Shown: positions 1 through 64,000 of the stretch, piece after piece
Layout: every line of letters starts with the position of its first letter
How positions within the stretch are numbered: position 1 is the first letter of the stretch
From: Amphibalanus amphitrite
Lineage: Eukaryota; Arthropoda; Thecostraca; Balanomorpha; Balanidae
Length of the DNA stretch: 64,000 nt
Assembly: GCF_019059575.1 (NCBI RefSeq)
Contig: NW_024881532.1
Span: forward strand, 1,550,001 to 1,614,000
Direction: 5' to 3'
Notes under the pieces: generated by a model
What the model was told of the DNA's origin: nothing
Seen by the model: the letters and a program-made list of their open reading frames with translations, nothing else
Databases searched by the model: none
Made by a program: the position numbers and the translations under genes

Positions 1-155
1 AAAACAACACCAACAATTACAAGACACACACACACAAGTTCATGTTTTTTATGCTTCGAACACGCATGTTGCTCATGATGCTGTTAGGTAGGCAATATTT
101 TGTTTATTTAAGGTTGGGAGCTGACCATTTGACCAGGATGTGGAGTTATGCTGAT

Positions 156-236
156 GCGGAGGGGGTGGCGGAAAGCAGACCCAGCGGGCCCGCGGACGTA
201 TCCTGCGCGCCAGCTCTTCCAGCGGAGCCAGAGGTG
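156..236 (+). repeat. 81-bp exact copy of the end of UBR5 exon 2
   Basis: Positions 156-236 are identical to 967-1047, which is the last 78 bases of the exon 870-1044 and the first bases of its donor site. The copy lies upstream of the exon at 356-569, so it is out of order relative to the transcript, and no acceptor or continuation of the coding frame is seen around it. It is either a recent local duplication or an assembly artefact. Confidence 0.9.
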
Positions 237-355
237 TTCATATGAAAAGGTCAATCTCCTTCTCGCGGCAGGCCAAAGAGCATGTTTTGCCTTCCTCCTG
301 ACTCATTTCCCGGATAAGTTGTTAACTCTGTCCTTCTTTCCCGCCCCGCTCGCAG

Positions 356-3300
356 GCTGAGGGAGCTGGCGGAGCGGATCAACCGTTACGGACAGAGCTC
401 TCCGGCGCCGCTGTCTCAGCTGCGCGTGGCCGTGCGCCAGGCAGCCGTCGGGCCCGGCCACGTGGCGCTGCTGCTCGAGGATGGCCGCGTGTGCCGGCTG
501 GCCTTCAGCGTCATCACCGAGCGACTCGACCTCAGCAAACAGGAGAGCGGCTTCAAAACGCTCTTCAAGGTTGGTATCGGCAGCGATGGTGGTGGTGGTA
601 AAATTGTGCCGGAATAAAAGGATATTGAGCATTGATTGTTTGAGTACATTGTTAAATCAATTGGTGCTGATTTCTGGCAATCATTCATGATTTCTACCAA
701 TGAGAAGTGATTTTTGTGGGTCACATAAAAAATGAACGAGTCAACTTTTTCTGCGTGCCTCGGAGCGACCAAGCTGCCGCTCTGGTCGACCAGGGAACGT
801 AATACTGCCTGTAACATAATGCTGGGTGTTGCCAGCCATCAGCGCTGACTGACCTGTCCTGCTCTCCAGGTATCGTCCACACCGTCCGGTGCGAGCGGCG
901 GCGCCGCCGGTAGCGGTGGCTCAGCAGGGGCCGGCGGCGGCGGTGGAGGGGGCGGCGGCGGGGGCGGCGGAGGGGGTGGCGGAAAGCAGACCCAGCGGGC
1001 CCGCGGACGTATCCTGCGCGCCAGCTCTTCCAGCGGAGCCAGAGGTGAGCCGCACAGGTCCCGAGACCGAACCGACAAAAAACATTGGGAGTTGGGACTC
1101 CGGCCAGACTTACCGTCCTTACTTCGTGTGCGTGTTTGTAAATTGAACAGAGAGGTATTTCAGCATTGCTAAAACATAATTGTTGCATGTTGTGCTTACC
1201 AGCTGACGCGCCATTTTTGGGGCACACCGCACAGTTTTTTGCAAGTTTGATATTTTTTACCGAACATTTTTTATCCGCATATCTGACCAAGCACATATTC
1301 CACAAAACTGACTGCTCCATGGGTGGCCGTCTAGTACTGTGTCTTTCTCAGCCTTTTTGCTCCAGCCTTTTCTCCTGGTGATTCATTTTTTACCATGTTT
1401 GTCTCACAAGATGCTTTTCTGTCCTTGCTTGTCTCCCAGTGAGCCGTCATTTTTCTGATTTCATCTCCCAGTGAGCCATATCTTCTTTTTTAGTGAGCAA
1501 TGACTAAACCTTTTTCGACTGCGTCGCTTCTGACCGTGTGTCCCCTGACTCCCCGCTCCCCCCTGCGTTTGCGCCGTGCCGCCGCTGACCGTGGCACCCG
1601 CTGCGCTCTGACCAGCAGGGCGCGGCACGGGCGTCATTAGCGTGGCCGGCGCGCGGCCCGTGGTGCCCGCCTCCTACGTGCCCGAGGACCTGGTGGCTCA
1701 GGCGCAGACCGTGCTGCAGGGGAAGTCGCGCAACCTCATCATCCGTGAACTGCAGGTCAGGCCGGACCCCCGGGCGCAGTGTGTGGTAGGGCACACCGTG
1801 GAATAGCAGATAAAATACCTGCTGGTATTTATTTGCTTATTGCTGATTGATTCTTGATATGTGATGTTTGAAAGACGTTTTCAGCGGCGTAAATGTGTCT
1901 CACGTCGATCACAGCGTCTGCCATGCATATACCAGACACGTTTTTATGGTTCCAATACGTTTTCACCGTGTCATCGTTTTCTTCAGAGGACCAATTTGGA
2001 CGTGAACCTGGCCGTGAACAACCTGCTCTCCCGTGACGATGACGAGGGCGACGACGGCGAGGAGGGACAGGTAGGTGTCCGATGGGCATTTTCGGCTGGT
2101 GTCCGATAGCGTGGCGAGTTGCATGACTCTTATGTCCGTGTTTGATCCGATTGTTTAGCTCGGCTTTTGACCCGCTTCAGTCAGTTCAATTGCTTTTAGT
2201 TCCGAATTCTACATGAATTTACACTAACATGTCATCTCCCATTGTCCTGCCGCTGATTATCCCCACCATCGCCAGGACTCGTACGTGCCGGACGACCTGA
2301 TGTCGTTGCTGGACGCCGGCATCCACGCCGACCACCCCTCTGTCATCATCGACGCCGACACCATGTTCAGCGAGGACATGTTCGGCAGCTACAGCACGTC
2401 GGTGCGACGCTCAGGCAGCTCGCGCGCCGCGCCGCGCGGAGACCGTGACGAGCGCGACACGGTGTTCCCGTACCGAGAGCGGCGGGCCGGCGGCGCCGTG
2501 CCGCCCAACCCGTCCCGGCGCTGGATGATCGAGAACGCCTTGCGGGATACGCTGCTCGAGAAAGACACTGATGGTGAGGGTACTGTCACTGGAGGAGGAG
2601 GGAGGGAGGGATAGATGGAACGGAGGGGCTTCAGGGAGGACAGACCACCGATGCAAATGAGAGTTAAAGGACAAGGAGAGAATTGGACGAAGCTAGGAGG
2701 GAAGTTCGGAGACTTAGATTGAGGCTGCTTGATGGATGCCAAGTAATGAAGGGGAGGGTAGGGGGAATGAAAGTTGAAGCAAGGGATGCCTATTTGCATG
2801 CCGTAGGAAGGCATGTATCATTAGCTCGATTGTTTATTTTTATTCGTGATCATGGACGCTGATCGTTTGAGATCCGGCCCTATGCTATGATACTCGACCT
2901 TTCAGTCGCTTGAACAGGTCATTATTCTCTTTCATGATGCCTGCACGATCCGTCTAAATGTAACTGACCCACTGACGCGTTCCGTGCCGTGGCACCTCAG
3001 GTAAGAAGAAGGAGGCCAGTCAGCCGAGCCCTCTGTGGCTCTCTGACGAGCTCGAGTACCTGCCGGCTCCGGTGAAGTTTGCGCACATCGCGGCGCTGCA
3101 CTCTGAGCTGGCGGCGGTGACCGTCACTGGTCAGCTGTACCAGTGGCGCTGGACCGAGATGGAGGCCTACCGACACCCGGAGGTGCGCTACGCGGGGCGC
3201 GGGACTGGGCGGGGGAGGGGGTTAAGGGAGCCAGATGGGAGGTTATTGAAGGACAGCAGGACACTGATAAAGATACTGATTTTGAATGTGCTTTGTGGGC

Positions 3301-6300
3301 TATACTGAGCTACTTTGATTCTAATCGATACTTGTATGATGAACAAGTTCAATTTTCATTACATGCAGCCGTTTCAATATATTCTGCTTTATTCATCTTA
3401 GATTTACGAATTCATAACGAACATCTATTTGGTACCGTGCCTTATCCACTGCCCCACTAACGGCTCCCCCTGGCATCTATTTACCCGCATAGAACCCGGA
3501 CATCCACCACCCGAAGGTGTCGTGTCTCGGCCTGCTGAATGAGGCCATCACGCACATCTCGGCGTCGACGGTGCGCGCCTCGGTGGCCACAGAGTCGGGC
3601 CGCGTGGCCAGCTGGGTGGACGACACCATAGGTGAGTGGGATTGGGGAGTGACGACATACACGCCTCAGGGACATACACGCCACCGCGGTGGCCTGTTTG
3701 GTCGGGTAGGAGTGAACAGCTGATACATGATCGGTATGATGCAGATCCCGGGCTACGATTATCACTCATGCTTGTGGTGTCATGTGTTTAGTGTCATGTG
3801 ATGAATGTCATGTCGGTTTCTTGAAGCTAAACTGCATCATTAGTCCGTTTAAACACTGGGCCCGCTGTAACTTAACCGGCTCGTCTGACCTGCCCGGCAG
3901 CGTCGGCGGCCACGAAGCTGGAGCACCCAGCGCACGCGTTCTCTGAGCTGGTGGCTGATCGTGTACGGCAGCTACAGACGTGCTCGCTGTACACCTGCGT
4001 CCAGCTGGAGTCGGGAACCATGTACTGGTGGTGAGTGGCGAAAGGAAAAAGGCGGGCTTACTTCCGGAGAGAACGGCGGCCAGCGCAGTGGCTGCTTTGA
4101 GCGTGAAGTGTCTGTTTCATGCGAGCAGGATAGACGCGGCTATACACAAGCCAACAAATTCGCTAAGCTATGTCCAAAGAGGTTACAAACCCAACAGGCA
4201 GTTTCTGTAGACGAGTTGCCGGATGTTCTGTCTCACCCTGCTCTCTGCCGTGTTCTAGGGGCGTGCTGCCGTTCGGTCAGCGGAAGCGACTCTGGGAGAA
4301 GTACCGACTCAAGTGTAAGAGACACCGGCCGTCGGCGGCCACCGGAGAGGTACAGGTGGGCGCCACCGTCTGCATGCGTAACGCGCCCTTTTACCACGCC
4401 GGCGCCGTCGGCTACACGACGATCGGCGGCGCGCCGCGCGTCGGACAGCTGCTGCAGGCCGCCTGGAACCTCACCGACGTCTGCCGATTCAAGATCCTGC
4501 TGCCGCCGGCCGACCCGCGCAAGCCGGCGCCGCTGCGCGAGGGTCAGCTGAAGACCAAGGAGGCGGCCGACCGGAACGACATGCCGCCGCCGCCCAGCCC
4601 GGCCAGCTCGACCTGCTCGGACGCCAGCGGCTCGGCGGCTTCCACCGGCGGGCCGGCTGTCAAGCGCGCGCGCCGCTCGGCGCCCAAGAACAGCGCCGAG
4701 CGCCGGGACGAGGAGGAATGGAGCCTGGCCGACGTCATCTTCATCGAGGAGAGCAAGAACATCCCGTACGGCAAGGTGCTCAAGATCGACGGTCCGTACG
4801 CGGTGGTGTACTTCTGCCAGGGCCGGGAGGCGCCGGCCACCGACGACCCGCTGGTGATGCTGAACGAGTCGCGACTCTGCCGCAAGGACGAGCTGATGGT
4901 CATCAAACCCGGCTCACCGCCGCGCGTCCCAGAGTGCTTTCAGAAGCTGCCCAAGAAGATCGCTCTGCCCAGCTCTGTCCAGGTGCTGACGTACGCCGTG
5001 GACGGTAAGGGCCTGCACTGCATCGTCTCCAGCGGCGGCAAGCTGAGCTACAACGTCTACAGCCTGGTCAGCTCGAAGCCGGACTCGGAGTGCGTGCTGC
5101 CCACCGAGTCGGACATCTTCTGCGGCCGACAGCCGAGCGCCATCGCGCTCAAGACCACCGGTGAAGCCGAGCAAGTGACGTTGCTGCTGGACGGCAACTC
5201 GACCGTCTACCCGCTCAACAAGACGTGCCTGGAGACGTCGATCCGCGACCCGCTCACGTTCGACCTGATGCCGCTGCGCTGTTTGGCGCTGGGCAGCCAC
5301 CACCTGCCGTTCGTGGCGCCCCACCAGAAGACCAGCGTGGCGCTGGCCGTGCTGGTCGTGGAGTCGCAGATCTTGATGCCCAAGATCCTGCGCTGCGACC
5401 TGGACGCGGTCACCCAGCTGCTGCACAGCCTGACCCAAGACACAAGTGAGTGGGCAGCAGGCGTCGGTCGGTCCGTATCGGTAGAGTGGGTGTTGGTTAA
5501 ATAATTATGGCTAGATTAGCTGTGGTTATTTGTTTATGAAGTAAGCAAGAAACATAGCTGTTAATCGCACAAATGTCGACACTCTCGGACAGAAATACTC
5601 ATTGATTATTGCCAGTCTGAATCAGTTTCGGCTCAGTCTGCTGGATCCAGGCCTTCTGCCTCCACTCTTTCACCCTGCTAACGACCCTGTCTCTCCTCAC
5701 CGCAGAATCAGCAGTGACCCAGACGACGATCCAGCAGCTCATCTCCGAGCGCTGCGACGGCAACCGCAACATCATCCACGCCTGCGTGTCCATGTGCTTC
5801 CCGACGACCAACAAGGAGAATGGACAGGGTGAGCGCGAGCGGCTGGGTGGTCGGCGGGCATAGGCGTCGCCAGAGATTTTCGGTTGGGGGGGCAAAATCA
5901 ACTTTTGTGTCAAAACTTGCCTTTCCCCAGTCTTAAATCACTCGTTTTACATATCATTCGACGCGCAATGGTGCGAGGAATCCCATGGTGACAAAGGTTT
6001 CCTTCTAGCTATGACATGTAATTTTTTAAAGAAAAATTCGAAATTTTGAAATTTCATAACAAAACGACTGGTAGAATTATAGTGGCTGCGATTGCCGACG
6101 CACTGCAGAGGGCCCCTGTGCAGACGCTCGACGCTCATGATCATTACCTACCGATTTAGAGGTGAAAAACGCTCCATTTGATCGGATCACCCTGCTAAAA
6201 CCTCCATTCACGCATGCATGCAGAGGTTTTACGTGAAATGCATAGGACTTATCCCAGCCGCCGATCGTAGCTTAGTTGGGCATTCGGCGGAGAGTGAATG

Positions 6301-9300
6301 TGTGAAGTGTGAATCGGAAGTAATTCATCTTTGCTCCAGTGAGAGGAAGTGTTTTGTTCACTCGAGTGTGAACAAAAGTTTCTCGTTTTTCGTGTGAAGG
6401 GAAGCGCTGCAAACGTGAACAAAAACTGTTAAACAGAACCAAAAGTTACGCACGGCATAGCGGCAAGGGATCCCTTAGAGATAGGTTTGTGACTTCCAGG
6501 CCATTTCAGGCCACTCAGGGTCAGTGCTGACTCTCAGAAGCCTGCTTAGGATCCCGGAGATCGACGTGGGTCACCTCAAATATTTACGCGTACGTGGTGC
6601 TTTAGGGCTTTCCGAGCCCAAGGTGGGGTCCTCAGAAGCCAGTGTGGGCGGCGGGCGCTAAAGACTAGGCCCAGGGTGAGCCTGGAGCCCTCGGAAAGCA
6701 GTGTGAACTAGAGTTGCAAAGTTTCCCCCAAAGGCTGCTACCGGCACCGCCCCGCCCCACAAATTTTTTTGGGGATACCGGCATGCTACCACGCCCAAAG
6801 CAAAAACACCACACCAAATTACCGGCATACTAAAAAACCTGCATTGTTGATTCCAGTTTACCCCTACAAGAGATGCCACATTTTCCTCTTAGTGTCCAAA
6901 GTTTGAATCATATGCTAATAATTTTTTTTTTGTGCAAAACCAAAAATACCGGCATGCTACCGGCAAGACATGCCAGATACCACAAAAAAACCTGCGGTAG
7001 TGAAAAATTACCGGCATGCCGGTAATGCGGTAGGGAAACTTTGCAACTCTAGTGTGAACCCTCGGGGTCTATGTCGAATCCCTAAGGACCCTACGTAGGG
7101 ACATAATAAACATGTGTTGCGGACCTCAGAGGGACACGTGAGCTGTGACCCCGCAGATGCCGGCTTGGGGTTGGCAAAGTCTGTCGCCTCAAAAGTTTGG
7201 CTGAACTATCAGAGGCCAGTTAAGGTTCTCAGAAATGTTCGAAGGCTCAAAGATCCCTGTATGGGCCCTCAGAGAACATGGACACCAGTGGGGCTTTCAG
7301 AGGCCGGTTTGGGCCCTCTAAAAGCTTCTTTAGGGCTCAGTGGAGCTCCTTAGGAGCCTTTGTTTAAAGCAAGCTCATGAGCCCTGCGACACTTGTACGG
7401 TACTTGAGCCTGTCGCAGACATTTGACGAGAGTTGAGAAAGGCCCCGAAGATTTCGTTTCACGCTTTGAACGAAAATTGTGTCAGCACTCCAAAACTTAT
7501 GAAAATCAGCTGTAAAATGTAATAAAGAACGAACTAGGAACATGTAATGAATCACATCATTGACATTTCCGAGTCTGGACTTGGAGTCTTGAAGATTTTG
7601 GCGACTGCGAGTCAGACTCTGGTTTGAACTGCACGCTCCAACCGAGTCTGACCTCACAGGCATTCTCAGAAAGGTACCCCCATTTTTTCCCGACTCCAAA
7701 ATCTCATCGGATCTGTATCGATCTCAGGGGGTGCCCGGTCCGAGGTTGGGGGGGGGGGGGCAAGCTGCCCCGCTTGCCCCCCCGTGGCGACGCTAATGTC
7801 GGCGGGGGTGGGATTAGCCTGGAGGGACGGACCGTGATGTTTGGATTTATGAGATGCATTAAAGTTATGTAGACGGTAAATTCGTAATTAATACGTAGAG
7901 GCTCATGAGAGGCTTGGCGTGACTGTTGTATGACATCCAGTTGGAAGAAATATCCTAGTGAATTGTCTCGTAACTTATCTCATATCTCAGTCTCGATCGG
8001 TAGAGCTCATCGGCTGTTGTTTTCCCAGACGGCGGTTCGGGCGGCAGCTCTAGCGGCGCCGGAGGCGGGGGCGGCGGCGGCGGCGGCGGCGGCTCGAGCG
8101 TAGTCAACTACGAGCCCTCGTTCGAGTCCTACTCTGCCAGCCGCAGTCAGACGATCCGCGACTTCATCCGCCGCTCTTCCATCGTCCGCAGCATCAGTGA
8201 GTACCTAACCCGGCGTATACCGGTGGCCAGTGGCCACCTCTGACTGATAGACCGTTGACCAACCCTGCGCGACTGAACCGACTGACTGGCCGGTAGCCAC
8301 TCTACTAGCCTCTTGGGCCTGGGCTCTGACCCAACTGACCGGTCTCCCAGTGCATTGATGTTTGGGTATAATATCAAAATCATCAAGCCATTTGATGTCC
8401 AATATGTGCCCATGTATGTGAGGACGTGGTATCTTTGCTTCTGTTCTTGTATTCGGTACCTTCTGACCGTTTTTATCTGTCGGTGCCGGTGTGCCAGGTG
8501 CCGTGTCGGGCCAGGGCGGTCTGCTGGTGGCCGGCAGTGCCGGAGCCGACCAGCACGACCCGGCCGCTCTGGAGCGAGAGGAGGTGTACAGCGAGGAGTT
8601 TCCACAGCTGGGTCGGGCCGTCACGGCCGCCGACCTGCCCTGGCCGCCGGAGCCCATCGAGCCCAACAGCGGGGACGAGGAGCCTGCCGGCGGGGGGCCC
8701 GGCGGCGCCGTCACGGCCGCCTCCACATCCAAACAGATCGGTAAGGCGGGGATCACATCCTAACAGATGGGTAAGCTGGGACTGTCTGCGCCGCGTCCAC
8801 CTCCAAAGAAATCGGTAAGGTCTGGCTAATCTCCAAGCAAATCGGTAAGTTCGGGCTCACATCCCGACACGTCGGTAAGATGGGACCGTACCGCCGCCTC
8901 CACATCCAAACAGGTCGGAAATTTCGGATCGGGGTCAGGGGCTCCGTACAAACTGATCGGTGAGTCGTGTTCGGAGCTCTTTTCAGACTGGGTCGGAGTT
9001 CATAGCTGAACAGAGAGACCGGTCCGCGCGGGTCGGAAATTCCTCCACACCTCAACAGCCTAGTAGGTCGGGGAAAGCTTCAGTCGTTTGACCGGTTGTT
9101 CAAGTTGTTTATGCAAATAAATGCAGTAATTCACCACAAGCATGGGTACACCATTTAATGTGGTAGTTAGCATATCGCCGGCACGATATCGATGAAAAGC
9201 ATCTATTGTAAATTAGGATTTTATTAAATACCGAGCGCCCTACTACATGTCTGCGTCTGTCTCGTTTCCATAAATACTAAGTGCCCAACTAAATAAATAC

Positions 9301-12300
9301 ACCTCGTCTGTAGGATGAACGATAGGTTCCTCAGTTTGACTCCTCGTAGCGGGTTTCGGAGCGGCTAGATCTCCCGTCTGTCAGTATACCGGTGTGGCGG
9401 GCTGAGCCGTGAGCTCACTCTTCTGTCCCGGGAGCCGGTCGTATTTTCATGGTGACCGTGCGGAGCGGGATCTGGTGGCCGCGGGACGTGTCCCAGCTGA
9501 GGCTGTATTTGTTCTGTTTGCGCTGACTGGTCACGTAGCGCCCGTTGAGGCTGGCCGGGCCGCAGTCGCGGAACCACCAGCCGCTGCGCCGGGTGCGCGC
9601 GCAGCTGCCGTACAGCCAGTCGTCCTGGTCGCGGTCGCGTGTAGAGAACCGCAGGCCCGAGTGGGCGCTCAGACTGTCGCCGGCGTCACCCGAGTAACCT
9701 TCAACTGTCAGCCGGTAGCCGTCGGCCTCGTCCGAGACGCTGAACGTGCTGTAGATGGCGTGGTAGCGCGCGCCCTCCCAGTCCTCCAGATCGACGCGCA
9801 GCTCGAACGGCCGGTCGGGGTGCGAGGTGAGGGTGCTGATGTGATCCAGACCCAGCCAGAACTCTCCCATGGGGTCGCCGAAGCCGCTCTTGTAGTGGCG
9901 CCAGCGGCGATAGAAGTTTTCTCGGGGCTTGATGTCGTCTCGCCGCTGGATGACTGTCCAGGCGCCGCCGGTCGAGTTCGTGTCGCAGTAGGTGCTAACC
10001 GGCGCGCCGCCCGCGTACAGCATGAAGACGCCGCTGATCGCGTCCTCCGGTAGGTCGCTGCAGTCGCGGGGCGGCCAGTGGGGCGCGTCCGCGGCCTCGG
10101 CCTTACTCTCCGAGCTGTTCAGCCGCTCGGATATATTGGTTAGCTGGCTAGCGAGCTTCTCCATCTCCAGATTCAGATTATCGTTTTTCTCGTTAGCGTC
10201 TTTGATATCATCAGACAGCTTTTTGACTTGCTCTGTCAGTTTCTGCACGTCGTCGCTGCTTTCCATCTGAGCTGCAAGTTGAGTCACCTGTTCAGACAGC
10301 TGGCAGATCGAATCACCGTTCTTCTTCATCTCCTTGAACAGCTCAGAGATCTGGTCTGACTGCCGGCTGTCTCGTTCGTCGTTGGCTTTCATCTGCTCGG
10401 ATAGGCTGGCCTCCACCTGTGCCATCTGTTCGGCCATGTTGTCGCAGTCACAGCCGTCTCCGGAACCCTCCAGCTCGTCTGCAATGGCGGGCTCACCGGT
10501 CCATAGCAGCAGCACAAGGACGACAGACGCCCCAGTCCAGGGGAGATTCATGGTCGCTGGCAAAGGTTCCGTACCAACTAGAGCCATGTCAGGACTGTTC
10601 TGCTCAACCAGAGTAGCTGCGCGGCTTATATAGTCGATATCCATTACTGTCGAACAAGGGACATTGAAAATGAAGTCTGTGTGAAACTGCCGTCTTCGTG
10701 CCACGTATTTGGTAAACTGCTATTGATGTGGGTTCATTTGTTCACTCGGTTTCTGCTTCCGTCGCCCGTTGTCCCGTCCACAGCCTTTCAACCTCTGCTG
10801 TGTCTTGGAGGAACAATGGTCTGCTAAACAACTCGCCTTGTGACTGTGACCTTCATCGGGTGCCTACAGCTGGGTCAAGGACCATATTGCCTGCATTTGT
10901 GTATTTTCGCCGTCTAGTTTTGGCGGACACATGGCCCAGAACTGAGCGCTCCAAGAGTTGGCCCATTTACTTCTTGTCTTCATTTCCAGACCAGCGATGA
11001 AGTGGTTGGACGTCTTTGGCTTTGACTGGTTACCCATCGCCAGAACATCTCGCTTCAGATGTCTGATATTCGCTCCTGGCATATCGTCCAATGTGCCTCG
11101 CAAGGTTTCCGAATCGGAGCCGGTGTGGGAGTTGCACGAGGTCGTGACAACGAGCCAGGGATCGGAGTGTGGTTAAAGATGGCACGCCCATCTGGGACAT
11201 CAATTTAGCATATACAGGGTGTTCCGAAATTGATGCGCGGTTGTTTTATCCTCAGTAACTTATAAAGTGCTTGAAATTATTTCACGGTTTATATGTTATC
11301 ATAGTCCCCATTTAGTCGCATACACGGCCTATTGCACTCTAGCGTGTCACGTTTCAGGTTGTCAAGAGTCTCTCCTTTGAAACTACGCCATGTCGTTTAT
11401 AACTTCTGAAACAGCCTCTTCTCTGAGCAAGCCAGTGGGAGCTTGCTGGACTCTTTTCTGACGATCGTCCAGATAATTTGGATCGGGGACGGGTCCAGAC
11501 TGCAGCCAGACCATGTCTCCTTCTCCCAGAGGCCTGGAAGCCTCGCTCGACACCAGTCCTGGGTCTTCCTGGCGTGATAAGCTCGAGCCCTTTCTTGCTG
11601 GAAAATGGCCTGGGACATGTCCGATCAAAGTTTGACTCTGGGTTTTGAACCATTCACCTTTTTCCTCAGCATCTTTGTGGCAGCAGTCTTCTTCAGCACC
11701 TCGCTGACATAGTAATCAGCAGTCACAGTCTGTCCCCGCGGCACCTTGTGAAGCTCAGAGAGCCTCTGTAGCTCATCATTCTCCGAATGAGATTCTTCAG
11801 CAAATGTTTCACTGTCTCGACAGCGGACTCTTCAGAGCTGCTGTTGGCCCACATTACGATCGTTCTGGCAGTTAGGGACTTAGATAACACAAAGGGCACC
11901 TCGTCACTGAAAAGGACGCATCTCCAGTCCTGAATGGTCCAGTTTTGTGGATCTTGGCAAAATCCAGCTGCCTGCACTGCTGGACCACGGTAACCCAGGT
12001 ATGTATCTTGAGGCTGAGCAGCTTCAGCTTCAAGATAGTCTTCAAATACTGGTGAAGGGTCGATTTAGATGCTGGGCCATGCATCTCGTTCAGTTTTCTT
12101 GTCAGTGCTTATGTTGCATGGTGCTTTTTAAAGACGACTTTGCAATTACGATATTCGCCACTCGGCTCAAGGTAGTCTTCCTTGTAGTCTTCTTCAGGTA
12201 GTCTTCTTCAAGGTAAATATTGTCAGTGTGCTATTAAGATGTTTTTATGACTTTTTCAATGTCTCTTGCCCAGTGGCGCGGGATTTTATTCCAGACTGGG

Positions 12301-15300
12301 GGGGGGGGGATGGGGGCTGAACCATAATAGAGATCAACCCAGGGTACCCCCAAATCTAGTTTTCTCACGGGTTCTAGGCCACTTATTTTTCAGACCTTGG
12401 CCTTGTCAACAACAACAAAAAAATATTTGCAAAAAAAGTCAGGGATTCCGTCTCAGCTGAGTGAAGAAACTACCGTTTTGGCAACCTGGAATAAAGGTTT
12501 TAATCTGCCAAATGAGTTGCCGAGCCAGTGAAAGAGGTGGACTTTTCACTTACATGCTTTCTTCCTTTGTGACCCACAACCCCAAATTTGGAGAGGACAA
12601 GCTCCCCCAACTGTTCCTGACCTCATGAAAAGTTGTGGGGCACCGCCCCCACGGCCCCAGAGCTGTGGGGGCAAGCTTCCCCCACTGCCCCCTCCCCCGG
12701 TTCCCGCGCCTATGTATGAATCTATGAAATTATGTTGGTAGATTTCCGTTTTCGATTCCTCCAGCTGGGGGGAGGGGGGGGGGGCTCAAATACATTACAA
12801 CCCCCCCCCCTGCCGAAAAGTTGGAGGGGCTCAGCCCCCGCTAGCCCCTCCCCCCCCGGTTCCCGCGCCACTGCTCTTGCCCCTTGTCATTACATAGCCA
12901 AGGGTTAAGTTGCCGGGTGCGTACCTCCCTTTTACTCAGACGCTTTGATATTTTACGATTGGACTATCGCCATGGAACGGAAGAATAAGCTCGCTGTTTT
13001 ATTGCGAACACGTAGCTAGTTAACATAGTCGTAAGCTCGCATGTCGAATGGTCCGCTTTCGATTTTTTTTTTCATTTAAAGGGGAGGCTCCGAACTATTT
13101 TTTGGTCGACATCACACACCATTTACTTTACATGTATTCTTCGTTTCCTTTTGAGAAAATGGTATGCTGCTTGTAGGTATATCGTATAGTGGAGTAGTCA
13201 AGAAGTTCGCGATTGCCCCATGTAGCCCACGTATTCACTATCGTGGAAATCTCCCCCCTGACTACTGCCCAGGAATTGCTAATTGTTTTTTTTTTTTTGC
13301 AGGTTTTTGTGGTTTGGTGCTATATGTAACATGCGGCAATATTATTACATGACTCATGTGTCAACTGGTTGCGTGATAATTCTGACTGTTGACCGTGATT
13401 TTCACCTTTAATTTTCGTCACTGATAGATCCACTGTTGATGTTTATCATTTATTAGTGGAGCTACAGTTGCGACTACTTGCCCAAACGTGCACATGCCCA
13501 ACATATAGCTACTTTGGAGTTATTCCATGAAAGGCACTCATAAATATTTTCCCAAGCTAATATCTGGGGTTAGCCTGTCAGAACAGAATAAGACAAAAGA
13601 TACAGCACATGGTATATTCAAGAGCCAGGCAAATCGAACTGCAGTAAAATATCTGCAAGTCCGTCTCACACACTGAGTGAAAGAGATTAGTATCAACGAT
13701 AAATACAAGGCAGCTACAGTGAAGTCAGCGCGGCATCCGTTCAATGCCTGTCCACCTCTGTCGAGGTGAGGCGGCTGGTTCCGGTAATCAAGTTCGTTAT
13801 CCGTGCTTCAGTTGGAGCGTCGCTGGGTGTTGTGCTGTTTTCCGGTTAAGTGCTCCCCCGTGCTCACGGCTCCAGCGATAGATCCGACATCTTGTCTACT
13901 ATCCCCAGGTCCAATCCTGCATGCGGCCGGAAGTTTTTTTGGAGCCCCGTCCTCGGCTGGCTCCAAACGACGCCGAGCGAACCTGCCGAGTTCCTGTGTC
14001 GTCGCTGTCCTCCATCTGCGCGTTTTGTGTCACCTGGGAGATCAGAGTTTCGAGCCGCCGTTCCAGTCTCTCGACCCGCCCCGCCTCAGCCTCGAGCCTG
14101 TTGATGCGCATTGCAATCTGGACATCTGAGTGTCGGTTGTCCTCAGTTGCTCTGAAGAGCTGGGATATTTGGCGTGACTGTTTTGTGTTTTCTCTTTCGC
14201 TAGTCTTTACTTGCTCGCAGAGGCTGACCTCCAGCTGCGCCATCTGTTCGGCCATGTTGTCGCAGTCACAGCCGTCCCCGGAGCCGTCCAGCTCCTCTGC
14301 AATGGCCGGTGCGCCGCCCCATAGTAGCAGCAGCAGGACAGACACCCCAGTCCAAGGGAGATGCATGGTCGCTGGCAAAGGTTCCGTATCAACTAGAGCC
14401 GTGTCAGGACTGTTCTGCTCAATCAGAGTCGGTGCTCGGCTTATATAGCTGGATCCCGGGCTTAGGGGGTGCGTTACTTCAGACGAAACTGGGCGAAACC
14501 CTACTGTTCGACGTTATATTGGTAAATTAACAGCTGCCGAGACCCATTCAGTTTGCAGTTCATTGGGTCAGTGACAAAGTACGTACTGCTAGGGCGCCAA
14601 ACAGTTTCCACTCTGCTCAAAGGCGGCAATAGGCGAGCGCAGCTCTAACAGCCGTGGCATCTCTACACTTTGCAAATTGCTTACTGTGCAGTTCCAGCTT
14701 CCGACATTATCGTGGTCAGATCCGTTTATATCAGTGGTCGGCAGGTCATTCGGGGTCGTGCCCCCTTTTTGGGCGCCAGGCAGGGCCATTACCCCCACCT
14801 ACCAGACCCCATTGCTGACACAACTAAGTTTACTGAAATTCCATACCGTCCTGGAACTCTTTGGGCATTTGTGCATTTCCAATGCATCAAATTTAAAACA
14901 TGACACTTCCTCCACAAAACATTTAATACCTATATCCCAGTAGCGTCGGAACACCTTCAATTAAGGGGGAGGGGGGGGGGGCACTGCCGACTTTTGGTCC
15001 AATTCTTTCCATGCAACGCCCATAGGGCTAATGTTAAAATGCAAAAATCAAAGGGTGCACGGTGCCCCGGTGCCCTCCCCGTTCCGCCGCCTATGCTATA
15101 TCCCATTTAACCCTTGTACGTATAGGGGCGGCGGGTGGTTTTTCGTTAAAAACTCACGTAAAAGGCATTGGATCACGACCAAATTGTACCCTCGAGCCCA
15201 TCATTTTTTTTTTTTACCAGCCCGGAAAATATCATGACCTGGGACCAGTTTTACCAACAGAAAAATAACCGCCTGCCGGAATTTTTGCATCAAGACCGCT

Positions 15301-18300
15301 TCACATACGGAGCGTAAACGCGATGGGCTCGTAAGCGGATAGGGCTTTACCGTTTACGCTCCATGTGTGAAACGATCTTTAGGCAAAAAATTCCGGCAGG
15401 CGGCTATTTTTCTGTTGGCAAAACTGGCCTCTGGACCCATAATGACCGTTGGCTTATGAGCTTTTTCTGGAGATCATCTTGAGCCATAAAATCTCACTTC
15501 AAGAAGTTATAGCGGGTCCCGATTTTCTCGACACTTGTCATTGCCCTCTTGAATGATACGGAATGACCAAGGACCTTAAAAATGGGCAGCAGCGGCTTCC
15601 TATTTTCACGGGTAGCACGCTCGTCTTTTTTATGCACAGCTCCATCTCAGAGTCCGAGAGGCCGCGGGGGTCCGATCGACTCCTCCCCCTTACGTTAGCG
15701 GCTGTTGAAACGCCAACAGACGGGCGACGGTTAAAAGTTGCAGCTAGCTGCTTTTGTACGGAGGGGTGAGATGGTGAGGCAAGCAGGTACGTGAAAATTG
15801 GTATCTAATCAATGTGTGTTGTGCCTTTGGCCTGGGCTAATCTTTGAACCCTGGGATGCAATAGTCACGATGGCTCCATCACTGGAGCTACAAACTCTAA
15901 AAAGATAGGCTTTCTCAGAATCCCTCATTACCCCCACCGAAAGGGCTCCATTACTCCCAAAGGGGGCATGCCCCACCATTTGCCGACCCCTGGTTTATAT
16001 GTTATGTATCTAGACACTTATCTCATGGTTTTAAGTCTGACTTATTCTTCCTACATCCCATTGAGACTCGATGTAATATGCAACTTCTTACTTTAATTGG
16101 GTATGTAATTTGGTAATAACAAGGTACAAGTTCATCGCTTCTGCTTGCTGATTATTGTTTTATTTTCTTTTGCGAACTGCTTACGACGCTTTTCTATTCT
16201 AGACGATTTTTTTCTCGAAAAAGCAGAATTAATGCTGGCTTTCACATTAGCGAGGCTTCGCTGAAGTTAAACCAGAACCAGTCACAGTGCTCCGTGATAA
16301 AGTCATCATTGCGTTAGCGTAATTGCTTGTGCTAATAAATGGACCGGGCACAGCTCAGTCTCTTACTATCCTTCCCGCTCACTGCCGCAGGTCCCAGTAT
16401 GCCGACGATCCTCACCGACCCTGGCGAGCGGAAGGCGAACGCACACAAGGCGCTCTGGCGCATCTGCGAGTGCCCGGCGCTGGCGCCCTACCTGCGCGAG
16501 CTGCTCTGCGGCCGGGATGTGCAGGGCTACACGCCGTTCATGCAGGCGGTGTGCGGCCGCGCCTACCGCGCCGCCATCCAGCTGCTCGACACCGCACAGA
16601 GGATCGCCAAGGTGGGTGGGGGTTGATACGGAGTGTGGGGACCATAGGGATTGGGGATGGGGAAGTGTGGAGTGTGGGGAGTGTGCGTTTAGAGGGGTGT
16701 GGACTTGCCTAGTGTCTTCTACTGAGGAAATTTAATGTATGGTGACACAAAGATTCCGACTTGAATGCTGCCTCGCAAAACTAAAATGGTGTTTAATTTT
16801 GGAGGGCTGGGATAATTGTCATCTAGTTCCACAACCCGTCTGTGTGAGCTCGTTCTTTGGATGTGTCTTGGAACGCGCGCATTATTGTGAATGTTCAGCT
16901 AAATCTATGACAACGATATATACTGATGGAATGAGTAATGAGTATCTGCTTTTTGATTATGTCAGTTTGATATCAAATTGCTTGCTAAATCACCTCATAC
17001 AGGCTGTATCTCACTCTGCTAATCCCCCCTTTCAGGAGCTGCACCCCGGCGACGCCGAGGGCTGTCAGCAGACGCTGCAGTCGATGATCTATCCGGCGGG
17101 CAGCTCGGCCGACGACAACCCCATGTACGTGCTCTGCTGCAACGACACGTGCAGCTTCACCTGGACAGGAGCCGAGCACGTCAACCAGGTCAGTGACGAG
17201 AGGAGGAGAGGGGTTGGAGAGGATAGAAGAGAGACTGGGTGTGGGGAGGTGTGGGGAAAAGTAGTTTGGGCAGGGAGAGAGGGAGGAAATGGTGTGGAGA
17301 TGAGAGAGGGCTAGAGTGGGGAGAGATGTTGAGTCTGGGCGTCCAGAGAGGCATGGTGTGATATGGTGGTGAAAGGACGCAGGGTCGCGGCCGGACTAGG
17401 TTAGAGGGAACATTGCCTTGGTCGTTATGGGGCGGCTGCCTGCAGTTGTCTGTGTTGACTGGTATAAAGCGCCGCAGGGTATCGGCGGACTGACCTACTC
17501 CACCAGCACAATGCTTGAATACGCCGGCTGTGTTGACTGTTCACCGATTGTTACTGTGTTTCTTTGGATTGTGCTTACACTTTGTGTACGGGGCTGGCCC
17601 TGGCTGTTACATTGTTACTTTGGTACATACGACCTTGGGTCGTAAACGCACTGAAGGCCGTGGCTAGTCGCTCTATTGACCTGTCACCCTGGTGACCTGT
17701 TTTGCAGGACATCTTCGAGTGCCGGACGTGCGGCCTGGTGGGCTCCCTGTGCTGCTGCACCGAGTGTGCCCGCATCTGCCACAAGGGACACGACTACCGG
17801 GTTAGTGCCGGCAACTGACGACGGGTCGGGAGCACGAGTGGCTCGACGGCGGGGAGAATTACCGATAATAATGGGAGGGAGTGACTTTGACCGCTCTCGT
17901 AACCATGCTAGTTAGCAGCCTAGCAGTCTGAGCCTTTGTTCATAATTCACATAACATAATGAATAATGATATTGCATTTTCGATCAACGTCGCGTAACTT
18001 ATCATCTGGAGCTCAAACCGTCATTCTCATCGTATGGTTGAACCACGCGGCGGCAAAGTCAGACGTGACTGACATGTCTCCTTCGCTCAGATATCGGTGA
18101 CCGTTGCTGCTCCACGTACCATAACGCCCGTCCCCTTCCTCTGCCGTCCTCAGGTAAAGAACACCTCTCCGTCGGCCTACTGCGACTGCTGGGAGAAGTG
18201 CAAGTGTAAGACGCTCATCAGTGGCTCGCAGGCGCCGCGCTACGAGCTGCTCTGCCGACTGGTGGCCGAGACCGACCTGGCCAGCCACACCAACGCACGG

Positions 18301-21300
18301 TACGCGACGAGAGGCTGCGTGGAGCTCCGAGCGAGCGTGAATGGGAAATGCTGGGTGCTTAGTGACTCTCGTTGACGTGCTATGTAGTGTGTTTGATCGC
18401 AGCTGCATTTACGGTAATTCTCCTTGGTATGTTAATGCTTGTATAGTGAACAATGAACAAAGTTATGATGCAAATCGATACACAGAAGCATACATACTTT
18501 AACGGACGCTCATTGATTAAATCATGTAAATCGCGTCGTCCTATGTTTTCTGTCTTACCACTCCGTCGTCGCTGTGCCTGCGCTGTCGCTGACTGGCACA
18601 ACCCTAACACTGCTCCCTGTTACCGTTTTGTCAGCGGGGAGAACATCCTGCTGTTCCTGGTGCAGACGGTGGGCCGACAGACCACCGAACAGAAGGTGTA
18701 CCGGCCCCGGCCCCGGACCGCCTCATCGGTCAGGAAGACGGTCGAACTCGGTAAGTTGGGGTACCGGGAGAGTCACTACAAGGCTGAAGTCAGTATTTGA
18801 GGGGCCAGGCTGCAGGGGGGGGGGGGGGGTCACCAGAAGGATCAACTCAGTATATGGGGTGTGAAGATGACGGGAGGGTCACCAAAAGGCTGAACTCGGT
18901 TATTAATGTGCGCGGTAACGGGCTAGATCGCCACTTAAGTATGGACTGGGCTAGAGCTTAGATGCGTGAATACTGAATGGTTATGTGTCTTCTGGTTTTG
19001 ACCACATCATTATGTTGTGTACGCCGTTGTGCAGACATTGAGATGCCCGACCACGACCTGGAGCCGCCGCGGTTCGCCCGCCGCGCTCTGGAGACGCTGC
19101 TCAAGGACTGGCCGGCTGTCAGCGCCATGATCAACACAGGTGAGACGTGGCTTACGCTAATGGCCGGCGTGTGTTTTATCAGAGTTCAGAGTTATTCTGT
19201 AATATTCAATTCAGATCATGGCCTGCTCTCCACGGAGATCGGCATTTTGAGGCTGATGCGGAGTGTGACCAAGAACGCAACAAGCATTTGTATTTGTATT
19301 TGTATTTGACAGTTAAAACACTCTCCACAGTAAAATGGCTATTCCGAGTGTCGCGTCACGGTTAAAAGGAAAAACAAGTTAAGATACACTCATCAATCAC
19401 ATCAACAGAACACAATTCAAATCACACATTCATCCTTAAACACGCAGATACAACTCGGAAACAGAGCGAGCATATGACCAGCTGCCTATTTTCTTCGCTG
19501 CCGAATAAAAAACTAATCAACCTTATTCCAGATACGTTTCGCTATGACCTCTTGTAACTGAAGCTCGCCGTGCTCCATCTGACTCTGTTTTATGTGCGTC
19601 TCCAGGCAGCACAGCGAGCGGCGCCGAGCAGCCGCAGTCCGCCGCCACTAGCACCGGCAGCCGGCTCGGTCAGACGGGTACCACGCTGCTCGACAAGTTC
19701 GTGCACTGCCTGCTCGTCAAGTGCTCCGTAGAGGTGAGTTCAAAGATGGCAAAGTCAAATTAGAATTAAAATAGGTGAATTCAAAGTGGAGTTCAGTCGG
19801 GCTATTCGATAGTTTCCCGTTCTCTCACGATAGCTAACGGCTGAGTGCTTACTGCAAAGAAAGCTTCTTCGTAAAAGTATACAGCGAAGGGTATTTATGA
19901 CCTCCTTCCTCTTCTGTCATGCTTTGGAGGTATGGTCCTCGTTAGTCTGAGTTTGGTCCTGGTTCTGAGTTCGTCTGGTTCTATCATCGATCCACCGTGA
20001 CCCATGCCTCACACGTCTCTGGCAGATGCTGAACGTGCTGCTGACGACACTGATCCGTGAGATGCGCGCCCAGCCGGAGGCAGCCACGGCCGTGGCACGC
20101 CGCTTCGTCCGCTCCGTGGCCCGCATCTTTGTGATCCTCAGCGTCGAGACACCGCCCACCGGCGTCAAAAAGAAGAGGTACGTGAAAATATCCTTAGACA
20201 CACTGACAGACTGTAGGATTAATCCTCAACGTATCTTGGGCTGCATTTTTATATAGTGGCAAAACAGTCAGAAGGCAATAAAAAATAGCGGCCACATTTG
20301 TTGTACTGCGTTCAAATCCTAATCTCTCGTAATCTTTGTAATTGTACGACACTGGCATAGACTGTACCTGACCCGCTCTCCGTGTGTGTTTCCAGCTCCG
20401 GCACGAGCACCATCCAGCGTTGCCGGCTGGTGTTCCGCAGCCTGCTCTCGCCGGCCGTCGAGGAGCTCTGTCAGACGGCCAACAGCCTGATCGCGCCCGT
20501 GCGCATGGGCGTGGCGCGGCCGACGGCGCCGTTCCAGCTGGCGCAGACCGGCCAGGAGGCGCTGCAGGGCTCCGAGGAGCTGTTCGCCGTCGAGCCGATC
20601 GTAGCCACGGTGGCCGGCGGCGCGGCGGGCGCTTCTCGCGCGCGCAGCCCGGCGCCGGCGCTGCAGCCGCGCGCCTCTGCCGCTGCCTCGTCGGCCGGTC
20701 CGTCGGCGGGCGGCAGCGGGTCCGGTGGCGGCTCGGTGCTCTACCAGCTCTCCCGAGATGACCAGGAGGATAATGACGGTGAGTGGGATCGAAGGGGCAC
20801 GAATAGGCATGGGTGGGTCACCGCTCGGAAAGGACACGGTCGTCGGTGGTTCACATTTTCATTTGTGGCGTCAATTTGTGTGTGGTGTGCGTGCTTTTTA
20901 CTGTTCTCGTTTTATCGTTAGTGCATTGCCATCACGCTGAATAATTCCTTATATGATCGTTCTTGGACAGTTGTTCCTAAGCTGGTTTTGCCTGTGGACC
21001 TGTGTTCACTACGTTGACATGTGGTCCGGTACCTGCAGGTGGCGGCTCGGAGCTGGAGGAACAGGCCGACCGCGCCGACCGCGAGGAGGGCGCCGGTGAG
21101 TCGGACATGGAGCTCGACCTGCTGGCGGAGACCGACTCCGATTCGGAGGACAACCAGTCGGCGCAGGACAACGTCTCGGGCGGCCAGCAGAGCGTGCAGA
21201 CGCGCGCCACGGCCGGCTCAGACGCGGCGCTGGCCAGTATCGGTCTGTTCAGCGACGACCGCAGCGGCAGCCCGTCCGAGGCCGAGGATGAGGAGGAGGA

Positions 21301-24300
21301 CTCCGAACAGGGCGAGACCGACGACCAGGAGACGGAGCTGTTCGGCGAGGACCAGCTGGAGCGGCGCGCGGGCACCGGCGCCGGCGGCGCGGCCGGCACC
21401 GGCACTGCCAGCGCGCGTGTCAACCTCACGCCACAGAGCATGCAGTGGGCGATCCGGTCGCGCGCCCAGGAGCCGGGCTCGCGCGCCACCGCCGGCGGCA
21501 GCAGTCTGGTGTACATCGACCCGAGCGCCAGCCGCCGGTTCACCACCAGTGCCGTGCCGTCGTCGGTGCAGAGCAGCGTGCCCGAGCCGGTCACCATGGC
21601 CACCACGGCGTCGTGCCTGGCGCGCGCGTTCGCGCTGGTGGTGCGTCAGGTGGCCGACCTGCTGAGCGTGGCGCGCGACTGCGGCCACGCGGACGGCTCG
21701 CTGCTGCCGCTGGGCGCCGAGCTGCTCGGCTCCGACTGGCGCCGTCTGCAGGGCTACCTGGAGCACCACCTGCAGCCCACCTGGGCCTGGCTACTGGCCG
21801 TCATGGACTCCACAGAGGCGCAGCTGCGCTTCGGACAGTCGCTGTCGCGCGCTGACCCGACTGCGCCGGCCGCGCCGGCCGCCGGGTCGACAGGCCCCGC
21901 GCGCAAGGAGCGCGGCCGCGGCGCGGTGACATTCGCCGATCACCAGACGGCGCGGCGCGACTTCCTCACCTACTGCCTATCGCTGATGCGTTCACACAAC
22001 GGCGAGCACGCCGAGGCGCTGCCCGTGATCGACATCGCGGCGCTGCGCCACGTGGCCTACGTCTTCGACGCGCTTATCTACTACATGCGCTCCGGCTCGG
22101 AGCTGAAGGCCGGTCCCGAGTCGGTCGTCGATCGACTGCTCGACCTCGAGCCGGCCGACGACGGCGGCGACGACGATAACTCGGAGTCGGACGTGACCAA
22201 CAACAACCCTGCGCCGATGGAGACCGACTCTGTGACGGACGAGGACTCCCAGCTGTCGGCGGCGTCGGCTCCGGCCGGCCGCGGGCGCCGTCACCCGTTC
22301 TTCCAGCGCTCCGACTCAACGCTGTTCGTGGGCGCGCCGCAGCCGGACCCGTTCGCCGGCTCGCTGTCAGAGGTGCTGCCGCTGGCCGAGCGGCCCCACC
22401 TGCTGCAGCCGACCGCGCGCCGAGAGGATCTGTTCGGCATCCCGCCGGCGGCGCCGAGCGGCGGCGAGCCGGGCCGCACCCACCCGCTGCAGGGCGTGCC
22501 CACACACCTGGGGCTGGCCTCACGCTCCGGCGAGCCGGCCGGCGCCGGCGCCAGTTTCCGGCCGGGCGGCAGCGGCGGCGCGCGCACGGCGTTCTCGCCG
22601 CGCAGCCGGCCGGAGCCGGAGCTGGGCGAGGGACTGGGTCACGTGGACCGGCTGCTGGAGGCCGGCTCGGGGCTGCTGCCCACGGCTGACGGAGACCAGC
22701 CGCAGAACCTGTCGACGCGCGGCGCAGAGGAGGGCGCACCGCCGCCGCGGGCGCCCATCATCGTGTCGCCAAAGAAGCCAGCCGACGGCGACCAACGGCA
22801 GTCGGTGAAGAGCGTGATCGTGCGCGTGGGCTCGATGATGGTTCACATGGACAAGGATGGAGGTGCGTCGTCGGATGGTGCCCGGCCCGGCCCGTCCGGC
22901 CAGCCGGCGGCGCCCGAGCCAGGCCCGTCGGGCGCCACGTCCTCCACCGGCTCCGAGCTGGATGTGTCTCAAGACATGCTGCTGGGCCGGTGGCACCTGC
23001 TGCTCGACTTGTTCGCCCGCGTGTTCATTGACGACGTCGGCCTGGAACAGGGCTCGGTCATATCAGAGCTGGGCGGGTTCCCCGTGAAAGAATCCAAATT
23101 CCGCCGTGAGATGGAGAAGCTACGCACCTCTCAGCAGCGCGACATCGTCTTCAACAAGATGGAGCGAGAGCGTTCGGCGCTCATCATGCAGACGTTCAAG
23201 GAGCTGAACACGCAGTACAGCACCAACAGCCGGCGCAGCACCGCCTCGCACCCGCCACTCGCCTTCAGTCGCGTCAAGGTCACCTTCAAGGACGAGCCGG
23301 GCGAGGGCACTGGTGTGGCTCGGAGCTTTTACACTGCCATCGCCGAGGCGCTGCTGCAGCCCAAACCGCTGCCCAACCTGGAGAGCTGCCAGACGGTTCA
23401 GCTGGGAAAGCCGTACGCCTTCACCTCGTACCACCACAAATACAAGAGCAGCAGGGACGCGTCTCAGGCGCGGCTGTCGCGCGGCCGCGAGGGACGGCGC
23501 ACGCTGTCGTGTGACGCGCGCCCATTCACCCCGGGTCAGCTGAGCGACACGCGTGCCAACGACCACCTGTCTCCGCACCTGCAGCAGCTGGGCGCGCGCC
23601 TGTACCCGCGCGTGCGCGCGCTGCGGCCGCACCAGGCGCAGAAGATCACCGGCATGCTGCTGGACCTGTCGCCGGCGCAGCTGCTGCTGCTGCTGGCCTC
23701 GGAGGAGACTCTCCGGCAGCGCGTGGAGGAGGCCGTGGACATCCTGCACAGTCACAGCCGCGAGGCGGCCGCCTCGGAGTCTCTGCTCGGGGACAAATCC
23801 CGCCCGAAGACGGCGGCTCGTCAGACGAGTGAGGAGGAGGCGGCGGAGGAGCGCGACCAGTCGCCGCTCTTCTACTGCCCCGGCAAACGGGGCTTCTACG
23901 CGCCCTGGCAGGGCCGGCCCACCCCGGAGCGTATCAACGCCTTCCGCAACGTGGGCCGCATCATGGGCCTGTGCCTGCTGCAGAACGAACTGAGCCCGAT
24001 CTCGATGTGCCGGCACGTGTACAAGTACATTCTGGGTCGGCCGGTGCGCTTCCACGACCTGGCGTTCTTCGACCCGGCCATCTACGAGTCGCTCCGCCAG
24101 CTAGTGGTGGACGCGGAGACCAAGGGCGACAAGGACGGACTCTTCTCGGCGCTCGACCTGTCTTTCAGGTCGGTGTGTGGGGTGATGAAGGATGTTTTGG
24201 TAGAGGGATGCAGTGCGAGACGCATGACGTGTGGGCGGCGTAGTAAGAGCTCGATTGGCAAATGGGGTTCAGACTGTCATGGCATTAGGGGTTGTAGCTA

Positions 24301-25792
24301 GCATTGGTTAATATCGCTCCTTTTTAAAGCGAGAGTAGGTGTATGGATGGATTAATTTCATTCGGACCTGTTCGCCGGCTCGAATATGCGACGAACATGT
24401 CATTCTTACTGCAAGTTTGCTCCGAATCATCGTGACACTGCCAACTAAAAGCACACGCTGTTTTGGTCAGTATGGAGGTTTTTCATCTTGTTGTTTGCTT
24501 GATTCTGACTAGTGTATAGCGATGCTAACCCTCGCTGCCGTTTTCCAGTATCGACTTGTGCCCCGAGGAGGGCGGCTGCACTGTTGACCTCGTGTCCCGC
24601 GGCGGTGACCTGGAGGTGACCTCGCAGAACGTCTACGACTACGTGCGACGGTACGCGCTGTATCGAATGGTCAAGTGTCAGCAGAAAGCGCTGGAGGTGA
24701 GCTCGTGGCTGCCATTGCCCAGGATTGCGCGCATATTGTCACAAACACTGTAGTTTTTACCACGGGTGACGTTTTCTTAATCCGTTCCTTGTTTTTGTTA
24801 GAAAAGTTTTATGCTAAGGCCCATTTGGGTACTCGCCCGATAATTAATTATTCGCTGCATGGAAATGCCGAGCTTGAAAATCACCTACATGGCTGCGGCA
24901 AAGGCCCATTTCCATTACCTGCAGGCTGTAGTCATTGTGATCTATTGGCATCGTTTCGATGTCGCTGTTTGTCTGACGTTTGTGTCGGTTTGAGTGATCG
25001 GTGGGCTGCTGCTGTATTTCGATATGTGCTGTTGCTGTTTGTTTCTATGTACGCTGATTGATCGCCTTTTCCCGTCAGGCGCTGCGGGCCGGCGTGCTGG
25101 ACGTGCTGCCACAGACGGTGCTGGACCCGCTGACGGCCGAGGACCTCCGACTGCTCGTCAACGGAGTCGAGGACATCGCCGTGCCCACGCTCATCTCCTA
25201 CACGAGCTTCAACGACGAGAGCGGCGAGACCAGCGAGCGGCTGGTGCGCTTCAAACGCTGGCTCTGGCAGATCGTCGAGAAGATGACCAAGGCAGAGAAA
25301 CAGGATCTGGTTAGTACGCTGGGGTACGGGAAAGGGGCGGGCAAGTTACGGTGCATGGTCAACAAATTTTGTCTGAGTTACAAGGCTGATTATGTATCGC
25401 GTGATTGTATCATAACAGCACCAGCTGCTGGGTGATGGATCTATACGAGTTTAAACAATGTTATGTTCTTGAATCAGAAGGCTTCGCATTCGTTATCGTC
25501 CGTTGTTTTGGTGCGGCGCAGATACTGCTGTTCCTCCATCCCCACTCGCTCGCTGACCGTCTGCCCGGCGCCCTCACAGGTGTACTTCTGGACGGGCTCT
25601 CCGGCGCTGCCCGCCAGCGAGGACGGCTTCCAGCCGATGCCGTCCGTCACCATCCGACCTGCCGACGATCACCACCTGCCCACGGCCAACACGTGCATTT
25701 CGCGCCTCTACGTGCCGCTCTACTCCAGCAAGATGATACTCCGATCCAAGCTGCTGCTCGCCATTAAGACCAAAAACTTTGGATTCGTGTGA
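356..25792 (+). CDS. hyd: UBR5 / hyperplastic discs HECT E3 ubiquitin ligase (5' partial)
   Basis: This is the large N-degron-recognising, HECT-type E3 ligase UBR5 (hyd in flies). Exons with GT-AG borders: 356-569, 870-1044, 1619-1755, 1987-2070, 2276-2573, 3001-3182, 3493-3631, 3901-4030, 4259-5445, 5715-5828 (or from 5712), 8029-8196, 8498-8740, 16391-16611, 17036-17188, 17708-17800, 18154-18299, 18635-18750, 19035-19139, 19606-19733, 20026-20177, 20396-20778, 21039-24168, 24549-24696, 25079-25309, 25580-25792. The phases agree throughout, giving 2762 residues plus stop. Order of parts: N-terminal segment, UBA (~145-195), RCC1-like propeller region (~303-850), UBR box (~1115-1185), acidic segment (~1530), MLLE (~2363-2430), HECT (~2430-2762). 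The HECT catalytic cysteine is in NTCISRL (codon 25694-25696) and the protein ends KNFGFV as in animal UBR5. The first exon with the start codon is outside the window. Human UBR5 is about 2800 residues, so little is missing. Identity is very secure; a few splice borders could shift by a codon. Confidence 0.97.
907..981 (+). repeat. GGC-repeat polyglycine tract in UBR5 exon 2
   Basis: A GGC/GGG-rich run encodes about 15 consecutive glycines interrupted by a few Ser/Ala at its start. The matching part of human UBR5 is also Gly/Ser-rich, but not as a pure run. A second GGC run is in exon 8029-8196. Confidence 0.8.
1619..2070 (+). other. hyd: UBR5 exons encoding the UBA domain
   Basis: Two exons (1619-1755 and 1987-2070) encode the ubiquitin-associated domain. 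The conserved run includes [14 protein letters not shown] in the first and [18 protein letters not shown] in the second, followed by an acidic stretch. In UBR5 this domain binds ubiquitin. The intron splits the domain in phase 0 exactly between the Q and the RTNLD block. Confidence 0.93.
3001..5445 (+). other. hyd: UBR5 exons for the RCC1-like beta-propeller region
   Basis: Five exons (3001-3182, 3493-3631, 3901-4030, 4259-5445, the last 1187 nt long) encode the RCC1/Kelch-like propeller part: [23 protein letters not shown] and [14 protein letters not shown] are recognisable blades. The long exon also has a basic VKRARRS patch, a likely nuclear localisation signal also found at this place in human UBR5, preceded by the conserved [14 protein letters not shown] segment. 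A phase-2 intron splits the second tryptophan of the YWWG motif. Confidence 0.88.
5703..5717 (+). promoter_or_regulatory. hyd: Tandem 3' splice acceptors of UBR5 exon 10
   Basis: Three AG dinucleotides follow each other (ends at 5705, 5711 and 5714). The previous exon ends in phase 1. Use of the first AG would give an immediate TGA stop, while the second and third keep the frame and differ by one codon (a NAGNAG pair). The true start is therefore 5712 or 5715. Confidence 0.6.
6490..7360. repeat. Degenerate CTCAGAGGCC-type repeats around the MITE
   Basis: Outside the MITE, the intron sequence on both sides repeats loosely the words CTCAGAAGCC, CTCAGAGGCCAG and GGGCCCTC at irregular intervals (for example 6533, 6632, 7208, 7298). 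It looks like an old decayed minisatellite that the MITE entered. No gene is seen. Confidence 0.4.
6708..7052. mobile_element. MITE with 20-bp inverted ends in UBR5 intron
   Basis: The ends are perfect inverted copies of CTAGAGTTGCAAAGTTTCCC (6708-6727 and 7033-7052), flanked by a TGTGAA direct repeat (6702-6707, 7053-7058) consistent with a target-site duplication. The 345-bp interior has no coding capacity and repeats the words ACCGGCATGC and ACCGGCA several times in both orientations. The superfamily is not clear to me. Confidence 0.8.
8053..8094 (+). repeat. GGC-repeat polyglycine tract in UBR5 exon 11
   Basis: A near-pure GGC microsatellite inside the coding exon encodes about ten glycines between GSSSGAG and [10 protein letters not shown]. 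It is an in-frame trinucleotide repeat and so likely to vary in length between individuals. Confidence 0.8.
8710..8970 (+). repeat. Degenerate tandem copies of an exon end with its donor site
   Basis: The exon ends at 8740 with CTCCACATCCAAACAGATCG followed by GTAAGG. In the next 230 bases the same module recurs in decayed form: ATGGGTAAGC (8766), ATCGGTAAGG (8811), ATCGGTAAGT (8840), GTCGGTAAGA (8871), GTCGGAAATT (8914) and ATCGGTGAGT (8958), several preceded by CACATCC or CTCCA words. The repeat therefore lays out five or more splice-donor-like sites after the genuine one. Confidence 0.75.
9220..9225 (-). terminator. Candidate polyadenylation signal of the fibrinogen-related gene
   Basis: AATAAA on the minus strand lies about 190 bases beyond the stop codon at 9415. 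It is the first canonical signal I see downstream. Confidence 0.45.
9415..10551 (-). CDS. Secreted fibrinogen-related protein (FReD lectin), intronless
   Basis: This single-exon gene encodes 378 residues. I start it at 10551 (MNLPWTGAS) because a hydrophobic signal peptide begins there and a TATA box lies ~75 bp upstream; an in-frame ATG at 10704 would precede the TATA box. Residues ~1-24 are the signal peptide, followed by GDGCDCDN (two cysteines suited to disulphide-linked oligomers), a long heptad coiled coil (~40-150) and a fibrinogen C-terminal domain (~163-378). Family marks are [31 protein letters not shown] (calcium site), GWWFRDCG and LNGRYV. Such proteins are secreted lectins of the ficolin/tachylectin type that recognise acetylated sugars, commonly in innate immunity. 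The gene lies antisense inside the 7.6-kb UBR5 intron. The ligand is inferred, not shown. Confidence 0.93.
   Translation of the reverse strand: MNLPWTGASVVLVLLLWTGEPAIADELEGSGDGCDCDNMAEQMAQVEASLSEQMKANDERDSRQSDQISELFKEMKKNGDSICQLSEQVTQLAAQMESSDDVQKLTEQVKKLSDDIKDANEKNDNLNLEMEKLASQLTNISERLNSSESKAEAADAPHWPPRDCSDLPEDAISGVFMLYAGGAPVSTYCDTNSTGGAWTVIQRRDDIKPRENFYRRWRHYKSGFGDPMGEFWLGLDHISTLTSHPDRPFELRVDLEDWEGARYHAIYSTFSVSDEADGYRLTVEGYSGDAGDSLSAHSGLRFSTRDRDQDDWLYGSCARTRRSGWWFRDCGPASLNGRYVTSQRKQNKYSLSWDTSRGHQIPLRTVTMKIRPAPGTEE
10625..10632 (-). promoter_or_regulatory. TATA box of the fibrinogen-related gene
   Basis: TATATAAG on the minus strand lies 73 bases before the chosen start codon at 10551. The same octamer lies at the same distance from the start of the truncated duplicate (14440-14447), which supports both as core promoters. 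Confidence 0.75.
11213..12200 (-). mobile_element. Decayed Tc1/mariner-like transposon
   Basis: Broken frames on the minus strand resemble a Tc1/mariner (IS630-type) transposase: [15 protein letters not shown] (about 11860-11945) matches the block around the second catalytic Asp region. [18 protein letters not shown] followed by a degraded SPDLNP-IDNLWSIV-like segment (about 11450-11610) matches the later catalytic region. The pieces lie in different frames, and the usual QQD is QQE, so it cannot be active. TACAGGGTGTTCC at 11215 looks like a mariner-type end; I did not find the matching other end. Confidence 0.7.
12262..12890. mobile_element. GC-ended repeat with inverted borders
   Basis: It begins TTGCCCAGTGGCGCGGGA and ends with TTCCCGCGCCACTG followed by CTCTTGCCCC, which are near inverted copies, each next to long G or C runs (12297-12310, 12775-12785, 12802-12810, 12850-12858). 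A further GGTTCCCGCGCC at about 12699 suggests nesting or internal duplication. No coding sequence is seen. Confidence 0.5.
12891..13898. other. Intron sequence without recognisable features
   Basis: About 1 kb of AT-rich UBR5 intron. I see no splice-flanked coding block, no clear repeat and no RNA gene here. Confidence 0.5.
13899..14366 (-). pseudogene. Truncated duplicate of the fibrinogen-related gene
   Basis: The frame starts MHLPWTGVS at 14366 and matches the gene at 9415-10551 through the signal peptide, GDGCDCDN motif and the first part of the coiled coil, then diverges and stops after 155 residues with an Arg/Ser-rich tail. No fibrinogen domain follows toward lower coordinates, where transposon debris lies. 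It could be a pseudogene, a short secreted coiled-coil protein, or the first exon of a spliced gene (a weak donor-like CAGGTTCG is present near 13987). The TATA box and its spacing are preserved, so transcription is possible. Confidence 0.75.
14440..14447 (-). promoter_or_regulatory. TATA box of the truncated fibrinogen-related duplicate
   Basis: TATATAAG on the minus strand is 73 bases from the start codon at 14366, exactly as in the intact paralogue. Similarity between the two copies ends just upstream of it. Confidence 0.65.
14732..15992. mobile_element. Non-autonomous hAT element with 8-bp target duplication
   Basis: The element is flanked by a perfect 8-bp direct repeat GTTTATAT (14724-14731 and 15993-16000). 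Its ends are inverted: CAGTGGTCGGCA at the left and, reading inward from the right, CAGGGGTCGGCA, the typical hAT terminus. Both ends continue with related GGGG..GCCCCCTTT words. The 1.26-kb interior shows no hAT transposase and contains a long foldback at 15244-15427. Confidence 0.85.
15244..15427. repeat. Foldback hairpin, arms about 77 bp
   Basis: The left arm from 15244 (ACCAGTTTTACCAACAG) is inverted in the right arm ending 15427 (CTGTTGGCAAAACTGG). Arms include AACCGCCTGCCGGAATTTTT and GGAGCGTAAACG with their complements, leaving a loop of about 27 bases near 15322-15348. It sits inside the hAT element. Confidence 0.85.
17036..18299 (+). other. hyd: UBR5 exons encoding the UBR-box zinc domain
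   Basis: Three exons (17036-17188, 17708-17800, 18154-18299) encode the UBR box that binds destabilising N-terminal residues. The cysteine/histidine ligands are visible in order: [40 protein letters not shown] and [10 protein letters not shown]. Spacing agrees with animal UBR5, so the substrate-binding zinc sites look intact. Confidence 0.95.
18735..18900 (+). repeat. Degenerate repeats of the exon 18635-18750 end in its intron
   Basis: The words AAGGCTGAACTCGGT and GTCACCA(A/G)AAGG recur loosely after the exon end GTCGAACTCGGTAAGT (around 18780, 18835 and 18885), with a G-run at about 18818-18829. It resembles, more weakly, the exon-end repeats after 8740. Confidence 0.4.
19288..19309. repeat. 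TTTGTA microsatellite
   Basis: Four tandem TTTGTA-type units lie in a UBR5 intron. Nothing else of note is seen in this intron. Confidence 0.7.
21039..25792 (+). other. hyd: UBR5 giant exon and terminal exons: acidic tract, MLLE and HECT
   Basis: The 3130-nt exon 21039-24168 starts with the acidic [16 protein letters not shown] segment, runs through a low-complexity Ala/Gly/Pro/Ser region (~22150-22950) and then [20 protein letters not shown] of the HECT-proximal part. The MLLE domain (PABC-like, binds PAM2 peptides) lies at about 23570-23760 (RLYPRVRAL...[19 protein letters not shown]). The HECT domain continues into exons 24549-24696, 25079-25309 and 25580-25792, where the catalytic cysteine is found. 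The linker between the acidic part and HECT is less conserved in sequence and very GC-rich. Confidence 0.92.
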
Positions 25793-26184
25793 GGGGGCCG
25801 CCGGCGCGGTGGTAGCTGGATTATTCCGGCGCGAGACGGGATGGGAGGAAGGGAGGGGTGGGATGGGGGACGGGGAGGGCGCCGCTCTCGGCGCCCGGAC
25901 AGCTCAGTGTCGTCGTCGTCGTCTCTCGCGCAGCGCGTGGTCCGTGTGGCGTCTGTGCCCGGACGCCCAGTGGACCGGCCGGGAGTGGGGCCGGTCGGCC
26001 GACCCGCCCGGGCCGGTCGGTCGGCCCGCTCCCGACTGTGGTCCACTCGATAGGTGTCGGACGGCGCGGTATTGTTCGTGGCTCGGCCGCTGTGGCCGAT
26101 ATATATGGTGAACGGCGTAAATCATCGGTGGAAAATAACATGGACACTTTCCGGTTATTATTGTTTCACAACCTTCATATTAAA
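25793..26184 (+). other. hyd: UBR5 3' untranslated region with polyadenylation signal
   Basis: After the stop at 25792 the sequence is GC-rich and then becomes AT-rich. ATTAAA at 26179-26184 is the best polyadenylation signal before the convergent NOS1AP gene. The exact cleavage site cannot be read from sequence. Confidence 0.5.
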
Positions 26185-26315
26185 AACGGGAGCGGACACA
26201 CTAGGTGATTGGAGCTACGGCGCTCGGCCGGGGGAGGGCCGCGCGCACGGCAATGCTAGGAGCCGGCCGCCGCACGTCGCCGACTAGCACTGGTCTTATA
26301 AGTAAGGCACATCTC

Positions 26316-26460
26316 AACAGTGGCCGGACGCGCCGGCGGCACACACGCACACACACGCATTGCAGGGCTGAGGTGCTTGGGGCCGGCGCGGGCGGGCACC
26401 GACCGGGGCCCGACACGCACACTGACACACGCAGATCCGCAGTCAAACACTCTTGACACA
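26316..26460. repeat. CA/CG-rich simple sequence between the convergent genes
   Basis: Short ACAC runs are mixed with GC-rich sequence (about 26338-26360 and 26415-26435). It is in the 3' flank of NOS1AP and has no recognisable gene. Confidence 0.4.
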
Positions 26461-26685
26461 CGCGCCGGACGCAGGCAACCGGAGGGACTTGGGCCGCGCG
26501 CGCCGGTAGTCGATTCACCGACAGCGCTCCATCGCGGCGCCGTTTCATACGTCCCTCTCGACGATCAATCGCCGCCTCCGCTAGGACCGCGGCGGGGCAG
26601 CGGACGCTCACCACTGTCACTCTCGGCGGGGCCGTCCCGCGTGCGCCGCGGCGCTGGCGACACCGGGGCGTCCGAGTGGCGCCGA

Positions 26686-29600
26686 CTACTTGCTGACGTG
26701 CCGGTTGATGGCGGGCCGGCCGGCGCCGTGCGTGGCGCGGTCGCTGCCGGAGCGGCTGACGCGGGCCAGCGTGCCGGCCGGCGCGCTGTTGAGACGCTCC
26801 AGGTCGCGCACCAGCTGCGCAGAGCGGTCGGCGGCCGACGGCCGTTTGGCCTCCTCCGAGCTGAGGCTGGTGGAGCTGGCCACCGGGGAGACGGCGTCGT
26901 CGCAGCCGCCCTGCCGGCACCGGACCGCGGTCAGCGGAAACGGGCGGGCAATCGGGGCGGTACAGAGGCATCGCGTGGCACAGGGAACAGAAAGGGCCTC
27001 GGTACGGAGAAAATCGGGACGTCACACCACGGGTTGGGCCGCGCGTTGCATCGGGGTGGCTATCATGGAGGCGCACGCAGAAAAAGGGCACCGGTCGACA
27101 CACACAAGTCGCGCATAGTTTCGACGTAAATTCATCGGAACCTCGGCCTGATTAAACCCGCGCGGGGCTGGGGTCTCCAGCCGAACGCGCGGGGCTGCGG
27201 GGGGGGGGGGAAATTTTACCCCCCCCCCCCCTGTTATCTCCCGAACTAATGGTCCGATTTGGAAAAATCAAACGCCAATCGAAAGATCTCATCACGAACT
27301 ACTAAAAACATATACTTAATTTAACCCGCGCCCTGCTGGGGGGGGGGGGTGTTTGAACACCCCCTTGTGGTTTGTCGCGAATATCTCAAAAACGGCGACG
27401 CTCCGCGCCGCCGTTTTTGGTACACCTTATCATACATCAATTCTACACATGTTGTGAAAATTTCAGACCAAGGTCATTCAAGGTCAGGTCACCAGGTCAC
27501 TTGAAGTGACACCTCATAAAAAGTTTCAATGTCTGTCATAGCTACACCGAGTGACCGATCGCTTTGAAACTTTCAGCGATTGCTAAGAGCAATAGCATGT
27601 ACAAAATGTATATCTCAGAATTTCGATATCGATGACCTAAGGTCAGGTCAATTTTGCGACCTCCCCATTATAAGTCAATAGGAGAAAATTGAAATGCGCC
27701 TCTTTTGGACGAAAGACATTATAAACACTCCCAAACACCGAATTACAAGTGGTTTAGACACACTGAACATGAAAATGGTGTCCGTGACCCTTGTTTGTGC
27801 CCTGAGGTCATCTTAGGTCACGAATGGTATCTTAAAGTTTTTCGCAAATAACTTTTGATAGAGGCATGCTAGAGCGATGAAAACGCCTTGTATGTGTTCA
27901 GCTCGACGATACGGATCGATTGATATGCAACATGACCCTTCTCGGTCAGGTCATGACCTTGACCTGAGGTCAAATTTTCAAGTTGACCCTTCAAGGTCAA
28001 GTTATAGTTCAATCGATGCGTCTTGACGAGAGGAACACGATGCCGGTGAAAGTAAGCTCGTACAAGGCTTGGGTCAAAAGTTATTGCAGAAAAAACTGTT
28101 TCCGAAAAAATCGGCTATTTTTGCAGTTTTTGCCCCCTGCAGGCAAAACCGTTGACGTTAGGTCAAATCTGAGAGAATTACTCAGAAAGGGCGTTAATAG
28201 GGCTATCGAATGCACTTTTCCGCGGCGCTGTAGCTCTATTGGTTCCCGAGTTATGCGTTGGCTTCTTGGAAATTTTCGACATTCGACCTGGAAATCGGCG
28301 AAATTTTGCCTTCAATGACCTCTGGTGACCTGACCTTTGACCTGACCAAAAAAATGACCGAAGTGATTTCGTCATTATTTTTGACGCTCTTTCGAACGCC
28401 GCCTTCCGCGTATCGCTACGTGGCCCAGGAGCAGAGTTACAAGGGGGGGGGTGTTCAAACACCCCCCCCCCAGCAGGGCGTGGAAATCCAGGACCCCCAG
28501 CCGGGCGCGGGTTAAAGTTTGAGGTCAAGGTCAAGGTCAGGTAAAGGGTACAAATTGCAAGTTTCTACGGTATCGGCCTTGCACCGTAGTTGCCGAAGAA
28601 GGGAGTCATCGACTGAGACTGATTGCCCAAAACGTGTTCTTAGGCTACCAAGACAATATTCGTTGCATACAATATCATTCAGTGGTCAAGGTCAAGGTCA
28701 GGTCAGGTCAGGTCAGGTCACCAAAAAACAAAATATGGAAAAGGGCATGTGCGACACATGTTTTATGGGCCATTTTACTCATAGAATTCAATAGGCACAC
28801 TCAATAAGTGATATGGACCACCTCTGGATGAATTTCAGGTCGAGGTCAGGTCAAGTGAGGTCAAATTTTGAAGTTGGTTGTTAAGGCCTAAAAAGGTGTC
28901 GATCTGATGCAGTTTTTCACGGCGAATCGAATGGTGCTATTTTTGTTTCCGTACGAGGTCTAGAACTTCCAAAAAATCATTTTTAAAATTTTTGTGTGTC
29001 GTGACGTCATAGAATCTTGAATAACTCCCACATTTTTGAACCGATTCATCTAAAAATTGGTATGTAGGTGCACATAGACCACTTCTCTGACATATATTCC
29101 GGTTTTCTCGATACACTCAAAATTTTGGATTTTATAATTATTTTCCCAAAAAAGTCCGTTTTTTGAAAAAAAAATTTGGGCCAAAATCCAACATTTTCAA
29201 AAAACCGAGATAGCCATTGGATAGACAAAGTAGAATTACGTATAACCTTTTTTGTTGCGTCTTGATTCCTTTAAAAATGAAGATGTTAGCGGCGTTTGAA
29301 CTTTTGCCGTTTTTGAGGCGAAAATGTTAAATGGCGAACATGACGTCACTAAAACGTCAATTTCTCGAAAATTTTCCGATGGATTTCGCTCAAATTTTCA
29401 GGGAACGTGTCAAATTGATGTAAAAAAAGGTACTGAAAGTTTGGAGGCGCTGCGCGCCGCCGTTTTTGAGATATTGCAAAAATTCGCGAGGGGGGGGGGG
29501 TAAAATTTACCCCCCCAGCCCCGCGCGGGTTAAGTCCCGAAGGCCACAGAAAATGGATCTGGGATAAACGCCACCTGCCTCTGAACGCGCCTGAAGCAGC

Positions 29601-32600
29601 CACTGCGGAGCACTTCGCATTAATTATGGATACTTATGCTGTCCAATTCTCGGCGTAGGTATCACAACTCACAAGCATATAATGCCCATTCTAGCTTGAG
29701 CAGTGATAGCGAATCTACAACAGTGCGGCTGCGAAACATCCTTCATCGGCAGACTGTACCGCAAGACACCCATGCGTTCCGGCACAGTATAGCATTCAGA
29801 CAGACTTGCCGATGACAGACGGAAAGCGACGCATCATTTTACCCGATTAAATGGCAAGCAGATCATTCAGCAAGCTGTTAACTTGAATAAATAATCGATG
29901 CTGAGCAACAGGACAGGGCTATTATGGTCACGGCGGTGTGCAAAATGCCCGCGCCGGTGCCGGCACGAACCTACAACAGAAATGAAACGGATGCCGAATA
30001 TTGTGAGCGTATTCGCACAAACATAGGGCCGCATTCATTAATGAGCTTTGTTCCGTCTTTCAGCACGTTAAGTCCCTGGACTCCGCTTATCTGACCTGGC
30101 TTGAAGGGTCCGTCTCGGCCATCGATTCATTGTCGACTGTCACCGTTTTTGGCCTTCACCCAGATAGTTGGCCCAGACCCTGTCCCGTGACCTCAGCCAG
30201 AGAGGAGACCTTGCGCCGGACAGTGATGGCCCCATTTCCGACAGATTTTCACCGTCACCATCCCCTCGCCCCTCGCCCTCCCCCTACCGACAGTGACAGA
30301 CAAATGTGCCCACCAGTAAATATTAACAGGCTTAAGCTGTCACACCAAATGGTTTAGGTGTTCTGTCATATATAAAAAATGATGGCCCTGCTGCGAACAC
30401 TTCGAGCTCCTTGGCTAACATCAATCGATTCAGATATTATTAAACGAAAATGAATATCCCGGCTGAATGCAATGCAATAAAACGTTCAAATGGAGTTCAA
30501 ATGGATTACGATGTCGTAATGAGACACCTTAACACGCGCAGTGGAAGGGGGGGGGCGGATTTCGCCCACCCCTCCTGTTTTTTGCTAATAACTCGCGCCG
30601 CAAACATAATATTAATGTGAAATTTCGGCTACCTGTCCAGAATTGAATTGCGGATCTTCTCGTGCAAGAAATAAGAAAATCGGTTCGCAACTTTTCTAGT
30701 AATAGCGGTGTAAAGTCAAACATCCTGCCGCCGCGGCGGCGCGGCGGCGCGGCGGCCGGCGCTAGCCGTTACGCGCCGCCTGAATTGTAGACTGTGCCGG
30801 GGCGGGACGGTTCCGTCTTTACATCGCGCTCCTTACCGCTGATTATATTAGATTCGCGTCAAATTCGGTGAGAAGACTGAGAAATGTACAGGCAATCATA
30901 TGGTCAAAGAATTTTGAAAATCGGCTGGTAACAATTTGAGTTATGAGTGTGTAAACACAAAATTGTGATTGCCGCGTTTCCCGCGTCGGCCGATCCCGCT
31001 TCAACCGGCGACATCTTACCCTTAGCAAGCTTCTAACTGCCATATTTATTGTTGGATTATCTAGAAATTCACCATACATACTCACAAATGTTTGTTCTTT
31101 CGTATAGTGAAAGAAAAAAGAAAATCGGCCGGTAACTTTTTGCGTTATCGGCGTGTAAACGCGAAAAAGTCGCTAATATGGCAGATTTGACCACATTTGA
31201 CCTCATTTGACCTTGAAGATATTGACCTAGGGTCATGAAATTTACACACAACAGAGTTCCCCATGGCCCCCACCTACCCTTCAAATTTCGTCTTTCTAGC
31301 TCCAGTGGGAGCTGAGATCTTAGGGGGGGGGGGCGACATCCGCCCCCCCCCCTTCCACTGGGCGTAGTACTCGCAACCCTTCCACTGCGCGTGTTAATAT
31401 GTTTTCTTTGAGCTGTATCCTGTATCATCGGCTCCGGCTCAGCATCTAACTTCTAAAATGTTCACTTATCGAGTGAAAATAAATCAAAAGTTGCTTTACT
31501 TTTGAGACGCGATACCTACCTACTTCTGAAGAAATAAAAGGTTTACTTGAACACGAAACATCCCGGGCGAACTAACTACGTTCATTGGAAACCTTTGTGT
31601 TCCTCCGTCTCCTATAAACGTCTCGCTAAGGATCTCCTAATTTTGAGCTGCCATTTGAAGCCGGGAGCCGCCCCACTCGCCGCCCCCAGCCGATCCCGGC
31701 ATCTGCGTACGTCAGCCGTACCTTGTCTCTGACGGCGCTGGCGGCGGCGTCGCGTTCCTCCATGCTCTGCAGCTCGGAGACCAGCACCTGGACGTGGTCG
31801 AGCAGCTCGCGGTTGTGCAGCAGCAGCTGGTGGGTGCGCGCCTGCGCCTCCAGCCGGGCGGCCGTCTCGGCCTGCAGCTGGTCGCGAACCAGGTGCACCT
31901 GAGCCAGCGCCGCCTGGGTCTGCTGTTGCTGCTGCACCAGCCGCTCCCGCATCAGCTGAACGGCACACGGGACAGGGTACAGGCGTCAGCGATGGACGGA
32001 CACAGGGCATCAACGGCGGATGGGACACGGGCGCGGGCGTCATCGGTCAATGGTCAACGATCAACGACCGTCTGACAAGCAATGTCCCGTGGATGCCGGG
32101 CTATCAAAACGCTCTAATGTTCAAAAACAATGGCGTGGTGCCCCCAATAGCGTGAGGACGTGAGGAGAGCATGAACATTGACGTGAGGAGAACATTTACC
32201 TACCACCATCTTTATCAAAGCAAACTAGCGGGTGAAACCACGGCAGGATGTCCCTGCAGGGTGATTCCCAACCGTAAACTCCAGCTCGAAACGGCCAAAC
32301 AAGCAGTGCATCTGCGATTCCGGGCGGTGCAATCCCACCAAGACGTTGTGAGTCAGCCGGCGGCTGTTGCTAAGTTTTTCGCTAGCATTTTTGTCGTTAA
32401 AGAGTCGGCCCAATCCGTCACCTAGTTAGTCACACACCACGGGCCGTCCCGGAGGCAGTGGGGTGCCACCGAGTCCGCAGGTGTTTATTCCGGTGCGGCG
32501 CTGGGAAACCCACGATCTCAGCGTCGGTCTCCACCGGTCCCGGGACCCGGCGGAAGCTCACCGAGCGCGGCGGCGGCTCACCTGCAGCTGGTGATAGAGG

Positions 32601-35600
32601 GACGAGGAGCCGGCCAGCCGGTGAACGTCGTGCAGCTGCTCCGGCGCCGGCGCCGTCAGCGCGTCCGGCGACAGGGTGGCCGCGCGCCGGCCGTCCATCG
32701 GACTGGCCGGCACGCTCAGCGCCTCGAGCAGCATGTGCCGCCGCTCGGCAGCCATCTGCGGCAGGCCGCCCAGCGGCTCCAGAAGCCGCCGCTCTGCCGG
32801 CGAGCACGAGACGCGGTCGCGGCGCGTGGTGCGCCGTCCGTCCGGCGAGCGCGGCTGCTCGGTGGCGGCGCGCGGCCGCTCCGAGGGCGACTTGGGCGGC
32901 TTGCGCGTCTCGGTGGGCTCCGAGGCAGGGGCCGGCTCGGAGACGACGGGCTGCTCGCCCGACAGCGGCGATGGAGGAGTGTCCACGCTGGGCTGCTCTG
33001 ACGACGTGTCCGTGGGAGCTGGGGAGGTCAAATCAGGTCACATAAAAGGGTTTCCACTCAGTCGGCAGAAAAAAAACATCGGGACCGAGACATCAGTTCC
33101 CCTCCACTTACACTAGTAATCTGGTGCAACCGGTCCGCCAGTTCACTCGAGAGAGATATTATGTATACATGGATATCAATTACCTATTTCTGGTTAAAAG
33201 TGTCCCCCAACTGTGCGAATAAAGCTTATAATTTGCCGAGAACCGAGCTACGATAAGCGTTAGCTTTAGCTATCTTGAAAGCGATAATCTCGGCTCACAG
33301 GAGCCGCGAGCAGGTAAAGTCGGGTAATGACCTGGGTCCTTATCCCGGCCGGGCCCGGGGGGTAATCCCAACCACCGCAGCCCGGGGGGGGCGTTTTTCG
33401 CCCCCCTGTCTAACTCCGTAAATAAGGGAGCTACGGAAACAAAAGCGATACCAAACGAAAGGTCCTTACGAGACGATTCTAATGCACATAAAATTTTTGA
33501 CCTCAGGTCAATTTTCAAGGTCAGAGGTCAAGGTCAAAGGCCAAAACCAGCACATGTGTAGTGATCTCAAAGTAAGCCTTCTAGAGGACGGCAGGCTGCA
33601 TCAAACCGGCAAAATTGGGTGTCAAACGAAAGAAGAGAATCTGAGGATTCTGAAAATGTGCTCCAAATCAAAGGTCAAGGTCAAGGTCACGCTCAAAATT
33701 GACCTCAAACTTAGCACTTTTTCGCACATCTTGCGTGCTAACTTCCAAGATGTTTTGAAATGTTTTGAGGCTTATCAGTTCCCTATTTGTGGTTTATCTT
33801 ACGATACAAGGCTGATCAAAGGTCAAGGTCACAGAAGAGTATCCCTGCTAGAGGCTATTTCACTGATTCAAGTTAGTAATAATAAATACCTAAGACAATT
33901 TTGCTATCCGGAAGCTCTAAATGAAGGCTTAGAGGAAAATAGATGCCAGATTCGTGATCAGCGGGTACAAATCCATCATAAACGACCTTTCATGTGTCAG
34001 GGTCAACCAGACCCAGCCAGCCTTCCCAAATGGGGCCCATATGGGCCCCAAGTGGGCAGCAAACTGGGGCCCATCTGGGCTGCCCACTTGGGGCCCAGAT
34101 GAGTTTGTCATGGGCGTCCAACTGGGTCCCATATGGGCAGCCCAGATGGGCCCCATATGGGGCCCAGCCGGGGCACATATGGGTCCCACATGGGCTTTCC
34201 CAGCCGGGACCCACATGGGTATAATTGAAGAATCCCACATGGGGCCCATGTGGGTTCGAAATGGGACCCATATGGGGCCCAGCCGGGGCACATATGGGTC
34301 CCACATGGGCTTTCCCAGCCGGGACCCACATGGGTATAATTGAAAAATCCCACATGGGGCCCATGTGGGTTCGAAATGGGACCCATATGGGGCCCAGCCG
34401 GGGCACATATGGGTCCCACATGGGCTTTCCCAGCCGGGACCCACATGGGTATAAGCGAAAAATCCCACATGGGGCTCATGTGGGTTCGAAATGGGGCCCA
34501 TATGGGTAGCCCATCTGTAGCCCATGTCCCACTGGGCCCATCTTGCCCATGTTTACCCCATATGGGACCCACATGGGATGCCCATCTCCAGCCCACATGC
34601 GTTTGGCCCACCTGGCCCATTTTTATCCCATATGGGGCCCATATGGGTAGCCCATCTGTAGCCCATGTCCCACGTGAGCCCATCTGGCCCATGCTCACCC
34701 CATATGGGACCCACATGGGATGCCCATCTCCAGCCCACATGCGTTTGGCCCACCTGGCCCATTTTTATCCCATATGGGGCCCATATGGGTAGCCCATCTG
34801 TAGCCCATGTCCCACGTGGGCCCATCTGGCCCATGTTCACCGCATATGGGACCCACATGGGACGCCCATCTCCAGCCCACATGCGTTTGGCCCACCTGGC
34901 TCATTTCTATCCCATATGGGGCCCATATGGGTAGCCCATCTGTAGCCCATGTCCCACGTGGGCCCATCTGGCCCATGTTCACCGCATATGGGACCCACAT
35001 GGGACGCCCATCTCCAGCCCACATGCGTTTGGCCCACCTGGCTCATTTCTATCCCTTATGGGGCCCATATGGGTAGCCCATCTGTAGCCCATGTCCCACG
35101 TGGGCCCATCTGGGACCCACATGGGATGCCCATCTCCAGCCCACATGCGTTTGGCCCACCTGGCCCATTTTTATCTCACATGGGGCCCATATGGGTAGCC
35201 CATCTGTAGCCCATGTCCCACTGGGCCCATCTGGCCCATGTTTACCCCATATGGGACCCACATGGGATGCCCATCTCCAGCCCACATGCGTTTGGCCCAC
35301 CTGGCCCATTTTTATCCCATATGGGGCCCATATGGGTAGCCCATCTGTAGCCCATGTCCCACGTGGGCCCACCTGGCCCATGTTCACCCCATATGGGACC
35401 CACATGGGATGCCCATCTCCAGCCCACATGCGTTTGGCCCACCTGGCCCATTTTTATCCCATATGGGGCCCATGTGGGTAGCCCATCTGTAGCCCATGTC
35501 CCACGTGGGCCCATCTGGCCCATGTTCACCCCATATGGGACCCATGTGGGCATGTTTGCTGGGGCTCAGCCCATATGGGACCCAGATTTAGCCCAGATAA

Positions 35601-38600
35601 TAGCCCACATGTAGCCCATGCCCACTTAAGCCCAGATGCCCCACTTTCAGCCCATATGGGCCCCATTTGGGAAGGCTGGCTGGGGAGGTCATTCGAGGTC
35701 ACATGAGGTCAACATGAAACTCGACCTTTTCCGAACAAAATATATATCATTCGACGCGGCTTGACAAGACGAATGCGATGGTACCACTGCCGTAGCTCTA
35801 GGACCATTTTTGTCGAAGTTATTTGCGAAAAACTAAAACCACATTTCGGGGTCGTTGACCTGACCTCTGACCTCAGGTCACCAAAACTATTTTTCTATTT
35901 TTTTCTAGGTCAAACGCTACACAGCCGTGCTCGTAATTTGTCTTTATCTCTAAAACTCTATTTTTAGCAGCTATTTGAAGTTTGCGTCTGTGACGCCGAA
36001 GTTTGCCGTGCAGGGGTCTAGAAAAATGGACCTTGTGACGTCATCAAGGGGGCTAGGTCCAAATTTTTTACTTCAGAAGATGTCAAATTGATGGGAGAAA
36101 AGGTACTGAAAGTTTCGCCTTCCTATCCCTAAGCGTTCGGGAGTTATGGCAAATATTCGCCAGGGGGGGCGAAAAACGCCCCCCCCGGGCCCGCGAGGGT
36201 TATAAACACGTTAAAGCAATCCTGATACACAACGAACAAAAACTCGACATAAATTTGAAAAAGGCAATGGTAATTGCCTAATTGCCTTTAATTGCCTAAT
36301 TGCCTTTTTGGCATTTTCCTGCCAAATTGCCTTTTTGCCTGCCCAAATTGCCTGCCCGCCTGCCAAAAAGAGCTGGGCTACTGCGCGTATCAATGCACTT
36401 ACGTAACTCCTCGCTAGATGGCACTGGCTCCACACGCCTGAACTGATGCTGTGCCGCATGGCACAGAGCCGTAAACTGCCGACGGGCGACGATTCTACAT
36501 ACTCATGCGTGACAGACACATCGCAAGCCTTTTCTGCTTGTGCTATTTTAGCGCCGAAAGGTATAAGTTATTTTCCATTCCTATATTGCTGGATGCTGAG
36601 TCATCACTGGAAGGCTAGCTTTCAGGTAGGTATAAAGATTTCGTGTTTTTTCAGCGCAGGACAGGCTGGCGGTTCCCGTGGCGCTCGGCAGTGACAGCGG
36701 CAGTCGTGCCCGCTAACGGCCGCACTTCAAGCCAAGACAAATGCGCGAAAAGCGCGCCGACACGCATGATTTGTTGGCGGGATATTTCGGTCGGCAGCTG
36801 GCACTCGGCCAGAGTAACCAATTGCCTTCCCACTTAAAATGAGATGTGAGACGCGCTTTACTACCACCATAGATCTGGCCCGGCTGGCAGCCGGGTCCGA
36901 ACCCGAGACGGGCGCCGCGGCCGGCTGCAGTGTTCGCGGCGTCAGTTTGTCAAAACCAACGTAAACAGCGGCGGCCGTCGGCGGTTGTGCCGGCGGCGAG
37001 CGTCTGGAGGATGCCGCCGCGGGGTGCCAGCTCGCTCGGCTCGGCGCCTGGCAGCCGCCGCGCCGCCCACGCCAGCGCCACAGCCGCAACCGAGGCCTCC
37101 TCCAGTTCAGCCGCCGGAGGAGCGCGGCTGCGGGGAGCGGTACTCGGGTGCCGGGGCCTCCGGCGTGCTCTAGCACCCCTCCCCCCCCAACCGTCAGGTG
37201 ATGCCCATTGTATGACGTCACGGCGGGCCGAAATACCGTCCGAGAGGCGGCCGGCTGCCAAGGCGCGCCGCCGCCGCCCGGCTGGGAACGGAGCCGGGTG
37301 CGGACGGCACGACACCGGCGCCAGCCTCTGATGGATGGACGCAGAAACGCCGAATGAGCTTAATCGCCCGAAACTGCGCTCGAGCTGTCAGTCGGAACAA
37401 TAAATATATCAAACCGAGTTAAAAGCTAAGGGAGTTCGGATATTAATTACAACGGCTACCGACAAAAAAGTGCATAAACAACAAGTCATATGATGGTCAG
37501 CGAAAGACCGGCGACCGTCCAGCATGATTCCGGTAGCAACTTTCCTTTCACATGACATAACATGTAGTGCAGCAACTAAACCACATAATTTCGACCGTCT
37601 GTTATGTGCACAAGCACAGGCAGAACTATCAAATGAAGCGCAGTGACATGAGGCCATAATGACCATGTGACCCGCTGACCAGGCGGCAGTCACCCGCATA
37701 TGTTCGCGGACGGCTGGCGGCAGCGGTCGGCCAACTCCCACGCCTTGGGAGCGCGCCAGGGCGGCGGTCCACGCTCCGTCCCGCGTCCATCGGCCGTCTG
37801 ACACAGTATTGATAGGCGGCCAGCCGGAGTACACGGGACGGATACGTTAGGAGAAACGGCGACATGGGACAGATACAGAGATAGAGATATGACCTTCAGG
37901 TTGAGACGGATGGGAGAGTTCAGCACTCAGGCGATGACGGAGGAGGGACGTGATGAGAGCGAATCGGCCTTGTGTTGGCCGTGTTCCCGACACAACTCGA
38001 CTGAATTAATGGGCGTCATTCATAAAGTCTGCGGTAGGTAAAGCCCGCATATTGTCTGCACCACAAAACGGAGTCTGATGGCTATTTTTGGTTTCTTCGT
38101 CTACAGATGTGTGCTGATAAAAGATGTCAGAACATCAGTTAATATGGCAATGTTACGATATCCTACATATGAAGCAGTTTATTGTTTTTTATTTTGGTTC
38201 GGAGACACACCAAGAGCGCCAACATCCAGCGGCATCTGCTCAGAAGGCCGAGCGCCAGCCGAGCGGTCCGCCGCTGCCGGTTATTCTGCTCAGTGCTCGC
38301 TGCTCGGGCCCGCCGCCGGTGTGTCTGTCGCCGCGAAACGAGCGGCCCTCACCAGCACGGAGCGGTGCCAACATCAACCGGCCGGGCCCACCGGCGAGCA
38401 GTCAAACTCAGCCGGCCGCAGAGCCGATCGCGGCGGACCGGTCCCAGAGTCTTACATATGTACAGGGCTGTCCCACAGAGCCGATCGCGGCGGCCCGGTC
38501 TCAGAGCCGGTCGCGGCGGCCCGGTCTCGCGGAGCCAATCGTGGCGACCCGGTCCCGGAGTCCTACATGCTGGGCTATCCGCAGAGCCGATCGCGGCGGC

Positions 38601-41600
38601 CCGGCCCCAGAGCTGGTCCCGGCGGCCCGGTCCCAGAGTCCTACATACAGGCCCGGTCCCAGAGCCGATCGCGGCGGACCGGTCCCAGCAGAGCCGATCG
38701 CGGCGGCCCGGTCCCAGAGTTTTACATACAGGGCGGTCTCAGAGCCGATCGCGGCGGACCGGTCCCAGAGTTTTACATACAGGACTGTCCCAGAGCCGAT
38801 CGCCGCGGCCCGGTCCCAGGGTCCTGCCGCCGGTCCGACGGCCAACACATGGGACTCAGGACCCATCACCCAGCCTATGTCGGCACCGCAGCCGTGCTCC
38901 AGTCGACACACAGCAGCCGGTTCGGTCCGGAACACAGAGCCGGTTCGGTCCGGAACACAGAGCCGGTTCGGTCCGGAACACAGAGCCGGTTTGGTGCGGA
39001 AAACAGAACCGGTTTGGTCCGGCATATAGCCGCCATTCTAGTCCGGCCCGGCACACGCAGCCGTATTCTGCTAGGCGTACACAACCGTGCTTTGAGCGCA
39101 GACAGCATCGCGCTTTGGCACTTAGCTCAGTAAATCGGTGCCAAAGAACAAGTGCTCATTGGCTCCAGCGGTTCTTGCAAACTTTGTATATTTACACCGC
39201 TCAACTTGCTTCAAAAACATGTCAGTTTCATGTGTGTGCTTCCCATACAAGCAACAGGCGTATATCATCCGAGTCGTGTGTCTGTCACAACTGAACACAT
39301 CTTATCTTGATCTTGTGTGTGACCCACTGTTATTTCACCTGAGACCAATGTCAGCGCAGAGCGGCAGTATTTTGACCGCAGCATAAGCACCTGCTAGCTG
39401 ATCTCGGCGTCGGCGCCGTCTGGGACCTGACCCAAGCGGCTTGTGTTGGCCGCTGCCGAGTCTCGGCGGTCACGGTCACACGTGGCTGGGCCTGACACGA
39501 TGGGTTTACACTGACGGCGAGTGGCGAGCGGTGAGCCACCGGCCCCGGCTGCCCGGGCGATGGGTGTAGGGGTAGGTGTGCACTGTGCAGTGTGCAGCGC
39601 AAGCCTTCCCAGTTGTCTCGCCCACCGGTCAACAAGACGGTGATGTCACGGTGATTTACCGCTCAATGCACAGCTGTAATACCGACCACTCTCGCGAGGG
39701 TCAGCTAATGCGGTCATAGCCGTTTAATCACGTCTTGAAAGCAGTACATATAATCGAACTGCTGGCTATTCAATCCACGTGCACGGTGAGAAGCGTTTGG
39801 ACTCCCCGTCTAAGTTTTATTTTTTTATAAAACCTATCTTAAAGCGGCAGTAGAAACGTCAGGCTATATGCTTAAAATCTTCAACGATTTTATGATCAAC
39901 GGTTTGACGAAACGCAATTTAACTCTCTAACTTGTCACATGTGCATTAATTTTTTGCGTTGGTCGGCCACACTGTCTGCATGTGCGAAGCAGAGTCCGTT
40001 TTCGCTGCATCTTGGGATAAAAACGACATCGTACTCAGTGCTCGCGTCGTTAGCTCATCGCGCTCATCGCACAGTGTCGTTTCATTGGAGTTGCTTGTTG
40101 TTAGACCTAGTTTCAAAGAAGTACATCTTAACCCGCGCCGGGCCGGTGCTCTGAGATTCCGCGCCGGGCCGGGGGGGGGGGGTGTCTGAACACCCCCCCC
40201 CCCCTTCTAACTCGGCTCCTGGGCCACGTAGCGACACGCGGTAAGCGGCAATCGAAAGAACGTCCAAAATAAGGACGAAAACACTGGGTCATTTTTGGGG
40301 TCAGGTCAAAGGTCAGGTCACCAGAGGTCACCAAAGGTCAAATGCCCACTATTTCAACATTTTGGAAACTGCCAATGGCTATCTCGGGAACCGATAAAGC
40401 TACAGCGCCGCGGAAAAGCGCATTCGATAGCCCTTTTACAGAACTTTCTGAGTAATGTTCTCAGATTTGACCTCAGGTCAACGGTTTAGCCTCCAGAGGG
40501 CAAAAACTCCAAAAATAGCCGTTTTTACGAAAAACGTTTTTTCGGCAATAACTTTTGACTCAAAAGAGCCACGACATTACTTTTGCCACCATCGTGTTCC
40601 TCTCGTCGAGACGCGTCGAATGAACTATAATTTGACCTTGAAAGGTCAACTTGAAAATTTGACCTCAGGCCAAGGTCATGACCTGACCGGAAAAGGTCAT
40701 GTTGCATATCAGTCGATCCGCAACGTCGAGCCGAACACATCTAAGGCGTTTTCAGCGCTCTAGCTCGTCTCTATCAGAAGTTATTAGCGAAAAACTGTTA
40801 GATTCTGTTCGTGACCTGAGATGACCTCGGGGACATAACGAGGGGTCACAGTTGCCATTTTCCGGTTCAGTGTATCCATTTTACCTATATCTCGATGTTT
40901 GAGAGTGTCTAGAATAGCGTTCGTGCAAAACAGACGCTTTTCAATTTTCTCCCATTTTCTATAATGGGCAGGTCGCAAAATTGACCTAACCTTAGGTCAC
41001 CGATATCAAAATTCCGAGATATACATTTTATAGATACTGTTGCTCTAATCAATCGCTGAAAGTTTCAAGGAAATCGATCAATCGGTGTAGCTATGACGAG
41101 CATTCTTATTTTTTTCTGAGGTGAGGTCACTTAGCGTGACCTGGTGACCTGACCTAAGGTGACCTGGGTCTGAAATTTTCACAACATGTGCGGAAAAGAT
41201 GCACCAACAGGTGTGCCAAAAACCGCAGGGGGGGTGTTCAAACACCCCCCCCCCCCGCCCGGCGCGGGTTAACAGAGTTGAAAAAAAAAATATATAAAAT
41301 TAAGGGACAGCCTCAGGTCATTGAGCCCAGTCTCGGTAAAGAGGTGTTTTATTTGTAAACTAACTATCAGTGTCATTAATAAAAACAGCCTGACATTTGC
41401 TGGGCCAAATGGACGTTGAACGGCCCCTTTCCAAATTCCACTATCAGAAGCCTTTTATAAGGAGCATCATCGTCTCTCGCTGCGCTCAAGCCGCTCAGTG
41501 CCCTGTCGGCCTTCTAAAAATGGCGTCGGGCCGTTTAAAACTCATAATCCATAACGCTCTCCGGTCACTTTATTCGTATGTATTATTGACATTTAAATAT

Positions 41601-44600
41601 GACGACAGTTATTGATGACATGATTTCACGAGTGGTTCAGAGGTACCTAAGCTATTCTTAGAAGACTCAGCACCCGATGAGTGCTTGTTGCCCTTGGCTC
41701 TGCAAAGGATGTTGTACAGTTGCGATCGAACAGAGCTCTTGTTGTTTGCTGCTCAGTCTGCCAAGCTAAATGTGTTTACATCCTGAGAAGCTCCAGCGTG
41801 CTCCTGCTGTAGCTTAAAGTGTGACCGCAAGTAGGTAAACGGGTGGTCTCAAACAATGCTGCAAGGGATTCGTGTTGGGCTAGCCATTTTTAAAAAAGTA
41901 CACGTGTTATAAGCATGTTGATAATGAAGATACTTTAGCATGATAAACTCGACAACGATTTTGCCTAGAAAATGGAAACACGACAACATAGGAAACACGA
42001 CATATATCATAGCAGAATGAAAACAAAGAGAAACTAGGTAAGAGCAGCACCATTCGTTACACGTGATCTTTGCGAAATGTTTTTAAATTCAACGCAAGCA
42101 GATGCCTCTTTTTTTAAATACGTAGGGTACGTACCTAGGTATCAAGCTAAGTTGAGCCTACGGCAAAATGATGGACTGTAAAAGATTCAAAATACTTGGA
42201 CCGGCATGACATGTCAGTTTGCGTGAGCCCAGTCTTTCACGCGGATGACGCAGGACGGCCTTGACCCAGGCGCTGGCAAATAAGCTTATAGTCACGACTC
42301 ATCAAAGCTTGTAGTTTCAACTGTTGTCTTCCTGTACCATGGGCTGAGTGATAGCCTGACCCACGTACAGCTCGGCTCGAAAATTCAATCAACACGATTG
42401 AAACATTAACATTTAATACCATTAACACTTATGGAAATTCTCAGCGTTAATGCCCTCCCTTAAGGCCCACTCTGCTCACGCTGTTCCTTCGCTTCAATAA
42501 CATGATTCAGGATAGCAACTCGAAATTTGTTGCTTCATCTAAAGCCGTAATGCATTGGGGACTATTTTGCCAGCATTAACTTTATCAAGAAACAATTTAA
42601 ATACTGGTCCCAGTTCCCATAACACATTGATTGTGAATTTCATTTATGATTTTAAAGATACTTATTCGTTGACAATATAAGGCCCGCCTCGGACCCAGCC
42701 CAGTTTGGTCCCAAATCGTACGCTAGCCGGACCCCACCTGGCCGTCACTCTCCGATCAGGCCCGGCCGACCCGGGGACGGCCGGTCGGCGGTCGGAACTC
42801 ACCTGGCGGCGGCTTTTTGGCCGCGTCGGCGCTGCTCGGCTCGCTGTCCGAGTCAGACGGGTGGTTCAGCGGCGGGGCGGCCGACACCGGCACCGGCACG
42901 GGCGAGGGTGCCGGCGCCGGGGCCGCGGCCGGCACCCCTCCGGCCGGGGACGCGGTGGAGGTCGGGCTGGCCGGGCTCGCCCCCGGCTGGTCTGCTAGAC
43001 TGGCCTCTAGACTGTGACACACTTCGAAGGCTTGGCCGACTGTCCGGACCACTTCTAACGCTTGGCTCTGCCGGAGAAGGGAAAATGGGTTAAGAACTTG
43101 GCAATGCGCGGTCAGAGTGAGTAATTTTGATTTAAGATGCAATTCAAATTGACGCATTTTCAAATATCTTAAGTTATGCCTGGATAGCGGATAGATCGTC
43201 AACTACTTATACTAGATAAAATCATAGGCAACCCTTTTACGAGCACCATAGTCGCGCATCACATCACAGTGTCGTTGTCTTTCGGTTAACTCCTGCTATC
43301 ATCCCACCGCGGGACCGCCCCTAGGAACGCACTGTCCCCCGACAGACATCCCTGGGAGCCGTCGCAGCGTGACCGGCGACGCTCCCATGTCACCGCTATC
43401 TGGGCCAGGGCGGCACCAATAGGGCGTCCACAGCGCCTCACTTGGCCGGCCGTGACGCCGCTGATGGCCACCCCGAGGGCGCGTGACAAATGTGGCGCGC
43501 ACGACCGCAGACAAACGTGGCGCACGCGGCGTTTGTCTGCTGAAGCCAAGTCAGCGCGACACACGAAGCAGGAACAGGAAATAGAACAGGAGTAGGACAC
43601 TGGCTGAATTATTGCCCGCTGGCAATGTGACGATGATTAACTTAACGACCGTCGGGCCACGTGGTGAGTGTGTCGAGAGGTAGGTGGGGGGATGGGGGGA
43701 GGCAAAAACACGCAGCGGCTCCGGAATGCGCGGCGCACGCAGAGCTGCCAGCTCGGGACACGCTGCCTGCCGCAGATCTGGGGCGGGCCGATTTGGCTCA
43801 CCAGACGAATCGCTAGGCGCTTCATAGGTATGCGATCGCTGCTAAACGTTGCTGAAGGTCTTTCAAGGCACTGCATGTAGGTGAAAAACAGGATGACTTT
43901 CAAGTATAAATTCTTTCAAGGAAGTAGGTAGCATATCATCAACGTTAGGAGCCTCTACGACACAATTTTGCCTTGATTATGTCCGATATCAGTTGCCTAA
44001 AGACGTCTGACGTTCTATGCGTTTATTAGTTTAAGGTATTTACCTACCTAAAACTGTGTTTATCACTTTGTTAATTTATCAAACGTCTTACGTCTAATCG
44101 CTATTCTGTTTATCCGCGTTTATTAGTTTTAGGTATTTACCTAAAACTGTGTTTATCACTTTGTTAATTTATCAAACGTCTTTTATACGTCTAATCGCTA
44201 TTCTGTTTAACCAGCCTTTTTGTATGAATGCTTCATAAAGGAATCCAGATATGCGTTTTGAGGGATAGGAGTCACTATGCGTTCAGCCTTAAGTTGATTT
44301 AAAAGACGCCTCAACCTTATATCGAATTTCAGACTCCACAGCTTGATAGCTAAAGATGATTTAAAGGAAAAGGGCCACCTTTAACATGGGGATTGAAACT
44401 GAGATAGCCATCCTGTAGCCCGTGTCCGAAAACCCTCCAGTCTATCTCCTTACGGCCGATTTCGGCTTCCATTCGTAGGTATCGGCAATTTTAACAGAGG
44501 AATGCGTCCTTATCCCAGGAATGCGTCCTTACCCTGTAATACAGCCACCCGCGGCGAGGCTTTGGTTTTTTTCCAATCAGCTCCATTCAGCTCAGCTTTA

Positions 44601-47600
44601 ACCAATCAGCTTATCTGACACAATCCGAGTCTGTCTTCTGAACGCTGATTGGCTTGAGTGTGACGTCATCGCTATGCCATCATACAGTAGGTGCCGTAGA
44701 GAGTATCAACATAGTACCAATATGTTAAATAGTTTTAAATACTTTTTCGCGAATTATGCACTTCTGGCACCAGTTTTAAAAAGAAAATGAAAAATAATAA
44801 TGTCAAAATGAAAAACAACGATATCTTCATATTTCACGAAGGTGGCCCTTTTCCTTTAAACGATTGAACAAGACAAGTAGACCCCTATTAAAGCAACGCT
44901 AAAATATGCCAGGGAAATAGTAGAGGATAACGGCATAAAATGATTAAATCGCTAATAAACAGAAACATCTCTTTAACGTCTCGTCAAACAGCTAACGATA
45001 AAAATTCTACCCGCTGCGATTCGATATATAATTTGTCTATTGTCGCAGTTCAGCGCAAAGCCCTGTATTATCGCGGCAAGATGAAACGGTCACTCGCCGA
45101 AGCGCCGAAGCAACTACGGTTGTGCTGGCAGAACCAGGGAGCGACTGTCTGGACCGGCGGAGACGACACTACACCAATATAATACGCAAACCCAAGAAAT
45201 GAAATTATCGTGCCTTATTTGCCTAAATGAAAAACACTGCCACCAGCTTATCTGATTCCGCTTATACGAGTAACTATTTGGGGCTGTTTGTCGAGGCAGT
45301 TAACACTACCACAGATCTGGTGGAAGATATAACGCTCTTCAAACTCAAAGATAAAGCGATCCATGGTTCATGTCCGCCAGCTTCAACCAAATCAAATTCA
45401 AATAAACTCAACTCGGCGCTGAGAGAAGTGTTCCAGAAGTTGAACGGCAGAACAAACCACTGGATTGAGATCCAGATGAAGATCATATACACAACTGTGG
45501 GTCCAAATAGCCTGAGGACTCGATCGTGATGACCATAATTTAACTGTAATTTCCAATTTAGTCGGAAAATTGACGCCTTAAAATAAGTGATATAAGCGAC
45601 AGACATTTGAGAACCATTATTCTAAGATAGACGCGCTGGCTGGGAAGCGGACAAATCGTCGATACCAAAAGATCGTACTCACTGGAAATAGACTACTTGT
45701 CGTCGGCCGTCAGACTTTCCGCCATGCTGACGGGAGGGAAGGTATATACAGCCCAGCCTCACCTCTAGACAGACATCCTCCAGGCTCGCCGCGCCCACCA
45801 CCGCGTCGTTCGCGATCACATCGAGGAAGTGCTGCTCGTCGGCGGCGGTGGCGGCGGCGGTGCGGCGCGCCGGCGACGGCGGCGTCTCAGCCCGCCACCC
45901 GTCCGCCTCCGGTCGCGGCTTGATGATGGAGCGGTCGGCACGGCCGTCGGTCCGCTCCGAAGGCTCGCGCACTTGCCGGTACTTGTCACGACCGACGATC
46001 TCCGGGTCCCGGAAGGAGAGCTTCTTGCGCGGCCGCTGCCGCTCGCCGGCGGGCTTAGCGACCTCCGGCTCGGGGACCATGTTGAGCGTCATGCCGTCTC
46101 CGATGACGGTCCGGCTGGCTGTCTCCAGCATAGGGGGCACGCCGGAGGCGGCGGCGGCGGCGGCGCTCGGCGGTGGCACCACGTCACTGCTCGCGCGCGG
46201 CGACACACCGTGCGGACATGGCCGAGACGCACCCGCTGCGGCCGGCCGTCCGCCGACGCCTACCGCCGCGCCGCACCGCCAACAGGTGGCGGCGGCGGCA
46301 GCTGGAGCTCCGCCAGCCAGCCGCGTCACGGTCAGAGGCCCGCCGACGCTGCCGCTCGCGCCGGACGCCATCGCCCAACGCTCTGTCGTCAATTCGAGAC
46401 TGGATGACGTCTGGACTTAATGTGGCATTTCATTATTCTTGAATTTGTAAGTACGATTCCGCAAATGTTTTTCCGATATTTTAGCTTTCACTGTGTTAAG
46501 CCGGAGCTTCAGACACGAACTGCATTTTCAGGTCAGGTCAGGCCAGGTCACTGACTCACGACGCCATAAGTGAGCCTCTGCACCGTCAACTTCGCCACAC
46601 TCTCAGTGGCAGGTAGGGAGATGAACTTACAAGATTTAGCAGCAATCCCAGCCCTCATAAGCAGTACATCTGATTTTCCATTACTGTCGCCTGAAGTCAG
46701 GTCAGCTACGTGACCTCACCATCTCATTCTCTTACACAGTTTTGCTCACCATTAAGGTATTTCAATAAAAACCGAGCCACTTCCTCTGGCTCCTTGACCG
46801 TACTTCAAAGGCCACCAGTTGATCTAAGACCTTAGACTCGAGTATCGGTCGCTCCGTCTCGTATAGCGGCGCACACACTGACTTTTCCGCCTGGTTCTAG
46901 CTAAATTCCAAGGGACGAAGGAAGGTCAACCTCCCACGGCCGTGGCTTGGGAAGAAAACCGATACCGATAGGTCCCGCGAGGGTACCGCGATAGGTATGT
47001 ACCGATAGGGAAATGTGAGGACATGTAAGCGAGCTTTGAAATAATATAATATGATACTGAGTGGAGCTTTTCCAGTGACGTTGGTGGGGCAAAGAGTCGT
47101 CAAAACCACAATGCCCGACTCAGTTTGTCAACTTGAATAACCCGCGCCCTGCTGGGGGGGGGGGGGGGTGTTTGAACACCCCCCCTTGTGGTTTTTCGCG
47201 AATATCTCAAAAACGGCGGCGCGGAGCGCCGCCGTTTTTGGTACACCTTATCATACATCAATTCTACACATGTTGTGAAAATGTCAGACCAAGGTCATTC
47301 AAGGTCAGGTCACCAGGTCACTTGAAGTGACCTCACCTCATAAAAAGTTTCGATGTCTGTCATAGCTACACCGAGTGACCGATTGCTTTGAAACTTTCAG
47401 CGATTGCTAAGAGCAATAGCATGTACAAAATGTATATCTCAGAATTTTGATATCGATGACCTAAGGTCAGGTCAATTTTGCGACCTCCCCATTATAAGTC
47501 AATGGGAGAAAACTGAAATGCGCCTCTTTTGGACGAAAGACATTATAAACACTCCCAAACACTGAATTACAAGTGGTTTAGACACACTGAACATGAAAAT

Positions 47601-50600
47601 GGTGTCCGTGACCCCTGTTTATGCCCTGAGGTCATCTTAGGTCACGAATGGTATCTAACAGTTTTTCGCAAATAACTTTTGATAGAAGCATGCTAGAGCG
47701 ATGAAAACGCCTTAGATGTGTTCAGCTCGACGATACGGATCGACTGATATGCAACATGACCCTTTCCGGTCAGGTCATGACCTTGACCTGAGGTCAAATT
47801 TTCAAGTTGACCTTTCAAGGTCAAGTTATAGTTCATTCGATGCGTCTTGACGAGAGGAACACGATGCCGGTAAAAGTAAGCTCGTACAAGGCTTGGGTCA
47901 AAAGTTATTGCAAAAAAACTGTTTCCAAAAAAATCGGCTATTTTTGCAGTTTTTGCCCCCTGCAGGCAAAACCGTTGACGTTAGGTCAAATCTGAGAAAA
48001 TTACTCAGAAAGGGCGTTAATAGGGCTATCGAATGCGCTTTTCTGCGGCGCTGTAGCTCTATTGGTTCCCGAGTTATGCGTTGGCTTCTTGGAAATTGTC
48101 GACATTCGACCTGGAAATCGGCGAAATTTTGCCTTCAATGACCTCTGGTGACCTGACCTTTGACCTGACCAAAAAATTGACCGAAGTGATTTCCTCATTA
48201 TTTTTGACGCTCTTTCGAACGCCGCCTTCCGCGTATCGCTACGTGGCCCAGGAGCCGAGTTAGAAGGGAGGGGGGTGTTCAAACACCCCCCCCCAGCAGG
48301 GCGTGGAAATCCAGGACCCCCAGCCGGGCGCGGGATAAAATGCTAAACTAATTGGTGGGGCAAAGATTCGTCAAACCCACAATGTCCGACTCTGTTTGTC
48401 AACTCGAATAAAGTGCTAAAATAAAGAAAAACCTATTATCACAGAGATAATATTTTGCATTACACTGACATTCCAAAGCTCGTCAATGCGAAAATACAAA
48501 GTCCTACAGGGTCTTTCATAATGAATGTTACTTTTGAACATTTAGTTAGGAGCTCTTAATTTATCACTTCCGCGTGAATTTTATATGCGTATTGTTGCAA
48601 ATTGATTAGGGTTTTGTCCCATAAAATAGAAAATTCACAACGCCAATTTTCCTTCACGGAAAAGCAGAGTATGTCGACACCACTAAAACGCATTACGGAT
48701 TACGGTCGACGGACAAGTCTTCATCCATTGGCTCTCCCCTGGGTCAACACGGAACGGGGTGGCTTACCTCAGGCTGCTCAAGGAATGCTTCTGCCTCAGG
48801 TCAGGGAAAAGGTTCAAAGAGACGGCCTGTGGTTCCAGCAGGATGGCGCCACAGTGCACACCACGGCAGCTGTTGCGCCAGTGGCTGATCGAGAATTTCG
48901 AAGGGCGCGTTATCAGCCGCCTCACCGACCGACCATGGCCACCACGGAGTCCTGACCTCTCCCCGCTGGACTACTGGTTTTGGGGAGTCGCATTGGCAGA
49001 TCTGAGACAAAAAACTCCTGCAGCCATCCACTGCGAACCACAGTGGAGAGGTTTGCTGGAAGCCTGGACCCAGACGTTGCGAGGCGCGGGGCGCGACACC
49101 TTCGTCAGAGGGCCGAAACCTGTGCCTTAATTAAGGGCGATACAGTGGAAAATTCCTGAGGAGCATTAAAATGAAAGTTGTGTGTGCAAAAACGCTAATG
49201 TGTTTCTGTTTCATGTGATGGTACATATTACATGAGGAATATATATGTCCTGAGAAATAGCTCTTTCAAAAGTAACATTCATTATGAAAGACCCTGAATT
49301 ACGTGTGTAGTTACGTGTGTGAATTACGTGTGTGTGTAGAAACGAGCTAAAGTTGGTGGAGCAAAATGCTTATTGGTGGGACAAAATTGCAAGCTGGTGG
49401 GTCAGCCGCCCCACCAACTGTATAGGATGCTCCACCCGGCACCCCTGTTATATGCATTTTTACGTAGTTCTATTTGTTCACGAGTAAGGTATTCTACCGA
49501 TTCTTTTGTCAAAACTTAAGCAAATATTTAATAGGAAAATTTGACCTTCAAAGACCGTAGCACATTATATAAAATTACTGTATTTTTTCTAAATAATTTC
49601 CACAATTTCTTAACTTCTTCACTGCTTGTTGTTACGCGGCCTAGGAGTCGAGCTCAACTCTTCAGAGAACGGAAAACTCAGGCATATAAATGAAAGTATA
49701 TCACTGTTATGTTTTACGTTTTAAAATCCCAGGGCGTCAGTTCACCAGAATAGTACGGGCGGCGATAGTACTTGCACAAGCGCCAACTCCTTGTCTATTC
49801 TGAGTCACCCCGTATCTCGGCGCTCATATTTATATATCCTGGTCGTCTGATATGAGTAATCCGCACGTGAGCCGAGCGGGAGCAGCTGCTCGTCGGTCCG
49901 GCAGGAGGGGCGCCGACACGACAATCCCGCCCCGTCGGCGGCGGTGTTTCGCTGCCTGCCAAAGGCGGAGCTGGCGCCGCAGCACACACCTGGATCGCAC
50001 CGCCGCGCCGGCCGCCAACCCCAGCAACCAGCGATTCCGGGTTTAGCCGTCGCTGGTAAAAATACAGGCGCTCCGTACCGACCGGTCTCACACAGGTCTC
50101 CGTCGGTGCTCACCGAAAAATGCTCTTTGTGCTGGGGCAGGCCTTCGATCAGCAAGGCCTTTGTTATGCGTCTTGTATCTTATTATAAGGATAAGTATAT
50201 ATTCTGGCACCAGGGTTTTCAAATATCACCTTTTGCTGGCGCTGTCAAGTCGTGGTTTGCTGAATAAGTGAACGACAGATAAGATGCATCGAAATTATTA
50301 CAACTTCCGAGTACTTCATACGGGATTCGCGCCAGGTGCGACATTCGCTGGAATGTTTGATGTTTCATTGGCCGTAAGTATTGGTCCCTGTTTTGTTGTT
50401 GCAATTGCCCTATATCAAAGAATTTAATATGACAATATTAAAAGAAAGCATTACGTGTAATACTTCAAGCAACATTTATATAAACATCAACCTAACGATT
50501 CACGTGAGCTCAGAGCCCGTAGCAAACCGTTGACGCTACCATTTGCTTTGTCGCTCGATCACGCCAGGGTCCTCTGTCAAAATAATCGTCTCAGTCCAAG

Positions 50601-53600
50601 CCCGGCGGCCGATCGTCCCCAGTGACCCCAGGGATCGGTAGCGCCGGCGGCTCGATAGCGCGGCTGTCTCCACTGACACCTCTCGTCACAACTAGGGCGG
50701 ACAGAACTGTGCTCTGTTGCACGGCGTCTCTGCAGCAGGCAGCGTCTGCCAGGAGACGGCGGGCGCCGACACCACCGGGCAGCGGCTTAGCTCGCCCGTC
50801 CAAGGCCCCTCCGCAGAGAACGGCCAAAAGGTCAAGGTTCATCCTCTGGGTGTCTCCCAGCTTTTGAGATACGGCGCTCCAAACCCTACGAACGCATAGG
50901 CTAAATATGCGCGGCACAGGCCTCAAAGTTCACAGGCAAACTATTCAAGAAAAATGTAACATCTTCAGTATTCGCCTCTGACACCACTGGTAAAAACTTT
51001 GAACCAGCTCGAGGCCCCTGCGCTGAAAAAGCTATAAAGCGTCACAGCTGGCAGAGGCGGCGGCACCGCGTCCCCTCCCTGCGCCCCGCCGAGGCGGCTG
51101 GCGTCGCGTCCCCTCCCTGCGCCCCACCGGGGCGGCTGGCGTCGTGCCTGATAGCGGCACCGTCGCCAGAGCCGTCTGCCCCGGGGCGACAGCGACTCGG
51201 CGGCTGGACGGGCCCGGCCCGGCCCGGCCCGGCGGCCCTGGGCCTGGCCGAGTCCGTCCGCCGGCGCTACCGTTAGCAGCCGTGAAAAGGTGGACTGGGC
51301 TGGGCTGATATATGTATATGTAACGTGCAGGTTACAGCATTGCCACAAAGCTGGTGGCTCTAGCACTGGAGCCCGGAATGATTTGTGTCCAATAATATGC
51401 AGGACCTCTTATTCAAAAATGTTGTTGCTGCCACTCTAACTGTTAGTTTTAGCGTTATATTCATTTTTTCGTGACGCTCCATGCTCAAGTTATCTTTAGA
51501 GTTTAGATACATTTGGGCAACAATAAGGTCTAGGATAATGCTACCATTCGAGATAAAACCGCTTCACGTCGATTTCCCTTTCACTAAAAAATGGACCAAA
51601 CGGAATCGAAAACTCCTTAACACTTAGATTTTTTTCTTAGACACCGTTACTCAAAGTTTAGCTTAAATAAACAGCTGTTCAGGTAAGTATATCTTTTTGT
51701 TAAAGAAGAATTTCATATGCGATTTTATAATAATGCAATTCTGATAAGCGCATAGCGCGAATAGGTACTTTGCGATTTCTCCATACATTACCATTGCATT
51801 TAAACTCCAGGTTGCATGATAATATCGTTTGAATTCAGATCCACCCCCCCCCCCCCCTCCAAACCAAGGAGTTACCTAGCTCGAATGTTTTCGATGGACA
51901 TGCCGACGCAGACAGAGCTCGCGCTTTAACTGGCTGCATGGCTCCTGCTACTAACGAAGGCCAACCCAAACCTGTCTTACGGTATAATCCCATGATCCTT
52001 GGACCCACTCACCTTTTTAATTGTTTTGAAGACGTTGCAGCGGCACAGCTTGGACTGAATCTCTCCAGAAATGTAGCTGAATACTCGGAAATCCTGAGTG
52101 TCATGGGAGACGTAGAAAATTCTGCGAGGAGAAGAGCACACCGTAAGTCATACAATTAATTTGTGTATCGCTAAGCCAATCGACACATATTTTTTGCGTT
52201 GTTTTTCGACTTTGCTGTAGAATGTATAACATAACACTCTTATTTATTTTGAACGCAAATATGTGTTAGGACATATGAAATTGGCAATAACCCGTGGGTG
52301 AAATATATAGTTACATACTTTTTGCAATTATCTGCTTCTAAAGAATACAAGGAATAGCTAACCCACTTTGATGGAAGATAACAGAAATATGTTCGGTTCG
52401 TATATGCTTCCTCGTTTCTTGAGGTGTAGTGCATGCTCCAAGTACGGCTTCTTAGTTCTTACGCACCTAAATTATATCGCAATAGCCTGTGGTTTTGATG
52501 CATCGGAGCCATTGAACACAACACACCCACATCAGATAAGATCCCTGGTCACAAGCACTTACCTACATAAAGCAAAAACTTATAAGTCTTTTCTTTCATT
52601 CAATTAGCTGAGACCGAAACAGCTTGCGAATGAAATATTTCATCAAAAGAAAAACGTCGTACGTTACTGACATAGTGTTTTCTATTCTAGAATTCCAAGA
52701 ACCATTCAGCAAAATTAGGTATGATTTCACCAGCACAAATTATCCGTTAGTTTGTCTCGGAATATGTTCATTTGCCTGCCCCTGCTGGCAGACGTCCTGC
52801 GGTACATCCGCCGGCACTCTAAGATGCTATCGCCACAGCTGAAATGGCCGCTACGGATGCATAATTCGAGTACGAATAAGACTATGTGAGCCGTTTTCAG
52901 ATTCTTGGGGATGGCACAACAGTGTACAAACGAAGATAAAAGGAGGTTGAAGTGTTTCATGTTGTTAGATGTAGCTTAGTGTTAAGGAGAACCATAAACT
53001 TAGCGTTGGCTTTGAAGTTTGTGTGTGAATAAGCCGAAAATGGCCCATAATGGAGGTGTTTATTCCAGCTTAATATAAAATGACTGCCACGACGAGACCT
53101 TGACACTTTGATGTAGTACAATAACTGCAAGCTTCTAGCGATAGCAAGACTATTTCACTCTTGTTTAGTCGTGTCTCAAATTCAATCTTGCAGCGTGGTG
53201 TTAAGCCTATCGGCATGCAATGGTATGGTAAAACGATTAGTCTCATTCAATACATCAGAAAACTATATTCAAACATTTGCCTTAGGCATGGTGAATTAGC
53301 CAGGAGACCAAGGCGAGTAAAATAGGCTTATATTTTCCGATACCGGTAAACACTGTTTCCTTTTCATGGGAATGTTCTGTCTTTAAAAGTTTAGCAAGTA
53401 ATTAAGTCCTCTGACATTTATGTCCCGGGTATATATTAGTACCTCCTTTTATGAAAATGTACAGCGGTAAGTTAGAAGTGGGTAATAGTGTTTAAGCACT
53501 GTACGCTTCTCTTCAGCTTTACATTGTACAGCCACTAAATGCCATCAAATATTGATATATCACGGAGTGTGGCCGATCACATGGTCAAAAGTTGGCACGT

Positions 53601-56600
53601 TTTCCTCTCATGTTATCGGCAATAAATGCCATTGGCGGTACGCTAACATGGAGTTCCATACGTTCGGCCACACAAAATTAATAACACCTGAGGCATGGAG
53701 CCCTGCCGGTTTACCAGACCGCATGCTGATGACGAGGAGCCGGCCGAATGGGCAGTCCGTCACCCTGATTTGGCCCAGGCAGGCCACTCGCCGGAGTTTT
53801 GTTTATCATTCTGTCATGATCGAGTGGGTAGTGAACGCCACAACGCCACGGCGCGCCAGAGCTCGTCACTCAGAGCGTGTCACCCGCAGACAGCCGGCTC
53901 TGCCGCCACTCGCCAGACCCGTCCGACCTGTCCGGCACACGCCAGAAAGCAGACTTTGGGCCCAGAAACTGAGTGGTGTAATATGCTCAGGATGAGCCAG
54001 TTTTCCGCTTGTGGAATTAGTTTGATGCCGAGATATGTCACCGGGATATCGTGTAACGGAGGATGACAGTTTAGGAAGATCGCTCCTTTAAATAAAAGCT
54101 GATAATTTATTAAAGTGAAGCGGAGCCCATGAATAGAGAAGCACTACCAAGCAACATGACCCGTTGAACCCCACGGGCACAGCAGGGCAGTGGCTGAGAA
54201 TAGTCGCGCCACGGGCGGCCGCGTCTGTCGAGCCGAAAATAGGCCGCCCGCCCGCCGGGCAGGGCCATGTCACTCTGCAGAACGCAACCCTGAAAACGGA
54301 TGACTTGCAGCGCCGCGGCAGCTCTGCTGACGTCACGCCAGCTTTGTCTGCCAGAGCCGGGCTTTGTGGCGTTTACTCGGCTCGGCGGCTGGCCCACTGA
54401 CGGCCCAGAGGTGCCCGCTTGGCAGCCAGACCTGACCGGCTTCCACGAACGCTGTTAGAGAGCCGCGCTGCTCGCAGCCAGCCACTCTCACGGCTCCAGG
54501 CCAACCCGACAGATGGCCTTAGTCGTCAGTCAGTTAATCGTCAGTCGTCAGTCGAAAATCGTTAGTCGTCAGTCAGTCGTCAGTCATCAGTCATTCAGTC
54601 ATCCGATTTCAGTCGTCTTCAATTGTCTTCGGTCCGAAAAGAGGTCTCAACCCTTTTAAACCGCGACTAAAGCCCTTGGCCTAACATACTATCTTTTCTG
54701 CACTCCTTCTCTTGACCGATAGACGGCCTCGTTCCCAAAATATCAACTCTTTGATCCATCCGACAGATTGCCTTTGCTCTCCTAACTTTCCTGTCGTCCG
54801 ACTAAAACTATATCCAATGTCTAGCTAAACATCCACACCTCACGAGTCACAAACTATCGCTTGTCCGGTCTAGAAGTGGTCCTCAGTCGGTATGTCTCAA
54901 TCATGTTACTGGCGGTCTGCACTCTGTTTACTCTACACCATTACATCGTTCTCGCCTTGCTTTATACAAAATGTTACTGTTTTTCCGCTGTAGCTGGTTT
55001 TCGGATTTATATTTCTATATAACAGTACATAACACCTATAAATTAAGTGACAAATGAATGGTTTGTGTGGCACTGACCTGTGAATGGGGTGGTGCATGAT
55101 GAGCGGGCTGGTTTCTAGGGATGGGTGATTCCTCTGGAACGAGTCAGAACCGATATTCATGTTAGACACAAGCACACAATCACACCAGTCGAACGTTCAT
55201 AAAGATGCTCGGTAACGGTTGGAACAGTGGGTAGTGTGTAAGCCTGTAAGGTAAACACGCAGCACGCGGCTAAGAGGCGGAGCGGTGGCGCCGAGATGGT
55301 TTATATCCTCGTCGCTAGATGGCACGAGTAACTGCGCCTGAACACATACTGTGCCGCAGGACACGGACGCTGAGCGCGAGGTAGGTATATTGTGCCGCAT
55401 GACACGGGCAGTAATACCGGACCACCGGTAGGGATACGAGTGCTGCGCCGCGTGGCACTGGCACGGCAGTGAACGCGGGTATACTGTGCCGCATGGCACG
55501 GACAGTGAACACGCAGTAGGTATACATACTGTGCCGCATGGCTTGAATACCAGACATGTTTCGCCGGGAGTATCGCACTATAGGAAGACGAGTTCACTGT
55601 TCAACATTTGGCTTGAAGTAAGCAGCAGACTTTGAAATCACTCACCTTCTTTGGTACTTTCATCGTAACTTCGATCCCTGCCGAGCTGACTTTTATAGTA
55701 ACGAGTTTCTTTTTGATACCCTTGTTTTTGAACTCCAACTGTAAAGGAAAGCGGTGTTTCAATCATATCATTTTTAACAGACATAGTATCCCCTTTATAC
55801 TGTGGTATTTCCCAGCACCAGCCATAAGAAATAACCCACTGCAGCTAACAATGTCAACAACAATGACATTGATGTAACAATGCAGTAATATCAATGTCAT
55901 ATCATTAGCCTATCAGCCGCACTAGGAACTTATCTTGTTAAAGCTGCTGGAGCGTATGACAAGCATGTAGGAACGTCGCGAAACATAAGTACTCTAATGG
56001 CCTGCGCATCAGTCCTGTCACACAGCTTTGACTACCAACTCACCCTGACTTTCCGCATGGCATGTACGATATCCAGCTTACTTCTTGGTGCCGGAATGTT
56101 CAGCGAGCCAATGTACTGTCAACAAGATCACATTTAGTCATTTAGTCACACATAGTCAACTCGTGCCCTGTCATTGCCCGCCACTCTCCCTCCGATGCTG
56201 CTACGCCAGCCAGATGCTTTTTTATAGGCTTTACCAAAATAAGAATGGATATCACATCTGAGGACTGAATGAACATCTAGCCCGCTCGGCCGGGCCGGGT
56301 GATCGGGTACTCTCTTAGTTACCACCCGGACAAGGCTGCCGGCCACGAGGCAGCCGCCGCAGCGCCCACGCGGCGGTGCCCTGTGGACGGCACCGCCGCA
56401 CGCCGGTAAATATTTAGCGCCGGCCGCCTGCCTAATGGCGCGTGTGTAGCTGACAGGGCTGTTTGGGGAGGCCCCTCGGCCCTCCCTGCCCCTCCCACCG
56501 CGCAGACCACCACACAAACAGACCGTATTCGCCGATTTTGTTCCACAAGTCCCGGAGCACGATGTGATTCATTATGTCATTCATCAATTATCATGCATCC

Positions 56601-59149
56601 GTCACTTTCGTTTTGGACTACGAAAGCGATGCGGGTGAGCTGGCGATGAAAAAGTTCTTATACCTATAATATTACATTAAATTCTTGAACGATCGTAAAA
56701 ATGTGGCCTTAGAAACGTTAAAAGACAAACAGTGGCCATGTTGCATATAAGTGCATGTATGGCCTACACTTTTGAATTCATTTTAAAAGGGATGAAAACG
56801 CAAGTCCCAACGTTTCTTATGTTCCGGGCAAAGGTTGTTGAGAAAAGTGCACAGACATCACTGCAGACGGCGGACGTATAAAAATGTATTTGCTGCAATA
56901 AAAAGACCGCCTCGAGGCTTTTCGGTGAGATAACGTTCTGTCAGTATTAACGGTGATGCCATGCCGACCTACCCGTGCCTCAAAGGAGAGCCCCTGCTGG
57001 AAGGCCTCCTCCGAGTGTAGCGATATTCGCCCGTCGTCGTTGAAGAAGCCGTACTCCTTGGCGTTGGAGGCCTTGGCCGCCCTTGGCAGGGTGGCCGCCT
57101 TTCGCTCCACCATGGCGCTGTATTTTTCGCCGGCGTGCGCCAGCACTTGGCGCACGCGGCTGGCATCTGAGGACGCAGAGACAGGCGAGATGTAGCGCAG
57201 CGACCAACACCCGCCGGCTCTGTCGAAACAGCGCACCGGCGCGGCTGCCAGCGCCGCGCCGCGCTCAGATTCAGCGCAACACAGCCGGCGCCGCAGAGCC
57301 GAGACACGGCTGAGAGCTGCAGGCTACTCTTACTCACTGGCGGATCCAGGGGGAGGGGGAATTTGGGGCAAATGCCCACCGCAGAGCAAGAAATTGGAGA
57401 AATTTCACGTTTTTTTGAAAATAAAAATAAAACGTACCTAATATATATCACGTGTTTTAAACCGCACAGAAGTGCGTCAGGAATCGATATCCGAACTCCG
57501 AAGAGTTCTTGGAACTCAATAAACTTTTTTGGGGGGCATGGACCCCGCAGCGCCCAAGGCCAAGACCGCCTTTCTGGATCCGCCAGGGCTTTATGTCGAC
57601 CTCAGCATTACTGACAGCAACCGCTCAATCAGAATTATTTGCACGAGCATTCAAATTACCGAAGCTGGAGCGTTTCTGGTTGTTACAACAAGTTAAGATC
57701 CCTTGAAATAAACATTAGCATTGTCTTCGGTCCTGGGATAAACAACAAACAGTCCGTGACACGAATGACAGACGGAGCGCGTCTGTGACGGAGCGGCCAG
57801 ATAGCGGCCCAAGATAAACGGAGCCGCTGTACTGACAGCTTCCAATGGACGCACCGACATCGACTGTCACACTGCGGCCCACACCGCCACAAAACAGACA
57901 CGCGCACCGCCACCCAACAGACCAATTCAGGACGAAGGAGACATAAGAATTAAGAACGAGATTAATATCGCAATAACAGCACAACTAACCAAAATTATAA
58001 CCAAAAACCAAAATTCGCCTTCAGCAAAATACACTCAGCCCAAAAACTCGCAGCCCTCGCAGCGAGTAAAATCGAAAGTTGACTCAAATCAACTTTTGGA
58101 ATGCGATGCAAGGTGGCTCGGATGATAAAAACATGCAGACTCGCTTGTTACATGGTGGTGTGGGTCACTCAACGTTAAAAGATAGTATTTAGTTTTAGAG
58201 AAACCAGAAAACACAAAAACCTGCAACCGCATGCGAGGTCCAGTGTGGGGCGGCCTTAAATAAATTGAAAGTACCTATTTATTTCGGAGTGTTTCCCTAT
58301 TCAAGTTGTCTGCGCACAAATGAACGTTTAGGCGAGCAAACAGCATAGCAGCGTTCTAAATTCAAATATAAAACTAAATGTCAGTGCCGGGATGAGTAGT
58401 TTCCTTGTCGTTTCTTTGCCTTTTGTTAGGCTGTAGAATAATTTCCTTAACGGCTCCTTACAATTCGGATTTTGATGACAAGTCAAGTGTAAAAAGCATT
58501 TTTGGTGACGCCAACAGAAATCAATTAATGGTCTATATCTCTCCTTCTCTTTCTTCTCTCCTTCCCTCCCTTCCTCTCTTCCTCCTTCCCGCCCTCTAGC
58601 TCACACTGCCTCCCTCTCTGTCCCTCTCGCTCGCCTTTTTCTATTCCTGTCTTTCCCGTCCCATCCCGTCTTTCCGCGGCGGAGCATGTCCCATTTATTT
58701 CGGTGCCTTTAAACGGCCAGGCGCGTCGCCGTCAGCACCGCCGTTCCCGTGTGGCCGCGAGCATGCCCGGCCGTCGGGAGAGGGCACGCTCGGCTGGGCC
58801 GGTCCGCCGGCACGGCTGGCGGGCCGGTCGCGCCGCCGCCGGCACCGACAGGGCACCTGGCCGGCTGCCAGCGGCGCCGGCCGGCCGACGGGCGCAGCGG
58901 CCGGCGGCGCGACCCCTCACGGCACTCACGGCCGGTGCAGGGCGCGCAGAGACCGGCACACGCCGCGTGAGACGCGTTCTCGTCAGGTCACCAACTGTGG
59001 CGTGCCATGGACACCGGGCTCAGTGACTGTGAGGGGGCGGAGGTCACGGGACAGCACGGCGGCGGCGGTGGCGGGCAGCGGCGCGGCCCGCGCGCGGACT
59101 CACTTGGCTGCTTCTCGGCGGGGAAGGCGGCGGTGTCGGTCAGCTCCAT
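26686..59149 (-). CDS. NOS1AP: NOS1AP (CAPON) homologue, PTB-domain adaptor, complete
   Basis: NOS1AP is a cytoplasmic adaptor that links neuronal nitric oxide synthase and Scribble-type polarity complexes to other partners. Coding exons in transcript order: 59149-59104, 57166-56973, 56115-56044, 55738-55646, 55133-55078, 52121-52013, 43067-42803, 33018-32582, 31955-31722, 26910-26686. All have GT-AG borders and matching phases; total 576 residues. The PTB domain (~60-212) is clear: ISLHSEEAFQQGLSFEAR, YIGSLNIPAPRSKLDIVHAM, LEFKNKGIKKKLVTIKVS, LIMHHPIHR, IFYVSHDTQDFRVFSYIS, CRCNVFKTIKK and VVRTVGQAFEVCHSL. A Pro/Ser/Ala linker follows (~213-420), then the conserved coiled coil (~424-495: RDQLQAETAARLEAQARTHQ, LLLHNRELLDHV). 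An in-frame ATG at 57113 is an alternative start. The last exon ends HVSK, without the hydrophobic PDZ ligand of mammalian NOS1AP. Introns hold most of the transposons of the window. Confidence 0.93.
27152..29533. mobile_element. TTAA element copy A (piggyBac-like MITE), containing copy B
   Basis: Left border is TTAA (plus one A) then CCCGCGCGGGGCTG; right border is CAGCCCCGCGCGGG then TTAA (29530-29533). Next to each end is a G-run, a small palindrome (AAATTTTAC / GTAAAATTT) and a C-run. The interior is rich in AGGTCA, including AGGTCAAGGTCAAGGTCAGG near 28520 and a run of AGGTCAGGTCA at 28684-28720, and has two TGACGTCA sites (29002, 29341). Copy B (27321-28515) is inserted in it. No transposase is present; assignment to the piggyBac type rests on TTAA and CCC/GGG ends. 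Confidence 0.7.
27321..28515. mobile_element. TTAA element copy B, nested in copy A
   Basis: It is flanked by TTAA at 27321-27324 and 28512-28515. Ends read CCCGCGCCCTGCTGGGG and ...GCCGGGCGCGGG, with subterminal hairpins GGGGTGTTTGAACACCCC (left) and GGGGTGTTCAAACACCCC (right). I count about 19 AGGTCA/TGACCT words in 1195 bp. It is very similar to copy E at 47137-48338 in the same orientation. Confidence 0.85.
30529..31397. mobile_element. TTAA element copy C
   Basis: TTAA lies at both borders (30529-30532, 31394-31397) with perfect inverted ends CACGCGCAGTGGAAGG and CCTTCCACTGCGCGTG. The G-run/palindrome/C-run hairpins are present (around 30547-30570 and 31322-31352), with stem sequences different from the other copies. 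A GGC/CGG-rich patch is at 30725-30775 and a few TGACCT words at 31190-31230. Confidence 0.8.
33340..36203. mobile_element. TTAT-flanked element copy D with internal satellite
   Basis: TTAT flanks both sides (33340-33343, 36200-36203). Ends are CCCGGCCGGGCCCGGGG and CCCCGGGCCCGCGAGGG. Subterminal hairpins are GGGGCGTTTTTCGCCCC (about 33386-33406) and GGGGCGAAAAACGCCCC (about 36165-36186). AGGTCA-rich arms (33499-33840 and 35690-35890) surround a palindromic satellite at 34015-35680. A TGACGTCA is at 36036. Confidence 0.75.
34015..35680. repeat. Palindrome-rich satellite (115-bp and 142-bp units)
   Basis: The array is built from words such as CCCATATGGG, CCCACATGGG and GGGCCCATATGGG. The left part (about 34150-34490) repeats with period 115 bp (three units marked by GGGTATAATTGAA at 34217, 34332, 34447). 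The right part (about 34500-35560) repeats with period 142 bp (markers CCCATCTCCAGCCCACATGC at 34580, 34722, 34864, 35006, 35267, 35409, with one shortened unit between). It is open in several frames on both strands only because the unit is self-complementary and stop-poor. Confidence 0.92.
36262..36368. repeat. AATTGCCT simple repeats
   Basis: AATTGCCT and close variants (AATTGCCTTT, AAATTGCCTGCC) recur about eight times in 105 bases, just outside copy D in a NOS1AP intron. Confidence 0.75.
36400..38410. other. NOS1AP intron with GC-rich patch, no gene recognised
   Basis: A GC-rich block at 36890-37330 contains a TGACGTCA at 37213 and could be a regulatory island, but no conserved coding block or splice pair is visible. 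One CTGTGCCGCATGGCAC word at 36449 belongs to the repeat family that is tandem at 55349-55545. Confidence 0.4.
38416..38825. repeat. GAGCCGATCGCGGCGG minisatellite
   Basis: Eight copies of GAGCCGATCGCGGCGG(A/C)CCGG or variants start at about 38419, 38478, 38536, 38584, 38660, 38692, 38741 and 38793, most followed by TCCCAGAGT and TACATACAGG words. The unit length varies from about 32 to 76 bases. Long open frames across it are a by-product of the repeat. Confidence 0.85.
38919..39030. repeat. 23-bp tandem repeat CCGGTTCGGTCCGGAACACAGAG
   Basis: About four to five units of a 23-bp sequence rich in CCGG (key words GGTTCGGTCC and GGAACACAGA) follow each other directly, the last ones diverged. 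It continues the repetitive block that starts at 38416. Confidence 0.85.
39031..40127. other. NOS1AP intron sequence, nothing recognised
   Basis: No conserved coding block, RNA gene or clear repeat is seen in this stretch. Confidence 0.4.
40128..41272. mobile_element. TTAA element copy F, inverted relative to B and E
   Basis: TTAA is present at both borders (40128-40131, 41269-41272). Ends are CCCGCGCCGGGCCGG and GCCCGGCGCGGG, with hairpins GGGGTGTCTGAACACCCC (left) and GGGGTGTTCAAACACCCC (right). The interior is the reverse complement of copies B and E. I count about 22 AGGTCA/TGACCT words in 1145 bp. Confidence 0.85.
41273..42802. other. NOS1AP intron sequence, nothing recognised
   Basis: AT-rich intron. 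I see no exon, RNA gene or mobile-element border here. Confidence 0.4.
44019..44213. repeat. Tandem duplication of about 97 bp
   Basis: GCGTTTATTAGTTT(A/T)AGG starts both copies (44019 and 44116), which then share GTGTTTATCACTTTGTTAAT and CTAATCGCTATTCTGTTT. The copies differ by small indels. Confidence 0.85.
44360..44860. mobile_element. MITE with 22-bp inverted ends, CCAAT boxes and a CRE
   Basis: Ends are perfect inverted 22-mers (44360-44381, TTTAAAGGAAAAGGGCCACC plus TT; 44839-44860). The 501-bp interior has CCAAT at 44573 and 44602, ATTGG at 44648 and TGACGTCA at 44661, in a layout like an animal promoter, but no coding sequence. I could not define a target duplication. Confidence 0.75.
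45763..46371 (-). CDS. Candidate alternative first exon of NOS1AP
   Basis: A GC-rich open frame starts MASGASGSVG at 46371 and runs 203 codons to a good donor (CTAGAG/GTGAGG at 45763) in phase 0. The next coding exon of NOS1AP (43067-42803) begins in phase 0, so splicing would give SLEDVCLE joined to SQALEVVRTVGQ and a protein without most of the PTB domain. The part KKLSFRDPEIVGRDKYRQV looks like real conserved protein; the N-terminal half is Ala/Gly/Pro-rich. I do not recognise it as a known domain. It could instead be an optional internal exon or belong to another gene. Confidence 0.5.
47085..47140. repeat. Direct repeat flanking element copy E
   Basis: GGTGGGGCAAAGA.TCGTCAAA and GTTTGTCAACT.GAATAA at 47085-47140 recur at about 48354-48411, just past the other end of copy E, with a handful of mismatches. 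The element sits at the end of the first copy. Confidence 0.75.
47137..48338. mobile_element. ATAA-flanked element copy E
   Basis: ATAA flanks both borders (47137-47140, 48335-48338). Ends CCCGCGCCCTGCTGGGG and GCCGGGCGCGGG and the hairpins GGGGTGTTTGAACACCCC / GGGGTGTTCAAACACCCC match copy B. About 21 AGGTCA/TGACCT words are present in 1.2 kb. Confidence 0.85.
48507..49296 (+). mobile_element. Deleted mariner/Tc1-like transposon with inverted ends
   Basis: The ends are inverted: CAGGGTCTTTCATAATGAAT at the left and ATTCATTATGAAAGACCCTG at the right, with similarity continuing through AAAAGTAACATT. The interior has transposase pieces on the plus strand in two frames: GLWFQQDGATVHT (near 48825) and WPPRSPDLSPLDYWFWG (near 48940), the last two catalytic blocks of the IS630/Tc1/mariner type. 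The N-terminal half is missing and a frameshift lies near 48870, so it is a dead internal-deletion copy. Confidence 0.85.
49297..51067. other. NOS1AP intron, no gene recognised
   Basis: The stretch holds AT-rich sequence and GC-rich patches (49850-50040, 50590-50880) with no conserved coding block or exon borders that I can support. Confidence 0.4.
51068..51143. repeat. 38-bp unit repeated twice
   Basis: GCGTCCCCTCCCTGCGCCCC followed by a GGCGGCTGGCGTC end is repeated at 51068 and 51106 with three differences. A GGCCC pentamer run follows at about 51210-51230. Confidence 0.8.
52122..54520. other. NOS1AP intron, no gene recognised
   Basis: Mostly AT-rich sequence; a moderately GC-rich patch at 53690-53960 has short open frames without recognisable protein character. 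Confidence 0.4.
54521..54602. repeat. GTCAGTC simple repeat
   Basis: CGTCAGTC, CAGTCAGTC and variants recur about ten times in 80 bases within a NOS1AP intron. Confidence 0.8.
55300..55545. repeat. CTGTGCCGCATGGCAC repeats
   Basis: Five copies of CTGTGCCGCATGGCAC or close variants begin at about 55349, 55390, 55443, 55483 and 55529, spaced 40-53 bases. The left flank CTCGTCGCTAGATGGCAC with GCCTGAAC resembles 36408-36465, showing a dispersed family. Confidence 0.75.
57337..57586. mobile_element. Short MITE with CTGGCGGATCCAG ends in NOS1AP intron 1
   Basis: Perfect 13-bp inverted ends CTGGCGGATCCAG (57337-57349) and CTGGATCCGCCAG (57574-57586) bound a 250-bp element without coding sequence. 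A related left end GTGGCGGATCTACG with GGGCAA.TGCCC words is at 61864. Confidence 0.75.
58540..58680. repeat. Pyrimidine tract (CT-rich)
   Basis: About 140 bases are almost purely C and T (CTTCCCTCCCTTCCTCTC-like), lying next to the CpG island of NOS1AP in its first intron. Confidence 0.8.
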
Positions 59150-59480
59150 GGAGTCGGCGTCCGGCTGCCGCGGCCCGGGTCACACGGCGTCCGCGTCTCT
59201 CGCCGGCCGGTGCACGCTCACAGACCGGTGGTTTCGCGCCGCCGGCTGGTGGCCGCCACCGGGCCCGCCTGCGCCGAGCGCGCCGCCACTTCTGGCGCGG
59301 CTGCGGCGGCTGGCGGCGCGCGGACGGCCCGGCCGCCGGGAGCGACGCTCGACGACGACCGTGGCCGGCGCACACCCATCACGGCACATCAGCCGGCCGG
59401 CCGGGCCTGTCAGCCGGCCGGCCTAATGGACGCGCCCTGGACACCGCCCCCGTCCCCCAGTGCGACGGAAATATGTTGAA
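58690..59480 (-). promoter_or_regulatory. NOS1AP: CpG-rich island around the NOS1AP first exon
   Basis: This block is far richer in GC and CpG than its flanks and surrounds the first coding exon (start codon at 59149, context CTCCATGGAG). No TATA box is evident just upstream. It is the likely promoter and 5' untranslated region. Confidence 0.5.
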
Positions 59481-60773
59481 ATCACATCATCCAATACGAT
59501 CTAATGTGATAATCTAATACGATCAAATTGTGGGTGTATAGTGCATAATGACCCATCCGTCCAGAGAGATTAAATCGGTCAAACAAGTTCAATGCAAAAT
59601 GAGCAAACACAAAACAGACATCGCCGTAAAAGATTCGCCGTCCATTAAAATTCATCTTACGTATGCCTGGGTCACCGTATAGTAACATGCCCTATTAACA
59701 TAATTTGTCACTTCGAAAAAAACCACAATGATTCGCGAAACGTAAGTGCGCACATATGTAGGCAGGGGTAAAATACGTTTGGCCCCTCTAATAGAAAAAT
59801 TAATGCATCAATTATTTTTTGAAGAGTTGAGTAAAAAAATCATTATAAAATCGCTAGATGTAAATCGTTAGTCGTTGTATCTATATTAGGTTGCATTAGG
59901 TTTCTCGACTTCAAAATAATTCAACAATTAAAGCTCACGGTTAACGATTTTATGCAGGGTGATTAAAGAGTGACATAAAACTAGAAGTCGCGGGAGGCTC
60001 ACAAAATATATCTTGACGCATAAACAATAGACAGCTAGGATGATAAATCTGGCGCATTTGACATCACGCAAACGGAAAGGTGACACTTCGTTCGTCCCCA
60101 GGGTGTGCTGAAAGTGCCTCCCCTCTCCGCGCAGTTCGAGTTCAATATCGCTTTACCTAGTACAAAGGCATGTATGTACTTTCTACGCATATTGTGAGAT
60201 CGAGACGGTCACAAAACTAACCTTTGGCGAGGTTGCGAGCCGCCAGGAGCCAACTGAACCCACCGGCTAGCAGCACGCTGCCGACTAAGCCCAAGCGGGC
60301 AGTGGACCTCCAACTAACCCAGGAAAAAGAGTCGTCAGCCAAGCCCACGGAGACAGCCATTCGACTAGGCTAGCCCTCCATCAAGCCGCCAACTAAAATC
60401 CTGGCGCCCTGGGACTGGCCGACCACGGACCAGCACGGTTGGGACGAATGGCCGGGCTGGGACAGATGACCGGCCGACTGGAGCGAGGGACTGGCGGCCT
60501 GGGACGCCGGAGCGGGAGCTGGGGCGAGTGATGTGCCGCGGGACTGGCGCATGGTAGGTTTAGGACCGTGGGGGCCGGGGGGGAGACCAATATGCCTATG
60601 AGCCGCCAATCGAAGGCCAGCGGAATTGGAAAGAGAGCAGATGACCCTCGGCTGAATAAAATAAAAAATTCACCTACCGCTGTCACAGCATGGAAGATGG
60701 AAATGTAGGTACTAGTTAGACCAATTGCTTGGATAACCAAAAGTTAACGGAGAAACGGAAGAGTCGACTAAAT
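59150..60773. other. Upstream flank of NOS1AP, no gene recognised
   Basis: The first 300 bases belong to the CpG-rich island; the rest is AT-rich. No exon or RNA gene is seen. Confidence 0.4.
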
Positions 60774-61800
60774 TTAGCCCGCGCCCCGTTGGGGTCTGCC
60801 GAGCAACGCGCCCTGCTGGGGGGGGGGGGGGGTGCAATTTGCCCCCCTCCCCTAAGATCTCGAGAACCACGCAACATAGCGACAAGCAGCAAGCGGCCTT
60901 AAATACCTTGTGACCCAATTTCATTGACCTAGGTCAAACCGATCACGTCACAGGTCAGGTCAAATATCGAATTTTCACCGTTTACAGGCATTTCAAGAAA
61001 TGCGTTGTAAAATCGAGTAAAATGCATTTCATTGAAAATCATCGATGGGGTATTGTTCGTCAAACACATATTTTGCTATTTGAGGTCACTGATACCAGGT
61101 CAGGTCACAGAGGTCAGGTCACTGAGGGTCACAGACTCACAAATGAAAAAATCATGTGATGCATGTTTTATGGTCCATTTTATATGTCAAATGCGATTAT
61201 GTGGGTCAGGCAGCCTTTGGGGTCAGTTAAGATTGTGTTCTGGTGAAGGTCAGGTCAAGGTCAGGTCAAGGTCAGGTCAAGGTCAGGTCAAATTAGGTCA
61301 AATTTCAAAGTTGACATTTTTGCATAAATTGGGTATCGATTCGATGCAGCTCGTCACGGGGAGTTCAATGGTGGTCTTTGTTTTGCGCTACGTGCTCTAG
61401 AATCGCCAAAAGGCAAAAATTGAGTTAAAAAATTTGACGTCATCAATTTTGAACAGTTCTTTTGCTATAACTTGGCCAAAAATAGAGGTATCGCTCTAAA
61501 AATTGGTATGTAGATAGAAGAGCGCAGGTACTATCACATCATTTTCCGTTTTTTGAAATGTAAAAAACTTTTGGGATTTTTTTGTTTTTCTAAAAAAAAA
61601 AACTTTTTTTATTTTAGGGGGTCAAGATCAAAACACTTTGAAAATCCGAGATAGTAGTTTTGTAGCCACGTCTTTCCTCTACATGACCATATAAAGAACT
61701 TTGAAGTTGCTTAGTAACTGTAGCTTTGGTGAGCGTTTCAAGATTTCATGTTTTTTGTTCATTTTTGCTCGAACATGACCTCAATTTGACCTCAATAACT
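60774..61800. mobile_element. TTAA-type element copy G, right end lost
   Basis: The left end CCCGCGCCCCGTTGGGG (60778) and the hairpin GGGGTGCAATTTGCCCCCC (about 60830-60848) follow the family plan. The interior matches the right part of copy A (GCATGTTTTATGG.CCATTTTA words at 28757 and 61160) and has repeated AGGTCAAGGTCAGGTCA at 61250-61300 plus TGACGTCA at 61435. I do not find a matching right end. Confidence 0.65.
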
Positions 61801-61861
61801 CCTGACCTAAGCCGTTGGTGGGGACGTAGGGGCGCCAGAAGCTGTCACGAGGTCGCCGTGA

Positions 61862-61970
61862 GACAGTGGCGGATCTACGTTGGGGCAAAATGGGCAATTG
61901 CCCCCCCTAAACGGAAAACCTCTGGGCAAACATATCTTTTTGCCCCCCCTAAAAAAACTACAACTTGAAT
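61862..61970. mobile_element. Fragment related to the MITE at 57337
   Basis: AGTGGCGGATCTACG, then GGGGCAAAATGGGCAATTGCCC and TTTTTGCCCCCCCT, resembles the left part of the 57337 element. The right end is not identifiable. Confidence 0.45.
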
Positions 61971-62884
61971 ACTAAAAATATTTTGTTTGAAAAGAAAATG
62001 TGAAATAAATGGAGGACTAGAAGGTTGTCATATTCGTGATATTAAGTTGTGAGCTGATAAAAAGTCCTCCGCCCCATGAATGTCAGTCCATCATCCATCA
62101 GCAGTGCTACTACTGCTACTGCTACCCAAAAAAATAAAAAATAACGCGATTTATTGAAACCTTGAACCAAGTAAACAAACCGTCAACAGCAGACCGCCAG
62201 ACGCCAGTGGGGTCAGGGGTCACAGGGGTTGAGTGAACGATATGGTTGAGCTACTGCCGCTGTGTCACTCAGTGATGGCCAGAAAGAACGGTATACTGCG
62301 TGCCTTTGAGAACAAGTGCGAGATAGGTTTCTGAGAGGAATAACGTAAAGAAGATTACCAATCGCGGCTTTTTCATGAGCCATACCGTTATCTAACGGTT
62401 ACGGGGACAAACACAGAAAGGCTCAGTCAGAGCTTTTGGTTTGCGAGGTGTTGGAGAAGCTCAGTATGTTGTGGGAACTTAACGCTGTTCAGTGTGATTC
62501 CGTTGGCTGTTGCGCTGTGGTCCTATGTAGTCTGTAGAAGCATCGTTTATCTCCTCTCGAAAGTAACACTTATTGGTATAATTTTGCTAGCTCGCGAAGT
62601 TTAGTCCCAAAGTTAACCCTATTAGTGGCAGGGGGGTTGTTTTCATCCACCCCTCAGGTTTTTCCGGAATATCTCCGAAACCGCTGAAGCTACGATGCTG
62701 AAATTTTCTGACTTTTCCTAAAACTGAATTGGGCACATTCCCTGAAAATTTCAAGTTCATAACTTTACCAGGGGCGGCTCCAGAGCACTGGGAATTGGGG
62801 GTCCTATTCGTGAAGCGAGTCATTTGGGCGAAGATCACAATGCTGATGTATTAGGGGAATATTTGTTTCTGGTCCCTAAAAAGC

Positions 62885-63990
62885 TGTTTCTGGCACCTAA
62901 TTGCTGATCAGCCCCAAAATGCTTATTCGACCCTAATATCTGAATCTGGCACCTAATTGCTTCCACACAGCCTAAAGTTGCCAGATCGTCTAGTTGAACT
63001 CCGTATTTGCTGTTTGCTGATTCAGCACCAAAACCAAAACATCCAGCACCTATTTTATTCCACGTTTGCCTACCTAATTCGCGTAATCTTCCTGATTTTA
63101 TGTATCCTAACAAACATGAACGGTGCATTCGGTGATGTCAAGTGCCATTTTCGCCAGTGGAGATAATGATTAATGCCATTTCTAGCCAAAAGAGAATCAC
63201 TAGCCAGCTATGGTGCAGCATAGCAAGACGCTCCTATACCAGCCCGCTATGTAGAGATTATTGCACCCTCAGCCATTTTAGAACGTGAAAAGTTAAGATC
63301 CGTCACTTCCAGCCAGGCTCTCAGGTCATAAACTGGAGTAAAGATGTCAACTCTGAACAGACATGCCACGCAACCGGCCCTCTTTTCAATATTATTAGCT
63401 TTCTGCAATCATCGTCTGACTCCATCTCGATCAAACGCAGCATCCGGTTTCTACAGGGGCGTTTGACTGACCGGCCACACAATAACCAAAAACAAAATCA
63501 AAGCTTCATGCGCACATAAGTAAGAAACGGATGAAAAGGGCACAACCACGGCACAACTCTGCGCGGCAAACAACGGACAATGTCCCACGCAAGATCCCGC
63601 GTTTCTTCAGCGGCCTTGAACGGAATGAGAACATTACATTTCTTTTTTGGAGCTATTTGATGACGTCAAAAAATACAATACCCGTTTTAATGGTCAAAAT
63701 CGAGACAACTACTCACAAAAATGTTTCCCTTTAAGCATTACAAATAAATACTTTTAAATATTTAAATGACATTGTTTTTTCAAACAAATCAATATTATTT
63801 ACTTACTTAAACGTCATATACAATGCTGAGATCACTACGGGGCTGTCTTAGAGTGTAGCTGCACTGGCAACCTTTAGGCTAGACTCCAGGGGTCATTATA
63901 CCAGAACAACATGATTCTACCAGCCAGTAGTTCATTTTTCTACTAGATTGGTGCTACGCTCAGCATTTAGGTGCCAGATTCAGAAAAAAG
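62885..63990. mobile_element. Possible element with TCTGAATCTGGCACCTAA inverted borders
   Basis: TCTGGCACCTAATTGCT occurs twice directly (about 62888 and 62944), and TTAGGTGCCAGATTCAGA near 63968 is the inverted form. No transposase is seen, and the borders are tentative because the window ends there. Confidence 0.4.
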
Positions 63991-64000
63991 AGTAAGGCGT

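What the first reader, a model, noticed from the sequence alone, without database searches (positions are those of the whole stretch)
27152..61800. TTAA-targeting MITE family that carries dense AGGTCA nuclear-receptor half sites
At least seven copies (27152-29533, 27321-28515, 30529-31397, 33340-36203, 40128-41272, 47137-48338, 60774-61800) share TTAA-like flanks and CCCGCGC/GCGCGGG-type ends, and most have interiors packed with AGGTCA/TGACCT. Hand counts are about 19, 22 and 21 in copies B, F and E (~1.2 kb each), against well under one expected by chance. Many are arranged as AGGTCAAGGTCA, AGGTCAGGTCA or TCAAGGTCA, the forms bound by nuclear receptors such as FTZ-F1 and RXR/EcR types. The family could spread hormone-responsive sites or be regulated by them. 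Binding is inference; density and architecture are seen.
Basis: partly seen in the sequence, partly recalled or inferred. Interest (0 to 1): 0.85.

Follow-up and report, generated by a model that had tools for sequence, protein, structure and literature searches.

The report
Mobile DNA packed with receptor half-sites
A very abundant kind of short mobile DNA in an animal genome carries regularly spaced clusters of the six-letter word that hormone (nuclear) receptors bind, and that word has been kept far better than the DNA around it as the mobile elements diverged, so it probably helps the elements to spread.

Summary
Seven TTAA elements without long reading frames carry 3-22 AGGTCA each, above the maximum of 300 dinucleotide shuffles for every copy; eight other TTAA elements examined do not. 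In the 807-Mb genome TTAACCCGCGC occurs 46,791 times (control 142) and AGGTCA-N4-AGGTCA 150,840 times (control 532).

(2) Half-sites have grammar: start spacings 5, 6 and 10 (DR4) are preferred and most point inward from the ends. (3) Clusters are phased about every 168 bp, eightfold over the troughs genome-wide.

Best reading: piggyBac-like MITEs whose mobile lineages were selected to keep docking sites for an AGGTCA-binding protein, probably a nuclear-receptor dimer. A transposon-encoded binder is a close rival. FTZ-F1-type extended sites are not favoured. There are no binding data. One coding piggyBac locus with half-sites upstream of its start codon is a lead to the partner, unresolved.

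The parts
27152..29533 (.). Copy A, outer TTAA element (about 1.19 kb without B), termini TTAAACCCGCGCGGGG.../...CCGCGCGGGTTAA; 12 AGGTCA, all on the + strand
27321..28515 (-). Copy B, F-type element nested in A at TTAA; 19 half-sites
   Evidence: 96% identical to F
30529..31397 (.). Copy C, TTAA element with CACGCGCAGTGG ends; only 3 half-sites, toward the right end, two of them a DR4
33340..36203 (.). Copy D, outer element with TTAT target site, interrupted by 34012-35684; 19 half-sites in the outer parts
40128..41272 (+). Copy E, complete element, TTAA, 22 half-sites in six clusters
40303..40340 (.). E cluster 1, five AGGTCA pointing inward, includes two DR4
40468..40480 (.). E cluster 2, TGACCT-N-AGGTCA (ER1)
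40633..40699 (.). E cluster 3, central mixed-orientation cluster of six
40812..40827 (.). E cluster 4, DR4 on the minus strand
40982..40999 (.). E cluster 5, two half-sites of opposite orientation
41124..41165 (.). E cluster 6, five sites, four pointing inward from the right end
40173..40202 (.). E left subterminal G-run/C-run hairpin
   Evidence: folded as DNA, z -4.7 for the 78-nt end
41228..41251 (.). E right subterminal hairpin
   Evidence: z -2.9 for the 58-nt end
47137..48338 (-). Copy F, complete element with ATAA target site, 21 half-sites
60774..61800 (.). Copy G, left end TTAG|CCCGCGCC; 20 half-sites; the right terminus is not at 61800 and was not found

Best explanation
These are non-autonomous, piggyBac-like (TTAA) elements of about 0.9-1.4 kb. 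Each complete element has terminal inverted repeats with G/C hairpins beside them. The interior carries clusters of the nuclear-receptor half-site AGGTCA, phased at about 168 bp, mostly pointing inward, with preferred pair spacings including DR4. Shown: the anatomy, the abundance, the grammar, and the much slower divergence of the hexamer than of other bases between subfamilies. Inferred: the lineages that kept transposing were those that kept the half-sites, because a host nuclear receptor binds them, most likely as a DR4-type heterodimer such as EcR-RXR. One such receptor platform per nucleosome-sized interval would keep the element open in cells where transposition is inherited, and so accessible to a piggyBac-type transposase supplied in trans. 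Spread of potential hormone-responsive sites to host genes would be a by-product.
For: Density and controls: 6 of 7 reader copies have 10-20 half-sites per kb and C has 3.5; 8 control TTAA elements have 0-4 each, none above its shuffle maximum. Constraint: E against F, 5 of 139 motif bases differ against 141 of 797 other non-CpG bases (Fisher p 3e-6); nested L019 element against E, 12 of 141 against 288 of 779 (p 6e-13); F against the L024 element, 17 of 129 against 265 of 801 (p 2e-6); CCCTATT pair, 19 of 125 against 163 of 624 (p 0.009). Conservation is 97-100% at the six positions and 79-99% beside them. Circular shifts reaching the observed value: 0/1105, 0/1135, 0/1135, 0/1162 and, in the fifth pair, 2/952. 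Grammar: distinct contexts DR4 22 against DR3 1 and DR6 1, with 26 different spacers among 42 DR4 pairs; genome-wide DR4 150,840 against DR3 14,700. GGGTCA, which still fits the RGGTCA half-site, is the second most enriched of 18 one-base neighbours. Phasing. The genome encodes nuclear receptors: 77 zf-C4 exon matches, including NR5-type and NR2C-type DNA-binding domains. EcR-USP can act through DR4 (PMC5494300, passages). Lead: two near-identical coding piggyBac loci have four half-sites in the 0.66 kb before the presumed start codon, one group about 490-510 bp and one about 320 bp upstream of it.
Against: No binding, expression, chromatin or transposition data. Spacings 5 (AGGTCAGGTCA, 28 contexts) and 6 (13) are about as frequent as DR4, and spacing 5 is not a receptor-dimer site that I know of (recalled). 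In the paper read, inverted repeats work too and IR0 was the best element for Drosophila EcR-USP, yet IR0 and IR1 are rare here (1 and 3 contexts). Inward orientation also suits a transposon-encoded binder. EcR and RXR themselves were not identified here. AGTTCA, common in natural receptor sites (recalled), is hardly enriched (1.55x), while ACGTCA, no receptor site, is the most enriched neighbour (7.6x). The subfamilies share ancestry, so spacing, phase and orientation counts are not independent. Copies within a subfamily also show fewer motif changes (6/430 against 90/3327, p 0.14), so selection after insertion is not excluded.
Confidence: 0.45

Rival explanations
1. AGGTCA is the recognition word of a transposon-encoded protein: the transposase's DNA-binding domain or an accessory anti-silencing factor. 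The clusters are then subterminal or internal binding arrays needed for mobilisation, as in VANDAL/VANC elements or other transposons with subterminal repeats.
For: Inward orientation 107 against 34; where an end has a near cluster its outermost site lies 107-190 bp in. Constraint on mobile lineages. Avid short-motif arrays are a known transposon device (PMC5735166 and PMC11707139, passages read). Spacings 5 and 10 suit a multi-domain binder on the helix. A coding piggyBac locus (C1173) is followed by a 343-bp stretch 88% identical to a CCCTCG element, hairpin, half-sites and TTAA included, which may be its own end.
Against: Three complete coding piggyBac elements have only 0, 1 and 4 half-sites, although none has CCCGCGC ends. 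Sites lie through the whole interior, and three of 20 element ends have no cluster near them (left ends of L027_a and C, right end of A). The word and the DR4 spacing are those of nuclear receptors. Equal-scoring zf-C4 matches come mostly in pairs, not in transposon-like numbers. The near-identical C42 copy does not share the sequence after C1173's coding part, so that end may belong to a neighbour.
Confidence: 0.33
2. Hitchhiking and mutation bias: an ancestral element happened to hold AGGTCA tandem repeats, which multiply by slippage and travel with the family; no function.
For: Pentamer and hexamer tandem runs and a 152-bp satellite exist; the subfamilies share terminal ancestry; AGGTCA lacks CpG and so may mutate slowly.
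Against: Other non-CpG bases change 1.7-5 times faster. Words with the same letters are kept no better than average between E and F (74/179 against 892/2135), though somewhat better in the more diverged nested-L019/E pair (60/188 against 468/2102), where AGGTCA is 30/38. Runs are almost all exactly two copies (53 of 55 pentamer runs, 16 of 18 hexamer runs) and DR4 spacers are diverse.
Confidence: 0.1
3. Host exaptation: inserted copies are kept as hormone-response enhancers or architectural sites of the host, and purifying selection on individual insertions preserves AGGTCA.
For: Within-subfamily motif changes are about half the rate elsewhere (6/430 against 90/3327), not significant.
Against: The contrast is stronger between subfamilies than within them; termini number in the tens of thousands, too many for most copies to be host-selected.
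Confidence: 0.1

Closest known systems
CMITE elements of Acropora corals (PMC2872659; parts 1-3 of 4 read)
   Same: TTAA target sites, several families with different terminal repeats, interior features kept between families better than the ends, tandem arrays, presumed piggyBac mobilisation
   Different: CMITEs are about 100 bp with one conserved 75-bp block. Here elements are about 1 kb, the interior diverges, and scattered hexamers plus their phase are what stays. The CMITE 60-bp consensus printed in the paper holds no AGGTCA.
VANDAL transposons and VANC anti-silencing proteins of Arabidopsis (PMC5735166; abstract and passages)
   Same: Short motifs repeated in non-coding transposon DNA, often in tandem repeats, recognised by a sequence-specific protein that helps the element
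   Different: VANDALs encode the binder and its targets vary considerably between related elements. Here the elements have no long frames and the motif is constant across diverged subfamilies.
Alu-borne DR2 retinoic acid response elements (PMC1785376; abstract and passages)
   Same: A repeat family seeds a genome with nuclear-receptor direct repeats
   Different: Alu DR2 sites arose largely by CpG deamination, few of them in potentially mobile AluY copies. Human consensus DR4 total 12,376 in that paper's table, against 150,840 exact AGGTCA-N4-AGGTCA here. Here sites are multiple per element, phased and constrained.
NR5A2 binding to SINE B1 in mouse embryos (PMC11102866; abstract and passages)
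   Same: An orphan nuclear receptor with pioneer activity targets its motif in a mobile repeat at zygotic genome activation
   Different: NR5A2 binds the extended TCAAGG(C/T)CA site as a monomer. Here no 5-prime extension is conserved and pair spacing is preferred.
piggyBac / piggyBat transposon ends (PMC11707139; abstract and passages)
   Same: TTAA, end motifs read by a zinc-binding C-terminal transposase domain, ends that differ from each other
   Different: The motifs in the passages read lie in ends of about 150-210 bp; no AGGTCA arrays appear in those passages.

Membership tests
piggyBac/TTAA MITE | TTAA target-site duplication | tested here: met
   TTAA in window copies A, B, C and E and in two nested L019 elements; TTAT in D, ATAA in F, CTAG in one L019 copy
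piggyBac/TTAA MITE | terminal motif CC[C/T]T | tested here: inconclusive
   CCCTCGCC and CCCTATTCC subfamilies fit; the dominant CCCGCGC type begins CCC but lacks the T; C begins CACG
piggyBac/TTAA MITE | asymmetric ends (terminal sequence repeated inside one end only); a piggyBac feature rather than a strict definition | tested here: inconclusive
   At offset 26-27, 6 of 10 elements repeat 10-14 of 14 letters at one end; two more have 8 and 9, which is the level reached at random offsets of other ends; L028 has 11 at offset 36; L019_nest only 7
piggyBac/TTAA MITE | no transposase coding capacity | tested here: met
   longest stop-to-stop frame 67-203 aa in 14 elements; not searched against Pfam
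piggyBac/TTAA MITE | autonomous piggyBac with the same termini in the genome | tested here: inconclusive
   116 piggyBac-domain matches scored. In 8 loci and 10 flank pairs the ends seen are CCCATTARNG, CCCAGG, CCCCCC, CCCTCGCACG or none, never CCCGCGC as the element's own end. C1173 has a CCCTCG-type end beside it, ownership unresolved
Nuclear-receptor response element (DR4) | two RGGTCA half-sites, direct repeat, 4-bp free spacer | tested here: met
   150,840 genome-wide, 33 of the first 100 listed being overlapping triplets; 26 different spacers in 42 sample pairs
Nuclear-receptor response element (DR4) | bound by a receptor in vitro or in vivo | not testable with these tools
   needs binding data
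FTZ-F1/NR5 or ERR monomer site | conserved TCA extension 5-prime of AGGTCA | tested here: not met
   positions -3 to -1 conserved 79-90%, like other flanking positions, against 97-100% in the hexamer; TCA at 22 of 405 non-tandem sites
VANC-type anti-silencing target | element-encoded binding protein | tested here: inconclusive
   no long frame in the 14 elements; the autonomous partner is not established

The most novel reading that the evidence does not exclude
A transposon superfamily has evolved into a nucleosome-phased nuclear-receptor platform: about one AGGTCA cluster per nucleosome-sized step, kept by selection on the transposon, so that a host hormone receptor gates its mobility. Transposition would then be tied to a hormone pulse or to embryonic receptor activity, and the genome holds on the order of 100,000 DR4 sites as a result.
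Probability: 0.3. Interest if true: 0.87.

Novelty: new variant of a known kind. Interest (0 to 1): 0.74.

Why it matters
Repeats that carry receptor sites are often read as accidents later used by the host. Here the sequence record suggests that the transposon itself was selected to keep the sites, with six-base boundaries, preferred pair spacing and a nucleosome-sized phase, in a family with tens of thousands of exact termini. That makes it directly testable whether a hormone receptor controls a DNA transposon's mobility, and whether transposons evolve chromatin platforms. It also warns that a receptor-motif scan or ChIP study in this animal would be dominated by these elements.

Tried and rejected
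FTZ-F1/NR5-type extended sites were tested and not favoured. Microsatellite slippage as the whole cause was tested and disfavoured. Coding piggyBac elements as carriers of the arrays: three complete ones have 0, 1 and 4 half-sites. On checking my calls again I found that I had passed over half-sites in flanks of other coding loci. L047 and L055 (C42 and C1173, 99% identical over 851 bp) have four each upstream of a presumed start codon. L045/L046 have 2 and 3, and L052 has 2; L046 and L052 resemble MITE interiors (72-74% over 69-133 bp). L056 ends in a MITE-like CCCTCG terminus with a CCCGCGC element starting at the same TTAA. L048, the matching flank of C42, shows no similarity to L056, so whether this end belongs to the coding element is open. 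I left the odds as they were, since the lead serves both main readings.

A shared ~168-bp sequence module for every interval: in leave-one-group-out profiles 12 of 13 groups have a hit at E 1e-3 or better (reversed controls 0.069 or worse), in the bounded elements mostly over the terminal interval; L001/L010 gave only 0.054. Nucleosome signal in base composition: GC is 0.51 at cluster centres and 0.38-0.48 over most of the surrounding interval (0.57 in one edge bin), with no clear pattern. Organism: I suspect a barnacle (52.3% GC in a barnacle genome, PMC8917513, passages read; window GC 53%; two NR5-type genes); this is a guess, meant to match the assembly, gave nothing usable. Rfam search of the window: no hit. 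Literature searches. In their listings (5-15 papers shown per search, not all hits) I saw no paper on AGGTCA arrays in TTAA MITEs; the library lacks most subscription journals.

Rows dropped before counts: sample L021 (AGGTCA satellite) was left out (spacing table only). The 23 segments and 17 were chosen by me, mostly one per subfamily; some are related, and W_C contributes no interval. Each comparison outside the within-subfamily set uses one pair; CpG bases and G/C runs were excluded there. Several control elements are short (505-946 bp), so their zeros alone mean little.
Full report
WHAT WAS CHECKED. The window is G000:C35:1550001-1614000 of an 807.55-Mb assembly in 2,644 contigs. It is an animal genome: 77 exon matches to the nuclear-receptor DNA-binding domain, and window frames with MLLE+HECT (UBR5-like, name recalled) and fibrinogen-C domains. 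The species is not given; a barnacle is my guess only.

THE OBSERVATION. All seven listed copies have more AGGTCA/TGACCT than the maximum of 300 dinucleotide-preserving shuffles: 12, 19, 3, 19, 22, 21 and 20. The window holds 159 such sites, 116 of them within the 9.5 kb of these copies. Eight other TTAA elements from the same genome (four short ones with AGGGAC ends, three complete piggyBac coding elements and one unclassified 2.3-kb element, L024 5462-7805) hold 0, 0, 0, 0, then 0, 1, 4, then 0, none above its own shuffle maximum. Genome-wide, AGGTCAAGGTCA occurs 79,534 times against 193 for the reversed pattern.

ANATOMY. The elements are 0.87-1.4 kb with no long frames (longest stop-to-stop 67-203 aa in 14 elements), flanked by TTAA or one-letter variants (CTAG once). 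The exact terminus TTAACCCGCGC occurs 46,791 times (control 142), equivalent to some 23,000 two-ended copies if both ends are exact, haplotype duplicates included. For copy E, all 40 scored matches (itself included) cover at least 1,090 of its 1,145 bases at 95-100% identity, out of 6,024 first-look candidates, which suggests recent activity. In 6 of 10 elements one end clearly repeats its terminal 14-mer at offset 26-27, an asymmetry like that of piggyBac ends. Beside both ends of E and the tested end of F lies a G-run/C-run hairpin. Termini CCCGCGC, CCCTCGCC, CCCTATTCC and CACGCGC mark subfamilies. They are related: in leave-one-out profiles with AGGTCA masked, 12 of 13 groups have a best hit between E 1e-3 and 1e-13, L001/L010 only 0.054, best reversed control 0.069. 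Their full lengths are 58-84% alike in the pairs aligned, or show only short matches.

CONSTRAINT ON THE HEXAMER. E and F types are 83% identical; AGGTCA occurrences are kept in 38 of 43 cases against 892 of 2,135 other hexamers, and anagrams of AGGTCA fare no better than average (74 of 179). In the nested-L019/E pair, at 65% identity, it is 30 of 38 against 468 of 2,102, anagrams 60 of 188. Position by position, the six motif bases are conserved 97-100% between E and F types while flanking positions are 79-99%, mostly 81-95%; in the more diverged comparison the motif is 90-95% and the flanks 65-90%; between near-identical copies the motif (96-100%) does not stand out from the flanks (90-100%) (sites of both members counted). 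Without CpG sites and G/C runs, 5 of 139 motif bases differ against 141 of 797 (E/F), 12 of 141 against 288 of 779 (nested L019/E), 17 of 129 against 265 of 801 (F/L024), and more weakly 19 of 125 against 163 of 624 (two CCCTATT elements). No circular shift of the motif positions reaches the observed conservation in four of five pairs, and 2 of 952 do in the fifth. Within subfamilies the difference is 6 of 430 against 90 of 3,327, p 0.14. This fits selection on the transposing lineage better than selection by the host on each insertion, but does not exclude the latter. Limits: few copies, one aligner, and at 60-65% identity the alignment itself may favour matching motifs; the 83% comparison is little affected.

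GRAMMAR. In the window plus 19 of the 20 random samples (L021 left out; 500 sites), neighbouring half-sites in direct orientation fall at gap -1 (59 pairs, 28 distinct contexts), 0 (21, 13) and 4 (38, 22); gaps 1, 2, 3, 5, 6, 7, 8, 9 and 10 have 6, 3, 1, 6, 1, 2, 3, 4 and 4 contexts; ER1 has 8, IR0 1 and IR1 3. DR4 spacers are diverse: 26 kinds in 42 pairs, 4 pairs being GGTC. Genome-wide DR4 is 150,840, DR3 14,700 and DR6 50,593; 33 of the 100 DR4 rows listed have a GGTC spacer, that is, an overlapping triplet, and most listed DR6 rows are likewise composite. Direct runs are nearly always exactly two units (53 of 55 pentamer runs, 16 of 18 hexamer runs), unlike a microsatellite. Half-sites point inward from the nearer end 107 times and outward 34 times in ten elements, and none lies in the first 100 bp. 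Among the 18 one-base neighbours, ACGTCA (7.6x) and GGGTCA (4.3x) are most enriched in 17 element segments, AGGTCA itself 39x.

PHASE. In 23 element segments the distances between half-sites form sharp peaks near 165, 330, 505 and 670 bp with near-empty troughs; 79 adjacent cluster distances have median 170, and 63 of them lie between 137 and 214. Genome-wide, same-strand pairs with gap 147-177 number 584,354, against 72,788 for gap 75-105 and 72,036 for 228-258 (reversed controls 7,227, 8,839 and 6,473). A 152-bp AGGTCA satellite in inverted halves (L021) keeps a similar period. The step is nucleosome-sized; that a nucleosome sits between clusters is inference, and base composition gives no clear support. 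Inheritance from an ancestral tandem array may explain part or all of the phase.

A LEAD TO THE PARTNER. Two near-identical coding piggyBac loci (C42 and C1173) have AGGTCA, TGACCT, TGACCT and AGGTCA in the 0.66 kb before a presumed start codon, which follows a TATA-like stretch. About 0.5-1 kb after the transposase domain of C1173 lies a CCCTCG terminus whose last 343 bp are 88% identical to a CCCTCG MITE, with hairpin and half-sites. So this is either the autonomous partner or a MITE inserted beside it.

MECHANISM. Shown: the anatomy, abundance, constraint and grammar. Inferred: a protein reading AGGTCA, with preferred pair spacings including 10 bp, raises the element's chance of transposing. 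Nuclear receptors are the best-known proteins with this word and spacing, and DR4 is a working ecdysone-receptor element in yeast reporter assays, though not the only one there (PMC5494300, passages). The genome has receptors to choose from, but EcR and RXR were not individually identified. The absence of a conserved 5-prime extension argues against monomer readers such as FTZ-F1. A transposon-encoded reader remains nearly as likely, given inward orientation and the precedent of VANC (PMC5735166, passages).

KNOWN RELATIVES AND NOVELTY. CMITEs of corals are the nearest described elements that I found: TTAA, varied ends, conserved interior, tandem arrays (PMC2872659, parts 1-3 of 4 read). Alu DR2 is the nearest case of receptor sites spread by repeats (PMC1785376, abstract and passages). 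I saw no paper describing AGGTCA-phased TTAA elements in the listings; that is a limited library and I saw only the listed part. I call it a new variant of a known kind.

Noticed in passing
window 34012-35684: Inverted-repeat element inside copy D, packed with CCCANNTGGG palindromes (E-box core CANNTG, recalled) in 115-bp and 142-bp units. A line (C1:479079) shows what looks like the empty site, suggesting a 2-bp (GA) duplication. A second mobile element dense in one different factor-like word.
   Followed up: partly
L021:304-7944: AGGTCA satellite of about 152-bp units in two inverted halves, 247 half-sites, of unclear origin.
   Followed up: partly
L055/L047:156-350 and L056:277-619: Coding piggyBac loci with half-sites before the presumed transposase start codon; one is followed by a CCCTCG MITE-type end that abuts a CCCGCGC element at the same TTAA.
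   Followed up: partly
window and L017-L036 without L021: TGACGTCA (CRE-like palindrome, name recalled) occurs 94 times counted on both strands (47 places) in about 254 kb, where uniform base use would give about 8; ACGTCA is 7.6x enriched in the AGGTCA elements.
   Followed up: no
G000:C1:1237935-1238515: An array of AGGTCANNNN units with largely a 10-bp period and variable spacers, visible in the listing.
   Followed up: no
L004-L007: Two distinct NR5-type receptor DNA-binding domains: L004 = L005, and L006 close to them with L007 as its likely allele (equal score). This would fit the barnacle genome duplication named in PMC11331182 (seen only in the search listing) if the species is a barnacle.
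   Followed up: no
L019:3750-4924: A CCCGCGC element that appears to be inserted with CTAG instead of TTAA target duplication.
   Followed up: no
L010:475-4083: A CCCATTARCG piggyBac appears to sit inside an AGGTCA element: sequence on both sides matches the same L027 element segment.
   Followed up: no
window 38417-39022: GC-rich minisatellite with CAGAGCCGATCGCGGCGGCCCGGTCC-like units.
   Followed up: no
G000: 116 scored piggyBac-domain matches, most of them without stops inside the match and several groups with equal scores: apparently recently active coding elements.
   Followed up: partly
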